A DNA stretch of 64,000 nucleotides, from contig VKHL01000017.1 in the NCBI GenBank assembly GCA_015146655.1, positions 62,001 through 126,000 on the forward strand, read 5' to 3'. Of this stretch, positions 1 through 64,000 are shown in pieces (within the stretch, counting starts at the first letter, position 1; each line of letters begins with the position of its first letter). Below the pieces are notes generated by a model, which did not search any database, had not been told where the DNA came from, and was given only the letters and a program-made list of their open reading frames with translations. The translations under genes were made by a program, and so were the position numbers. This DNA comes from Ochromonas danica (Eukaryota; Sar; Chrysophyceae; Chromulinales; Chromulinaceae).

Positions 1-1
1 G

Positions 2-2239
2 AAGACTTTCATCGAGTATGGCCACCAACTCTATGGAAAACACGTTCGAGGTGTGGATACAGCCTATGTGGATAATGGATATGTCTATCATACCACCTTT
101 GACAGCATAGACATGATACCTGATGGGACTTTGATCAATACTGGTGAGAACATATTACATTTAATCAAGGCCATGGCCAAGTATGCACCATCATCACCAC
201 GTTCGCCAGTCGATGGTACAAGCTTGGACGACCAGGAGAATGCCAAGGATAGAAGGAAATTTACCGGGGAAAAGTTGCGCAAAGTTGATGAAGTAATGAA
301 GAAAGACGAACAAGCCGTCTTTTTCGATTTGTTCCATTTGTTTTTGGTACACTATTCGGGTAATTCGATCACTTTCTACCACAGTTTAGTTGTGATACTA
401 GCAATATTAACAACCTGCTATATGATTCAAGTACATCATCAACGCTCGAAAGATCTTTTCTATGCGGTCTATATTGAAGGCATTACTGTATTTTATACTT
501 ATCTATGTGGTAATGTTGTGGGGATTCTAGCTTATGCATTCTTTCCAATGCGTTGGTATGACGGTGGAGTCGGGATTGCCTTGTTGATCTTCCTCCCATC
601 TGTCTCCTTCTTTGCGATCTACCTTCGTGCAGAATATTCTATTTCCTATTTAAAGCAAAATAAGCTACTGAAGCAGTTGGCAGTCTTAGTTCTTTGGATG
701 GTCTTCATAATTCCATGTATCTACCTCCAAGTAATGACTGCCTATTTGGGATGCTTATGGATAGCAGCCATTGTAGTAAGTGTGTGGGTCTATCATTTTG
801 CTGAGCGCAGTACCTGGGTATCTGCTCTTTCCTCTTCCAACTCCAAAATATCGTCTGTTGGTCCTAACAGACAAGAATTAGCGGACCATCTTTACATCTT
901 GTCCTTGTTTCCAATCATTTTGATTTGGTGCAAGGTAATTCATGCAACCTTGGTGATGGTCGTTCCTCTCTTTGGTAAAACAGGCACAGTGGTGCCAACG
1001 GATATTGCTTTGGGTGGTATGATAGCAATTCATCTTGGCTTGCCCTTGGGCAGCTTCTTATCCAATCATCTGCATCAACGATTGCACAAGAGTACCATTC
1101 GCTCAGGAATCATGGTGCTTCTGGCAATCTATCTCTGGCTAATGTTGGGCAGATCCTCCTACTCTGTGCATCACCCTAAGAGACTGTGGATTCAGCGCGT
1201 GGAGCGATACTATCGCCATGTCGATCCTGATCTTCCTGGTCATAAATGGAGATATCTTCCTCCACATATTAGAAAACAGCTTCAAGCTCCATCGAAAAGC
1301 AATTCTGACTTTGAAGTTGTATCAGATGAGGGAGTTTGGTTATCTGGTTTTGATGAGCGAGGAATAGATTTGCTAATGCCTTATATTTATCATTATTATG
1401 ATGGTACAGCTGCGGGGACGAGTACTCCCATATTTGGGCTGCTAGGAGAAAGTCTGGCCTATTTACAAAGCATGCATCGTACATATTTATCACCTAACCC
1501 ACTTGATCTTGAACGCAATATGGATTGTTCCATGTGGAATGGTGATTGTTTTTTCTCCTTTCCTTGGTACTTTCCTGTTCCTGATGCCTTGAGGCACGGT
1601 GTATATCTTCCGCTTCACTCCGCACCCCGTCATGCGGAGGGAAAGCATTTGGATTTTGCACGAGTTCCTCTAGACAACAAATTGAAAGTTATTACCAGAT
1701 CGCATTCGCTGAACAAGGATGAGATCAACAATCTGGTTGTTGTCAACGGCGGTTTGAAGCAACAGCTTGAAAGCTGTACTTTGGATCAGAACGCTGTCTA
1801 TCGCTTGATTGAGATTGACATTTTTGGTCCCTCTCATGTTAACCTTGCTATTCGAGATGAAGAAAATGGGGAAAGAGTTACCGCTTGGTGGCTTGATGAC
1901 CTTGTCTTCCGACCTATTAGTGGAGTGGAAGATAGAGCGAATGTTCTTGACCATTTGTCTTGTTCTGCCGCGAGAAGAAATGAAGGTTTGCATTACTTCC
2001 ATATCGCCTCGGGACGTTGTGATCCATCCACTAAAGACAACCAGCCTTACTTGTGCACTCACAGAAGGTTATTCTTCTTGGTGAGAGGCACCGAGCCCGT
2101 GGAATTGGTGGTCTATGGACATTATGTCGACCTTGTAGATGATAACCAAGTTGTAGGATTGATTAACAGTCTGCCGCCTTGGAGCCGCGGATCAGAATGG
2201 ACGAAATTTCCAAGTGTCTTGTTGAGTGACCTTGTCTAA
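2..2239 (+). CDS. ERMP1-like M28 metallopeptidase, 3' part
   Basis: This is the C-terminal 745 residues of an endoplasmic reticulum metallopeptidase 1 (ERMP1)-type protein. The frame is open to the left edge, so the start and most of the zinc peptidase domain lie outside the window. The first 60 residues match the end of the M28 peptidase domain: a GVDTAYVDNGYVYHTTFD stretch carries the last zinc-ligand histidine, followed by the family's I-P-x-G-T-x-x-x-x-G-E-N-x-L motif. About eight or nine hydrophobic membrane segments follow (roughly nt 360-1160), then a soluble C-terminal domain of about 350 residues, probably lumenal. That is the ERMP1 plan. Known ERMP1 proteins sit in the ER membrane. 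The stop is TAA at 2237-2239. No intron is visible in this part. The family call is strong; the substrate is unknown. Confidence 0.85.
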   Translation, partial: KTFIEYGHQLYGKHVRGVDTAYVDNGYVYHTTFDSIDMIPDGTLINTGENILHLIKAMAKYAPSSPRSPVDGTSLDDQENAKDRRKFTGEKLRKVDEVMKKDEQAVFFDLFHLFLVHYSGNSITFYHSLVVILAILTTCYMIQVHHQRSKDLFYAVYIEGITVFYTYLCGNVVGILAYAFFPMRWYDGGVGIALLIFLPSVSFFAIYLRAEYSISYLKQNKLLKQLAVLVLWMVFIIPCIYLQVMTAYLGCLWIAAIVVSVWVYHFAERSTWVSALSSSNSKISSVGPNRQELADHLYILSLFPIILIWCKVIHATLVMVVPLFGKTGTVVPTDIALGGMIAIHLGLPLGSFLSNHLHQRLHKSTIRSGIMVLLAIYLWLMLGRSSYSVHHPKRLWIQRVERYYRHVDPDLPGHKWRYLPPHIRKQLQAPSKSNSDFEVVSDEGVWLSGFDERGIDLLMPYIYHYYDGTAAGTSTPIFGLLGESLAYLQSMHRTYLSPNPLDLERNMDCSMWNGDCFFSFPWYFPVPDALRHGVYLPLHSAPRHAEGKHLDFARVPLDNKLKVITRSHSLNKDEINNLVVVNGGLKQQLESCTLDQNAVYRLIEIDIFGPSHVNLAIRDEENGERVTAWWLDDLVFRPISGVEDRANVLDHLSCSAARRNEGLHYFHIASGRCDPSTKDNQPYLCTHRRLFFLVRGTEPVELVVYGHYVDLVDDNQVVGLINSLPPWSRGSEWTKFPSVLLSDLV

Positions 2240-2518
2240 TATGTTTACGTTCCTTTGTGGAAGTAATCTTATGAATTTAGACTTAGCGACTGATGCATAT
2301 ACTATACAATGAACATTCATCATAACTAAGTTGAGAAGATATCAGAAAGGGAGTGTAAATGCAAAGCAGCATTTAAGAACTAACAAATTGTAAGGTATTC
2401 CATAATTTACTCCAAACAAAAGAACATAATTAAAAGGAGATTAATCGATTAAGAAGCGGAATGAGATCTGGTGAGATAAAATGAAAACAGATTTACTCTG
2501 ACAAGCAGCAGAAAAGGC

Positions 2519-2522
2519 AAAA
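2519..2522 (-). terminator. Pol III terminator of tRNA-Met
   Basis: On the minus strand a run of four T lies about 15 nt past the tRNA 3' end. This is a minimal RNA polymerase III stop signal. Confidence 0.5.
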
Positions 2523-2537
2523 GTTTTGACACACGAG

Positions 2538-2611
2538 TGCGGAATGCCAGGATCGAACTGGCGACCTCCGGATTATGAGACCGACGCTCTAACCAACTGA
2601 GCTAACCCCGC
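2538..2611 (-). tRNA. tRNA-Met (CAU), elongator
   Basis: The minus strand folds as a full cloverleaf. The 7-bp acceptor stem pairs GCGGGGT with ATTCCGC and is followed by discriminator A. The D arm is GCTC/GAGC, the anticodon loop is CTCATAA with anticodon CAU, and the T stem pairs GCCAG with CTGGC around loop TTCGATC. The A box (TAGCTCAGTTGG) and B box (GTTCGATCC) are near consensus. There is no intron. The G1:C72 pair and TTCG T loop indicate the elongator, not the initiator. The U31-U39 mismatch is also found in animal elongator tRNA-Met, which argues for a nuclear rather than plastid gene. Confidence 0.95.
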
Positions 2612-4010
2612 CAGGGGCGGATGTTCCGTGTGTTAGTGACTGCCACTCTGCTTTCAGGTCATATAAATAAAGTAATATAACGTTTCCGCCATTTTCAGGT
2701 GGATGATCATCTTTTGTGGACATGAGCATCAGAATGCGTTCTGAAGCGGTCAAGTATGTTGACTAGTTTAAAGCAGCAATACTGCTATCTCTTTGAGGAA
2801 TCGGAAATGTCAATGAAACAAAACATCAGACCTAACTGCTCTGGTTGCTAATCTGTCCCGGGTTATTGATGTATGAGAGGGTACAATTATGAAACAATAA
2901 CAGAATTGAAACAGAAGACCAGTCCTATTGGAGTATAGTCTGCATATTGAAGTGGTATGCAGTGTGATGATTCATATGATGTGGTGCCTTATTATTTTTC
3001 TGATTTGAAGGATCATGTTGAGTCAAGGTAAGCTTCAGAGGCTGTTACAGTTACTAAGAAATGGGATGAAAGGAATGGTAGCGTCATATGTTCATATAAC
3101 CTATCAAAGTTATTTGGCTGCTTGAGTGGTGTGCTTACAAGGATTGCTCGCGAAGAGATTGGAGATTGGATCCAAAAAAAAACATTTTGTTGAGCTCACT
3201 GCTGAGGACTTCAAGAAGTTGCTTTCCTCCAACTCACATGTAAAAAATACGCATAAAGACCTTGAGGCGGGATTTGCTCTTCACATTGCTACGTGTTAGT
3301 GCAGTTAGAATATAGTTGAAGTTTGTCGCTTAAAAGACAACCATCATCCTAATTGACGTGGATTGCCGTTACAGGTCACTGTATACCACGATATATTCGA
3401 ACGGTGAACTCGCTCGTAAGTAGAGTGATGGAAAGATATAATGTTTTCAGTGTTTGACCAACCCCTGACTCATGTACGTAGCAAGTTGTAGCAACATAAT
3501 ACGTACGTATAACAACTATGTTTAGGGTGATTGAGGGTAGGGTTAGATACAGAAAATGAATGAATTAAGGACATTTTGAGAAACAGGTGTCATCCCCCTA
3601 ACCCTCGTGCTACATATTTAGTAATGGCAATGTGGCGGCAATATTGGTCGTTAATATCATTATACTACATAGTAATTGTATTATTTGTGTATACTACTTA
3701 TATAGAGAGATACACGTAGCTATTAGTATGGTACATTGCATTTCTTCGGACAACTGATAAAGCCTAACAATAATAATGATAAAGCCGTACTAATTTTAGA
3801 ATCCAAACGAACCCTAATGTTCATGTCTACAGTACACGTTTGGGCAGCGGAAATTCCAGCAGCAACAACGTAATCGTTAAGTTAACAAGAAGAAGTTCTA
3901 CTGTGCTGCCTCCCTGTGCCGCTGAGGCTAGTGAAGAGAAAGCGGATTGATTAGAAAGAGGGAAGGATCGGCGTAAGGAAAGGGTTTTGCTGGAGTGATT
4001 AGCATTGAGC
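2612..4010. other. 1.4-kb intergenic region, no intact gene
   Basis: No convincing intact gene is visible. The region is AT-rich with scattered stops in all frames. A possible gene remnant lies at 2975-3299. Two short telomere-like motifs (agggtagggttag near 3535-3547 and its C-rich inverse near 3595-3605) are too short to mean much. Confidence 0.6.
2975..3299 (+). pseudogene. possible BTB/BACK-domain gene remnant
   Basis: One frame is open for about 210 nt apart from a single stop near 3029. It carries a stretch resembling the end of a BTB domain (SEAVTVTKKWDE). After a run of nine A near 3174-3182, the neighbouring frame continues with FVELTAEDFKKLLSSN, which resembles the start of a BACK domain, and ends at TAG 3297-3299. 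The frame change at the A tract suggests a decayed gene. The similarity is judged by eye from short motifs and is weak. Confidence 0.25.
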
Positions 4011-5513
4011 ATGTCTCATCATCACCATTCAACATCCCTTCCACAACTGAAGACTTTTCTTCGATATTGTTTCGCCTTCATCATTGGTGTGGGGGTGCTG
4101 GCGTCAACTTGGCAGCAGCTTCCCCTCTCCTCGTGGCGTCTTTCTCACACTTTTGATGCTCATCCTCATGGAATACATTTGCGTCGTTTAACAGAGGGCA
4201 ACGCTGTCACTCCTCCCCCTGCTACCACTACCAGTTCTGCAGCTGTCCCTTCTGTTACTCCGCCTCCTCCTGTCGCTGCTGACAACATTATCCCCCCTGC
4301 TCCAAGTTCACCAAGTACCCCCGCTAATAATTCTCCACCCCCTGTTGCTCCCAGTTCTCCAGTGGTCTCTGTTAATAGTCCTCCACCTGTCCCTATTGTT
4401 CAAGGTTCGCCCCCCAATACCCCGAGTCCACCTGCTCCAAGTTCCCCAACTTCTCCAGCTGGCACTGATGCTCGTTCCCCTGAGAGTCTCCCAGCTGCAT
4501 CTCCTGCCTCTGATATTGCTGTCGCAAGCCTAACCATAACCACCAACAGCAATGACAGTGACATTAGCAGCAATGCGCACAAAATAGTGTTTACAACATC
4601 CAGTGCTGTCTTGGAGAAAAAGGCCGAACGACCTGGTGTCATCGTCTTAGGCATGCACCGCTCCGGTACTTCCTTGCTGACAGGTCTAATGAGCATGACA
4701 GGACTAAAGACTGGCGAACCTCTTCTAGACCCAACACCAGAGAATCCGAAAGGTTATTTTGAACGAAAAGATCTCTTTTTACAAAATGAAGGTTTGTTTA
4801 TGTTACAGAATATTAATTATGCCAATGGAACATATCGCTATGATCCAATGAGGGGTTTGGTACATATTTTGAAATACAGACATATGGGGGATTTCTTTAT
4901 CAATGGAACGAATGCCTTGATGTTCTTAAATGGCCCCGCGAATTATCCATGGATTGTTAAAGATCCTCGTCTCTGTATTACTATTCGCACTTGGCTTCCT
5001 TTGTTGAACTTCCTTCCTGCAGTACTGTTTACTTACCGGCATCCATTGGATTCTGCGAAGTCTATCCATGATCGAACTTATGAGAAGTATGATTTATCTG
5101 TCGGGTTAAAGATGTGGTATGTCTATAATCGACGTGCAATAATGCAATCACATGACCTATGTCGTGTCGTGACTTCGGCACGAAGAGTTGTTCGAAGTAC
5201 AGAATCAGAATTGAAGCGTGTTTACGAAGAGTTGAAGTTTGGTTGTGGAGTACCTATCCCACGAGAGTTGACCCGAGAAGATATATCATCTTTCATAGAC
5301 ATGAGTTTGCAACATGGAAGAACATCCCTATCTAGATCACCCTGTGAGCATCATCATGCTGATCATGCGCATGTTACTCGTGTTTGGAATTCAACACACC
5401 ACCCTGAAAGATTTGCTCTTTACAGGGAATGTCTTCGCGTTTATTGTGCGATGGAGGATGGCGCAGCTTTTTCTCCATCGTTCGAATGGAATTTCGATAT
5501 TCGAGACGAATAG
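4011..5513 (+). CDS. type II membrane sulfotransferase
   Basis: This 500-residue protein probably transfers sulfate from PAPS to a glycan or protein in the Golgi. I chose the ATG at 4011 because the in-frame TTG six bases upstream is not a eukaryotic start. The N-terminus has a His run and one hydrophobic anchor (about residues 15-35). A Pro/Ser/Thr-rich stem follows (about 65-170), then the catalytic domain. The 5'-phosphosulfate loop is GMHRSGTSLL at about residue 213. A DPR motif near 320 and the YRHPLDSAKSIHDR stretch near 345 fit the 3'-phosphate binding part of the sulfotransferase family. The C-terminal third has a His-rich patch. It is a single exon. The family assignment is strong; the acceptor is unknown. 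Confidence 0.8.
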   Translation: MSHHHHSTSLPQLKTFLRYCFAFIIGVGVLASTWQQLPLSSWRLSHTFDAHPHGIHLRRLTEGNAVTPPPATTTSSAAVPSVTPPPPVAADNIIPPAPSSPSTPANNSPPPVAPSSPVVSVNSPPPVPIVQGSPPNTPSPPAPSSPTSPAGTDARSPESLPAASPASDIAVASLTITTNSNDSDISSNAHKIVFTTSSAVLEKKAERPGVIVLGMHRSGTSLLTGLMSMTGLKTGEPLLDPTPENPKGYFERKDLFLQNEGLFMLQNINYANGTYRYDPMRGLVHILKYRHMGDFFINGTNALMFLNGPANYPWIVKDPRLCITIRTWLPLLNFLPAVLFTYRHPLDSAKSIHDRTYEKYDLSVGLKMWYVYNRRAIMQSHDLCRVVTSARRVVRSTESELKRVYEELKFGCGVPIPRELTREDISSFIDMSLQHGRTSLSRSPCEHHHADHAHVTRVWNSTHHPERFALYRECLRVYCAMEDGAAFSPSFEWNFDIRDE

Positions 5514-5605
5514 AATATGTAAATTAGGAACAGTATGTTTGTACTCTTCTTGGGACTTGGACTTGCAACAGTGATTGCTTCCTCCAGATGGGTTTGTACA
5601 GTATC

Positions 5606-5730
5606 TGTTGATCTGCTTTGGTAAAGATAATTTAGTGCGTAGCGTATTCCATTGCTTTGATGAGGAAATTGTTTTGGTGACGAAACAGACCTTTCTGAGA
5701 AAAACCACCACGTCCTTAGAAACAGAAACA
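5606..5730 (+). repeat. 125-bp repeat, copy 1
   Basis: This stretch matches 8496-8620 at roughly 90% with a few one-base indels. It lies 92 bp past the sulfotransferase stop and upstream of the LRR pseudogene pair; the second copy lies downstream of that pair. It could be a leftover of a larger tandem unit or an untranslated region shared by family members. Confidence 0.75.
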
Positions 5731-5908
5731 AGAAAAGGAGAACCCCGCAACATCCTTCTTCCAATTTCAACTTCTCCATAAACTCGCTGAGAGAGGTGTA
5801 TTTGCTGGTTTTACGACTTTATTGAGGCGATGTACATTTTGCGTAAAGATGCACACACGTAAACCACAAAAACAAATTAGAGTTCCCTGGATGACAAAGT
5901 CATGTTTG

Positions 5909-5944
5909 AAGAAGAAGATGAAGAAGAAGAAGAAGAAGAAGAAG
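5909..5944 (+). repeat. (GAA)n microsatellite
   Basis: An imperfect run of about twelve GAA/GAT triplets in non-coding DNA. It creates a spurious lysine-rich reading frame, which I do not call as a gene. Confidence 0.8.
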
Positions 5945-6097
5945 ACAGCATGCTTGCTGGAATATGGTGACACATTCAAATCAACCTTGAACTCTGTGAA
6001 CAAATCAATATTAATATCGGATATGGTCATGAACGAGAATTCCATGGAATGGGAAAAAGGGAGAATTCCATGGAATTGGAGTGGTTTGAACAGCACA

Positions 6098-7812
6098 ATG
6101 AATGATGATAGTCTAATGACGGAACAGAACATGAAGCAGAATAAGATCTGGGAGCAGCTGCCTAGAGCTCTTCTTCACTGTCTTTATTCCTAGTGGTTGA
6201 CTTGGTCAGATCTGTCTGTCTTGGATATCACTTGTCTGGGTGAAGAAGATCGAGAGGAGTGGTTGTCTTCTCTATCTTCCCTCGCGATGACAGAGACACC
6301 CAATAACTTGACAAAAGTTGTGTATGGTGCTCCTTATGATAAGAAATACACGATAAGCTACTATCAATGGCTTGGTAGTCGAAAAGTGCTAGTGAGGAAT
6401 AAGTTCCCCGTCCGTGACCTTTTGTCCTACTCTTCACTCCATCTTGATAGATGAAGCTGGATTGTTTAGCTTGGGAAAAGAAATACACAATGATTATTCA
6501 TTTTTAGGCTCTCGCTTATCATCTTTCTTTCGTCACTGTAACTGAATGAAGTGAATGTCTTAGGTCCTGTCCGCTGGCCGCCAAGTGAAAAACATGGAAA
6601 GGGATATGCCAGAGTAGATTCTGTTCTATACACCACACTGAGTAATCAGCTACAAGCTAATACCTTGAAGAAGCTGCGAGTTCTTATACGTCATTCTGAT
6701 GAATTAGTCTGTAGTGAGATAGAGAATTTACTGCGCAAGCATATGAACAGCTTGCAGGAGTTGGTAGTGTATGATGATAGTCATGGTCCAGAGTATGTGG
6801 GATGGAGTCATATTTTTAAATGTCTCATTCAATCAAGACATGCCTTATGTGTGCTGGATGTATGGATGCAAAGGGTGAGGTTTGATAACAGAAAGGCATT
6901 GTTATTGGAATATCTCTCTTTAGCGGGAATGTCGTTGAAGATTTTGAAGTTTGGATATCGTGCGGATGATTTCGTTTCAAACGAGGAGTTATTGAAATCG
7001 ATTGGGACATCCTGCCCAAAGTTGGAGAGTTTATTAATGGATACTTATGGAGGGAGTTTCGTGACCAGACCATCCATTATCTACCATCTTTGCCCCAACC
7101 TCAAATCCTTCAGTGAAGTATCCTTCAAGTTGGAAGCTGATGAGATGAAGAATAGTGTAAACCTGGACATCAGAATTCTTCTACACGAGGGTTTCGTGAA
7201 GATTGTACGGAATGTTTGTGTTTTGTGTTAGAAAGAGGACAGTATGATCAGGTGGGATTGACTCTGTCACACTCGGAGTTGACAAATGATGAATGGTCTG
7301 TTATGAAGAGTAAAGTGGGAGGCAAGCTAACTTCTGTGAGTGCTGCAATATCGGGAGATATCTTAGTGGACTTGTTGAAGGAGAATCCTCGATTGCAAGT
7401 GTTGAAGGTAAATGGTTATAATGAGGAGAGGATTGAGTTGAGCAATCGGAGTCTATCAACAATAGCCGAGTATGTTCAGAACTTGATAGAATTAACCATC
7501 ACAATGCGTGGTGAGGCCCATTTCACTGATGAGATGATAAGTCACATGATTCGAAGATGCACGAAGTTGGAGGTATTACACATTCCCGATGCTGGATGTG
7601 AGAGTATATTGTGTGCAGCGCAGTATCTTCCAAGACTGAGGGAGGTGATGTTACTTAAAACTGTGGGGAATGCAGCAGCTATTTGTGCTTTGTTGAATAG
7701 TGAAGAAGCTAGATGGTCATTATGTTTGAAAGAGGGCACTATCGGCCATGGGAGAAAAGTTTACTTGCAGTACGATTTTGATTCTCGTAGCTGGGAAGGA
7801 TACTGGGGATAA
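6098..7812 (+). pseudogene. LRR/RNI-like protein gene, decayed copy A
   Basis: The region encodes leucine-rich-repeat-like protein of the RNI/F-box type, but in pieces. Frame 2 from ATG 6098 reads an F-box-like IWEQLPRALLHCLYS, then a TAG at 6191-6193, then LTWSDLSVLDITCLGEEDRE in the same frame to a stop at 6452. The frame resumes near 6551 and runs to 7231 with repeats such as LEYLSLAGMSLKILKFG and SCPKLESLLMDTYGG. Frame 1 then continues from about 7216 to 7812 with NPRLQVLKVNGYN and CTKLEVLHIPDAG. An intron may explain 6455-6560 (an acceptor-like tcttag ends at 6561), but the TAG and the frame change near 7210 suggest a broken gene. It might instead be two short live genes. Copy B at 7867 is homologous. 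Confidence 0.55.
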
Positions 7813-7866
7813 GGGTTGTATTGTAAAGCAGATATTCGCTGTGAGGTTTTAGGGCCTGGGTTAAAT

Positions 7867-8370
7867 TTATCATCTTTCTTTCGTCACTGTAGTCGTCTGA
7901 ACGAAGTGATGAAAGTCTAAGGTCCCTATTGGTTATTAAACAAATAAAGAAAGAGAACATGCTACGATAGAATCTGTTCTATACTATACAACACATTGAA
8001 TAATCAGTTAAAAGCCAATACCTTGAAGAGGCCGTGAGTTCTTTTGATGAAGAAGCCTGTAGTGAAGAAATGGAGAATTTGTTGTGCAAGCACATGAACA
8101 GCTTGCAGGAGTTGGAAGTGAGTGATCGTGGTAAAGACCCAGAGTATGTAGCCTGGAATCATGTTTTCAAGTGTCTCATTCAATCAAGACACTATCTTTT
8201 AAGACTGAGGAAGGCATTGATGTTGAAGGGAGTGTAACAGCTATTGATGCCTTGCTAGATAGTGAGGAAGTGAGATGATTATGATGTTTGAAAGAAGGCG
8301 CTGTATAATTTGAATTTTGCTTCAAATACGATGTGGCATCTTGCCGATGGAAAGTTGTTACTGGAAAGTA
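7867..8370 (+). pseudogene. LRR/RNI-like gene, internally deleted copy B
   Basis: This is a tandem, shrunken relative of copy A. Its start matches 6516 onward (ttatcatctttctttcgtc), and the coding part CSEEMENLLCKHMNSLQEL matches copy A's CSEIENLLRKHMNSLQEL. At about 8198 the sequence jumps from the middle of the copy A gene to its last part (RLRKALMLKGV, then a degraded DALLDSEEVR and CLKEGA), so roughly 800 bp are missing. Several stops follow. It is clearly non-functional as a full LRR protein. Confidence 0.7.
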
Positions 8371-8495
8371 GCAAAGCGGTTGTGCTTCACCTAGAGATGC
8401 AGTGAGATCGTGACACTTAGTTCTGACCAATAAGTAAACACTTATTTTGATGCTATTGAGGAAACTGATTCTATGTCATATACACAACGCATTCT

Positions 8496-8620
8496 TGTTG
8501 ATCTGCTTTGGTAACGATAATTTAGTGCGTACAGTATTCAATTGCTTTGATGAGGAAATTGTTTTGGTGATGAAATAGACCTTTCTGAGAAAAACACCAC
8601 GTCCTTAGCTACAGACACAC
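8496..8620 (+). repeat. 125-bp repeat, copy 2
   Basis: Second copy of the repeat at 5606-5730. It lies between LRR copy B and the 3' end of the SPX gene. Apart from it, 8371-8765 shows nothing recognisable. Confidence 0.75.
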
Positions 8621-8765
8621 AGAGAACAGGTACTACAAGGTAATGTTTACGCATAGGTCTTCCTAAGCACTACTAGAGAAATCAAATTCGATCTGACAGG
8701 AGATCAAGCAAGAACAGCTGAAATGCCAACGCTCGTTTAGACACCCTTTTTCAATCGTAACACAG

Positions 8766-10217
8766 CTAGACAACACGAGCCTTTTTTGGAAGAGGAGGAT
8801 GGAAGCCTTGTATGGACACGTGCTCTTCTTCCTCTTCTTTCACTTCTTCGTCTGTAACGCTGCCTCCTCCATCTTCCCCCTTGGCTCTCTTATCTCCTGC
8901 AATAGTGGATAGATTGGATTGTTCTTGAGTTACGGGATCGTTTTCGGTTGGTTTGACTGTTTTATGCATCCAAGATAAGGCAAGGTGTAGATCTGGAGAA
9001 GTGCTGGGAGTAGTGCTATGGTTGAGCTTCATGGCAGCATCCACCAGAAGACTGGTCGCAGCATCTAGCTTTTCGCTAATTTCCTCTTCTTGTGCATCTT
9101 TCTCTTCTTTCTCACCTGCTACAGATCCACCATCAGAGCGAGGATGATCATCAGACAGATTTGATGGGAGGGTGAGAGGACCATTACCATCCACAATCCC
9201 CTGGGCCGCACTGGAGGAGAGTGAATCGTGTTGTTGATCATCAACTTGGCGTTCTTCCGCCTGCATGCGGCTGGCTTGAAGATTCAAATCACGAATAGCA
9301 TCAATAAACAGGCGTTCTTCATCTTGTAACGGCATGGCAGACTCCATCATTTGGATATCTTGGAAGAGTTTTTCAGATCCTTTAATAAGATCCAAGATAT
9401 AGGAATAGTTTGTGAAATTCTGATTTTGCATCACTTTATCCATGAAGGCTTTGCGAGTTATATATCTAAAGGCATAATGTTATGTGATGTTTGATTAGCG
9501 TATGGTGAGGGGAAAATGGAAAGTTTGTCTAACCCCGTGCATTTGTCATGTTTCTTGAGAATTTTGCTAAATCCACAATAGTTCATAATAGCGAAATTTT
9601 CCAATAATAAAACATCTTTGTAAAACTTGACACAAGCACTTAAAAGTCGTGTCCAAGTATACTTATCATGGACCACTTCTTTCTCTTGGAGCATCTGATA
9701 GGATTCCCAAATACGCTCCCAGCGGATGCGAAACTCTTGCTGAGCTTGATCAAAGAAGTCACTGGTTTTCTTAAGCTCTTTACGTAAGAGCTTAAAGAAT
9801 TCCACCTCGAGGGTGGAAGAGGACAAGGCTTGTGGCTGGGAAGAGGGCGGCAGATTGCCTGCCTCGTGCTTCTGCCCGCCGTTGGCTTCCACAATACCTT
9901 TGATCTTCTTCTTTAAGAACTTGTAGTTAATCCAATATTGCCTAAGCAAAAGACCACCATAGAAAGAAGAGAAAGAAGAAGAAGAAGAACAATTCCGTTA
10001 TTCAAAAAGCACAAGAAGAAGAAGATGAAGAGTGTGTGTGGTGAGGAGATGATAATTCAGAGGAACAACACAATGCCAGTAGTGTGAGAAAATAAAGAAG
10101 AATAACCAATTTGATCTATATGGTAGAGAGGGTAAAATGACTGTGACAAGACTTGGCTTACCCCCATTCTGCATTGGAGATGGCCACGACTTGAATAAGA
10201 TTCTTGCCAAACTTCAT
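8766..10217 (-). CDS. SPX-domain protein, three exons
   Basis: The spliced gene is complement(8766..9465, 9534..9941, 10162..10217), giving 387 residues. Introns are 220 and 68 nt, both GT-AG, and the phases match (1164 nt coding). Exon 1 gives MKFGKNLIQVVAISNAEWG. Exon 2 adds YWINYKFLKKKIKG, the classic SPX start with its lysine cluster (K26, K29-K31, K33). The exon 2-3 junction restores KKHDKCTGYITRKAF (about 148-162), the second basic SPX helix. These lysines bind inositol pyrophosphates in known SPX proteins, which sense phosphate status. The SPX domain ends near residue 195. The remainder is acidic, low complexity and has no second domain, so this is an SPX-only type, perhaps a regulator of phosphate or polyphosphate metabolism. 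It is divergent from the PLK4-like gene. Confidence 0.9.
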
Positions 10218-10582
10218 CACAATTTATTGAAATCTCTCACTAGAAGGAATATCACCAGAAAATAATAGCCAAGAAATAGGAATCAATAAGGTTGAAAGAA
10301 TAATAGTAGATAGAATATAAAGAAAATATGGTTCGGTTCAAAGTAGATCTACGAGGTGGTCGATGGAATCGAATATTCGCATTGACCTCAAAAGAACCTT
10401 CCCGCCCCAAAAATAGGCGGTGGCCTTTTTACCCCATTAAGAGAAGGGATAAACATGTTTTAACATGTTAAAACAAGGGAAAAATCAAATTCAAAAAAAA
10501 CAGCCGAAACATTCCATTGTTTGATCCATCCATTGAGAAGAATAGAGTAAAATTAGACGGTATAATAAATTAATAATCATTA
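10218..10582. promoter_or_regulatory. divergent promoter region, SPX / PLK4-like
   Basis: These 365 bp separate two start codons pointing apart, so they probably hold both promoters. A G/C island at 10399-10421 includes cttcccgcccc and aggcgg; the first is one base off an E2F site. A perfect 18-bp palindrome lies at 10457-10474. No clear TATA box was identified. Confidence 0.5.
10457..10474. repeat. perfect 18-bp palindrome
   Basis: GTTTTAACATGTTAAAAC equals its own reverse complement. It lies 109-126 bp before the PLK4-like ATG, inside the divergent promoter. It could bind a dimeric factor. AT-rich palindromes also occur by chance. Confidence 0.7.
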
Positions 10583-13074
10583 ATGAGTATAGAAGATTAT
10601 GATATTGGTCAATTAATTGGTCAAGGTGGATTTGCTATGGTCTACCGCGCGCGAGAGCGGATGACTGGCAAGGAAGTAGCGATTAAAATAATCGACAAGC
10701 ACGACCTGCTGGCTCGTCACGTTTCGTCTGCATCCTCCTCCTCCTCCTCCTCTAAGAAGAAAGCATTCACTCACAACCATCCGCTTATTACTAATTCAAT
10801 AGCGAGTGATGAGGTGACTGAGCAGACTAATCTCTCTTTTCGGCCTGTAGCGCACAGGCCGACCACAGCCTTGACAACAACCCGCGGACCAACAACAACA
10901 ACAGCAGCAACAATACATGCACTATCATCCAAAGTCATGAATGAAATTTATATCCATGAGATACTACATCATCCCTATATCGTGGAAATGGAGCAATGGT
11001 TCGAGGATGAGCAATATCTTTATCTTGTGCTCGACTTGTGCAAACATGGCAATCTCTATCGTTATCTCAAGACCAAAGACCAGCTCAGTGAACAATTAGC
11101 AGTGGCTATCGTCAAGCAATTGCTTGCAGCATTACAGTACTTACATCAGAAAGGGATTATTCATCGTGATTTGAAGCTGTCGAATGTCTTGATTCATCAT
11201 TTCCAAGAAGATGGTATTCCTGTGGTAAAGATATGCGATTTTGGTTTCGCTGTACAACTTACTCACCCTGATGATGAGCATCACACATTATGCGGCACGC
11301 CTCATTATATTGCACCAGAAATAGCCACTTTACAGTCTCACAGCTATCCGGTAGATCTGTGGTCAGTCGGGGTGATCTTCTACCGCCTAGTGGTTGGTCA
11401 GAAGGCGCTAACAGCGCGACAAGATGTAGTAGGACAAATGAAGCTGCCACAGTTAACTTTCGATCAATTAGATGATGAAGCTATCAGGTTGTTTTCAGCA
11501 GATGGATTGGATTTCTTGAAGTCTCTCTTAAAGCTGGTGAGTATTTAAGTTGTGTGCAATATTAATACGTCATAAATGACCCTTGTTCGTTTGTTTCTTA
11601 GGAACCTGATAGTAGGCCAAGTGTTCGCCAAATCCTTCAACATCCCCTTCTGCGCCGCGGTCAAACTGGCAATGACAACACCGCCATTGTTAGAAGAAGT
11701 CTGGATAGTACCATCCACCATGTTTCATCGAAGGTGCCTAGGAGTGTAGAAACAGGTCAAATGAGTAGAATGGCTGCTTCCGTGTCGTGGTCCAGATCTT
11801 CACAGTCGCTGGGTGTTTCCTGGATGGACGAACTGAGCAGTTTAAGGGCAGGAAGTATGATTCGTTCAGTCAGTAGCCCTTCTTCTGCGACCAGTGCCCA
11901 TAATGCTAGTTTTGATGTGGGGATGTTATCACACTTGTGGACTACTGGTGCGAGGGAGATGATTCAAGAACACCAACCCCCAAGTTCATCATCTTCTTCA
12001 CAGTGTATGCGTTGGCTAATGAACATTTGTGACGAAGCCAATCGTCTGAATTCTTTCTGTCTCCGCACAGGACATCAAGAAATTCTATGCTATGCTGCAA
12101 ATCTGGATCGTCTTTTGTATGTTCGTAACATACCCTTGCAAGAAGAACTTGGCTGTACAAATGATGGAAGCAAGAGCAACAGAAGTCGCCCCATTCGAAT
12201 CCTCTTTAATACTGCCAATCCTTTGCTTGAAGTAACAAGTGCTGCTCCAACCATGTTAAAGGATATTTTCCACTTCGTGTCGACTCGCCCCAAACGACGC
12301 TCGAAGAGACAGCACGATTTGCAATACAACCTATCATTCACAGAGGATGATCTAAATTCTACTCTTTTCGCCACGATCGATGAGCTAAGGAAAGGAAAGA
12401 ACATTAAGGTTCAAGGGAAAAAAGTCGCATTAGGGGATCTTCTCCACCTTGATAAGTTGCCCAAAGTGCTCTCTCAGTGGATGAAGAGAATCAACCATCT
12501 GGTTCAAGGAGTAATACTGCGTATTCCTAGGTTGATTGTGTATTTTCCCAAGTCTTCTTCCTCTTCGCTTCTTAGGGCTTCCGCGGATATGGGATCAAAG
12601 CAAAGTGATAAAGAAGAAGAGGAAGAAGCAAGCTACAATATATCTTCGAGAGATGCAGTGGGAATTCAATCACTTGGCATGAAATGTATGATATTGCCAG
12701 GTCCATCTCAAGTATTACCCGTATTTCATATTCAATACAGCGATCAAACTGTCTTAAGATACGATCTGCAGCACGGTACTGTGCAAATATACAAACCAGC
12801 CAATGAAAGTGGGAAAGGGTTGTGCTGGAATGGAAAGCTAACCTCGCTCGTAGAAAGAGGATCATCCTGCAGCTCAGTTTCTACCGTGGTAGATGATATC
12901 CACTATATCCCTGATGTTCTTCGGATATACATCTTGACATGTCAAAGCGCGTTAAGCCACTGTATGCGAGAGCATGAAGGCTTCGGAATTGGCAACAAAA
13001 GCCATTCTTCATCAAAGTCTTCTAAGTTTCCCAGGTTGATTGTGATCAACAATAGTGAAAAGCCTAAGATATAG
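10583..13074 (+). CDS. PLK4-like Ser/Thr kinase
   Basis: The spliced gene is 10583..11536 joined to 11602..13074 (65-nt GT-AG intron, phase 0), giving 808 residues. The kinase domain is N-terminal: Gly loop GQGGFAMVY (13-21), lysine K35 in AIK, alpha-C Glu E121, HRDLKLSN at 194-201, CDFGFA with D219, then the CGTPHYIAPE activation segment. The start EDYDIGQLIGQGGFA, the LxLSN catalytic loop and HTLCGTPHYIAPEIA match PLK4/SAK, the trigger of centriole duplication. A low-complexity insert (Ser, Thr, Lys) makes the K35-E121 spacing 85 residues, far above normal. Exon 2 completes the kinase lobe and continues into a long Ser-rich tail. A segment near FHIQYSDQTVLRYDL (about nt 12727-12771) resembles a polo box. 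Plain polo-like or another kinase is possible, but PLK4 fits best. Confidence 0.8.
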
Positions 13075-13547
13075 TTTAACTAATCGTGTAATGAGTAATG
13101 AAATGTGCGTAACATAATCTATATAGTTTTAATATACAAGGTTACAAGATGACGATCGTGAGGTGAAACTCCCCCAAAAGGGCATTTTTCCAAAACTCAG
13201 ATTTGCAATTACTGGTAGTGACCCATTAAGAAACTCCCTCTTTGGTGGTTAAAAGTCTACCAAGACGGTTGACTGGCCTGGGTGATTGAGCGCATGAGAT
13301 CCCATCGCTTCACTCCACGCCTCCCTCCTCCTCAGCCTTTGCTTCCTCTCCATCACACTTCTCTTATTGTTATCAGATAGTCTAGTGGATTGATCGATTG
13401 GGAATTTACTGGTCTTTATTATACTTGAAATTAAAAGATCATATTGTGTTCAGGAAAGAGGTTGCACGTGTCATTATTGTCGTGTTTTCTTATAACTGAT
13501 AGATTCATTCATTTTGTGGTTTGTGGGAGTTTTGAAAGCTGTCAAAA
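13075..13547. other. intergenic region, 473 bp
   Basis: Separates the PLK4-like gene from the RRM gene on the same strand, so it should hold the 3' end of one and the promoter of the other. Nothing specific is recognisable. Confidence 0.5.
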
Positions 13548-16341
13548 ATGGCCATGTCCATACCATATCCTAAAAGGGCATCTGCCTTGTCATTTCTCAC
13601 TACGAGTAATGAAAATCATGGAAGCGAGCCTCCTTTTAGTCCTGCAGTGGGTACTCCCAGCACAGCCAACAAGAACAATCTTCCCAGCGAGTCCACCACA
13701 CCCTTGGGAAACAGCTGGAATGCTATTGGCGACAACGCCCTTGGACATGGAGAGCATGGCTCTTCTGATAGTAATGATGCCGCATTGGCCGGCTTACATG
13801 GAGCAAATACTCTTCCGCAAGGTTTGGATTCTATCCTACACTCTGCCTCTCAATCTTATCTCGACACGGACGATAATATTCAAACATCTTCTCTGATCCA
13901 CAATAATCCTATTGAACGTATGGCTTCGGCTCCTCCTGAGCCTACATTTGCTATTTGGGGCCATGATAACTTTGGTGACCAGGGCATCCAAGTGAAGCCA
14001 AGTCTAAGCGCTTCGAATGTCCTCTCTGACAGCAAGTGGAGTTTGTTTCGCCCCTCTACGACGTTAAATCGACCTGCCTCGACTTTTGATTTTGCCAATT
14101 CGTCGACGCTCAACTTAAATCCTATGACTCGTCCGTCTTCGACGCCCATTTACTCTTCCATTGAAAAGAGTCTCTTTGGATCTTTTCTGTCTTCACCAGC
14201 AGTACCGCTAGATACGCTAAATGGAGTACAAACTCAGGGAAGCGTTGGACTCTCGTCCAATAGTAGTCTGGCTATTTTTGAAAATAATTCGGATATGGGG
14301 ATCAGTTCAGCATCCAATGCCATGAACAGCCTCTCCATTGAGCCGGGCTGGCCGAAGCCTTTACGATATGGACAAGTAAATGGTGGAGTTGACATGGGAG
14401 ATTTACTGGGCGATGCTGGATCGAGTCAGCTCTCTTTGTCTTCTTTATACCCTTTCGCACCTTCTGCACAGTCCACATATGCTGCAGGAACAGACAGCTT
14501 CCTTAAAATTGAGCGAACTGCAAGTGCTCCAGCTTTAATCGAGACATTAGATTCGTATATCTTCAGTAACCATGGAGGATCCAATTTAATGACGAGAAGC
14601 TCAAGCAACTTGGCTGGTCTGGGATCTTCTAAATCCCCTCCTCCCCATTCTTTGTACGGGAATAACGGTCTGGGACAACATGGGTTTGTATCATCGCATT
14701 CATCTAGGCATCATTCTCCCGCCCCTGGCCCTCTTATGCACCCCAATGGCAATCCCAATGCAACTTCACAGAATAATCCAAATAAACTAAACTTACACAG
14801 TGTGGACGATCGTGCAATTGAAAATGTGGTAGCAAGTAACTGTCAACAGATCTTGCTTGATGCTATGTATCATTCTCTCAAGGCTGTGGAACTCGCGAAT
14901 ACTTTACGTGCACGTGTTGGTGAGTAACCTATTATGTATTATTATTCTGATTTTGTTTGCAAATAATCCAATATTCCATTGTCTAGGCACGGAGATATTG
15001 GCTCTTGTGAGAGAAAAGTGGGGTGGGTTGTTGTCATTGCTGGAAAGACATAGTGACCGCTTTCTCGTGGAGCGAATTCCTAAAAATGATCGTGTGTCTC
15101 TAGTTGACTATCTCACTGGTAGTAAAGATGCTATTGGTACCAATGAATCAAGCGTGACTACGGGTGGAAATTCTCTCATTGCTTCATCGACAGTATCTGC
15201 CACTGTTCCAAATATCGGAGAGGAGGCTTCACCTACAGTTGCGACGGATCACACCGTTTGTTCGGATGAAATCTCTTCTCTTCAGTTGAACGAGCATGGA
15301 ACAGATGATGGAGCTGTTGCCAGTGGAGTTGAAGGTCTGGATGAAGATCTTTCGAATGCCTCTCGTTGCCTCCATGTTGGTAACGTTCCACAAGGTTATA
15401 CTGAAATTCAACTAATGCGTGAATTCGAAAAGTTTGGTACCTTGGAAGGGTTGAAGCTAATCTCTCAGAAAAACAATGTGCGACGCTTTGCCTTTGTTAC
15501 CTTCAAGACAGTCAATCAAGCCATTACCGCGAAGCACTGCTTGAGCAAGATTCACCCTTGGAAGAGTGCTATCTCTTTTGCTCATAAAGATATGGCTGCT
15601 AACTTGCATTCTTCTTATCAAATGCTGGGTAACAGTCACGGAGCACCACATGTTTATGGACATGGACATGGGCATGTGCCTGGCAGTAGTGGTGGATATG
15701 CTAAAATTGGATCGCAAAGTATGATACATCATCCTCATAACCACCACAAATTGAATAATAATCATCGCCAAGTTCTTGGTCATCATCCTCAAAGTCATGC
15801 ACATCATCAGCATCATAACTTTGTTGGTGCTAGGACTTCTTCCCCAACTCCCTTCGGAGCTTTCGTGGATTCTTCAGTGTCGATTGTTGCGTCTTCTCCC
15901 CATTTGGAACGCAATAATGGGAATGGCGAAAGTGATAGCAATCATTTACATCACAACAATGGAGATCATGGAGGATTATCTTCTAACCATATCGGACATG
16001 TGCGAACTCATGGTGGAGTATCGCAGTCTATCAAGGATCCTGCCATCCTGCAGAGGCTTTGTGACGATACTTATGTGCCCACTCAACCATGGCCCATGGA
16101 TTCCCATAATGATATGCTCCTGATTCACGCAATACAACAACAACTTCTTGACTTCAACGGCACCACGACAATATCTAAGCTGCGCGGCTATTTAAAGCAT
16201 CGCATTGGGGTGACGGATAATATTAAAAGCGTTCCTTTAAAAGCCCTCTTACTGGCCTATCCTCAATACTTCTTGGTGGATGGTAACATTGTCTCTTTGC
16301 ACAAGGGTACTGTGGGAGCAACTGCTACTTTGTCAGTTTAA
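13548..16341 (+). CDS. RRM protein with two winged-helix/LOTUS-like modules
   Basis: The spliced gene is 13548..14919 joined to 14987..16341 (67-nt intron, phase 1), giving 908 residues. Residues 1-420 are Ser/Asn/Pro-rich and probably disordered. A first winged-helix module spans about 425-500, across the intron, with EKWGGLLSLLERHSDRFLVE typical of OST-HTH/LOTUS-like folds. An RRM lies at about 584-659, with RNP2 LHVGNV and RNP1 RRFAFVTF. A His/Asn-rich linker follows. A second helical module at about 832-905 has TISKLRGYLKHRI and YPQYFLVDG. The combination suggests an RNA-binding protein acting on mRNA storage or decay. RRM confidence is high; the LOTUS naming is by pattern only. Confidence 0.75.
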
Positions 16342-17139
16342 AAGCCATTGTCGTCGTTGGCTAGCTTGATCTCGAGTTGATTGATTTTATGTTCCATGTT
16401 CTTCATTAGAAATGCAGTTATTCTTCTTCTTAGAGTAATGTCAGGTGCATCTGTCGGATTATCCATCATCGCTAGTTGATGGGAAAAAGATGGTGCTATC
16501 TGCTCGTTCGTTATCTACCTCTCTACTGTTCTCTACCATTTTATAATGTCGTGTGTTTTGTCCCGTTGAGAGATTGAGCAATGTAAAGCTCTCACTTGCC
16601 TCCTTGTCATATTTGGTCAAAGCACCTATAGTGCTGAAGAAATAAATGTGGCTTCCAATCTCATTCGGGAAGTTTTGCGTCATTCCTTGACGTAGCACAC
16701 ATTTCAACGTATGGTATGCACTAAGCTAGTTGACATACAAACACCCCTGCCAAATAATACATGTGTTCAATTTGTGTTGGTTAACATGGATTGTGAAACC
16801 TTACCAAAACCATGTATTCGAATCAATAGCAAAGAAAAACACCCATTATAGAAATATTAGCATGCCTTGCCTCGGAAAGGAATAGTTTTATTTGCATCGT
16901 CTGTGAAATGAATGACCTGATGTATTTTGTAAACCCAATTTTCGCTTTAAAGATTGTGTTGATATCTGCTTTAAAGAAAGAAAATCAACGCAAAGTTTTT
17001 TCGATAAGATAATAAACTTTAAAACTATGTGGTCTGCGACTCATAACACAAGTCATTGTTCATCAGGAATAAAGAAAGGGAATAAAGAGAATTAAAGTGG
17101 TTCGTGTCGACGGAAGATGTTGATCGAGGGGGAATTGTT
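16342..17139. other. intergenic region between convergent genes
   Basis: About 800 bp, AT-rich, between the 3' ends of the RRM gene and the Cys-rich gene. It should contain both polyadenylation regions. I see no gene or repeat. Confidence 0.5.
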
Positions 17140-17874
17140 TCAGAGCAAGCCAGTCCTGGCCTTCCAAGCAGCCCGAGCAGATTCTATGGCTTGAGCAAAG
17201 CCTCCTCCAGTACCAAGTTTTAGGCTGGTATCAAACGTATAACTACAACTTGGTAATGGTTCGCCAGTCTTGGGGCCACAAAGACCGCAGCAGTTGTGGC
17301 AAAAGCATGCACGAAGTGGAATGCACCAACAGGAACGATCTGCTGGCAACACTCTCACACGGTCCCCGCACATACTTGGCCAATAGCATTCGAAGCAATT
17401 ATTCCAGAATGGAGAGCAGTCCGTGCAGAAGCAGACATAGGTGATGTTGTTGGGATACACCATAGGAGCACCATTGAAGAATCCAATCTTCCACAAACAG
17501 TTTTGCTGGTCATAAGCCCCACGATCGAAGTAAGATTTATGAATACCATCAGCTCCAGCACAGCAACAATTACCGGAGAATCCACCGGGATGAGAGCGTT
17601 CGTAACCATTTTCAAGTACATACAAATACTTCCTAGAGCGGTCTAAGCAACAAGAATCATACTGACCACACATAAACGAACAGCAAAAATAATCATACTC
17701 TGCTTTATACCTAGACAAAAGCACGACAAAATATTGTTACCAATGAAAATCGCAAGCAAAACAATGGTGTACGTACATGATTTGGATGTGCGAAGGATTC
17801 GAAGTCTGAATACCCGGATGATAGCCATAGCGAGCTCCACCAGCAACTCCATCGGGGACAATAGGTGCTGCCAT
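17140..17874 (-). CDS. Cys-rich protein, two exons
   Basis: The spliced gene is complement(17140..17710, 17777..17874), with a 66-nt GT-AG intron, giving 222 residues. Exon 1 gives 32 codons from ATG 17874, and the split codon restores Met before YKAEYDYFCC. I count 23 cysteines, many in pairs or triplets (CC, CCC, CFC, NCC). There is a YLYVLENGYE motif, a YFDRGAYD motif, and a C-terminal Ala/Arg-rich helix. There is no signal peptide and no clear membrane span. The plan (YLYV-ENG, then CCC, then YFDR) recalls a protist Cys-rich family loosely related to PLAC8 proteins, but I cannot name it with certainty. It is transcribed away from the oxygenase gene. Exon 1, the intron and the promoter were copied in the downstream duplication. 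Confidence 0.75.
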
Positions 17875-18177
17875 AATAGTCTTTAATCTGATCTCTGACT
17901 GTTTCTGTGGAGTTTGGTTTGTTCCTTCACCTTCCCACTGCAAGCAAGAAACAGAAATTTGGCCAATTGGCCGTTTCACTTCCGCACAAGTGGGACTTGA
18001 ACCAGCGAATCTGCGAAAACGCCACCACCACGCAACTGTTGCTGGCAAGGGGTGCTTGTGTGACGCACTCCCTCCACTTCATTGCCAAGAGGAAAATGTG
18101 GAGATTGGGTTCTCGTTCTCCTTCACCACACTCATTCATTCACCTCTGTTGCTGACCTTTGAAGTGGAAGAAGAGGG
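17875..18177. promoter_or_regulatory. divergent promoter, Cys-rich / oxygenase
   Basis: These 303 bp lie between opposed start codons. On the minus strand they contain a GC-richer stretch (about 17941-18097) that recurs, with indels, in copy 2 (about 22000-22165). Its last 45 bp also recur at about 21722-21769. It includes a B-box-like ggttcaagtccc but no good A box, so I do not call it a tRNA-derived SINE. Confidence 0.5.
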
Positions 18178-20529
18178 ATGTTGACGAATTTCTTCTTTGC
18201 CTTACTGCAAGTTTCTTTGGCTTTGGCTGCTGCTACTACTGCCACTCAAACCTACCGTTTGAAAGAAATTAATTACCACGACCTGGCTGTTGGCAAATTG
18301 TCTGTTGCCCAAGCTGCCGTGGAAGCTCTGACTGAGGTCGGTGCTCTTCAAATCACTGACATCCCTAACTTTGCGAAAGCTCGCAAAGAAGCCTTGGGTA
18401 GAGTTGCTGAGTGCTACAAGTTTGATGACAAAGCCTCTCGTCTGGTCATGTCTGATGGTGCTCGTCGCTACTCTTCAGGTGCTGCTTCTCATCGCGGTGT
18501 ACCAGAGGCGATGTCCAGTCCTTGTGGTAATGATGCTGCTCATTTGAGAGCTGCTGTGGATGATGCCACGTCTCAGCTCTTTCATGCTTTCGACTTGGTG
18601 GTGAGCAAGAAGAGTGAGAAGAAGGCTGATGCGAATGTGATGGAGCCATCCTACAGTAACTTCGTTGATCTGATGGCCGTTGGTGAGCACCTGGAGCATC
18701 TCCATACTTACTACAGCGGTGACGATGCTACTCTCGCCCAGGCAATCAGTCCAGCAACCGTGAATTACCACGTGGACTCTGGCTTGATGATTGCCATGAC
18801 GACTGGATACTATGCACCTACTCCTGCCACTGAAGCTTCCGGTCTTTACATGGAGTTAGCCGATGGACAGAAAGTGAAGGTTCTTGCCGACGACGATTCC
18901 CTGATTATCCTCATGGCGGATGGTGCAGCCAGTTGGCTGGCTCCTGTCTTCGGTCGCCCTCTTTATGCTCCTAGCCATGCGTTATTTGCGGATTTGCCTG
19001 CTAATGGGCAGGCTTCTCGTAGTTGGTACGGTAAGATGTACCTCCCACCTGCTGATGCGGTGATTCCCCACGCTCGTATGCCCTTTGCGCGCTATCATTC
19101 TTTGGCAACAAGCAATGCTGCTTCGCTGACCACAGCGACTCAAAATAGTGAAGACCGACTTGTTGACCTTTTGCCCAGTGCTTGTGGAAGAGACAGCAGT
19201 CGCTACTTGGCTGTTGTGCCGGACAGTTGCACTGAGGACACGATCTACTGTTGGATGGGATGTATGAGTATCAGCTCTCTGTCATGCGGTAGTGGGCAAT
19301 TTCCTGTTTGCTGGAACTCTGCTACAAATGTGACTGTTGATGGCGATGCCCATTGTCCTTCAACTTGCAAGCCAGCTTGTGGCAGCACTCAAACTCCAAC
19401 CTCAGCCCCTACCATTTCTATCGCTCCAACCGTATCTCCTACTAACGCCCCAACTTATGCTCCATCTTTATCCCCAACCTTGGCACCATCGGACGCCCCA
19501 ACCTTAGCCCCTACCTTGGCTCCATCGGACGTCCCAACCTTAGCCCCTACCGTTACTCCTTCTAACGCCCCAACCTTAGCCCCTACCGTTGCTCCTTCTA
19601 TCGCCCCAACCTTAACCCCAACCGTTGCTCCTTCTATCGCCCCAACCTTATCGCCAACCGTTGCTCCTTCTATCGCCCCAACCTTAGCCCCAACCGTTGC
19701 TCCTTCTAACGCCCCAACCTTAACCCCAACCGTTGCTCCTTCTAACGCCCCAACCTTAACCCCAACCGTTGCTCCTTCTAACGCCCCCACCTTATCGCCA
19801 ACCAACGCCCCAACCTATTCTGTTGCTCCAACCTTGGTTCCAACCAACGCCCCAACTTTAGCTCCTTCTGATGTCCCAACCTTCGCGCCTTCTGACGCCC
19901 CAACTCTAGCTCCTACTAACGCCCCAACGCTTAGTCCAACAGCTCGTGTTGCTGATATCGTGAAGTTTGATGCCAGCTTTACAATGACTGTGGCCAATAG
20001 CACTGTGGAGCTTACAGATAAAGAGCAATCGGCTGTTAGAACAGCAGTGGCTGTTGTCTGCAACACCAGTGTGGACAATGTCGTCTATAATGGCTATAAA
20101 CTTGCCGCCTCTGCGGTTGCTGTAGCCTTAAGAATTCAATCTTCTGGCAGTATTGTAGTAGCGGTCACCATCAATGTTAACATGGTGAACTACGCTACCT
20201 CCACTCCCGAGGAGGTCTACAATGAATATAAGACTACTCTGTCCACCGCCGTAGGTTCAGGATCCCTTGTTAACTTTCTCAAATCTGCTGGTACTGAAGT
20301 TGGAACGAGCTATTTCAATAACGTTGCTGTTAACAGCGTGGTCACTTCTGGTTACGAGGTGGTAGAAGCCGATGATGACGATCATCACGACGAATACCAA
20401 GTGACGAAAGGTCAGATGGCGGGTTTGATTGTGGGAACGATCTGTGGCACTTTAATTCTGATGGGCATCGTTTATGCCTATCTTGCCTATGTGGCAAGAA
20501 AGCCTTCTTCAGCTGCTTTGGAGAAGTAA
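18178..20529 (+). CDS. secreted 2OG-Fe(II) oxygenase-like protein with mucin stalk, copy 1
   Basis: A single-exon protein of 783 residues. It has a signal peptide (about 1-20, hydrophobic and Ala-rich), then a DIOX_N-like region (EVGALQITDIPNF near 55) and an isopenicillin N synthase-like oxygenase core. The core has an iron-ligand HxD at H198/D200 (NYHVDSGLMIAM), a likely distal ligand H267 (PSHALFADLP) and R281 (SRSWYGKMYLPPADA) as a possible 2-oxoglutarate contact. A Cys-rich patch (about 340-400) and an APT-rich mucin-like stalk of about 187 residues follow. After that come a 140-residue domain from VADIVKFDASFTM, one membrane helix (GLIVGTICGTLILMGIVYAY) and a short tail. This predicts an extracellular, membrane-anchored enzyme; its substrate is unknown. 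AATAAA lies at 20555-20560, 26 bp past the stop. It is nearly identical to the 22250 gene. Confidence 0.8.
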   Translation: MLTNFFFALLQVSLALAAATTATQTYRLKEINYHDLAVGKLSVAQAAVEALTEVGALQITDIPNFAKARKEALGRVAECYKFDDKASRLVMSDGARRYSSGAASHRGVPEAMSSPCGNDAAHLRAAVDDATSQLFHAFDLVVSKKSEKKADANVMEPSYSNFVDLMAVGEHLEHLHTYYSGDDATLAQAISPATVNYHVDSGLMIAMTTGYYAPTPATEASGLYMELADGQKVKVLADDDSLIILMADGAASWLAPVFGRPLYAPSHALFADLPANGQASRSWYGKMYLPPADAVIPHARMPFARYHSLATSNAASLTTATQNSEDRLVDLLPSACGRDSSRYLAVVPDSCTEDTIYCWMGCMSISSLSCGSGQFPVCWNSATNVTVDGDAHCPSTCKPACGSTQTPTSAPTISIAPTVSPTNAPTYAPSLSPTLAPSDAPTLAPTLAPSDVPTLAPTVTPSNAPTLAPTVAPSIAPTLTPTVAPSIAPTLSPTVAPSIAPTLAPTVAPSNAPTLTPTVAPSNAPTLTPTVAPSNAPTLSPTNAPTYSVAPTLVPTNAPTLAPSDVPTFAPSDAPTLAPTNAPTLSPTARVADIVKFDASFTMTVANSTVELTDKEQSAVRTAVAVVCNTSVDNVVYNGYKLAASAVAVALRIQSSGSIVVAVTINVNMVNYATSTPEEVYNEYKTTLSTAVGSGSLVNFLKSAGTEVGTSYFNNVAVNSVVTSGYEVVEADDDDHHDEYQVTKGQMAGLIVGTICGTLILMGIVYAYLAYVARKPSSAALEK
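19491..19812 (+). repeat. 36-bp coding minisatellite (APT stalk)
   Basis: About nine tandem units of 36 bp each encode 12 residues of the type APTLAPTVAPSN. Units differ at a few codons (Asn/Ile, Leu-Ala/Leu-Thr/Leu-Ser). All lengths stay in frame. The same array is shorter in copy 2 (around 23575-23640) and nearly absent in copy 3. Confidence 0.9.
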
Positions 20530-21119
20530 CTTCATTCCTTTTTTGATTCCCGTTAATAAATCTCCATAACCCTGGTTCATGTCCCACTTTTGAATATTGT
20601 GTGGCATGGGGTTCAATTCACTAAATTACTAGAAAGAATGTTGGAATGGCTTTTGATTAGCCGTTATGAAATCTCTATATTTCTGAAATATAATATACCA
20701 CCACTTTATACTAAGATAATATAATACGTCGGCATGCAATGTGCGGTTGGTTACAAGCTGTTAGTGGTTTGATTCCATCGTATGCTCTAAATACACTCCA
20801 AAGTCCAGAGGCGGCGGAAACTAACCAGTCGGCTATGGCAAGCGAAAGCGGACAGTACAAAACGAACGCCATGCGCCAAAATCCAGAGCCCGACAAAACT
20901 GAGACTTTGGAACGACAGAGACCGCACAACATCCAATCCAAACTCAAATCAATTCCATATTTTTAGTCCTATAGTCCACCAGAACCTCTGTAAAAGCTTT
21001 AAAAATGCTCGAAATGGATGAAAGTAATGTTATTATGTTCGCAACAGGCAAAACATGCAACTAAAAATGTCTTTGTGCATTATTAGGTGAGGAAGAAGTG
21101 AACATTCCAGCCACGCGCT
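20530..21119. other. 3' flank of oxygenase copy 1
   Basis: Holds an AATAAA 26 bp after the stop and then about 560 bp without a convincing gene. A 75-codon frame (20739-20966) is identical in copy 2 only because the block was duplicated recently; the third copy's flank does not keep it. Confidence 0.6.
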
Positions 21120-21128
21120 TTGCCCCCC

Positions 21129-21660
21129 TCAGTAGCTTAACCAACTCTGTTGAAGGCAAAATAGCAGTTGCCAAACACTTTTCACAAGTATGGAAAGCGA
21201 ATTGGAACTCCCTGCTTTCTGAATTGGTTCTTCACCACTTTCCTCCCTCTTTCGTTTCTTTCGTTCACTAGAAATTAACAGATAGTAGATTGGGTCTTCT
21301 TCTTCGGTCTGAAGGATTGAGTCTTGATTGAGTTGTCGTTTGTTGACAGCCCTATAAAGGTCGCGTGCATTGTCCATGACGAGGGAAGAACAACAGAAGG
21401 ATAACTTACGTTCTAAGCACTGATCTGGAGTATCCATAGTGCTTGATGGCTTCGGCTATTAAGATTCGCCCCGCCACGATATCTTCAGCTGCTTCATCTT
21501 TGGAGTGAAAAACACTTTCTTCCTCCTGGATCGACTTCACATCACGAGTAGGGGATGTTAGACCTAGGAAGGAACTAATATTGCGTAAAAGATTGATGAT
21601 TTGTGCAAAATCCAATTGGAAATCAAAAGAATGAATTTGAGTGAAAACCCGCGGTCGCCC
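21129..21660 (-). pseudogene. 5'-truncated minus-strand gene fragment
   Basis: Two exons can be joined: about 21660..21410 and 21351..21129, with a 58-nt GT-AG intron (gtaagt...tatag) whose phase fits. The peptide reads FDFQLDFAQIINLLRNISSF, then a charged stretch, then EAIKHYGYSRSVLRT across the junction, and ends SWLSY with a TGA. I do not recognise the protein. No start Met or upstream exon is visible; the frame runs left-to-right into the repeat at 21722-21769 next to the duplication breakpoint. It looks like the tail of a gene cut by the rearrangement. Some or all of it may still be transcribed. Confidence 0.45.
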
Positions 21661-21721
21661 CACTGACAAGCGCGCATTTTGGCACGCGCTAGATCTCCAG
21701 AAACAGCACTGCTGCAACTGC

Positions 21722-21769
21722 AGTGCTTGTGTGGAGCACCTGACCTCCCGCCACTCCATTGCTAAGAGG
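21722..21769. repeat. 45-bp motif at duplication breakpoint
   Basis: The stretch gtgcttgtgtggagcacc through ccattgctaagagga resembles the promoter sequences near 18050-18097 and 22120-22165. It stops exactly where homology to the Cys-rich gene's intron begins at 21769. Confidence 0.6.
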
Positions 21770-21834
21770 ACAAAAGCACGACAAAATATTGTTACCAATG
21801 AAAATCGCAAGCAAAACAATGGTGTACTACGTAC

Positions 21835-21932
21835 ATGATTTGGATGTGCGAAGGATTCGAAGTCTGAATACCCGGATGATAGCCATAGCGAGCTCCACCA
21901 GCAACTCCATCGGGGACAATAGGTGCTGCCAT
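21835..21932 (-). pseudogene. orphan exon 1 of the Cys-rich gene
   Basis: This 98-bp stretch matches exon 1 of the 17140-17874 gene base for base as far as I can read, from ATG to the GTACGT donor. The intron follows with a 3-bp insertion. The second exon is absent, because the duplication ends 2-3 bp before the acceptor. It can only make a 32-residue start plus read-through, so it is an orphan exon. Confidence 0.85.
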
Positions 21933-22249
21933 AATAGTCTTTAATCTGATCTCTGACTGTTTCTGTGGAGTTTGGTTTGTTCCTTCACCTTCCCACTGCA
22001 AGCAAGAAACAGAAATTTGGCGAATTGGCCGTTTCACTTCCGCCAGCCGACCGGGACCTGAACCAGCGAATCTGCGAAAACGCCACCACCGCTCAACTGT
22101 TGCTGGCAGTGCGGGGCAAGGGGTGCTTGTGTGCGGCACCTCCCGCCACTTCATTGCCAAGAGGAAGTCGTTCTCCTTCACCACACAGCCTCACAGTGCA
22201 ATCTCATTCATTCACCTCTGTTGCTGACCTTCGAAGTGGAAGAAGAGGG

Positions 22250-24361
22250 ATGTTGACGAATTTCTTCTTTGCCTTGCTGCAAGTTTCTTTGGCTTTGGCT
22301 GCTGCTACTACTGCCACTCAAACCTACCGTTTGAAAGAAATTAATTACCACGACCTGGCTGTTGGCAAATTGTCTGTTGCCCAAGCTGCCGTGGAAGCTC
22401 TGACTGAGGTCGGTGCTCTTCAAATCACTGACATCCCTAACTTTGCGAAAGCTCGCAAAGAAGCCTTGGGTAGAGTTGCTGAGTGCTACAAGTTTGATGA
22501 CAAAGCCTCTCGTCTGGTCATGTCTGATGGTGCTCGTCGCTACTCTTCAGGTGCTGCTTCTCATCGCGGTGTACCAGAGGCGATGTCCAGTCCTTGTGGT
22601 AATGATGCTGCTCATTTGAGAGCTGCTGTGGATGATGCCACGTCTCAGCTCTTTCATGCTTTCGACTTGGTGGTGAGCAAGAAGAGTGAGAAGAAGGCTG
22701 ATGCGAATGTGATGGAGCCATCCTACAGTAACTTCGTTGATCTGATGGCCGTTGGTGAGCACCTGGAGCATCTCCATACTTACTACAGCGGTGACGATGC
22801 TACTCTCGCCCAGGCAATCAGTCCAGCAACCGTGAATTACCACGTGGACTCTGGCTTGATGATTGCCATGACGACTGGATACTATGCACCTACTCCTGCC
22901 ACTGAAGCTTCCGGTCTTTACATGGAGTTAGCCGATGGACAGAAAGTGAAGGTTCTTGCCGACGACGATTCCCTGATTATCCTCATGGCGGATGGTGCAG
23001 CCAGTTGGCTGGCTCCTGTCTTCGGTCGCCCTCTTTATGCTCCTAGCCATGCGTTATTTGCGGATTTGCCTGCTAATGGGCAGGCTTCTCGTAGTTGGTA
23101 CGGTAAGATGTACCTCCCACCTGCTGATGCGGTGATTCCCCACGCTCGTATGCCCTTTGCGCGCTATCATTCTTTGGCAACCAACAATGCTGCTTCGCTG
23201 ACCACAGCGACTCAAAATAGTGAAGACCGACTTGTGGATCTTTTGCCCAGTGCTTGTGGAAGAGACAGCAGTCGCTACTTGGCTGTTGTGGCGACGACTT
23301 GCACTGAGGACAAGATCTACTGTTGGATGTCATGTATGAGTATCAGCTCTCTGTCATGCGGTGCTGACCAGTATCCTGTTTGCTGGAACTCTGCTACAAA
23401 TGTGACTGTTGATGGTGCTGCCCATTGTCCTAAAACTTGCAAGCCAGGTTGTCACACTACTCAGGCCCCAACCTTGGCCCCTTCTAGTGCCCCTACCATT
23501 TCTATTGCTCCAACCGTATCTCCTACTGACGCCCCAACCTACGCTCCATCGTTAACCCCAACCTTGTCTCCATCGGACGCCCCAACCGTAGCCCCAACCG
23601 TCGCTCCTTCTAACGCCCCCACCTTATCGCCAACCAACGCCCCAACCTTTTCTGCTGCTCCAACCTTGGTTCCAACCAACGCCCCAACTTTAGCTCCTTC
23701 TGATGTCCCAACCTTCGCGCCTTCTGACGCCCCAACTCTAGCTCCTACTAACGCCCCAACGCTTAGTCCAACAGCTCGTGTTGCTGATATCGTGAAGTTT
23801 GATGCCAGCTTTACAATGACTGTGGCCAATAGCACTGTGGAGCTTACAGATAAAGAGCAATCGGCTGTTAGAACAGCAGTGGCTGTTGTCTGCAACACCA
23901 GTGTGGACAATGTCGTCTATAATGGCTATAAACTTGCCGCCTCTGCGGTTGCTGTAGCCTTAAGAATTCAATCTTCTGGCAGTATTGTAGTAGCGGTCAC
24001 CATCAATGTTAACATGGTGAACTACGCTACCTCCACTCCCGAGGAGGTCTACAATGAATATAAGACTACTCTGTCCACCGCCGTAGGTTCAGGATCCCTT
24101 GTTAACTTTCTCAAATCTGCTGGTACTGAAGTTGGAACGAGCTATTTCAATAACGTTGCTGTTAACAGCGTGGTCACTTCTGGTTACGAGGTGGTAGAAG
24201 CCGATGATGACGATCATCACGACGAATACCAAGTGACGAAAGGTCAGATGGCGGGTTTGATTGTGGGAACGATCTGTGGCACTTTAATTCTGATGGGCAT
24301 CGTTTATGCCTATCTTGCCTATGTGGCAAGAAAGCCTTCTTCAGCTGCTTTGGAGAAGTAA
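22250..24361 (+). CDS. secreted 2OG-Fe(II) oxygenase-like protein with mucin stalk, copy 2
   Basis: The protein has 703 residues. I chose ATG 22250 because it matches the copy 1 start and gives the signal peptide; an open frame extends further upstream through the promoter but lacks a sensible start. The oxygenase core, including HxD, distal His and Arg, equals copy 1. The Cys-rich patch differs at about ten residues (for example CTEDKIYCWMSC against CTEDTIYCWMGC). The stalk is about 107 residues, 80 shorter, which accounts for the whole length difference. The post-stalk domain, membrane helix and tail are identical to copy 1. AATAAA lies at 24387-24392. It looks intact. Confidence 0.8.
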   Translation: MLTNFFFALLQVSLALAAATTATQTYRLKEINYHDLAVGKLSVAQAAVEALTEVGALQITDIPNFAKARKEALGRVAECYKFDDKASRLVMSDGARRYSSGAASHRGVPEAMSSPCGNDAAHLRAAVDDATSQLFHAFDLVVSKKSEKKADANVMEPSYSNFVDLMAVGEHLEHLHTYYSGDDATLAQAISPATVNYHVDSGLMIAMTTGYYAPTPATEASGLYMELADGQKVKVLADDDSLIILMADGAASWLAPVFGRPLYAPSHALFADLPANGQASRSWYGKMYLPPADAVIPHARMPFARYHSLATNNAASLTTATQNSEDRLVDLLPSACGRDSSRYLAVVATTCTEDKIYCWMSCMSISSLSCGADQYPVCWNSATNVTVDGAAHCPKTCKPGCHTTQAPTLAPSSAPTISIAPTVSPTDAPTYAPSLTPTLSPSDAPTVAPTVAPSNAPTLSPTNAPTFSAAPTLVPTNAPTLAPSDVPTFAPSDAPTLAPTNAPTLSPTARVADIVKFDASFTMTVANSTVELTDKEQSAVRTAVAVVCNTSVDNVVYNGYKLAASAVAVALRIQSSGSIVVAVTINVNMVNYATSTPEEVYNEYKTTLSTAVGSGSLVNFLKSAGTEVGTSYFNNVAVNSVVTSGYEVVEADDDDHHDEYQVTKGQMAGLIVGTICGTLILMGIVYAYLAYVARKPSSAALEK

Positions 24362-24936
24362 CTTCATTCCTTTTTTGATTCCCGTTAATAAATCTCCATA
24401 ACCCTGGTTCATGTCCCACTTTTGAATATTGTGTGGCATGGGGTTCAATTCACTAAATTACTAGAAAGAATGTTGGAATGGCTTTTGATTAGCCGTTATG
24501 AAATCTCTATATTTCTGAAATATAATATACCACCACTTTATACTAAGATAATATAATACGTCGGCATGCAATGTGCGGTTGGTTACAAGCTGTTAGTGGT
24601 TTGATTCCATCGTATGCTCTAAATACACTCCAAAGTCCAGAGGCGGCGGAAACTAACCAGTCGGCTATGGCAAGCGAAAGCGGACAGTACAAAACGAACG
24701 CCATGCGCCAAAATCCAGAGCCCGACAAAACTGAGACTTTGGAACGACAGAGACCGCACAACATCCAATCCAAACTCAAATCAATTCCATATTTTTAGTC
24801 CTATAGTCCACCAGAACCTCTGTAAAAGCTTTAAAAATGCTCGAAATGGATGAAAGTAATGTTATTAATGCAACTAAAAATGTCTTTGTGCATTATTAGA
24901 TGAGGAAGAAGTGAACATTCCAGCCACGCGCTATGC
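24362..24936. other. 3' flank of oxygenase copy 2
   Basis: Near-identical to 20530-21119 apart from a 19-bp deletion. No gene is recognised. Confidence 0.6.
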
Positions 24937-26185
24937 TACTGGATACTATGCACCTACTCCTGCCACTGAAGCTTCCGGTCTTTACATGGAGTTAGCCGAT
25001 GGACAGAAAGTGTAGGTTCTTGCCGACGACGATTCCCTGATTATCCTCATGGCGGATGGTGTAGCCAGTTGGCTGGCTCCTGTCTTCGGTCGCCCTCTTT
25101 ATGCTCCTAGCCATGCGTTATTTGCGGATTTGCCTGCTAATGGGCAGGCTTCTCGTAGTTGGTACGGTAAGATGTACCTCCCACCTGCTGATGCGGTGAT
25201 TCCCCACGCTCGTATGCCCTTTGCGCGCTATCATTCTTTGGCAACAAGCAATGCTGCTTCGCTGACCACAGCGACTCAAAATAGTGAAGACCGACTTGTT
25301 GACCTTTTGCCCAGTGCTTGTGGAAGAGACAGCAGTCGCTACTTGGCTGTTGTGCCGGACAGTTGCACTGAGGACACGATCTACTGTTGGATGGGATGTA
25401 TGAGTATCAGCTCTCTGTCATGCGGTAGTGGGCAATTTCCTGTTTGCTGGAACTCTGCTACAAATGTGACTGTTGATGGTGCTGCCCATTGTATGTCAAC
25501 TTGCAAGCCAGCTTGTGGCACCACTCGGGCCCCAACCTTGGCTCCAACCTTGGCTCCTACTGCTGCTCCTACTAATGCCCCAACGCTTAGTCCAACAACT
25601 CGTGTGGCAGATATCGTGAAGTTTGATGCCAGCTTTACAATGACTGTGGCCAATAGCACTGTGGAGCTTACAGATAAAGAGCAACGGGCTGTTAGAAAAG
25701 CAGTGGCTGCTGTCTACAACACCAGTGTGGACAATGTCGTCTATAATGGCTATAAACTTGCCGCCTCTGCGGTTGCTGTAGCCTTAAGAATTCAATCTTC
25801 TGGCAGTATTGTAGTAGCGGTCACCATCAATGTTAACATGGTGAACTACGCTACCTCCACTCCCGAGGAGGTCTACAATGAATATAAGACTACTCTGTCC
25901 ACCGCCGTAGGTTCAGGATCCCTTGTTAACTTTCTCAAATCTGCTGGTACTGAAGTTGGAACGAGCTATTTCAATAACGTTGCTGTTAACAGCGTGGTCA
26001 CTTCTGGTTACGAGGTGGTAGAAGCCGATGATGACGATCATCACGACGAATACCAAGTGACGAAAGGTCAGATGGCGGGTTTGATTGTGGGAACGATCTG
26101 TGGCACTTTAATTCTGATGGGCATCGTTTATGCCTATCTTGCCTATGTGGCAAGAAAGCCTTCTTCAGCTGCTTTGGAGAAGTAA
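24937..26185 (+). pseudogene. 5'-truncated oxygenase copy 3
   Basis: Homology to copies 1 and 2 begins abruptly at their codon 208 or so (actggatactatgcacc), so signal peptide, HxD and promoter are missing. An in-frame TAG replaces the Lys codon of KVKVLADD at about 25013-25015. From 25049 the frame is open for 378 codons through the distal His, Cys-rich patch, a stalk of only about 26 residues, the post-stalk domain, membrane helix and tail. The Cys patch mostly follows copy 1. Just after the stalk there are four replacement changes (S-R, T-K, V-A, C-Y) not found in the others. It cannot encode an active enzyme and may act only as a donor for gene conversion. AATAAA lies at 26211-26216. Confidence 0.85.
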
Positions 26186-26741
26186 CTTCATTCCTTTTTT
26201 GATTCCCGTTAATAAATCTCCATAACCCTGGTTCATGTCCCACTTTGAATACTGTGTGATGTGGATTCCAATTTGCTAAATTACTAGAAAGAATGTTGGA
26301 ATGGCTGTTAATTAGCCGTTATGAAATCTCTATTTTAAATACTACTAGCAGAGAATATACTAACCTATACTAAGATAATGAATACATGCAATTTCTCCCA
26401 ACAAGCGGTTGATTTCTAGCTGCTTGCGATTTGATTCCATGGTACCGCTTACAATGCATCGCATTCTGGTAGACAAGAAGGAAGAGGTTAAAGTCTCTAC
26501 AGTACCTTTAACTGGACGAAATGAATGGGCTTTGGAGAGTGTTGTTGTCATAAACACATCAAAGAGAAAAACGGTTTATTTTGTGGCAGTTTCAAAGGAC
26601 GTTAACTTAACAGGAAAGAAGCGGATGATGAGATGATGGCGACAACAAGATCAGTCAGACATTAGATCTTGTCCTGCTTAATATTAAAGAGTTGGTGTAA
26701 CTCAAGATACTGACCTGACCCTGTCATCGTGATAAAGTAGC
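26186..26741. other. 3' flank of copy 3 and upstream of TPR gene
   Basis: The first 55 bp match the other copies' flanks almost exactly. After that similarity falls quickly but can be traced to about 26450. The rest is presumably the promoter of the TPR gene. No further gene is seen. Confidence 0.6.
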
Positions 26742-29700
26742 ATGATGACTGATAAAGGTCTTTCAGAAGAGGAAGAGGAAGAAGCAGAGAGTGTTTCTGT
26801 CAAAAAGGGCATCTTATTGAAACGCAAAGACTTCCTCCATGTCGATCAAAGAGCCCAATCTCATCCTAACCGTACTTATTATTTCAAACGAATCCAGGAT
26901 GTTGATGGGGTAATTGATACTTGTACGAAGAAATTACAGGTAACAATACTATTTACTGTTTTGATTTTGTGCGTTTACGTTTTCGTGCAAATTTTGTCAT
27001 CTAGACGGATCCAAAAAATGGCAAAGCTTATTATCTTCGTGGTAGCTCTTATTTCAAGAAAGGTCAATTATCACAAGCAATTACTGATCTGACTGAGGCC
27101 ATTGCTTTACAACCAAATCATTTGGAAAGTTATTATTATCGTGGCATGGCATTGACACGTGTGGAAAACTTTACTGCTGCTCTGACTGATCTCTCTCATG
27201 TGCTTAAAGTCAATCCTGATCATATAAATGCATCCTTTGCACGTGCTGCCTTATACAATCAAATGGGTTTATTTCCTCAAGCCATTGAGGATTACAACGT
27301 AGCCTTATCTAAAGACATCCAGTCCATCAGTCTCTCACCGAAAGATCGAACAGGATCAGGAAATACTGGAGGAGTAGGGGAGGATGATCATTCAGCGATA
27401 GCAACGGAAGGAAGAAGTCGAAACTATTCAGTGGATACCTTTTCTGGTTCTCTCTTCAGTCCTGCGACAGTTAACTCTGACGGACCCATGCACACCACAC
27501 CACAATCCCAGCAAAACGGTTTAAATGCCAGTAGTACGAATAATAATGGCAGTGGTAATAGTCATGGGAAGATCAAGAAAATGGATAGTATTCATGCAAA
27601 TGGTCTGTTCTCTCTGTACAGCGCGCCAGCTGAAGGCTTAGCAGCTACGGAAGATAATCTGGAGAGTAATATTGATGATAGAATGAGAAAGACATCACCT
27701 GTTCGCTCTCGACATGGCCAGGATAATGAAAAGGTTGCCAATGATTATCATGCCAAAGGATATGCCTATCGTAAAGAAGGTGATTTTAACCGAGCTATTG
27801 AATGTTACACCCAAGCTTTGCAGATTTTCCCACAGCATTTCAAGTCATTATTCAACCGTGGGTTTGCCTATGATAAGTTGGGTCAGTACGCATTGGCCAT
27901 AGAGGACTACAGTAGAGCGTTGACCATCAGTCCGCAGCACGCCTATGTCTATTACAATCGTGGTATCACACTTGATCACATGCAGCATTTTGATAAGGCT
28001 ATTGAAGACTTTACCAAAGCATTGCAAATTCAACCACATCATCTTGATTTCTTATATAACCGTGGCTATTGCTATCGAAAAATCAACAAATTCTCCTTGG
28101 CAATCCATGATTTCACTGATATGATCAATACCATTCTACAATCCATTGAAAATGTGCATGCCATGGAAAAGAATGAAATTACCTTACCTCGTCAGAAGAT
28201 GTTATATAAAGCTTATTATCATCGTGCTTACTGCTACGAACAATGTCATCAAGTGCCACTGGCTATTCAAGACATGAACACCATCCTCGCACAAGTTCTG
28301 CCCAGCAGCAATCACCTTCCCTCTCTAACATATCGGGCGAGTCTCTTTGAGCAGAGCAAGCAATATCAACAAGCCATTCAAGATTACTCCATTATCTTGA
28401 ACCTTGACAGAAAGAATGTATTTGCCTGGAAAGGACGAGCAAAAGCAAATATTGCTGTGGGACAATATCAACCTGCCATCCATGATCTCTCACAATTTTT
28501 AGTCAATATGCCTGATCAAGATGGTGGAGATAATGGATTAGGCAGAATGGAAGGGTTCTATCTTCGCGGGTTGTGTTATAAATCAGTTATGGGACATTCA
28601 GAAGCCGTCGAAGATTTCTCTCATGTCATTGATATATTTCAACGTCAACGGTCAGAGCATGACATGGACATGGAAGTCGAAGAAATGGCTTGGAATGCTT
28701 ATCACCATCGTGGTTATTGTTATCGTAAATTGGAGAAGTTACCATTGGCATTGGAAGACTATTGTCAACTGATCCAATTTATGACAAACTTTCAGAGCAA
28801 GAATACGTCTCGCAATCGCCAGCCAGCATCATTCCAAACTATGCTGATTCGTGCTTATAACAATAGAGCCTTCATTTATGCCAAGTTGAACAATCTACAT
28901 GCTGCTATTCAAGATTACACAGTCTCCATTTCACTTGATCCTCAAAATGCACATGCATATCATAATCGTGGATTGATGTATGATAAACTTGGTCAGTTAG
29001 ATCAAGCGATGGCCGACTTCGGCAAGAGTTTTGAGCTAGATAGTGCTCAAACTTATGATCCAATGAATGGGAGAAAGCTTGGAGGGAACGCAACGATGGC
29101 TTCCAAAGATTCTGGAGCTCGTGCAAGGACAGGATCAATTGGTGATGGTATGATGTCAATTAGCAGCAATGCTTCTATCGGCAGTTTCCAAAGCAGCCAA
29201 GCATTTCCCAATATGCAATCCTCAGCCACAATTACGACTACTGGCGGAGTGATTGCTGCTAATACATCGAATAGATTGACCAGCTCTACGATCAATTCTC
29301 GTCCTGTTGCGGTTGGTGTGAATGAGTTGTCAAGATCATTTATTGCTGTGAGAAAGCTAGATGGCTCACCTCTTCGTATAGCTGATCTCTCAATCGATTC
29401 GCGTTCGATGCCTTCTCCTGCGCCAACTCTTCTAACGGCTAGATCATTCTCGTCTTCTTCCTTGAGGACAAGCGCATCCAATGGATTGAATATTCCACAG
29501 TCTGGTACTTCCAATACCGGAAACAAAGTTCCCCTACCGCCCAATAGCACCAATCATGGACGAAGTATTACCCCTAATAGCCTGCAAAGGCCGAGTGTGG
29601 CAGCATTGCCCCCACCTCCAATGCAAGCCTCCATTTCATCCTCACAGTATGTATTGACTGGTTCTAGTGCGAACACTGGTAGTGCCATCCCCAACACAAG

Positions 29701-30061
29701 CTACGGAGCATTCCGAAATCCTGTACCCATGGCGTCGAACACTGTCCCTTCTACCAATGATGATATTGGGGTTGGGCGGCAATCAATTTCGAATTCAAAT
29801 AGTAGTATGATCAACACAAGTGGTCCAGTGCCAGCTAGCAAAATGCAACCCGCAATTAGACAACAACCACAAGAATGGAAAAGAGGGGAAGCGATTGATG
29901 CTGCCAGCTATCTAGCTAGTCTAGCATCAAAAGGTGTCAATCAAAGCGATGAAGTCAACAACGATCGTTCTCTCAAACTGGGAGCGACCTTACGCTCTCT
30001 GTCAACTTCTTTGCCAAACGATATCGATCTTGTTGCACCTGGGAGGTTTAGTAATCGCTGA
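26742..30061 (+). CDS. TPR-repeat protein
   Basis: The spliced gene is 26742..26939 joined to 27005..30061 (65-nt GT-AG intron, phase 0), giving 1084 residues. The N-terminus is acidic (EEEEEEAES). A first set of TPR motifs covers about residues 45-165, for example AYYLRGSSYFKKGQLSQAI and SYYYRGMALTRVENF. A Ser/Asn-rich linker (about 170-300) precedes a long second TPR array (about 307-748), with repeats such as AYVYYNRGITLDHMQHFDKA. I see at least 12 TPRs. The last 330 residues are Ser/Pro/Asn-rich and probably disordered. TPR solenoids are protein-binding scaffolds. No enzyme or membrane part is visible, so the partner and pathway are unknown. Confidence 0.85.
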
Positions 30062-30406
30062 TATTATCATAGCCAATAGTATTTATTTTGTTGAGTAACG
30101 AGAGATATAATAGTTATAGACTGTTTTGTGTAAAGTCATAGTATATTAACATTAGCTGAATAGTATGTATTGTTTTTCAGCTTGCTTTCCAACCATTGAA
30201 AAGGCTGAAAAGCCAGTTTTAAAGTGTCATTGATAGGTTTCAAAGTCGTGTTTTGTTGTGGCAAGCGGTTTCGTTTGAGTGGCGTGTGCTTTTGAACAAA
30301 AACCCAAACAATAGCTGGAATACAAACAAAAACATATAATTAAACAATACACAATAAAATAGAATCCTTGAAATAATCAAATCAAATCTTAGCTGTGGTG
30401 AGATCA
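30062..30406. other. intergenic region, 345 bp
   Basis: AT-rich DNA between the TPR gene and the giant gene on the same strand. It should hold the TPR gene's 3' end and the giant gene's promoter. No repeat or gene is seen. Confidence 0.5.
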
Positions 30407-33400
30407 ATGTTTAGCTCAGAGGTGATCCTGACCAAGGCTCTTTGTCTTGTGCTTTTTATTCTTCTCGCGGCTCTCTGCCATGAGGCACAAGCGAATAAGC
30501 AACCACTTTACGAGCCTTACACCTTGATCCATCATGACCAATTAGTTGGTCTCCTTACTTTAGACTATCATGTTACCAATGTCATCACAGGCCGTGATCC
30601 TCGATTAAGGTTAGTTACTCTAGACTCCTTGTTTTTGTCTGTTGACTCTGTTTTATGGTGTTTCCTTTGTCTGTGGTCTTAGAAGTGGCGGCTATCAATA
30701 CTCGCTTGATGCGATCAAGAACTATAGTCTGTATACCGACGGCGGGAGCTTTGTCTTGACATCCATCCCTCTCGGTCCGCTGACTTTGCCTCAAGTGACC
30801 ATAGGCGGATGGTTCAAGCCTGACCCATCAGATGGATTGCTCACCGAGCCCAAGTAAGAGCATAAAATTTGCTTCTTCTGTCTACAACGCTGAACCGCTT
30901 CTTCTCTTTCTCTGTAGATATGCTTTGGCTCATTCCTTGGTGCCAGACAATGCGTCGTCTGCTGCAGCCTGTCAACGTGGTCTGGTACTCTTCGCAGATC
31001 GTTGGCACATCTGCTCTGGGACATCTGATTTAATCGACTCTCAAATTGCAGTGGACTATGGTCAATGGAGCTTTGTGGCTATTTCCTACGACCAGTTCAG
31101 TGGGACGGCTAGACTCTTTGTCAATGACGAGACATTTGAATGGTCTGGCCAAATTGAAGCAGACTATCACGTTGCTCATCTTCTTATCGGTGAGGCTCCA
31201 TTAAGCGATAACGCTTTTTCGGAGGACCAGGTTAGTCCAGCAGGCTGGAGAGGACTCATTGACAACATCTTTGTCTATTCGAGGGTTTTGGCGGCCAGTG
31301 AGCTTTCCTTCCTCAATCATCGCGATTTGATCGCTGAGACATATGCCAGTTCATATTCTCCTATAGCAGGAAACAATGGATATGCAGTAGTGGTAACAAA
31401 CACTCAAAGGATCGAGGTTGAGATGGAAGAAAACAAGATTGCGAATGATTTCACCGTGATGTTGTGGTTCCGTATCACTTCTTCCTCTTCAGGCAGTGTT
31501 GCAAATTTAGTGGATAGTGAAGGGCAGTTCACTCTTGCTACAGTAGATAGCCTTAATGGAGGGTCTATGAACCGCCAGTTAGCCTGTGGTTTGGGGAGCA
31601 GTGACGGCAAGGAATGGATATTCTTCCGTGCTGTGCAAATGCCTGCTCTGAACGACTATTGGCAGCATGTGGCAATAGTAGTCAATGATGGAACCTTCAA
31701 GCTATTTCTCAATGCTTCTCTAATTGAAGAAGATTCTTTACCAGATGGAATCTCCTTCATAAGCAATTCTCGACAAATCACTCTGGGTGGCTCAACATCG
31801 TTCTTCAACTTCAATGAGGATAGTAACACTATTGCCTATCAAATGGAGATCGACAACTTCTTGTTCTGTTCTTCTTCGTTAACTCAAGATGAAATTCAAG
31901 TTAAAATGCTTTCCGCATTGTCGCTCTCATCCCCTCCGGATGTAATGCTTCTATTCGATGAAGGCTATGGTTTCTATCCTAATGGCCTCGGAGTGATACG
32001 TGCTCAGGTTTTGCCTGTGCAAGAAGGCCTAGTTTGGACTCCTTCTACTGCTGCCAGCAATTACTTCCTAACCACCTATCAGCAATCACCATTGGAGATT
32101 GTTCTGAATGTTTCGGATTATTTCGAGACTTCTCATGTATTCTCTATAATCCACTTGCCACTTCATGGATATTTGAACACCAGAGAATCTTGCCCTGAAG
32201 GAATCGTTGAGGTTTCTTCTCCTAACCAGTCATTTTCATGTCGATTCTTGATCTATACTCCACAACAGTCATTCTCTGGACTGGATAGATTGGATTATAT
32301 GGTAGTTGATGTCGAGGAACAGGCAGGCCCGATCGTGAGTGTTCCGTTGACTGTGCTACCCAGACCTAGCCCCGAGCAACTGATTTTCGCAGATGGAAGT
32401 ATCTGGATCCAACCGTTGCAGGTAATAGCCCAAGAGGCCGTCGAGAATAAAGCAATATTGTATGGCGGGATTTCCCTGGAATTGGATGGTCAAGCTGAGG
32501 TCGAGTACAGTGAGCCATATTTAAAACCAAGTCCAGGCGCTGATATTGTCTACCCGCAAAGCAGTTCGATCTCTTATGACTCCTTGTCTATCTATGGTCA
32601 AGCTGATGTGGTGATTGATTCCATGCAGGGAATGGGAGTGCGTTGGGTGGGGAATGTTACTAATATCCAATACTCTCTTACTGCTACCATCTCCTCCCAG
32701 GCAAATATCAGCTCACAGAGTAATGTTACTATGCCTTTGCAATTGCAGTTTACATCGATGCCTTACCTAGAGAAAGTTAGCCCAGGTGTAATTTCCACTG
32801 GAGCCAGTATCAATCTCGCGATTGAAGGAAGTTCATTTGGTGATGACATCATTGGCTGTGCTTTAGGAGGCAAAATACTCCCATATGAAAGAGTTGGAAG
32901 TGAGTTCATAAACTGCAGTTTGAGTAATTTGAATGGGACACTGACTGTTGGAAGTTACGATCTCTTCGTGGTTACAAAGAGTGGAAATCCCAGCAATGCT
33001 CTTGCGATACAAATTGTTGACCCGGTCATTCCTCTCAGCGCAAACCTCTCTTATGTAGATGATACAGTGACATATGTTTTAGCAACTATTCTCATTGAAA
33101 ATGTGACAGAACTGGACATGCTGTATTGTTCGGTTGAAGGAGCTTATTTTGTTGCCAAGAAGATTGATGCAGTATATCTACAGTGCCATATTCCTCTTGA
33201 TACCATTCTCAACAAACAAGTAGTCCAGCTTGGCATCACTGTGAATACCTTGGAGGTGGCGTCCCAGCTGATTGATGTTGCTGTGATGGATGTGGGTAAC
33301 TTCATCTTGGCCGAACCCACAGTATTATTTAATGTTAGTGGTGTTCAACCTGTTACGCTGAGAGGAACATTCAATGTCTTGTCCAATCATACCATTACAT

Positions 33401-36400
33401 GCCGTCTAGATAAGATGTTCTATTTTGAAGGAAGAGTGATTTCTACTGATCGTATGTTGTGTTTGATTACTATGATCTCCTCGTGGGTTCCCCAACATCT
33501 GATGCCCATTGAAGTTTCTATTGATAGCAATTCTTATCTTCGAACAGGGTTGTTTCTTCAATTGCAAAGCGAGTTAGAGCTTTATTCTATTCAGCCTTGG
33601 TTGGTGTTTGTTGGGCAAGACTATCCTCTCACGCTTATGGGGAATGGCTTTGATGTGGCAACATCTTATTTGTGTGTCTTCAATAACACTTGGACTTCGC
33701 AAGCATTGATCAAGTCAAGGGAACTGGCTTCATGTAATTTACCATCAGCTATTACCTCGGCTGGTAGCATCACTCTGTCATTGAACATATCTGGTGTCGA
33801 TGGGCAGTCTGAATGGCGAGCCAGTGTAGATCCATTGGTTTTGTCGATTCTTCCTCAGCCTGTCGTTTCCACCGTCTTTCCCACCAGCTTTTTCCAAGGA
33901 GAATTATATTATGTGAAGGTATTAGGTGACTATCTTTATGAATCTTCTATTAATAGTTGCTTGTGGGCCGATTCGCTTGGAAATGTGATGGTTTCCAACT
34001 ATACTGCTATGTCATCAACAAAGGGTTACTGTTCCTTGATTGACAACCAACCAGTTGGCCGATATGAGCTATATTTGAGTCTTACTTCAACTTCTAATCA
34101 GGTTATTGGAGTTTCGCAAGTTAGTATCTTAGCAGTTCCTACCCTTCAATCTTTGATGCCATCTAATGGCTTTCATTTCGAGAGTACGGATATTATGCTA
34201 ACTGGTTCGTTTCCCACCTATGAAGGTGCATTGTATTGCACTTTTGATGATATCTTCGTGGTAGCCACCTATGTAAATACCAGCATTATCACATGCACAG
34301 CTCCTCTCATAGGGGACCTATTTAACGTTTATCCAAAGTCGAGTGCTTTGAATGCCTTCACTGTGTCGATCGGTTTGTCATACGGACCGACGAGAATCGC
34401 CTCAAATCTCACCTATACTTATTACCCATCACCTGTTCTTGACACAATTTTCCCCGTAGGTGGTCTTCTCAGTGGTGGAAATGTGGTCACCATTAAATGG
34501 CATGTTTCTACCAGCACTATGCCTCTCTTGGATTGTTTGTTTGGTTCCCAAGTCATCATTGGCTACTTTGTAACACCAGGGGTGGTTGAATGTATTGTTC
34601 CCCCAGCGGGTATTTCGGGAAAGGTGAACATATCTCTTACCACCAAAGGACAGGTTAATCCCAGAATGGCCAATCGACACTTGACTTATGAATATTGGCA
34701 ACCAGTCCAAATCCTTGCGGTATCGCCAACAGTTCTTGTAGCAAATAATACTCAATCTGTGGCTGTCAGTTTGCAAAACTATCAATTGGCAGGTTATTAT
34801 TGCATTGTGAATGGCACAACACAAGGACCATATTCTCTTTCATCGTCCATTTTGATCTGCCCTTTGGACCTATCCATTACGTTCCCACAAGGTGATGTCT
34901 TGACATTGTCAGTTAGCAGGAATGGTGTGGATATTGAAGATTCTGTTCAAGTTTCTGTTATCAATCAACTATCAATAGTTTCTGTGGACAAAAACTATAC
35001 ATGGGCATTCAAGAATAGCTCCATTTCCTTAACAGTTGTAAACGATGTCTCATTGTCTCTTGTCGATGGTTCACAATTACTCTGCGTTGCCAATGATGAT
35101 CAATATGTTCTAGCTTCTCTTAAACGTGATACCAACGGATCAACTGCTGTTGTTTCGTGTGCATTCAACTCATTTGAGCCAGGCACTTATACGATTGACT
35201 TGACCTATTCAGGATTGACGATCTTGGCGAATGGAGAAAGAATTCTGGTTGAATCTGTTCCTCCAGCAACTTCCTTGCGAAGTGTTATTCCTTCGAAAAT
35301 TGTTGCTACTCAAACGGAGCGTTTAGTACTGGCATTTGATCAAAATCTCGATCCTGGGATCGTTGAATATGTGCTATGTGCCCTTGATAATGTCGTTTAT
35401 GCCGCTCCGACTATCTTGGATGATTTTCACATGAGCTGCGACGTTGCCTCTTCTGTCACTGGGCTAGTATCTTTGCAGTTTGCTTTGCCAGATGGAGACT
35501 GTTGGTCAATTGCGACCATTCAAGCTGTGGCAGACAACATTAACAGTTCCATTGTTGCCTTTCCCCAATTGTTTGCTGCTGGGCAAAGCTCTTATATTAC
35601 TTTTATGGGCGAATTCCAGGTGGGAAGAAAATATGTATGCCGCTATGAACAAATACCTGCGATTGGTACATTCGTATCTTCAGTGGCGGAAATACTGCAG
35701 GGGAGCATCGTATTCCCATTCCCAGACCAGCTCCAGTTGGGAACAGCGAATGTTACATTATTAGAAAACGATTTCGAGTTGTATAGCAGCACCGTACAAA
35801 TCTTCGAAGATGCTGGATATCAAATAACTTTTCAACCAAGACGATTAAGTGTGTTCGGAGGATGGTTTTCGGTGAATGTTAGTGGCACAGAGGATAATAA
35901 CAGTCTCTTCTCAGGAATCAATGGCGACTTTTCACCATGTATTTCTGTATTTCTTGGGGGTTATTCTTGCTTGTTTCCTCAAACTGCGAGTGGTATTTAC
36001 AACCTCCTTTTCTCTAGAAATGGACAAGATCCTCTCAATCAAAATCTCACCATTGAAATAGTTGATTATCCCACCATCCAAACTGCTACCCCTCTCTTCG
36101 GTCCCGTGGAAGGCGGTACCATTGTCCATATCGTAGGAGACAACTTCCAATCTGAAGGCATGAGCTGCCGCTTTGGTGAGGTGGTGGTAGATGCTTTCGT
36201 CAGCTCTTCAACACTCATGAGTTGTGTGAGTCCGAAGAGGAATGATGCAGGTCAGCGGAAGTTATTAGTCTCATCGAATGGCTATCAGTATGTGGATAGT
36301 TTGATGAGATTCAGCTATGTTCCTTATCCAGTCATAACGTCTATCTCTCCTTCACATGGTCCTGAGACTGGGGGAACGGAAGTAATTCTCAATGGAGTTG

Positions 36401-39400
36401 ACAGAGCTGCTGCTAGTTCCTTGTATTGTAAATTCGGAGATTATTCAGGAGCAGTTAGTGCATATCTCAACACTGCTAATGAAATTATTTGTGTTACTCC
36501 TTCGCAGTTTCCTGAAAATGCTTCACTGCTGATCTCTTTGGATGGTCAGGCATTTGCTCAATCAGGTTGGACATTTTCATACGATCCACTCCCTTCTGTC
36601 GTGACTTTGTATCCTTCAAGTGGCATATGCGACGGCGGGAGCAAAGTTACTGTGTTTGGCTCCAATTTCTTCTCATCTCCCGATTTAAGATGTCGTTTTG
36701 GGGATTCGATTGTTGCGGCATCGTTTATCAAGATTAGCGCCATCCAGTGCTTAACACCTCCAGCTGACGACTGTGATAATGCCAACGTTGTGCAATTCTC
36801 AGTCAGCCTCAATGGCGTAGACTTCGTGCCACAATCTGTGCAGTTTTCATATGTTTCCTCTGTTGTTAGTGCGAATGTTTTCCCGCAAAGGTTGTTTGCG
36901 AATGTCAGCACACCCGTATTGATTACTGGAGCAGGAAATTCAACAACTTCGTCCATCGCATATTGTTCTTTTGAGAGTACAGTTATTTCTGTTTCTCCTC
37001 AAGATGCAGGGTTGCAGTGCAGCTCCCCCTCATTCGGCACTATTGGGACAACAACGTTACGGCTTTTGGCTTCGGATATGTCGATAATTGATGAAGTCTT
37101 CCTTGATGTTGTGCCTATGCCATTGATTACATCAATATCTCCGCTGGTGGTATCCCAAAATGGTGGTAGAATTACTATCGAAGGAGATTATTTCCTGTAC
37201 TCTGATGACTTCGAATGTATCATTGGCCAAGTGTCTGCTCCAGCTACTGTTATTTCATCGAAGATAATACGATGCGACTTACCTTTCCAGTCTCCCGGTT
37301 TAGTGAATATTCAGCTTGCTATTCCGAAAGCAGACGTTACTATCTCAGCTCCTCATCCTCTTTCTGTTGCAGTGAGGAGTATTGTGGATGATATTAGTCC
37401 ACAAAGAATATTATGGGGTATTGAAGGCTATCTGACCATATTTTCTCAAACTCCCAATGCTTTTGGTGGAGGCTTTTGTATTTTTAGTTACAACTTCGAA
37501 CCTGTATTTAGTCCGATCGAGATACTAGCTGGTCTTCAAGTCTGCTATATTCCGCGACTTATTGACATCGGCAATCAAACCGTATTTATAACAGATCAAC
37601 AACGCGCCGACAAGACAGTCTTCAGCATTGAAATAGTTGATTATCCCACCATCCAAACTGCTACCCCTCTCTTCGGTCCCGTGGAAGGCGGTACCATTGT
37701 CCATATCGTAGGAGACAACTTCCAATCTGAAGGCATGAGCTGCCGCTTTGGTGAGGTGGTGGTAGATGCTTTCGTCAGCTCTTCAACACTCATGAGTTGT
37801 GTGAGTCCGAAGAGGAATGATGCAGGTCAGCGGAAGTTATCAGTCTCATCGAATGGCTATCAGTATGTGGATAGTTTGATGAGATTCAACTATGTTCCTT
37901 ATCCAGTCATAACGTCTATCTCTCCTTCACGTGGTCCTGAGACTGGGGGAACGGACGTTAGACTTCAAGGAGTGTTTTCGGGCGAGGTGGGTATATTGTA
38001 CTGCATGTTTGATGATCCTTCTGCAATTGCTGTTTGTGATCTTGAAAGCGACTTTGAAGCTAGATGTGTCGCACCAAGTCGTCCACCCGGAGACAGTGTT
38101 ATTTCAATCAGCTATGATGGAGAGAATTTCGTGACTCAACAGTGGACCTTCAGCTTCTATCCTCTTGAGTTAATATATTCAGTATCACCACCACTGCTTT
38201 TAAGTGGCTTGCCATCCGTCGTGTCGATAGCAGGATCGGGTTTTATAAATACAACTACTCTAACATGTAGAATCGGTGGTTACTCTGGTGATGTTTCATT
38301 TATTAGTCCTTCATTGGTCAATTGCAGTATTCCAGGGGTGCCTATTGTTGGCATAGTTCCTATTGAGATATCGAACAATGGACTTGATTGGTCCACATGG
38401 CGTGAAGGAAAGGTGGTATTTTATGAGCCCGTCTATGTTAAGCGAGTGTTTCCCACATTGATATCTTCAAATCACAGCACGGAGTTAATGGTTGAGATGT
38501 TCCAACTGCCTTCGTCGATGACCGGAAAGCAAGTGCTTTGCCAATTTGATGCTATTGAGCAGACCCTGGCTACATTCATAAACAACGATACGATTAAATG
38601 CAGTACACCTGTCGGCCTGCAAGGTCGTGTTGATTTTGCATTGGTGATTGATGGCAATGTGATCACAACACAAGTTCTCCAGCTAGTATTTACTAATGCA
38701 TACCCTTCAACACTCTCTCCTTCTTCAGGACCAGAGACGGGAGGTTGGGATGTTGAGTTTGACTTATTGGCAGCGTCTGCGGTTACTTCTGTTGCTTGTC
38801 GAATCTCGAACATCGTTATAATGGCTCGGTATTTCAACGGGAGTGTGAGATGTGAAGTTCCTTCTTTGGATATTGGAATGCAGGCGGTAGAGGCATCATA
38901 TAACAACAAGGGATATTTCCTCGTAGGCTATATATCTATCTCTGCAGCCATTCAAGTGTACTCGATCTATCCCAACGTTATCGTTCGTGATCTTGCTCCT
39001 CAAGAGGTAACCGTGAAGGGCGCATTTCCTGATAATGTTACATTATGTTGTGAATTAGACGGTATCATTCAGCCCGTTGACTCTTATAACTCATCACAGC
39101 TTCAATGTTCAGTCATTCCCACAGAAAATGCCATTGCTGGACAAGGAAGTATTTCCTTGCGAATTGTTCAGTGTGATGCTTATTCCGACTACTACAAAGC
39201 ACTGACCTCGAATCCTCAGGAGTTTTCAACCCTTTATCTTTCTGATGCAGGATATGGCAGTTTGGCAGTCCCGTCCTCCTTTCTGATAGGCATTACTAAG
39301 ACTGTCTTCATAAATGGCTACTTCTCTGTGAGCAACAAATTGAGATATCAATGTGTCGCGCTTCTATTAGATGGCCAAGAGTGGGTTTCCAGTGGACGAA

Positions 39401-42400
39401 TGCTGTCTCAGAATATTTTGGAATGCAACCTGCCAACCAATATTACTAAAGAGCAGAGGATTCTCCTCACTGTTCGCTGCCAGCCCAACAACATCTCAGT
39501 TTACCAAGTCGAAACCAGTTTCCATCTACCACCAAGCACAAGCGCTATTTATCCGCTGGAATCGTTTGAGGATAGCGAGACGCTCTTTCATATTGGTCTG
39601 AACAATTTTACGACGCTCAACGAAGTGAGCTGCAAGTTTGGTTCTTCGAAGAATATTAAAGGAGCAATTGTTGCAGTACCTAATGGACTGGAATTACTTT
39701 GCTCTGCACCTGTTCTGTTGCCTGGCACTCATGAAGTGTATCTCACATTTAACAATTATGACTACCTGACTGCTGGGACGATAACTATCTTCCAACACCA
39801 ACCAATCAAACAAGTTGTGCCTGAAGTAGTGCTGAAGTATTCATCTTTTGTTAATGTGAGTGGTAATTTTAGTGCGTTCAATACTGCTCAAGCTATTTGC
39901 TGTTATTTCGATGGCGAGGTAACAACCGCTGTTTTGAGTGCCGACTTGGTCAACTGTGCTATTCCTGTCTCTTGGAAGCACATGCGCTTTATGAGCGGAC
40001 GAGCATTTGATCTGTTATTGGGTTGTTCAGTTCCTTTTGGATTAAATCAAACAATCTGGTTCGCCCCGGAACTGGCAATAAGTCACAGTCCTGTTAGAGG
40101 ACCTATTGAAGGTGGAACATTGGTTTCTATTCATGGTTTGCCGTTGCCTTCTTTGTCATCACAGGTTATCATCTGTAGATTTGGCGATAGCACAACATTT
40201 GCAGTTCTTGTGGATTATAATTCGGATACCGTGATTTGTAAAGCTCCTCAAGTGAGTGAAGTGCAATTTGTCTCAGTTTCTGTCAGTACAGATGGTGGAA
40301 ATACTTTCTATGACTCTAGCAATGGATTTATGTACACGACATTGAAAGTCAAGGCTGTCTATCCACTTGTGGTCGTTGAAAGCAACTTGAGCTTCCCTGT
40401 TTATTTTGAACTGGAGCAATTCCCTTTTCCAACCAACTTGACCTCGTCTGAAGGAACATGTAGAGTTGGTAAGTCGACCTTTGAGCTGACCATGACTGAT
40501 CGAAGAAGGATGCTTTGCATTGTTTCGAACGTTGAACCTGGCAATTATCAAGTGGCTGTGAGCTTGAATAATCAAGATTATGATGTGATTGATGGAACAT
40601 CGCTGGTTGTAATTTCCGCACCACAAGTGCTCTCTGTCGAGCCATCAGAACTCTTTGCTGATCCAAATCAACAAGTAGTCTCAATAGTTCTCTATTCGAT
40701 TGAACTTGTTAATCTCTTTCAGCAAGGATCTTTCCCATTATATTGCGAAATCAATAGTCAGAGATCTGTGGCTATAGCAACTCATGACAACAGTTCGATC
40801 CTCAATGTTCAATGCATTGCTTCTTTTCCTGATGCAGGGGGATATGCTGTGAAGTTGTTATCAAATCCTGTCACTGGATCCCTGCTATCACAGCCTGCAA
40901 CTGTTCTTGCCATTGAACCTTTCTTCGTGGAGAAGATCTCACCAACTATTATTATTCAGTCCACTCCCATAGCTGTGTTTGGGAACTTTTCAAGAGACAA
41001 CGGCTTGCTTTGTAGCTTTTCGGTTATCAACAATGAATTAACGCAATCGAAGGATGTGCTACAAGCTGTTCCCTCCTTTGCCAATAATTCGTTGGTAATA
41101 TGCAACCCTGAATCATTCTTTCCCCTTTGGTCTACTTCTGAAATCCAACATATTCTAATTGGGGTTGGATTGAAAAACACAGTGCCGATATTCAGCCAAG
41201 GATTTACTGTACTTCCTACAATCTCAATTGATCGTTTGACTTCGCAGGAACCTGTGGTGATCATAAACAGTGGTGTGAACATAACGGCTATTGGTGAGAA
41301 CTTCCCGTTGTCGCTTAAAAGCTACTGCGCCTTCGATGACAACCTATTTGATGCCTTGGTACTCAATGAAAAGGAAGTTATGTGTATGATTACGGAGTTT
41401 AAGAATCCCGGATTGTATCAATTGTACTTCTATTTTGGGAATAGCCTCATCCCATCAAGCACGGAGTTGATGGTGACTGTGAAGCCCCAACCTGTTGTTA
41501 CGACAACTCTTCCTTTACGACAATGCCAACAGAATTCTTTCTCTTCACTTTTCGTTGAAGGAAGGGGATTCCTTGCAGTGAAGGATAGCATTCAGTGTGT
41601 TCTAGGCGGGACTGTTTTGAGTCCTATAGAAGTCACGGATGGACAGGTTTTATGTCCTTGCCCTTCTGTTGATGTCTCTGAGGTAGAGTTACAGCTTAAA
41701 GTAGAGAACTGTGATGCAGTGCTCTATGCGAGCCTAGTGCAAGTGATGAAGTCTCCTCGATTTACAGTTCGCGGCTCACCGTTTATATTGGTAGGCACAC
41801 CAACAAATGTTATAGTCGAGCTTGATCAGGAGTTGACCACAACCAATCTTATCGTCTACCAATTCCTGAATTCCTCTGTGATCCAAACTCCATCAGCTGC
41901 AGTCCTTGTTGATTCGCGTTCCATTGTCTGCTCGATTCAATGCAATTCACCTGGAAAGATTTCTTGGCAATTGTCATTAGATGGTGGTGACTCTTATTTC
42001 TTACTGCCTGATCTCACTTGTTTGCAGCAACTACAAATTCTCTCGATTGATCGCTCCGAAGTTTTTGATAGTGGTAATTCTCAAATCGTTGTGGGCGTTG
42101 CAAACGAAGTTTCCAGTGATCTAATAGAGGATGGAGTTTTCTGCAGTTTTGGTGGAGGCTTCAATGAAACAAAGGCAATTGTACTTCCTAATATTCGCTC
42201 AAGCGGCAGCACATTGCGTTTCAAATGTTTCTCTCCTCCTCTACATGTGGGTGATTCTTCTCTGAGCATTCGCGTCGGTTCGGTGATTACTGAACCTTTG
42301 ACCATCTCAGTCATTCCATTGCCAGTTTTAGAAGAACAAGGAGAGGTTGTGACTTCCAGATGGTCTCCCAGCAATCTGATCATCAATCTTAGAGCTCTTC

Positions 42401-45400
42401 CAATGACTATCCCTGGTTTATGTGTTGTGAATGGCAGCAATTTAGAAGCTCGGGCTGTTATTATCAACTCAACTTCAGTCCAATGTACTTTGCCTCCATA
42501 CTTAGAAGAAGGAGAGTATGCTTTGCAACTGAATTATGACGGTATGCTTGCCTTGGGTTCGATGAAACTGCGAGTTATTCCATCCATTTCTGTGGTGTCT
42601 CTTCGACCAGACGTTGTATTAACGACGGGAGGTTCCATCATAGCAATCCAAACTAATAGTTCGTTGGGAGGCCATGCTGTTTGCAACTTCAATACTCCAC
42701 AGAAAACCATGGCAGTGACGGGAAGTGCAGTCGGTGGCAATACCTTATTATGCATCACCCCATCATTTGTTGATGCTCAAAGAGTTGCGGTCACAATTTC
42801 TGGATCTTTACCAGTCATTGGGACACTTTCACTGAGCGTTATTTCGCCCGTGGTAATCAAAGAAGTGGTTCCATCGGCTGCCATGTTGTCTGGCGGAACA
42901 TCTTTAACTGTTGTGGGAGATTCGTTTATGCCTCAAGTCGACTATACATGCTTGTTTGACACGATCAGAACAAAAGCTCGAGTAACATCCATGCGGACAT
43001 TAAGTTGTCCAACACCAGTATGGAATAACACGGGCTCTGTTGCAATAAGTCTCTTTGTGCATGACATGCAAGTTTCTACGGGCCTTCCGTTCTATTTCTA
43101 TGATCAACCTCAGCTATCATCTTTGGAACCTTCAATGGGATCCCTAGGTGGTGGAACTGCTTCTCGTTTATCCTTGTTCTTCATGGAAGATTGGTTGGGT
43201 GAAGAAAGACAAGTATTTTGCAAGTATGGATCCAGCATAGTTCATGGTAGCTTTGTCGATAATACGACGATTGAATGTGTATCTCCGGGAAGTAAGATCC
43301 CAGGGAAAGTCCCTTTCAGTGTTTCATTCAATGGGTTTGAGTTTATTACGAAATCTGAGACAATTATGTTCGAGTACATGGATGCAATCTTTATTCGCGA
43401 ACTCTCACCAGCTCACATGTCTGCTAATGCGACGGGCAATATTCTATCCGTACATGTCGATCACATCCCATTACAAAGTGTTGTATTGTGTACTTTTGGT
43501 GAGAAAAAGAGAAGTCTTGCAGTGCAAATAAGCTCAACTCTTTTGAAATGTGCTGTGCCTGACATAGAAGAAGGCTTCTATAATGTCCAAGTTATGGTGA
43601 AACATCGTTCTTCACTAACGTCATCATTCTATTCTTCTTCTATGGTCTTTCAGATTCATAGCCCTGTTGTGGTTTTAGACGTCTTCCCTAGTCATATTAG
43701 CGATCAAAACTTGATTGAAGGTAAATATGTGGTGGTACGAGGCAGTGGATTCTATAACTTCCCCAACTTACAGTGCAAATTAGGAAGTGAGACGACTGAG
43801 GCCGTCTATATGAGTTTTTCAAGTCTTCTCTGTGCTGTGCCACCGAATCGTTTCCCTGGCATTGTTTCTCTTTCGGTGAGTTCGGATGGGATACAGTTCA
43901 CATCAGGTTATTTGCTGATTATGGATCAGGAACATTTGGCATTCTCCATCGCGCCTTCTTTTGGACCCGTTGATGGCTTGACAAGAGTTCAAATCATCGG
44001 AGCGCATAGCCTTGCACTTGATGATGAAATCGTATGTAAATTTGGAGAGTTTTCGGTGATAGGAGAAAGAGATAGTGATATGAATGTTTATTGTACTGCC
44101 CCACCTGCCGTTCATGGACCAACTGCTATTGACGTAAAGGTCTCTTCCTCTATGGTATTGGATCTATCTGTTGGTCAGTTCACGTATTATGCCAATCCTG
44201 TAGCGAAGAGCGCATATCCTTTACTGGGATCCTGTACAGGAGGTTCCACTGTGTCGATTATTCTTCAAGAACCTTCTTTAAATTTCATCAATCAGTCGAA
44301 TTCTGCTGTTCTATGCGGTACTGATCCTCAGCGAATGTTCTCTGTGGAATACATCGACCCTTCTGTGAATAAGATTGTCTGCCAACTTCAAGAGATGGAT
44401 ATTGGGGTTCAGACTCTGTGGGTTGCCTTAAATGGTATTGATTCGCAGCCTTTTTCCACGATTACTTTTAATGCAGTACCAGATTTCTCTTTGGAAAGCG
44501 TCTCACCTTCGGTTATTTACACTGGGGCAAGACAAACCGTCTTTGTTCAGTTGAACGGTAGCCATCCTTTGTTCAGTTTCCTCAACTGGCAATGCAAACT
44601 AGGAAGTCTTCGTGTCGCGGGAGAATGGGTAGCGGATGGATTGATTCGATGTGAGGTTGTACCAGATTTAATCGGTTCTCTAGTTCTTGCTGTGTCTTAC
44701 AATGACCAAGATTGGGTAGGACAACAGAGCATTATGATAAATAACGGCATGGTGCTGTATAGCCTCCTTCCTCAACCCATTGCAAGTCTCCAAAATGAAG
44801 TCTTGGTTATTTCTGGCTATCGATTCACTTCTGATGTCGATATCTTCGTAAGATTCAAAACGGATACAGACATAAAACATCGCATTGCTGAATATGTCAA
44901 CGAGACTACCTTAACGGTCTCGATGCCCGATCTTCACCTCCAAAGTAGTGGTGGCGTGGCAAATGTATCGGTAATGGTAGGTACATTTGAATCCAATGCA
45001 CTGCTCCTGAACATACATGCTGCATGGAACTACACATTGCTTGAGCCTCACTATGGTGTAGCTGCTGGTGGAACGCCAGTTAGAATTTGTTACGACTATA
45101 ACTTGTCTGGTAGCATGATTTACGAGGTTTATCTAACAGCTTTGCAAGGAGATGATAGTGTACAGCTTGCACCCTCAATTTCTGGTAATTGTTTGAGGTT
45201 TATTACTCCCTCTATCGAAGTTATATTACCTCAAGCGAGTAGGAATCTCTCACATACAGTGGAGATAATTGTTATGGCCGAAAGTGGATATCAGATGCGT
45301 CCTTTGCGATTTACTTACTTGGCAGAGTTGAAGGCCATCTCGATTAACCCGAGAATTATTTCTGAAGCTGGTGGTCAAGTTCGTATTCATTTCACCCAAT

Positions 45401-48400
45401 TGGTCAATCTTCCAAGTGTAATTTGTCGATTCGATGAATATGCTTCTCCTTCGCTGTATGTCGATGGTGATAGTGTTGTGTGCGCAACTCCCCCTCTTTC
45501 CATCGGCAACATCAGTGTTTGGATTAGTCCGAACGGCGGCTTCAATTGGTTGCCCGTGAGTCAATCTGTCCAAGTGGTCCCTTTAACGTTAGAGGCCTAT
45601 CTAACACCTATCCGAGGACCACAAAGGGGAGGTACTAATATGACCATCAATGAACTGCCTTTGTCTTCATTTCAGAGCGATGCGTTGGTCTTTTGTAAGT
45701 TTGGTCTACTTGAGATAGGTGCCGTCAAGATGTCATCCAAGACAATCTCTTGTCTGAGCCCACCCAAGTTACGACCTGGTGTGTATAATGTGTCGGTTGT
45801 GTTACGAACTCCTATGGGTCGTATGATACAAGAAATCGATGACAATATGTCTTTTACGCTTTATCCAGATGAGAGTATTACGTCCATTTCACCAAAAGAA
45901 GGATCGGCAGTTGGAGGCGAAGTTCTAACGATTCAGGGCGAGGGCTTTATCATTAGCTCGGAGTTCACTGTAAAATTTCGCCATTCCCAAACAAACGAGG
46001 AACAAGTAGTGCCAATAGCTTCGTTCATCAATGAAAGGACTATACTGGTTGTTTCTCCCAGAAATCCCGAAGGTGTATCGAAGGCAGGTATTGCAATAGT
46101 TTCAGTGAGTAGCAACAACTGGGATTTCTCGCCAACTACTGCCTCCATATATTGGTCTCCATCCATTATGATAAAAGACTTCCAACCGAAGCAAGTTGTG
46201 GAATTTCATGGCTATACAATTGATATTCTTGGTGAAGGATTTTTCCCTTCCTTTCCCAACCTGATCTGGTGCCGATTTGATGGAAATGTCATTGTTGATG
46301 CTCTCTTTGTCAGCAATTCTCATATTCAATGCATATCTCCTCCTTTCCGTGCAGGATCTATCATGGTTGAGGTTACTACCAATGGAATGCAATATCTAAA
46401 TGTGGGGTTATTGGAATATTTGGCCATGCCTGTGATTATGTCTCTGACGCCTACTCAAGGCTTCACAATTGGCGGAACCAATGTTTCTATTCGACTCAGT
46501 AATGATGCTTTGCATAAGTTGAATAGGAGTATTGAGTGTCAATTGGGACTTTCGAGAACTGCGGCAGTATTGGTCATGACAGAATTAGGTCCTTCTGTAA
46601 CTTGTCCCGTTCCACCATTACTAGTTAATAAGGCTACTGACGTCCAAGTGAAGGTGTTACTGAGAATGAACTTGGATATTACGTACCTTTCATCGAACCA
46701 AACGTTCAATTATTTGTTGCCACCAAGTCTTACCTCTATTTCCACTTCTACTGGACTCAGTACAGGCGGTAGTGTTGTATTTCTCAGTGGCAACTTCAGT
46801 GGATATTTGGAACTCTATTGCCAGTTTGGTTCTTTGGGAATAACTCGAGCCAATCTAATATCGCCGCGAGATGCAAGTTGCCAAACACCTAGCATATATC
46901 CGGTAGAGAGCGCTTCTGTGGATATTTTCCTAAGTTGCAATGGACAGAGCTTTCTTCGTAGCGGTATGTCATTTTATTTCTATGCGCCAGCACATTTCTG
47001 GAATATATCAACTACTCTAGGCCCAGTGGATGGGAATATGGTGATCACTTTGTTTGGCGACTTCCCGTTCGTCAACAGCAATAGCAAGATCCTATTTGCA
47101 AACAAAGCTGTTCCTTTGGAAATGTTTGTGAATAATGGTATTGGTAGATGTATATTACCAAAGAGTGATACTGTGGGTGTGGTAGATGTCAGCTTTTCGG
47201 CGAATGGTGTTGATATCGAAAGAACAGGACTACAGTTCGAGTATGTTTCAGTTCCTATGCTCCATGCCATCTCTCCCAGTCTTGGATCGACCAGTGGAGG
47301 TACAATAGTAAATGCAACTGTACTTAATTTCCAGCCATCAGAAGATTGGTACTGTGCCTTCGGCGAGATTGCTGTTCTTGCATTGTCTTATGCGGGGGTT
47401 GACCCCGGTAAAATCATCATTTCCTGCAAGTCACCCTTTGCGGAGAATCTTGATACGCAAAATGTTTCCTTCCGTGTTTTGCTTATTGCAAATGCAACCG
47501 CGAGAGAGATTCATCTTGACTCTGATCTTTGCTCTGCAGCTATTGTTGCCGAAGGAGAAATGAATTTCCAGTATGTGCTGGATCCTATTCTTTTTTCTAT
47601 TGATCCCAGCATAGCTTTTGTCAATGATCCCAGTATAACATTCCTAATCACTGGAGATAGATTCCAACCGTTTGGCAATCTTCAATGTCTTTGGGATATG
47701 GAAACGTTTTCTTCTGCTCAAGTTTTAGGATCAACACAAGTCGTCTGTGCTTTCCCGAAAGTGAACCGAACTGGATCCTTTAATCTGACCGTAACTTACA
47801 ATGGCGTAGCAGAAGGAGATGTGTCAGCACTTTCCATGACTTTCGCAGAGCCGCCAGGAGTTGTAAATATCTCACCGCAGCGCTTTTTGGCAGGGGACAA
47901 TGCAACTTTGACGCTCAATGTTTCTGGTTGGGAAAAGAGGATATTAGACAGCTACTGTGGCTTTTTCGAAGGACCAGTTATGATTGCAAATACTTCGGTC
48001 AACTTGGCTAGCAACGGACTGGTGCGATGCCCAGTTCCTCCCTGGTTGCCAATTCAACGGGAGATACAGGCCGTTCGAGTTACTGCCAGCACTCCTCAGC
48101 CTGAAATTCAAGCTTTAGAGATCTTTAGTGCTCCTAACAACCGAGAAATTCAGCGAATTACTACCTCTGCCTTTGGTGTTTCGCCTGAGATTATGGAGAT
48201 TAGAGTTGCTGCTGAGGTTTCTTCTCCCTTCCTTGTCCACCAAATGACCACCTACTTGCCATTGACTTCTGAAATTCAACGCTTTGAGCTTAAACCTTCT
48301 GCATATGTTCGCGAGATCCAACAAATTCATATTAATGGCACTGTGCACTATATGCCTGAAGAGTACCGGCCTTACCGTGATTTTGGAGTGTGGAATATGC

Positions 48401-51400
48401 AATACGGAGTGTCGACGTTCACCATGCCCTGGAATGCTTCCGTTGATCAAATAGTTAGTGTTCTACAGGGTGTTTCCGCGATTGAAGAGGTTGAAGTGAC
48501 CAAGACAGTGCATTCTGCAGATGATAAAGTGCACGGAATAACCACTGTGAGTATCACTTGGCAGATCACTTTTGGGATGGGCGACGGTGATGTCCCAACT
48601 CTTCAGATTCTCTCCCCTGCCATCCCACGAGCTATGAAGCTTAACCATTCTATCACCACCTTGCAGGCCGGTATTCCTTGCGAAGTACAAGAAATCGTTG
48701 TGTACGGTGCACAGGGCGGTTCATTCCGGCTAGAATTATGGTCATCAGTAACTGATCCAATCCCTTTCAATGCTTCTGAATCACAAATGCGATGGACGCT
48801 ATTAAATGATATTGCGGACCTGTCTAATGTTAGAATCAAAAGGGACGCACTGTCTGATTCTTCATTTCGTTGGTTGATATACTTCAATGAGACTCCAGGT
48901 ATTGTGTCTTCCATCAAAGTATTTTCACATGATCTGGTATCTGTACTGAACACATCACCAACCTATATGAGAGTCTCGGAAGTTCAACGAGGGGGCGCTG
49001 TGCCTCTCGGAGGAACAGTGCAAGTTACCAGTTCCGGTGTGTCGACTACCTTAAACGTTGCTGCTACAAGCTCGCAACTGCTCAGTGCAATTTCAGATGC
49101 TATTGCAGCGAATGTCAGCACTAATGTGTATGGAGGCATTGTTTGGTTTGTGACATTCGACTCATCAGTCGGCGATGTCAGTTTGGTTGTTCTGAACATG
49201 ACAAAAACCACAGGCACCAAACCTCAATACAAAGCATTTGAAGTCGTGAAAGGCTTTGGCAGTTCCAATGCTACCATGGTTTCTCATCTCGATGGAAATA
49301 TAACTCTTTCTGCTAACAATCGTTCCATTTCTATTCCTACTGATGCTTCAATCTCACGTGTCGAAGCTGCTGCGTTGGACCTCGGCTTGGGAGCTGTGGT
49401 AGTTGACAGAAACAGCTTGCTGTCCGGCACTTATCAATGGACAATTACATTCGTTGAAATGAGCTCTCCTGTTGTCAATATTTCTGCTTCGGCCTACTTT
49501 ACAAATCCATACGCTAGCCTGGGTTGGACTGTTCTGTCGACTCCTTCTGAGTCATGCTGCCTCAAGCCAGCTATATTTGCTCTTGAGAACTCCAGATCCA
49601 AGTTGGTATCGAGAAACCTGCCCTTGATTTCTTCTTCTCAAGATATCGTCAATGCGTTGCTGTCAGTGAATATCATCCATGAAGCAAAGGACGTTTATGT
49701 TCGAGAGGTGTCAAGACCTTCTCATGGCAAGAGTTGGTTTGTCACGTTTTTGAACATGACCACCAATGCCTCCATTCTATCATTAACGCCGTTTGTCAAT
49801 GTTACGAATGGCCACCTTGTTGGAAAGACTAGCTTGCTCAGTGTTCAATCTCAACAACTTTCCGAAGTTCAGCGTGTTCTTCTCGTTGGACACTATTATC
49901 TGAGTGGATATTTCTCCCTTACCTTAGGAAACGCAAGCACTTCATTCATTAGCATTAACTCTTCTCAGCAGCGCATACGTGACGAGATAATGGTAGCCTT
50001 TGGATTGGATGATCTTGTTGTTACGCCCGTTCTGGTTTCCAATACTCCTGATCAATATCGAGCTTGGGATATTACTTTCTTGTCAAATGCTGGTCAGATG
50101 CCTTTGCTTGGGTGCGATTATTCCAAAGTGAATTTAGGAATTACCAAAGATCTCTCCTGCACAGTCTCACAAATTCGAAAACCCACTTCTCTCCCTTTAA
50201 ATGGAACTTTTAGACTTAGTTACGGAACAACTACGTCCGATGATATCCCATTCAATGCAAGCTCTGCAATGCTGGAAGATATTGTGGAATCACTCACTGA
50301 ATATGCTGTGTCGGTAACTCGAACCGCTGCCGAGTATGATGGTGGTTACTCTTGGTTGGTAACATTTTTAGTAGATGCCCCTGTTCCACGCAATCTCCAA
50401 GTTGATGGGTCATCTCTATCTGGAACAAGGTCTTCCATAACAGTATCAACGGTGCAATTAAGTAGTCAACTTACTGGAATAATTTCCCTCACTCATGGTA
50501 ATTCAGCTACTATGATCACCATCAGTTATAACGCAACTGCTGATGAAGTTGAGCGGGCATTGACAACATTACCTGGAATCGATCAAGTCCATGTGGAAAA
50601 GACAAGAATGACCTTGGGTAATCGATATCTTATCACGTTCTTGCAACCGCTTGGAAATACACAGAATCTGAATGTTGTGCAGCAATCCTTGGTTGGAACC
50701 CAAGCTGCCGCAAGAGTTTATGAAGTTGTTCGGGGTGTTGGAAATATGTCTGGCAGCTTTGTTTTAGCTTTTGGTGAAAGTACTACATCTCCAATCGATG
50801 TTTTGAGTTCTACGATGGATTTCAGACGTATCTTGGAAGATAGCTTGCCATCTTTAGGTGGTGTCGAGGTTAGTCAAGCAGTCAATGTTTCTTATGGTGC
50901 AACGTATGAATCGGAGTGGATGATCACTTTTACAACTCTGGGTCATCCAGCCAATGTTGACAATGAGTTTTTGTTGCAACCAGTACGGAGAATACCAAAT
51001 GATGACAGCTTCTTTGTAGAGACGGAGATAGTGAAGAATCGTTGTTGTGATGTACGCTTATCGTGGAATGGCGGAAAGCAATATTCCTCTACTTACGGTG
51101 CAATTGTTATGGACAAGACACCGGTCGTGGAAGGAGTTTTCCCTTTTATTGGAGATGTTAGAGGTGGAACCGCGGTATTTATTTTTGGTTCGCATTTTGT
51201 TGATATGGGCCAGCAAGTCCGTTGTCGGTTTGGTTCTGTTGAAACACCCGCTGTGATTGTAAATGAGACCTTCATTCAATGCCAAACTCCTCCCCACCCG
51301 GCAGGCAACGTTTTGGTCAGCTTGGTGTTTTTCAAGCTCGATAGTCTTGTTTATAGTGCTGCTAAGAGCAGCAGCTTGTTCACTTTTGAAAATACTGTGA

Positions 51401-54400
51401 ACATTTTGTCGATTACACCTTCCATTGGACATATTCTTAGTCAAACCGCCGTCAATTTGACTGTTGCTTCGGTTGGTAGTTATCCAGAGCTTATTCAATG
51501 TTGTTGGCAAGTGGATGTTCACAATCCAGTTTTGCCAAATATCGAACCTTATGTCACTTGCTTTGATGCTCAAGCTACGTATAATAATGCGCTCATCGTT
51601 TGTGCTACCCCCAATATTACCACATTGCTTAATGTCAGCCAAGCTAGCTACAGCTTGATGACAAATGCAACATCTCGTGTGAATGTCACGAAGAATGGCC
51701 AGGCATTTTCAAACTCGTTCCCTTTCTTTCATTATTCCACACCACATGTTTATTCCATCGACCCTGCTCTTGGCACAACAATTGGCGGTACTAACGTCGT
51801 CATCAATGGATCGAATTTTGTTCAATCTCCCTTAACTAAAGTTCGCATTGGCCCTTACGAAGTTGATTTGGATGTCTTATCCTCGACTTCCGCCGTTTTC
51901 ACGGCACCTTCCATTCCTACTATTTATCCTGTCTATGCTGTGGAAATGCTGCAGGGGTTCATTCAAACTGAGGTGCAAGTGTTGGAGATCTATGAAGTTC
52001 GATTTCCTATTCGGTATAGAGCTCTGGATGGGAACTTCACTTTGGAATTAGAAGGTTCGGTTACTTCTGCGATAAGTCTCAGTCCTCTTGCTACCGCGGG
52101 TGATATTGCCGCTTCATTGAGTCAGTTTGTTCGCTTGAGAAATGTTAACGCAAGCTACAATGCGTCCCTTGAAACTTCTTCTGATGGAAAGGTAGAATGG
52201 ATCGTTCATCGCTACTTTATTGAGTTTGTCACCAGAGAAGACAACGTTCCATTGTTAGTGATTGATCAAAGTGGCGTAGTGGGCATGCAACCTGGAGATC
52301 AGTTTGTTGTGAAACAAGTTATTTCCGGCGGTACAAATGTTTCGCAAGCAGAATTACAGAGTTGGAGAATATTCCAAACGAATATTGTTCCTGAAGTTCA
52401 GCTATTCCATCTCTATGTACCTTCTGTTTCCTCTGAAGTGCAAAAGGTGTCTTATACCAGTGACACTGCTGTGTCTGGATATTTCACCTTATCCTACAAT
52501 GGAATAAGTACCCCTGATCTCATCTTTGAAGCCAGTGCTAGCATGGTTCAATCAGCTTTGAACAATATCCCAGGAGTTGGTGAAGTAGTTGTTGCCAGAG
52601 CAGTGACAGGAAATTCTTTTGGATACATTTGGACAGTGACATTTTTGGATTTGATTGGCGACAGACCTACATTGCATCTGACACATTCCTTTGTCGGTGG
52701 TAGCAATATAGTTAACTCCACAACTGTGGTCACAAATGGTACGCTGCCGTTCACAGGCTCTTTTCGTTTGAGCCTAAATGGCACTGCATACACGGATTAT
52801 CTGAGTATCTATGCCACCAATGAGGAGATCAGTGAAGCTCTACAGCAGATGACCGATCTTGATTATCAACCATTCCAAGTAAATTTAGTGAATTATTCTT
52901 CCTCATCGCGTAGTTGGAGCATCACTTTCCCTCCTGAATTAGGCGATGCTGCGCTAATTAGAGTAAATACAGATGCAATGGTTGGGACGCGTTTGCAATA
53001 CAACGTTACCCGCGATAGTGCAGGGATGAAGTTACTCAATGGAAACTACAGTCTGACGATTCTGAATCAAGTTGTCAGCCTGAATGTGACCATGGATCTT
53101 GCAACTGTTCAAGAGCACATCAACAGAGCTCTTCACAGCATTACTAACAAAACGTTGCTTGTGAGCTCTGCTTGTGAAAGCGTATTCGAGCGATGCTACC
53201 ATCTACTCTATCCCGTCTCACTGGGTGATGTGCCTTTGTTGACTATTGGCTCCGCTCATGTTACGGGAAGTAATGTCCAGAGCAGTGCGGTTGTGATTGT
53301 GAATGGCACTTATCATGCCTTGGGAGGAACCTTTACGATTACTGTCGCTGACGAGCAAACAGTCGACATGGACTACAATGTGACGCAGTCAGAAATGGAA
53401 CAGGATTTAGAGTTGCTTGATTTTGTGGATAGAGTGGTTGTGAACCGATCTGAAGGTATGTGGTATCGTAATGATTCCAAATATTATGGATATATTTGGT
53501 CGATCACATTTGTCAAGGTATTTGCGGATGAGTACACTAATCTGTCTTCGCTGTCAATCAACGGTTCAAAGCTAACGGGTGGCGAAGACATGATATTTGC
53601 GGTAAATCAAGAACAGGAAGGTGGATATCTGTTACCAGTTGAGATAACTCTCGACCAACAATATTACACTTCAGATCGTACCATGTACGAAGTGTTGCCA
53701 TCCCTCTTCATTGAGTCCATTCATCCCTCCTTTGGACCACACGAAGGAGGCACTTTGATCACATTGACAGTGTCCCCATCAGACCGTGTTCTTTACAACT
53801 ACATGGATTATCATGTGTTGTGTGTCATCGGAGGTGCCTATGTTTCTGCTCGATTCACTTCCAATCATACCGTTGAGTGCACAACTCCTCCGTTCATAAC
53901 AATGGATGGAGGCGTGATGAAAGTAGGAATTACCTTGAATAGACAAGATCTGAGCACTAACATGGTGGAATTCACCTTTTCTCCCAGTATTATGACTGCA
54001 TCAATCTTCCCTACAGGTGGCATTGTGGCTGGTCATACACTGGTGAATATAACAGCGAACAATATCATTCCTTCTAGTGCTGCTCTGTGCATGTTTGGCG
54101 ATGTGCAAGTCCCTGCAGCGTTCACGATGAACAAAGTGCTGGGATGTTATAGTCCTCCCATGCCATCTCCACGAAAAGTTTTGGTGTCTTATTCGTTGAA
54201 TGGACAGAACTTTATGAGTAGCTTCCTTTACTTTGAATATTATCCTGCTCCGATAATCACCAAAATAGATCCTATTCGAGGCTCGGCAGATGAGTTCACA
54301 GATATCAAGATCATTGGACAGAATTTCTTCGATGGAAGCGATCCGATATACTGCAAGTTTGGAAATAAAACAGTTCCTGCTGTGCGGATTTCGAACACTT

Positions 54401-57400
54401 TGATGATTTGTAAAGCCCCTCCTTTAGAACGCGTGCCTGAGATTCAAACTTTATCTATTAGTTTGATGCCCAGTACTCCTTCTATTTATGATATTGTAGC
54501 AACTTCAGACAAGGCTGTTGGTCCTACTTACTCCATACAAACGTATGCCTCATCATTTAGCCCACAAGATCATTCATTCGTCTTTTCTGTTCCAGATGTA
54601 GATGAGATCCAAGAGCTTGTGGTGGCAGCTGATTTTGCTCCTCGACCTGTTGCACGATTAAAATTCCAAAATACTGGGCGGATGAAGGATATTCAAGCGG
54701 TTGAAACTTTTGCTTCATATCAACAAGAAATTCAAGCCGTTTATATTCGTGCCCCTTTCTCATCCTATTATGACCAATATTCTGAAGTACAGCGTGTGAT
54801 CGCAAACATTCAAGCAGTGAACATTACGTTAACGATTGATGGACGCTCTGCACGCTTTTTGTCATCATACAGTGTGACTTCGCTGCAGAATATCTTTTTG
54901 AATTCCTGGGGTAGTTATGGACAAGACCTTGTGGTAGATTATGCGGCTCATAGTGATTATAATGAATGGATCTTTCACTTTTCTTCTGCTTTGGGGAATG
55001 TTCCTCAAGTAACAGGCACTGCAAATGGAGGCATTCCCGTCAATACAACGGTGTTATCAGAAGGTGGATTTGCGGAGATTCAAGCAGTTCATCTTGTTCA
55101 CTCGGGCAGTGGTGTATGGGGTACCGTACGGCTTGCCTTGAAAGCTAATGATTACTCACCCAGCATCTTTTGTAATGCTTCCAAAGAGACAATCAAGGAG
55201 ACACTTGAGCAAGTTGCCTCCATTGGTAAAGTATCCGTCAATGTTTCCTATGCATATAACAGTTATACCAATCTGTTCGATGCAGTCATTTGGAATATCA
55301 CTTTCTTGCAAGCAGCGGGAGATTTATCGCCATTAAGCATAAGAACGTCAGGATTCGATGGTGCTGTGTTTATAACAACAGTGAGAAACGGTACGACCGT
55401 CCCCTTATCTGGTTCATACACGTTGAGTATTGGCAGTCAAACTACAGCTGATATTCCCATTACAGCATCTGGATCTGATGTTGCGGCAGCTTTAAATGCA
55501 CTTCCCTACTTGAGCGGAGTTACAGTGACACGCTATGATGTGATTAACAATGGTGCTATGATGTTGGTGAAATTTGATCCTACTGCAGGTAACATTGATG
55601 AGCTGGTGATAGATTCCAGTAAACTGTCCGCTACTCTTCCGAACACTCAGATCATGACATACCAAGATGGATTGTTAGTGCATGGCAAGTTTATCTTATC
55701 GCTGGTCAACACCACTGGCAATTTCAACACCTCACCTATATCATTCGATGCTTCTGCTGAAACCATGCAAGCAGTCCTGGAGGGGTACTTCCCCCAACTG
55801 GCACCACTTCAGGTAGTTCGCACATCCAAGGATATTGTCAACACATACATATGGACAATCGATTTTCCATATAGTGCAGGTCAGGTACCATTACTGGAGG
55901 GTAATTTTGCTGGACTTGGTGGTCCATCTGCGTATGGAAATGTTTATCAAATCCAACAAGGCCAAGTTCCTACTGTGCAGCAGATTTCTACCACTGCCTC
56001 CAGTCGCCTCTCTGGATACTTTACTTTATCGTTTGAAGGTCACACAACTTATGAGCTTGCTCATGATGCCACAAGTGATGATGTCCAACTTGCACTGGAA
56101 AAGCTGCCAAGTATTGGGGAGATTATTGTGACTCGCACGTCCACTTCTGTGGTCGATAGCGCAACTTGGCCACATGTTGATAAATCTTGGGAGTACATTC
56201 CTCTCCATCTTCGCACAAATCAGGAGCTGTTCATTTATGATCGACAATCGTATGACTGGCAAGTAACTTTCTTATCTAGGTCAGGAAAGCTGCCTCTCAT
56301 TACTACTTGTTGCGATGAGTGGACATCGCCTTCCGAAGATGCTACTTTGAGGTCTGCTTTCTCTCACGATTCACAAATTATCGTGACTAAAGTGACTGCT
56401 GGCACAATGGACAATCTTGAAGGGACAGTTTCGATTGGAGTCAATGATGTTTTCACCGCCTACTTTGATATTGATGCTAAAAATACAACGATTGCAGCGG
56501 CATTGAAGACCATTGGATATGATACTTCAGTGACTGTTGCGGAGATTGACGAGAATGGACTCTATACGTATGATATTGACTTCACAAGCAGTGATCTACC
56601 ATTTTTGGATACTGCGTTAGCTCTCAATTTGTCTATCGACTTGAGTAGCGTTACTCCCACGGTAGCGACAACCTTGATAAGTTTTGATTGGCTTGTCGAC
56701 CCTCCTCAGCATCAATTACAGTTCATTGGGGTTACTCAGAAGACGTCATCCATCGCCTGCACTTTTGCAGATGCATCAGGAAGCACTCATACGCTAAGTC
56801 TCCCAAGGAATCCTTCGCTTGTTGATGTCCGTAACGCTGTGTTGAGTTTATCATCTCAGCTCGGATACATATATGCATTTGACGCTACTGATTGGGTTGA
56901 AGAGAACTATTCACCGACACTTCATGGTAGTTTGTCAGTGTATGGTATACTGTTTGTTGATCTTGTCGACACAGTCTCGACACTATCGTGTTCAGGAGCA
57001 AATACCGTCAACTATCAAAATACATCCTTATCTACATTGTCGGGATCATTTGCGATTGAGCGTGTGGATGGACTGGGTAACGTGGTGGCAGCGTCTTCTT
57101 CGATACTGTGGAATGCCAGCGCAACTGTGATCAAGCAAGCCTTTGACTCTGTGTATGGTACCAATGCAGTACAAGTCGCTGCTGGTTCATCAATTAATGC
57201 AACTTATCGCACTTGGATGATAACATTTTCTGGGAACACTGTTGGCGGCGATGTGGCACTTCCTAACGTGAACATTGACAGATTGAATGGTACGAATGCA
57301 TTCGCGGCAATTGAGCAAATAGTTCAAGGATCGTATCCGACAGGAAATGTGACTGTTTTCTTTGATAACAAGAATATAACATTGGATATCAATAGTAGGA

Positions 57401-60400
57401 GGTTGGATATTGAAAGTGCCTTGAGTCCTTTGTTTGAAGGCCATATGCTAAACGTTAGTGTATTAGAGGCTGGATCAAACAATGGCGATATTTCTTGGAA
57501 TTTAGTTTATCGTCTTGGAACTCTCACATCTCCCGCCACAATGACTGTTGGTAACAGCGATGTTACTGTGACTACAACAATACAGACGGCTGGTACCACA
57601 GATATGAGTGGATCTTTTGAAGTGCAGTATGCAACAACGGCGGGCCATGTTGGTTACGTTGTAATCCCATTTGATGCTTCTGCATATACTGTCGGACAGC
57701 TTCTTCATAGCTCTGATCCATCAGCTTTCTATGGCTTGCTAGTGCGGACAACTCCCATGCAAGAGAATGACCAAAAGCAGTGGAATATCACATTAAGTCA
57801 TAATTCAAGTGTGACGAGCCTATCTATGTACTCCGTAGCGAATCTGTTTGGAAGCGGTGCTTCGGCAACTGTCAGTAAAGTTCGAAATGGGGTAAATGGA
57901 TTAAATGGCAGCTTTGTGCTGGATCTAAATATTGCATCTTCCACAGTGAAAGTTAATATGAAAGCGAATGAAACAGCCATGATTGCAGCTCTTCGATCAA
58001 TTACCGGCAATGTATCTTATCTCACTGTCGAGAAGTTGATAGACCGTCTTGATATGGCGGTATGGCGACTGACTTTCGATTCTTTACGATTTGCTTTAGT
58101 AGATCCTCAGATTATCTTGAGTAACGTTGTTTCATTGAGTGGGCACAGTAATGTCAGTGTTCGACAGATTCAATATGGTGCAATGTTACCCTATTACAAC
58201 ATCACAACATCTGTGCATCATGTGGTTACTCTTGGTTCATTTCCCATGTTGAACATTACGACATTCTCTTCCAAGACATCTTCCTATGAGATTGAACAAG
58301 ATATAGAATCCACAGGTCTCTTCGAATCAGCACGTATCGAGGTATTGAAAGGAACGGATCATTTCACAGTGTTGATGCTATTGGTTGCTAATGGTAGCTC
58401 TCCTCTCGACCTCTTTTATCGTCTGAACCACTCCATAGCTATTCCATTGAACTCCACAAACCCTCTGAGAGCTGTAAATACATCATCAGGTGGAATGCTT
58501 CAGCTTGGGTTTGCTGATGACGAAGCGTGTATTGAGAATATTGGAGGAGTACATTGTGGTTGGCAATGGGGCGTTGAGAAAAGTGAACCGCTCTCGATCC
58601 CGACCACTTCTAGCCAGCTTCAAGAGAATGTGGAGATCCTTCGAGATGTTAATTCAGTGAGAGTTTCAGAGAACTGGTACTCCTTCGTGAGTTCCACAAG
58701 ACGTTTGCAATCTTCTTCTGATGGTAATCCATTAGCCCAATATCAGTATGATATAACCTTTGATGAATCCTCAGTTAATTCTACGAAGAGTGCAGTTTCC
58801 AGTTTGAACGAATTCTTATGGGCGCCTGAAGTGGATAGCATTCGATTTTCTGATCCAACTGTCATATCGTATGATCCCCCGCTTCTCACTGCTTACACCT
58901 CCAAATTAGCTCCAGGATGGGTTGCTACTGTGTCTCAGAAGCAAACTCCCAGTGCACCTAATGTCAATCAAACGGTCTCTGTTTCTGTCTCTTTCAATGG
59001 ACAAGACTACTCTCAACAACCTATAACTTTCTCCTACTTACCCGCTCTTACTGTCACAGCAGTTAGCCCAACCCATGGACCCAATAAAGGAGGCACAGAA
59101 GTGCTTGTTTATGGAAAAGGATTTGTAAAGTCTTCTCAGCTGCAATGCAAGTTTGGCAGCGGCATCAATGCAGTCGTCTATGCAAGCCATTTCTTCAACG
59201 AGTCCACTATCATTTGTATCACTCCTCCAAATTTCTTTGACAGCATTGTGATTGTGGCAGTTTCCAATAATGGTGCTTTTAATGACGAGGATGAAAATAC
59301 ACCACATGTGTATTATACCTATGATATGCCCGTGGTTATAGATACTATCACTCCTCCCCAAGGCCGTGTTTCTGGTAATTTCTCTGTGGTAGTTAGTGGA
59401 GGACCTTTCGTGAATACTGATGAGCTGAGATGCAAGTTTGGCTTAATTGCAGTACAAGCATTCTTCTTATCTCCAGGATCTATTCGTTGCTTTGCACCCC
59501 CGCATCCTGCTGGATTGTATCCTTTGGAGGTTTCTCTGAATGATCAAGACTATACAATGAGTCGATCCACATTCTTCTTCTATGCGGACGAAGCGCTTAG
59601 TAGAATTAATCCTGTGTCAGGACCTGCAATAGCAGCTGGCACTAAGGTTAGTGTCTACGGCAGAGGATTTGTGAACTCTACATTATTGACCTGCAGGTTT
59701 GGAGGAACAGTTAGTCCTGGTGTATTCGTCAGCTCGAATTACATTATCTGCCCCACCCCACCTTTAGATTTGGTAGCAAGCGGAGGATTGAAATCGTCTG
59801 CTTTGAGTGAACAATTCAATCGTTATCCTGATCCCTATTATAGCAGTTTAGGCTTGACAGGCAAAGCTGCCTACCGCCTTTTCCCCACCGCTCACATTTA
59901 TCCACTTTACAAACAACGCTTGGTAACGGTTGAAGTCAGTAATAACAATCAGGACTATACTTATAGCGGAATTAGCTTCTTGTATCAAGCTGATGCTTAT
60001 GTCACTTCCATTCTACCCAATACTGGCCAAGTGAATGCTCGTGTTCCAATCGTGGTGAAAGGAAATAACTTTGTCAACTCGACTTCACTTCGTTGTCGAG
60101 TCGGAGAGTATGTTTCCACACCCACTTTCCTCTCTCCAGATCAAATATTGTGCTTCACAGCTGAGACTCCTCTCGTTACTTCAGATGCAGGTTATACAAG
60201 AGATCGAAACACCTTTTCCGCAAACACACCAGAGGCTCGCTATACCGATACCTCTCCTTATGGTGTTAGCCCGAATGTTGTTTACGTGGAAGTGTCTAAC
60301 AATGGTCAAGATTATACCACGGACCGCAAAACATTCACTTTCAATCAAAAATGTACTGCGGGTTATTATTGTCCACAATTGAATAATATTACTTGTCCAG

Positions 60401-63400
60401 CAGGCACGTATTGTCCAGGAGAGTTCAACACCAATTATACTCTCTGTCCAGCGGGTACATACAATCCAATGCCGGGACAAGCTCAATGCTTTCGCTGCCC
60501 TGTTGGCTATATATGTCCTGAAGAAGGAATGCAAGTCCCTCGTATTTGCCCCCCAGGTTTTGTCTGTGAGGTCACTGGTATCATCATTGCTGGTAATCCT
60601 TGTCCTGCTGGTCATTATTGCCTCGAAGGAACAGCAACGTCAGCTACAACTTGCGGTCATCCAGACCTATCTGCAGAGCTATACCCGATCATGTCTCATG
60701 GAGAGCAGCCGTTCACATTGCGCAAGAATCGCATTGCTCAAGGTCAACAATTGTTCTTGGGAGCGCGTAATACTGGTTGTTGGACAAATGCTACTGACGA
60801 TTATGGGCTACAAGCGTCTGATCAACCTGCTCATTTCTGGATGGAGAAGCACCTGTTGCCGTTAGCGCTAGATTCACCTTTCGTGCCATTACGTGGCCGA
60901 TTCTGTCTGGATGATAGCTGCTTAAAGCTAGCAGATTATGACGATTATCAAGCAACTGATTATGCATTTGATTATTCGGCGCATAGTTTTAGACTACGCA
61001 GACCCATTCCTTGCCCTTCGGGAACGTATTGCCATCCCGGCACTGGTGTTAGTGTGGTCAATATGAAGAATTTCACTACTCCTCAGCCTTGCTATGAGAG
61101 CATGTACTGTCCAGAAGGTAGTGCTGATCCTACAGGCTCTGGTGAATGTCCGCGAGGCTTCTATTGCCCTTTTGGTTCAAAGATTGCCTGTCCACCTGGA
61201 ACATACTGTCCCAGAGATGGACATTGGGATCCTTTCCCATGTCCTCCAGGTACTTTTTCTGCCCAATTGGGTAGTGAGAGATGTACGCAATGCCCTCGAG
61301 GATTTATTTGTCCTGGATTTGGACGTGTTGCTCCGGCCATTTGCCCGCCTGGTTTTGTTTGTTCTAAGACGGGACTCAGAGCTCCCAACCTTCGCTGTCC
61401 TGCGGGTTTCTATTGTCCAAACGGCACTATGACGGTTGATCCTTTCCGAAATGATACAACATTGAGGCCTTACCCATGTTCTCCGGGAACCTATTGCTTG
61501 CCCGGCGTGGGCTACAATGCAGTCAAGACTGGAGATTTCACCCATGCACAGTATTGCACGGAAGGTTTCTATTGTGGATCGGCCTCCAAGAATCCTCGAG
61601 GTGATGGATTGTGTCCTAAAGGTGAGTAATTTATCTTTCATTACCACCATTCGAGTTGGTTTGAGTCTTTAACATTGTTTTTAATCAGGATTCATTTGTC
61701 CCCTGGGTACTGCTGCTCCTCAACCTGCCCCTGCGGGATCGTATGCTGAGCTGAGGGGAACTATCACAGCAGCCAAATGTCTTCCCGGATATTACGCGCC
61801 AACTATTGAATCCACTGTTTGTTATCCTTGTCCACCTGGTACAGCATGTGAAAGCGAAGGCATGTCAATCGCCAGTCTGTGCGCTCCCGGTACTTATCGC
61901 TCTACCCTTGAAGAAGATGGCGTTCCTTGTGTATCATGCCCGCAAGGGTTTTGGTCTAAGAACTACGGCTTGAGAGAGAAAGGCGAGTGCATCAAATGTC
62001 CAGTCGGTACCGTTTGTTCCGTGGATGGAATGACCTTGCCATGCTCTCATGATGACTTGCCCAGCTCTTTTGAGCCTATTTTCAATTATAATGGTGTTCC
62101 TACTAAAGTCTATTTATATCCTAGTTATCAAAAGAAGACGTACTATAATTATCTGGCCTGTCTCCAACTCAACGATGGCTATACTGCCGGGGAAATGGAT
62201 CCTTTCAAGCAGACTTACTTCTTCGGTGAATTAATACCACCATATATTGACGTTCTGGGACGCGGACCAAACTTTCGAACAACAGATAACACTCATTTGA
62301 AATATCAAACATCTGCCCAGTGCTATTATAACTCACAACGATTTGGAAGTGCTTTATATCAGCGTATTGCTGAGTACTATGGCCCTCAATACAACATTCA
62401 ATCTCAGACTCCTTATCAAGGCTACTCTCAAATCTTTACTAATGGAACTGCCTACTATGATGGCTTCTTTGGTCCAGGGTCCCTGTATATCGATCTACCT
62501 AAGGCAAGACACTTCGAACCATCTTACAACTGCACCAAAGGCTTCCGTCTCATGAATGAAAGTAAAACAGCCTATGACAGCAACGGAGCAACTACTACCG
62601 TGTACACTAGCTCAACGTTTGATCCTGCAGGCTCATCTCGAACCATCACAATGGGAGTTGACCAACTGTATCCAGGCACATGTGAAGCTGACTTTATTTG
62701 CTACTTTTCTGTTGGTAATTCTTCTTCTGCGGAAGGAACGGCTTGTACGGAAGGCTATGTTTGCGATGAAGCTACGAACTCAACGTTTAGTTTGCTCTAT
62801 CTCTGCAGAGCTGGTTATGTTTGTGATACAGGGACGACTCCGGAAACCTCGCTTGAAGCGACCATGGGACAGTTTAGAAAGCTTTGCCCTCCAGGCTACG
62901 TCTGTAACGACGGCACAACTCTTCAAAATGCTTATCGTACTTTATGTCCAGTGGGATATTTCTGTCCCACAGGAACAGGTGATTACTATGTGGGAACGAT
63001 GGCTAATGACGGTGCGAATCGAGATCTGAATGCATCCATTATCAATCCGTCTCTTAACAAGCATCATGTAGTTTACTTGGTGAACGATGATGTGCGAGTA
63101 ATGTCGGACGAAGAAGTGACTTGTTTGCAAGGTATTGATAGTGACCTGCGCTTGCGCTATCAGAAGGAATGGCTGCCAGAAGGCGAAGATCTCAACAATA
63201 AGTACCTTCTCTATTTACGCAGCCATGTGGTCGGTCGACTGCCTTATCAGAATGATCCTGTTCTCACTGGACATGATGATGGGTTGTACTACCGCCCAAA
63301 GGATATCAACTTGGCTATCAAAAGCGACCTCACATGCGCACGCGATGGCAAATGGGGACTTATTCAATCAGTGATTAATCGCAAGGAATGTGATTGTGAG

Positions 63401-64000
63401 AACTTCTTTTATGTTGTTGCAGCTGTCTATCGATTGTGGAAGTGCCATAGTGATGGAGAATTAGATGATCTTGGAATAGCAGCTATTTCGCGTCCTTATT
63501 ATGGGGGCCGAGACTATTGGTTCGAGAGAATTACTCGCACTTCTGTCATGTGTGTGTTTCCACATGGAAACAACAGTTATTTCAATTTGACCCATGGCTA
63601 TATCCCTACTAACCACAGCAATCCAGCCATAGGACATTACAATTATCCAGGTCTGTTGAATGTGACTCAAGGTATCGAGTTGCAGCTTACTTGGACAGTA
63701 GCCAAGAATTATACGGCTTACTCTTCATTGAAAACTGATGTTGTCACTGAGTATGATAGTGAATACAGTGCTCTGACCAGTACCTCACCAACTCGCTCTA
63801 ACATTGACCCTTACGTCTTCGACCTCTATAATGCGATCATGTTATTGGAGCAGTATGGTGAGAAGTTGGAGCAATTGATCTGGTTGGTGACTGGCGTGAA
63901 TGCTACTGGTGGGACCGCAATGGTTCCTGGTCGGTACGATATGTGCGAATGTCAAAACCTATTCAAATGCCCCAATGGAACTACAAGCTCTACTGGTGCG
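30407..64000 (+). CDS. giant secreted IPT/TIG and GCC2/GCC3 surface protein, 3' end outside window
   Basis: Exons are 30407..30609, 30683..30853, 30918..61621 and 61689 to beyond 64000. All introns are GT-AG (73, 64 and 67 nt) and phases agree, giving 11,130 codons in the window with the frame still open. Exon 3 alone is 30,704 bp. The start ATG 30407 begins a signal peptide (about 1-33). Next come two LamG/concanavalin-like domains (about 60-460), a cadherin-like repeat (about 510-610) and 56 IPT/TIG repeats (about 737-5830). Then beta modules led by E-I/V-Q motifs alternate with short IPT/TIG groups (about 5830-9930), followed by GCC2/GCC3-type Cys repeats from 9934. N-glycosylation sequons are frequent throughout. 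No membrane helix is seen so far; one may lie downstream. It is probably a cell-surface or wall-associated adhesive or structural protein. Function is inferred from domains only. Confidence 0.9.
30700..31950 (+). other. LamG/concanavalin-like domains of giant protein
   Basis: Two domains of about 190 residues. Hallmarks are WSFVAISYDQFSGTARLFVN with GLIDNIFVYSRVL in the first, and FTVMLWFRI, YWQHVAIVVNDGTFKLFLN and EIDNFLFCSSSLTQDEI in the second. Such domains bind glycans or proteins. Confidence 0.75.
36051..36380 (+). repeat. 330-bp near-identical tile, copy 1
   Basis: Matches 37626-37955 with only three differences that I can find (about 99%). It spans one IPT/TIG repeat and the start of the next. 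The offset is exactly 1575 bp (525 codons). Confidence 0.95.
37626..37955 (+). repeat. 330-bp near-identical tile, copy 2
   Basis: Partner of 36051-36380. The sequences on both sides are still homologous as IPT/TIG repeats but strongly diverged. Confidence 0.95.
48040..51095 (+). other. EIQ-led beta modules, block A
   Basis: The block opens with short EIQ repeats (REIQAVRV, PEIQALEI, REIQRITT, SEIQRFEL, REIQQIHI). About nine modules of 80-110 residues follow. Each module has G-x-F-x-L-x-x-G, a polar stretch, L-x-x-L or similar, then a W-x-I-T-F strand and a G-D-x-P-type turn. I know similar EVQ/EIQ modules from protist giant proteins but no established domain name. Confidence 0.65.
51110..51955 (+). 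other. IPT/TIG group, 3 repeats
   Basis: Starts at VEGVFPFIGDVRGGTAVFIFG, ILSITPSIGHILSQ and VYSIDPALGTTIGGTNVVING. Confidence 0.8.
51960..53685 (+). other. EIQ-led beta modules, block B
   Basis: About five modules, with TEVQVLEIYEV, PEVQLFHLYV and SEVQKVSYTS leaders, and strands such as YIWTVTFLDLIGDRP and RSWSITFPPELGDAA. Confidence 0.65.
53690..54430 (+). other. IPT/TIG group, 3 repeats
   Basis: Starts at IESIHPSFGPHEGGTLITLTV, TASIFPTGGIVAGHT and ITKIDPIRGSADEFTDIKIIG. Confidence 0.8.
54430..58830 (+). other. EIQ-led beta modules, block C
   Basis: The longest block. It opens with several EIQ leaders (PEIQTLSI, DEIQELVV, KDIQAVET, QEIQAVYI, SEVQRVIA, AEIQAVHL), then about thirteen modules with strands such as NEWIFHFSSALGNVP, YIWTIDFPYSAGQVP and RTWMITFSG. 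Confidence 0.65.
59035..60340 (+). other. IPT/TIG group, 4 repeats
   Basis: Starts at VTAVSPTHGPNKGGTEVLVYG, IDTITPPQGRVSGNF, LSRINPVSGPAIAAGTKVSVYG and VTSILPNTGQVNARV. Each has the C-x-F-G or C-R-V-G middle. Confidence 0.85.
60345..62045 (+). other. GCC2/GCC3-type Cys-rich repeats
   Basis: Many CPAGTYCP, CPPGFVC and CPRGFYCPFG units of the ephrin-receptor-like GCC2/GCC3 type, stabilised by disulfides. The block is split by the 67-nt intron at 61622-61688. Similar units recur until about 62965 (CTEGYVCDE, CRAGYVCDTG, CPVGYFCPTG). The last 330 codons of the window have no domain I recognise. Confidence 0.8.

Follow-up and report, generated by a model that had tools for sequence, protein, structure and literature searches.

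A giant gene of Ochromonas danica encodes a putative secreted fibre built of TIG arrays and a module shared with phages and bacteria

The sequence analysed here, referred to as the window, is a 64-kb stretch of Ochromonas danica DNA. Its plus strand, which carries all features described below, holds a giant gene whose four exons are spliced in phase into 11,130 codons (33,390 coding bases) with no stop. The frame is still open where the window stops, so 11,130 residues is a lower bound. Exon 1 (30407..30609) starts with the ATG at 30407, preceded by an in-frame stop at 30374 with no ATG between them, and encodes a hydrophobic N-terminus that resembles a signal peptide (residues 1 to about 29). 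Intron 1 (30610..30682, 73 nt) is followed by exon 2 (30683..30853), in which the first LamG domain probably starts, as judged by eye from a weaker stretch without tool coordinates. Beyond intron 2 (30854..30917, 64 nt), exon 3 (30918..61621) runs stop-free for 30,704 nt and covers the arrays of LamG, TIG and beta modules as well as the larger part of a Cys-rich region. Intron 3 (61622..61688, 67 nt) precedes exon 4 (61689..64000), which is open at the end of the window and contains what remains of the Cys-rich region along with C-terminal sequence that has no assignment. All three introns are of the GT-AG type and each has a length of 1 mod 3. Such short introns, together with PT-repeat genes, are in keeping with a stramenopile. 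Keeping intron 1 leads to a stop at codon 92, and keeping intron 2 to a stop at codon 126; the stop-to-stop frame of exon 3 closes at 61629, within intron 3. The sequence-only reading, which had proposed one gene of more than 33 kb and more than 11,130 residues, was thus reproduced in its exons, introns and in-phase joins.

The single 30.7-kb exon without a stop was likewise confirmed. Its true frame contains 0 stops in 10,234 codons, an outcome with a probability of about 10^-231 under a first-order Markov model; the other five frames contain 414-673 stops and stay open for at most 75-216 codons. Codon scoring, with six further ORFs from the window as its training set, was applied in overlapping 600-nt windows and preferred the true frame in 81 of the 101 exon 3 windows. 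Since the remaining 20 all favoured a minus-strand frame, codon usage supports the frame less strongly than the stop count does. The proposed selection on the reading frame was borne out by the divergence of 68 TIG modules, which share a mean pairwise identity of 19% while the frame is nowhere broken. These results support one continuous coding sequence.

The encoded protein begins with the signal-like peptide, two LamG domains and 56 TIG modules. Further along, TIG blocks take turns with arrays of a second module of ~100 amino acids, present in about 24 copies; the Cys-rich region and the unassigned C-terminus come last. The second LamG domain (31405..31899, residues 288-452) lies downstream of the first. 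Pfam Laminin_G_3 matched in two stretches at E 1.2e-22, its score rising from 72 bits with exon 3 alone to 81.1 bits when exons 1 and 2 were joined (cut-off 27.6), in line with the LamG assignment made earlier from the letters; Laminin_G_2 touches residues 158-244 at 0.0043, under its own cut-off.

TIG array 1 (32758..48165, residues 739-5874) contains 56 consecutive modules, including four weak ones (domain E 0.0004 to 0.02). Three further blocks lie at 51118..52017 (3 modules, residues 6859-7158), 53701..54552 (3 modules, residues 7720-8003) and 58927..60363 (4 full and 2 partial modules, residues 9462-9940). The Pfam search that the sequence-only reading had called for placed PF01833 (TIG) far above its curated cut-off of 20.9 bits, with 425 and 364.3 bits (E 3e-130 and 2.5e-111; 18 and 16 stretches) in two 5000-residue pieces. 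A profile trained on the giant protein itself found 64 modules at domain E<0.01, a level at which none appeared in 20 shuffles, in the reversed protein or in 10 further ORFs of the window, and 68 at E<0.1, beyond the level that the controls cover; the earlier count by eye was 66. Two cysteine columns are kept in 89% and 91% of the 68 modules. The TIG regions matched Met and plexin ectodomains, at best with 1.5e-10. Two copies of a 300-nt direct repeat, the first at 36047..36346 (TIG module at residue 1842) and the second 1575 nt downstream at 37622..37921, are 99% identical, and their 3 differences all fall on codon position 2 and change the residue. In this respect the gene offers a clean example of growth by modules: its 30.7-kb exon contains an internal 300-nt copy of recent origin.

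The copies of the second module, marked by EVQ, NAS and ITF motifs, form three arrays: 48358..51030 (9 copies, residues 5939-6829), 52009..53643 (5 copies, residues 7156-7700) and 54820..58836 (11 copies, residues 8093-9431, the first and last weak at domain E 0.01 and 0.0003). Short repeats with an EIQ motif were seen ahead of the first array, from residue 5840. The Cys-rich repeats (60346..62050, residues 9935 to about 10480) are split by intron 3 and include 41 Cys within residues 10001-10500. Cys repeats had been predicted and are present, but their GCC2_GCC3 label was dropped, as that family is absent among Pfam matches at E<=1 in the giant; the closest family, Ephrin_rec_like (E 0.0019), reached 18.4 bits, under its cut-off of 23.1.

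Several features support the secreted-fibre architecture suggested earlier. In a Kyte-Doolittle scan (19-residue mean), the N-terminal stretch from residue 6 peaks at 2.77, and no clear transmembrane-like stretch follows in the 11,130 residues, apart from one borderline point (1.87, from residue 2185) that is the sole other value above 1.8. N-glycosylation sequons number 191, against 100 +/- 10 in 200 shuffles, and the conserved TIG cysteines point the same way. No proline-rich stretch was noticed in the translation by eye. Size alone does not make the protein exceptional, because UniProtKB holds more than 41,000 proteins over 5,000 amino acids according to a survey (PMC11573180), and the idea that size is its novelty was dropped on that account. 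In the literature searched (titles and abstract openings, mostly outside subscription papers), no giant TIG protein of a protist encoded by such a gene was found.

The second module appears, by the sequence searches, to be a family without a curated model at cut-off in Pfam or NCBIfam. Over the arrays of the giant, Pfam gave only DUF2470 (0.18) and HMA (0.25), both under cut-off. Over the bacterial copies described below it gave HMA (0.0012, under cut-off), and over 27 bacterial members 11 scattered families in 1-2 members each, the best at 8.2e-4; in NCBIfam nothing came near a cut-off. Whole-protein tail families of PHROGs matched at 3.5e-9 and 8.2e-9. Profiles were built with copies left out: A1 used 19 of the 23 giant copies and omitted 4, A3 omitted 9 of the 23 giant copies and 3 of the 7 phage modules, and A5 omitted 16 of 43 candidate bacterial modules. 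Identity among the modules is 20-30% over 100 residues, too low for a reliable tree. The beta modules had been seen in the sequence-only reading, but the family identity shared with phages and bacteria had been missed.

A giant-only profile (19 of 23 copies) found gp23 of mycobacteriophage Bxb1 at 3.7e-28 and the Bxb1 capsid protein at 6.6e-4. Conversely, a phage-only HMM found the giant at a sequence E of 9e-76 in a 32-sequence set (best control 0.26), and profile-profile comparison of the giant and phage alignments gave E 1.3e-16. The predicted fold is also shared. AlphaFold2 models of the second module (pLDDT 86.8 and 89.3) had gp23 as their best match by Foldseek against the PDB, with TM 0.70, and reached TM 0.73 to a mycobacteriophage minor tail protein; across the listed Bxb1 chains (PDB 9d93, 9d9w) TM ranged from 0.34 to 0.70, highest for gp23. 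No Foldseek E-value against the PDB fell below 0.001, so that the ranking and best TM values of these models agree with the sequence result but the E-values do not. All phage contexts observed are virion proteins (tail tip, capsid). The Douge paper describes other surface domains, named Ig-like, that bind mycobacterial glycans. Exact peptide patterns from exon 4 and from a four-module piece revealed no viral contig related to the giant, and a two-module piece had no plasmid match.

Of 49 bacterial loci, among them 31 from Planctomycetota, 44 contained frames recognised by the giant-only profile, with up to 20 copies. A bacteria-only HMM found the giant at a sequence E of 2.7e-98 (32-sequence set; best control 0.017), and the giant and bacterial alignments matched at E 4.3e-18. 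A wide spread in Planctomycetota was considered and dropped: the distribution there is patchy, since just 3 of 59 genomes of the phylum match at E<=1e-8, including the genome (G001) that carries locus L024. The top blastp partner of the 23 giant modules was bacterial for 14, another giant module for 6, a phage module for 2 and a bacterial/giant tie for 1. This tally gives no direction of transfer, because the bacterial set (128 modules) outsizes the giant (23) and phage (7) sets.

On the basis of this architecture, we consider it fairly probable that the protein is a secreted fibre of the cell surface or flagellum, beaded and heavily N-glycosylated, that serves adhesion or spacing. The lectin-like LamG domains would form a free N-terminal tip. 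The shaft would consist of about 66 probably disulphide-bearing TIG modules and about 24 modules of the bacterial/phage type, and the Cys-rich region would lead to an anchor or further domains beyond the window. If the modules follow one another end to end, each adding ~4 nm, the fibre would measure roughly 0.35-0.4 micrometre. Extended in this orientation from the surface or flagellum, it may bind or space as a cell-surface adhesin or as the subunit of a hair-like filament; the adhesive role is suggested by analogy.

Other readings of the locus were weighed against this one. That the 30-kb frame comprises several genes with separate transcripts sharing one open frame is highly improbable: the 20 codon windows that did not favour the true frame would fit it, but the lack of stops speaks against it, as do module arrays that succeed one another through exon 3. 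The TIG arrays are similar to the ectodomains of Met and plexins and the gene runs on past the window, as might be expected of a membrane receptor or adhesion molecule like fibrocystin-L or plexins, with transmembrane and cytosolic signalling parts further on. Proteins of the fibrocystin-L (PKHD1L1) type combine TIG with PA14, G8, PbH1 and a transmembrane helix. We regard this reading as unlikely, as no PA14, G8 or parallel beta-helix (PbH1) family is among the Pfam matches listed for the part in the window, nor does any clear transmembrane stretch follow its N-terminus.

It also seems unlikely, to a similar degree, that the giant belongs to the tubular mastigonemes of stramenopiles or to their filaments, for instance as a lateral or terminal filament or a hair linker. 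Three chains of a tubular mastigoneme structure (PDB 9ufe, for which literature searches found no describing report) match second-module profiles. OCM6 scored E 0.21 (giant-only), 0.0016 (giant plus phage, with the next unrelated match at 0.049), 0.13 (bacteria-only) and 0.074 (one profile of all groups, here 'all'). The chain BA, 'Tubular mastigoneme protein', scored 0.042 (bacteria-only) and 0.03 (all) across most of the module, and OCM5 0.15 (bacteria-only). The matched parts are about residues 213-306 of BA, 214-306 of OCM5 and 238-332 of OCM6. However, BA is listed with two profiles only and OCM5 with one, and the three matches are not independent because the chains are probably related to one another. 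Unrelated proteins scored similarly or better, namely designed armadillo repeats (0.003-0.008, bacteria-only) and RBM3 (0.014, all), and 9ufe is absent from the best 50 Foldseek matches (PDB copy to April 2026). Exon 4 matched the Chlamydomonas mastigoneme protein MST1 at 2.8e-11 in the Cys-rich region, but the 555-aa Cys block as a single query had no match at E<=1; membership in MST1 is not claimed, because the match depends on how the query is cut. The mastigoneme proteins compared for size are also far smaller, at 64 kDa in one report (PMC12223298) and 1,987 residues for the MST1 chain.

For the history of the second module, the matches suggest one extracellular building block common to the eukaryotic giant, long bacterial proteins and phage shells and tails. 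The most likely candidate history is lateral movement between bacteria, phages and eukaryotes, in which the module travelled as a part of surface structures, with no direction assigned. More tentatively, and with more doubt than belief, one may extend this ~100-residue module from phage capsids and tails, long bacterial surface proteins and the giant fibre to stramenopile tubular mastigonemes, so that eukaryotic flagellar and surface hairs would be built partly from a bacterial or viral part. If so, a single gene would connect the virion surfaces of phages with long bacterial proteins and with the surface fibres of eukaryotes, by way of a module unnamed in the curated libraries searched. Other giant proteins of obscure make-up could then be annotated for this module, and sequence and structure could be used to test directly how the tubular mastigonemes of stramenopiles, a trait that defines a major eukaryotic group, arose.

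With Met, plexins and fibrocystin-L the giant shares the Pfam TIG domain, the conserved cysteine pair and, for Met and plexins, sequence matches to the ectodomains. It differs in having about 66 TIG copies that alternate with an unrelated second module, and no plexin, G8 or PA14 domain is among the matches listed for its part within the window. MST1 has nine Ig-like domains and a Cys-rich domain (PMC11015965), and its tandem beta domains precede the Cys-rich region as in the giant. Fibrous mastigonemes of the MST1 type combine a Cys-rich domain of the growth-factor-receptor kind with a proline-rich helix, whereas no proline-rich stretch was noticed in the giant. The 9ufe proteins possibly carry a single module copy; they and MST1 are far smaller than the giant, and the similarity is statistically marginal. 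Among bacteria, loci L024 (a Gemmataceae MAG) and L031 (a Moraxellaceae MAG) each have 20 tandem module copies, in frames of at least 5,500 and at least 4,597 amino acids. In contrast to the giant, the long bacterial proteins show no TIG at E<=0.001 with its TIG profile in any of the 49 loci, and the two long frames scanned carry DUF4347 and RTX (L031) or autotransporter-associated repeats (L029). The same ~100-aa module occurs in the tail-tip cage (gp23), capsid and tail-tube domains of Bxb1 (PDB 9d93, 9d9w) and in actinophage tail proteins, and phage and giant copies have in common a leading EVQ strand, an N-A-S/T helix start and a W-x-ITF strand. The phage proteins examined contain one to about three full copies, whereas the giant strings together about 24 in an intron-bearing eukaryotic gene.

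The sequence-only reading had proposed a single gene of more than 33 kb, which we rebuilt from the raw sequence. Four plus-strand exons (window positions 30407-30609, 30683-30853, 30918-61621 and 61689-64000), separated by three short GT-AG introns, joined as claimed into one continuous frame of 33,390 coding bases, or 11,130 residues, with zero stops. An in-frame stop at 30374 lies 5' of the ATG, with no ATG in between, and the frame is not closed at the window end. Retention of intron 1 or intron 2 gives an early stop, and reading on from exon 3 meets a stop inside intron 3. Exon 3 holds 10,234 codons with no stop in the true frame, compared with 414-673 stops in each of the five other frames; the Markov expectation of such a stretch by chance is 10^-231. 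By codon score the true frame was best in 81 of 101 overlapping windows and a minus-strand frame in the remaining 20; this score had six other ORFs from the window as its training set, a weaker control that works partly against the giant frame, and codon usage of the giant correlated with that of the same six ORFs at r = 0.80. All but one of the 20 minus-strand-favouring windows began within 34819-42919 or 60319-60919.

Directly upstream of the giant gene lies a TPR-rich protein (27005-30061) with 10 Pfam TPR_1 stretches. Three tandem gene copies (18163-20529, 21950-24361 and 25016-26185), whose translations are mostly identical by eye, differ chiefly in how long a Pro-Thr-rich repeat (Pfam PT) is; each finishes with a transmembrane-like segment, and the third copy is without the N-terminal part in the frame read.

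Between its lectin-like N-terminus and its Cys-rich C-terminal portion, the giant carries long arrays of two bead types. Its order is two Laminin_G_3 domains, 56 TIG modules (residues 739-5874), nine copies of a second module of about 100 aa, three TIG, five second modules, three TIG, eleven second modules, four TIG plus two partial ones, and, starting at residue 9935, a Cys-rich region. Modules of the first TIG array are spaced by a mean of 93 residues start-to-start (55 starts; a weak module at 841 omitted). A self-trained TIG profile detected 64 modules at domain E<0.01 and 68 at E<0.1, with none at E<0.01 in 20 shuffles, the reversed giant and 10 other window ORFs; the Pfam model matched 18 and 16 stretches in two 5000-residue pieces. 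Mean identity among TIG modules is 19%, yet 95% keep a proline, and a pair of cysteine positions is conserved in 89% and 91%, which would allow one disulphide per bead. Two copies of a 300-nt direct repeat (36047-36346 and 37622-37921) are 99% identical and 1575 nt apart, their three differences all being non-synonymous and at codon position 2. The TIG pair that it forms is 98% identical, and the repeat resembles the product of a recent copying or conversion event within the gene, covering one TIG module and the beginning of the next. The N-terminus is the sole strong hydrophobic stretch, a second one at residue 2185 being barely over threshold, and N-x-S/T sequons number 191 versus 100 +/- 10 in 200 shuffles. 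By these signals the protein is predicted to be secreted and glycosylated.

The beta modules of the sequence-only reading were present, but it had missed their identity as a separate family. At domain E<0.01 the giant has 24 copies, and 20 shuffles, the reversed giant and 10 other window ORFs have none. The consensus begins with an E-V/I-Q strand before many copies, followed by G-x-F-x-L and T-x-x-I-x-x-N-A-S, a short helix to A-L-x-x-L-P, then V-x-V, W-x-I-T-F and a G-D-x-P-x-L turn. AlphaFold2 predicted a beta-beta-alpha-beta-beta-beta-beta topology (pLDDT 86.8; 89.3 with a deeper alignment). Neither Pfam nor NCBIfam gave a match above cut-off over the second-module arrays (best Pfam, DUF2470 0.18 and HMA 0.25). 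Directly 5' of second-module arrays, an E-I/V-Q motif recurs every 14 to 55 residues (48060-48330, residues 5840-5924; 54430-54800, residues 7966-8081), as though only the module's first strand had been repeatedly copied.

Relatives of the second module were found in phage virions. Against all PDB sequences, a profile built on 19 of 23 giant copies ranked the mycobacteriophage tail-tip cage protein Bxb1 gp23 top (E 3.7e-28), with the Bxb1 capsid protein next (6.6e-4). In the reverse direction, a profile of seven modules from five phages matched the giant, among 32 sequences, at a sequence E of 9e-76, and its 16 giant modules at domain E<0.1 all fell inside the three second-module arrays; the best control (20 shuffles, reversed giant, 10 other ORFs) reached 0.26. 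Profile-profile comparison gave 1.3e-16 with the E-V-Q strand aligned in register, and the PHROGs tail-sheath (3.5e-9) and major-tail (8.2e-9) families also matched. By tblastn, four modules matched 27 of 50,697 phage records, annotated as tail proteins, at a best E of only 0.01 (18 Mycobacterium and 9 Gordonia phages, RefSeq/GenBank twins counted separately). Foldseek of the predicted module placed virion proteins of Bxb1 and Patience at the top ranks in the PDB, together with a cyanophage sheath and FliD, the flagellar cap, never at E<0.001; TM for Bxb1 chains was 0.34 to 0.70, highest for gp23. Seven predicted viral proteins matched below 0.001 (best TM 0.73); four of them have names, of which two are phage tail proteins and the others a pair of entries for a single uncharacterised phage protein.

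A bacterial genome scan, confined to two exact peptide patterns drawn from three phage modules, brought up 49 loci. Of these, 31 are Planctomycetota by their titles and 8 Actinomycetota, with 5 Pseudomonadota and 5 others making up the rest. The giant-only profile matched ORFs in 44 of them and a giant+phage profile in 48 (49 frames). Fifteen of these frames are at least 3,000 aa and 17 are below 1,000 aa, many of the frames being cut short by the edge of the locus. Twenty copies were counted in each of two frames, one from Gemmataceae (at least 5,500 aa) and one from a Moraxellaceae MAG (at least 4,597 aa). A profile of 27 bacterial modules matched the giant at 2.7e-98 (16 modules at domain E<0.1; best control 0.017) and Bxb1 gp23 at 1.5e-53. 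Scanned singly, those 27 had no Pfam family in common; each of the 11 families that came up did so in one or two modules, at 8.2e-4 at best. Within Planctomycetota the module is patchy: 3 of 59 genomes, including that of the Gemmataceae MAG, have it at E<=1e-8, the longest frame measuring 6,507 aa. Five Solirubrobacter loci (L017, L019, L023, L037 and L053) have one copy per frame of 1,388-1,512 aa; in L017, the one inspected, it splits by eye a sugar-dehydrogenase-type-looking sequence. Because the giant's TIG profile matched none of the 49 bacterial loci at E<=0.001, the pairing of TIG with the second module is special to the giant gene among the sequences seen.

Ranking under the phage proteins, several chains of a single mastigoneme entry, PDB 9ufe, whose OCM molecule names may point to Ochromonas, were matched among 177,635 sequences. 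OCM6 scored 0.21 (giant-only), 0.0016 (giant+phage), 0.13 (bacteria-only) and 0.074 (all modules); chain BA, 'Tubular mastigoneme protein', scored 0.042 with the bacteria-only and 0.03 with the all profile and with no others, and OCM5 0.15 with the bacteria-only profile alone. The alignments of OCM6 with the giant+phage profile and of BA with the all profile span the first core strand to past the I-T-F strand. Unrelated proteins reached the same range or better, namely designed armadillo repeats (0.003-0.008 over 14-15 residues, bacteria-only), RBM3 (0.014, all) and ribosomal L23 (0.054-0.078, giant+phage and all), but with the giant+phage profile OCM6 stood well apart from the next unrelated match (0.049). 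The matches are not independent, the profiles having rows in common and the chains probably being related to each other; that several chains of one entry came up is nonetheless suggestive. Exon 4 also matched Chlamydomonas MST1 (2.8e-11), which may reflect common Cys-rich composition, since the Cys block as a 555-aa query gave no match at E<=1.

Stacked end to end, about 90 beads of some 4 nm each would form a flexible rod, its lectin-like LamG end distal and its Cys-rich part towards the anchor. RTX, DUF4347 or autotransporter repeats occur in both bacterial frames scanned for context. Because the second module is seen in such frames and in virion proteins, the economical reading is that it would act outside the cell as a spacer or as a weak binder of glycans. 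The report on phage Douge (PMC13033339) describes host glycans bound by other small surface domains, which makes a glycan role testable and is no proof for this module.

No paper on a giant protist TIG gene was found by title or abstract opening, in a coverage that leaves most subscription journals outside, and the second module offers no name usable as a literature query. Similar sequence presumably occurs in other protist giant proteins. In the planctomycete locus L009, a 959-aa frame (7662-10538) has a LamG-like segment, by eye, flanked on both sides by second modules, echoing the LamG and module pairing of the giant. The second module is a family nameless in the curated libraries searched and common to phage virions and long bacterial proteins, possibly also to tubular mastigonemes. 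As a giant TIG protein, the gene product is a further case of an already known type, and the second module sets it apart.
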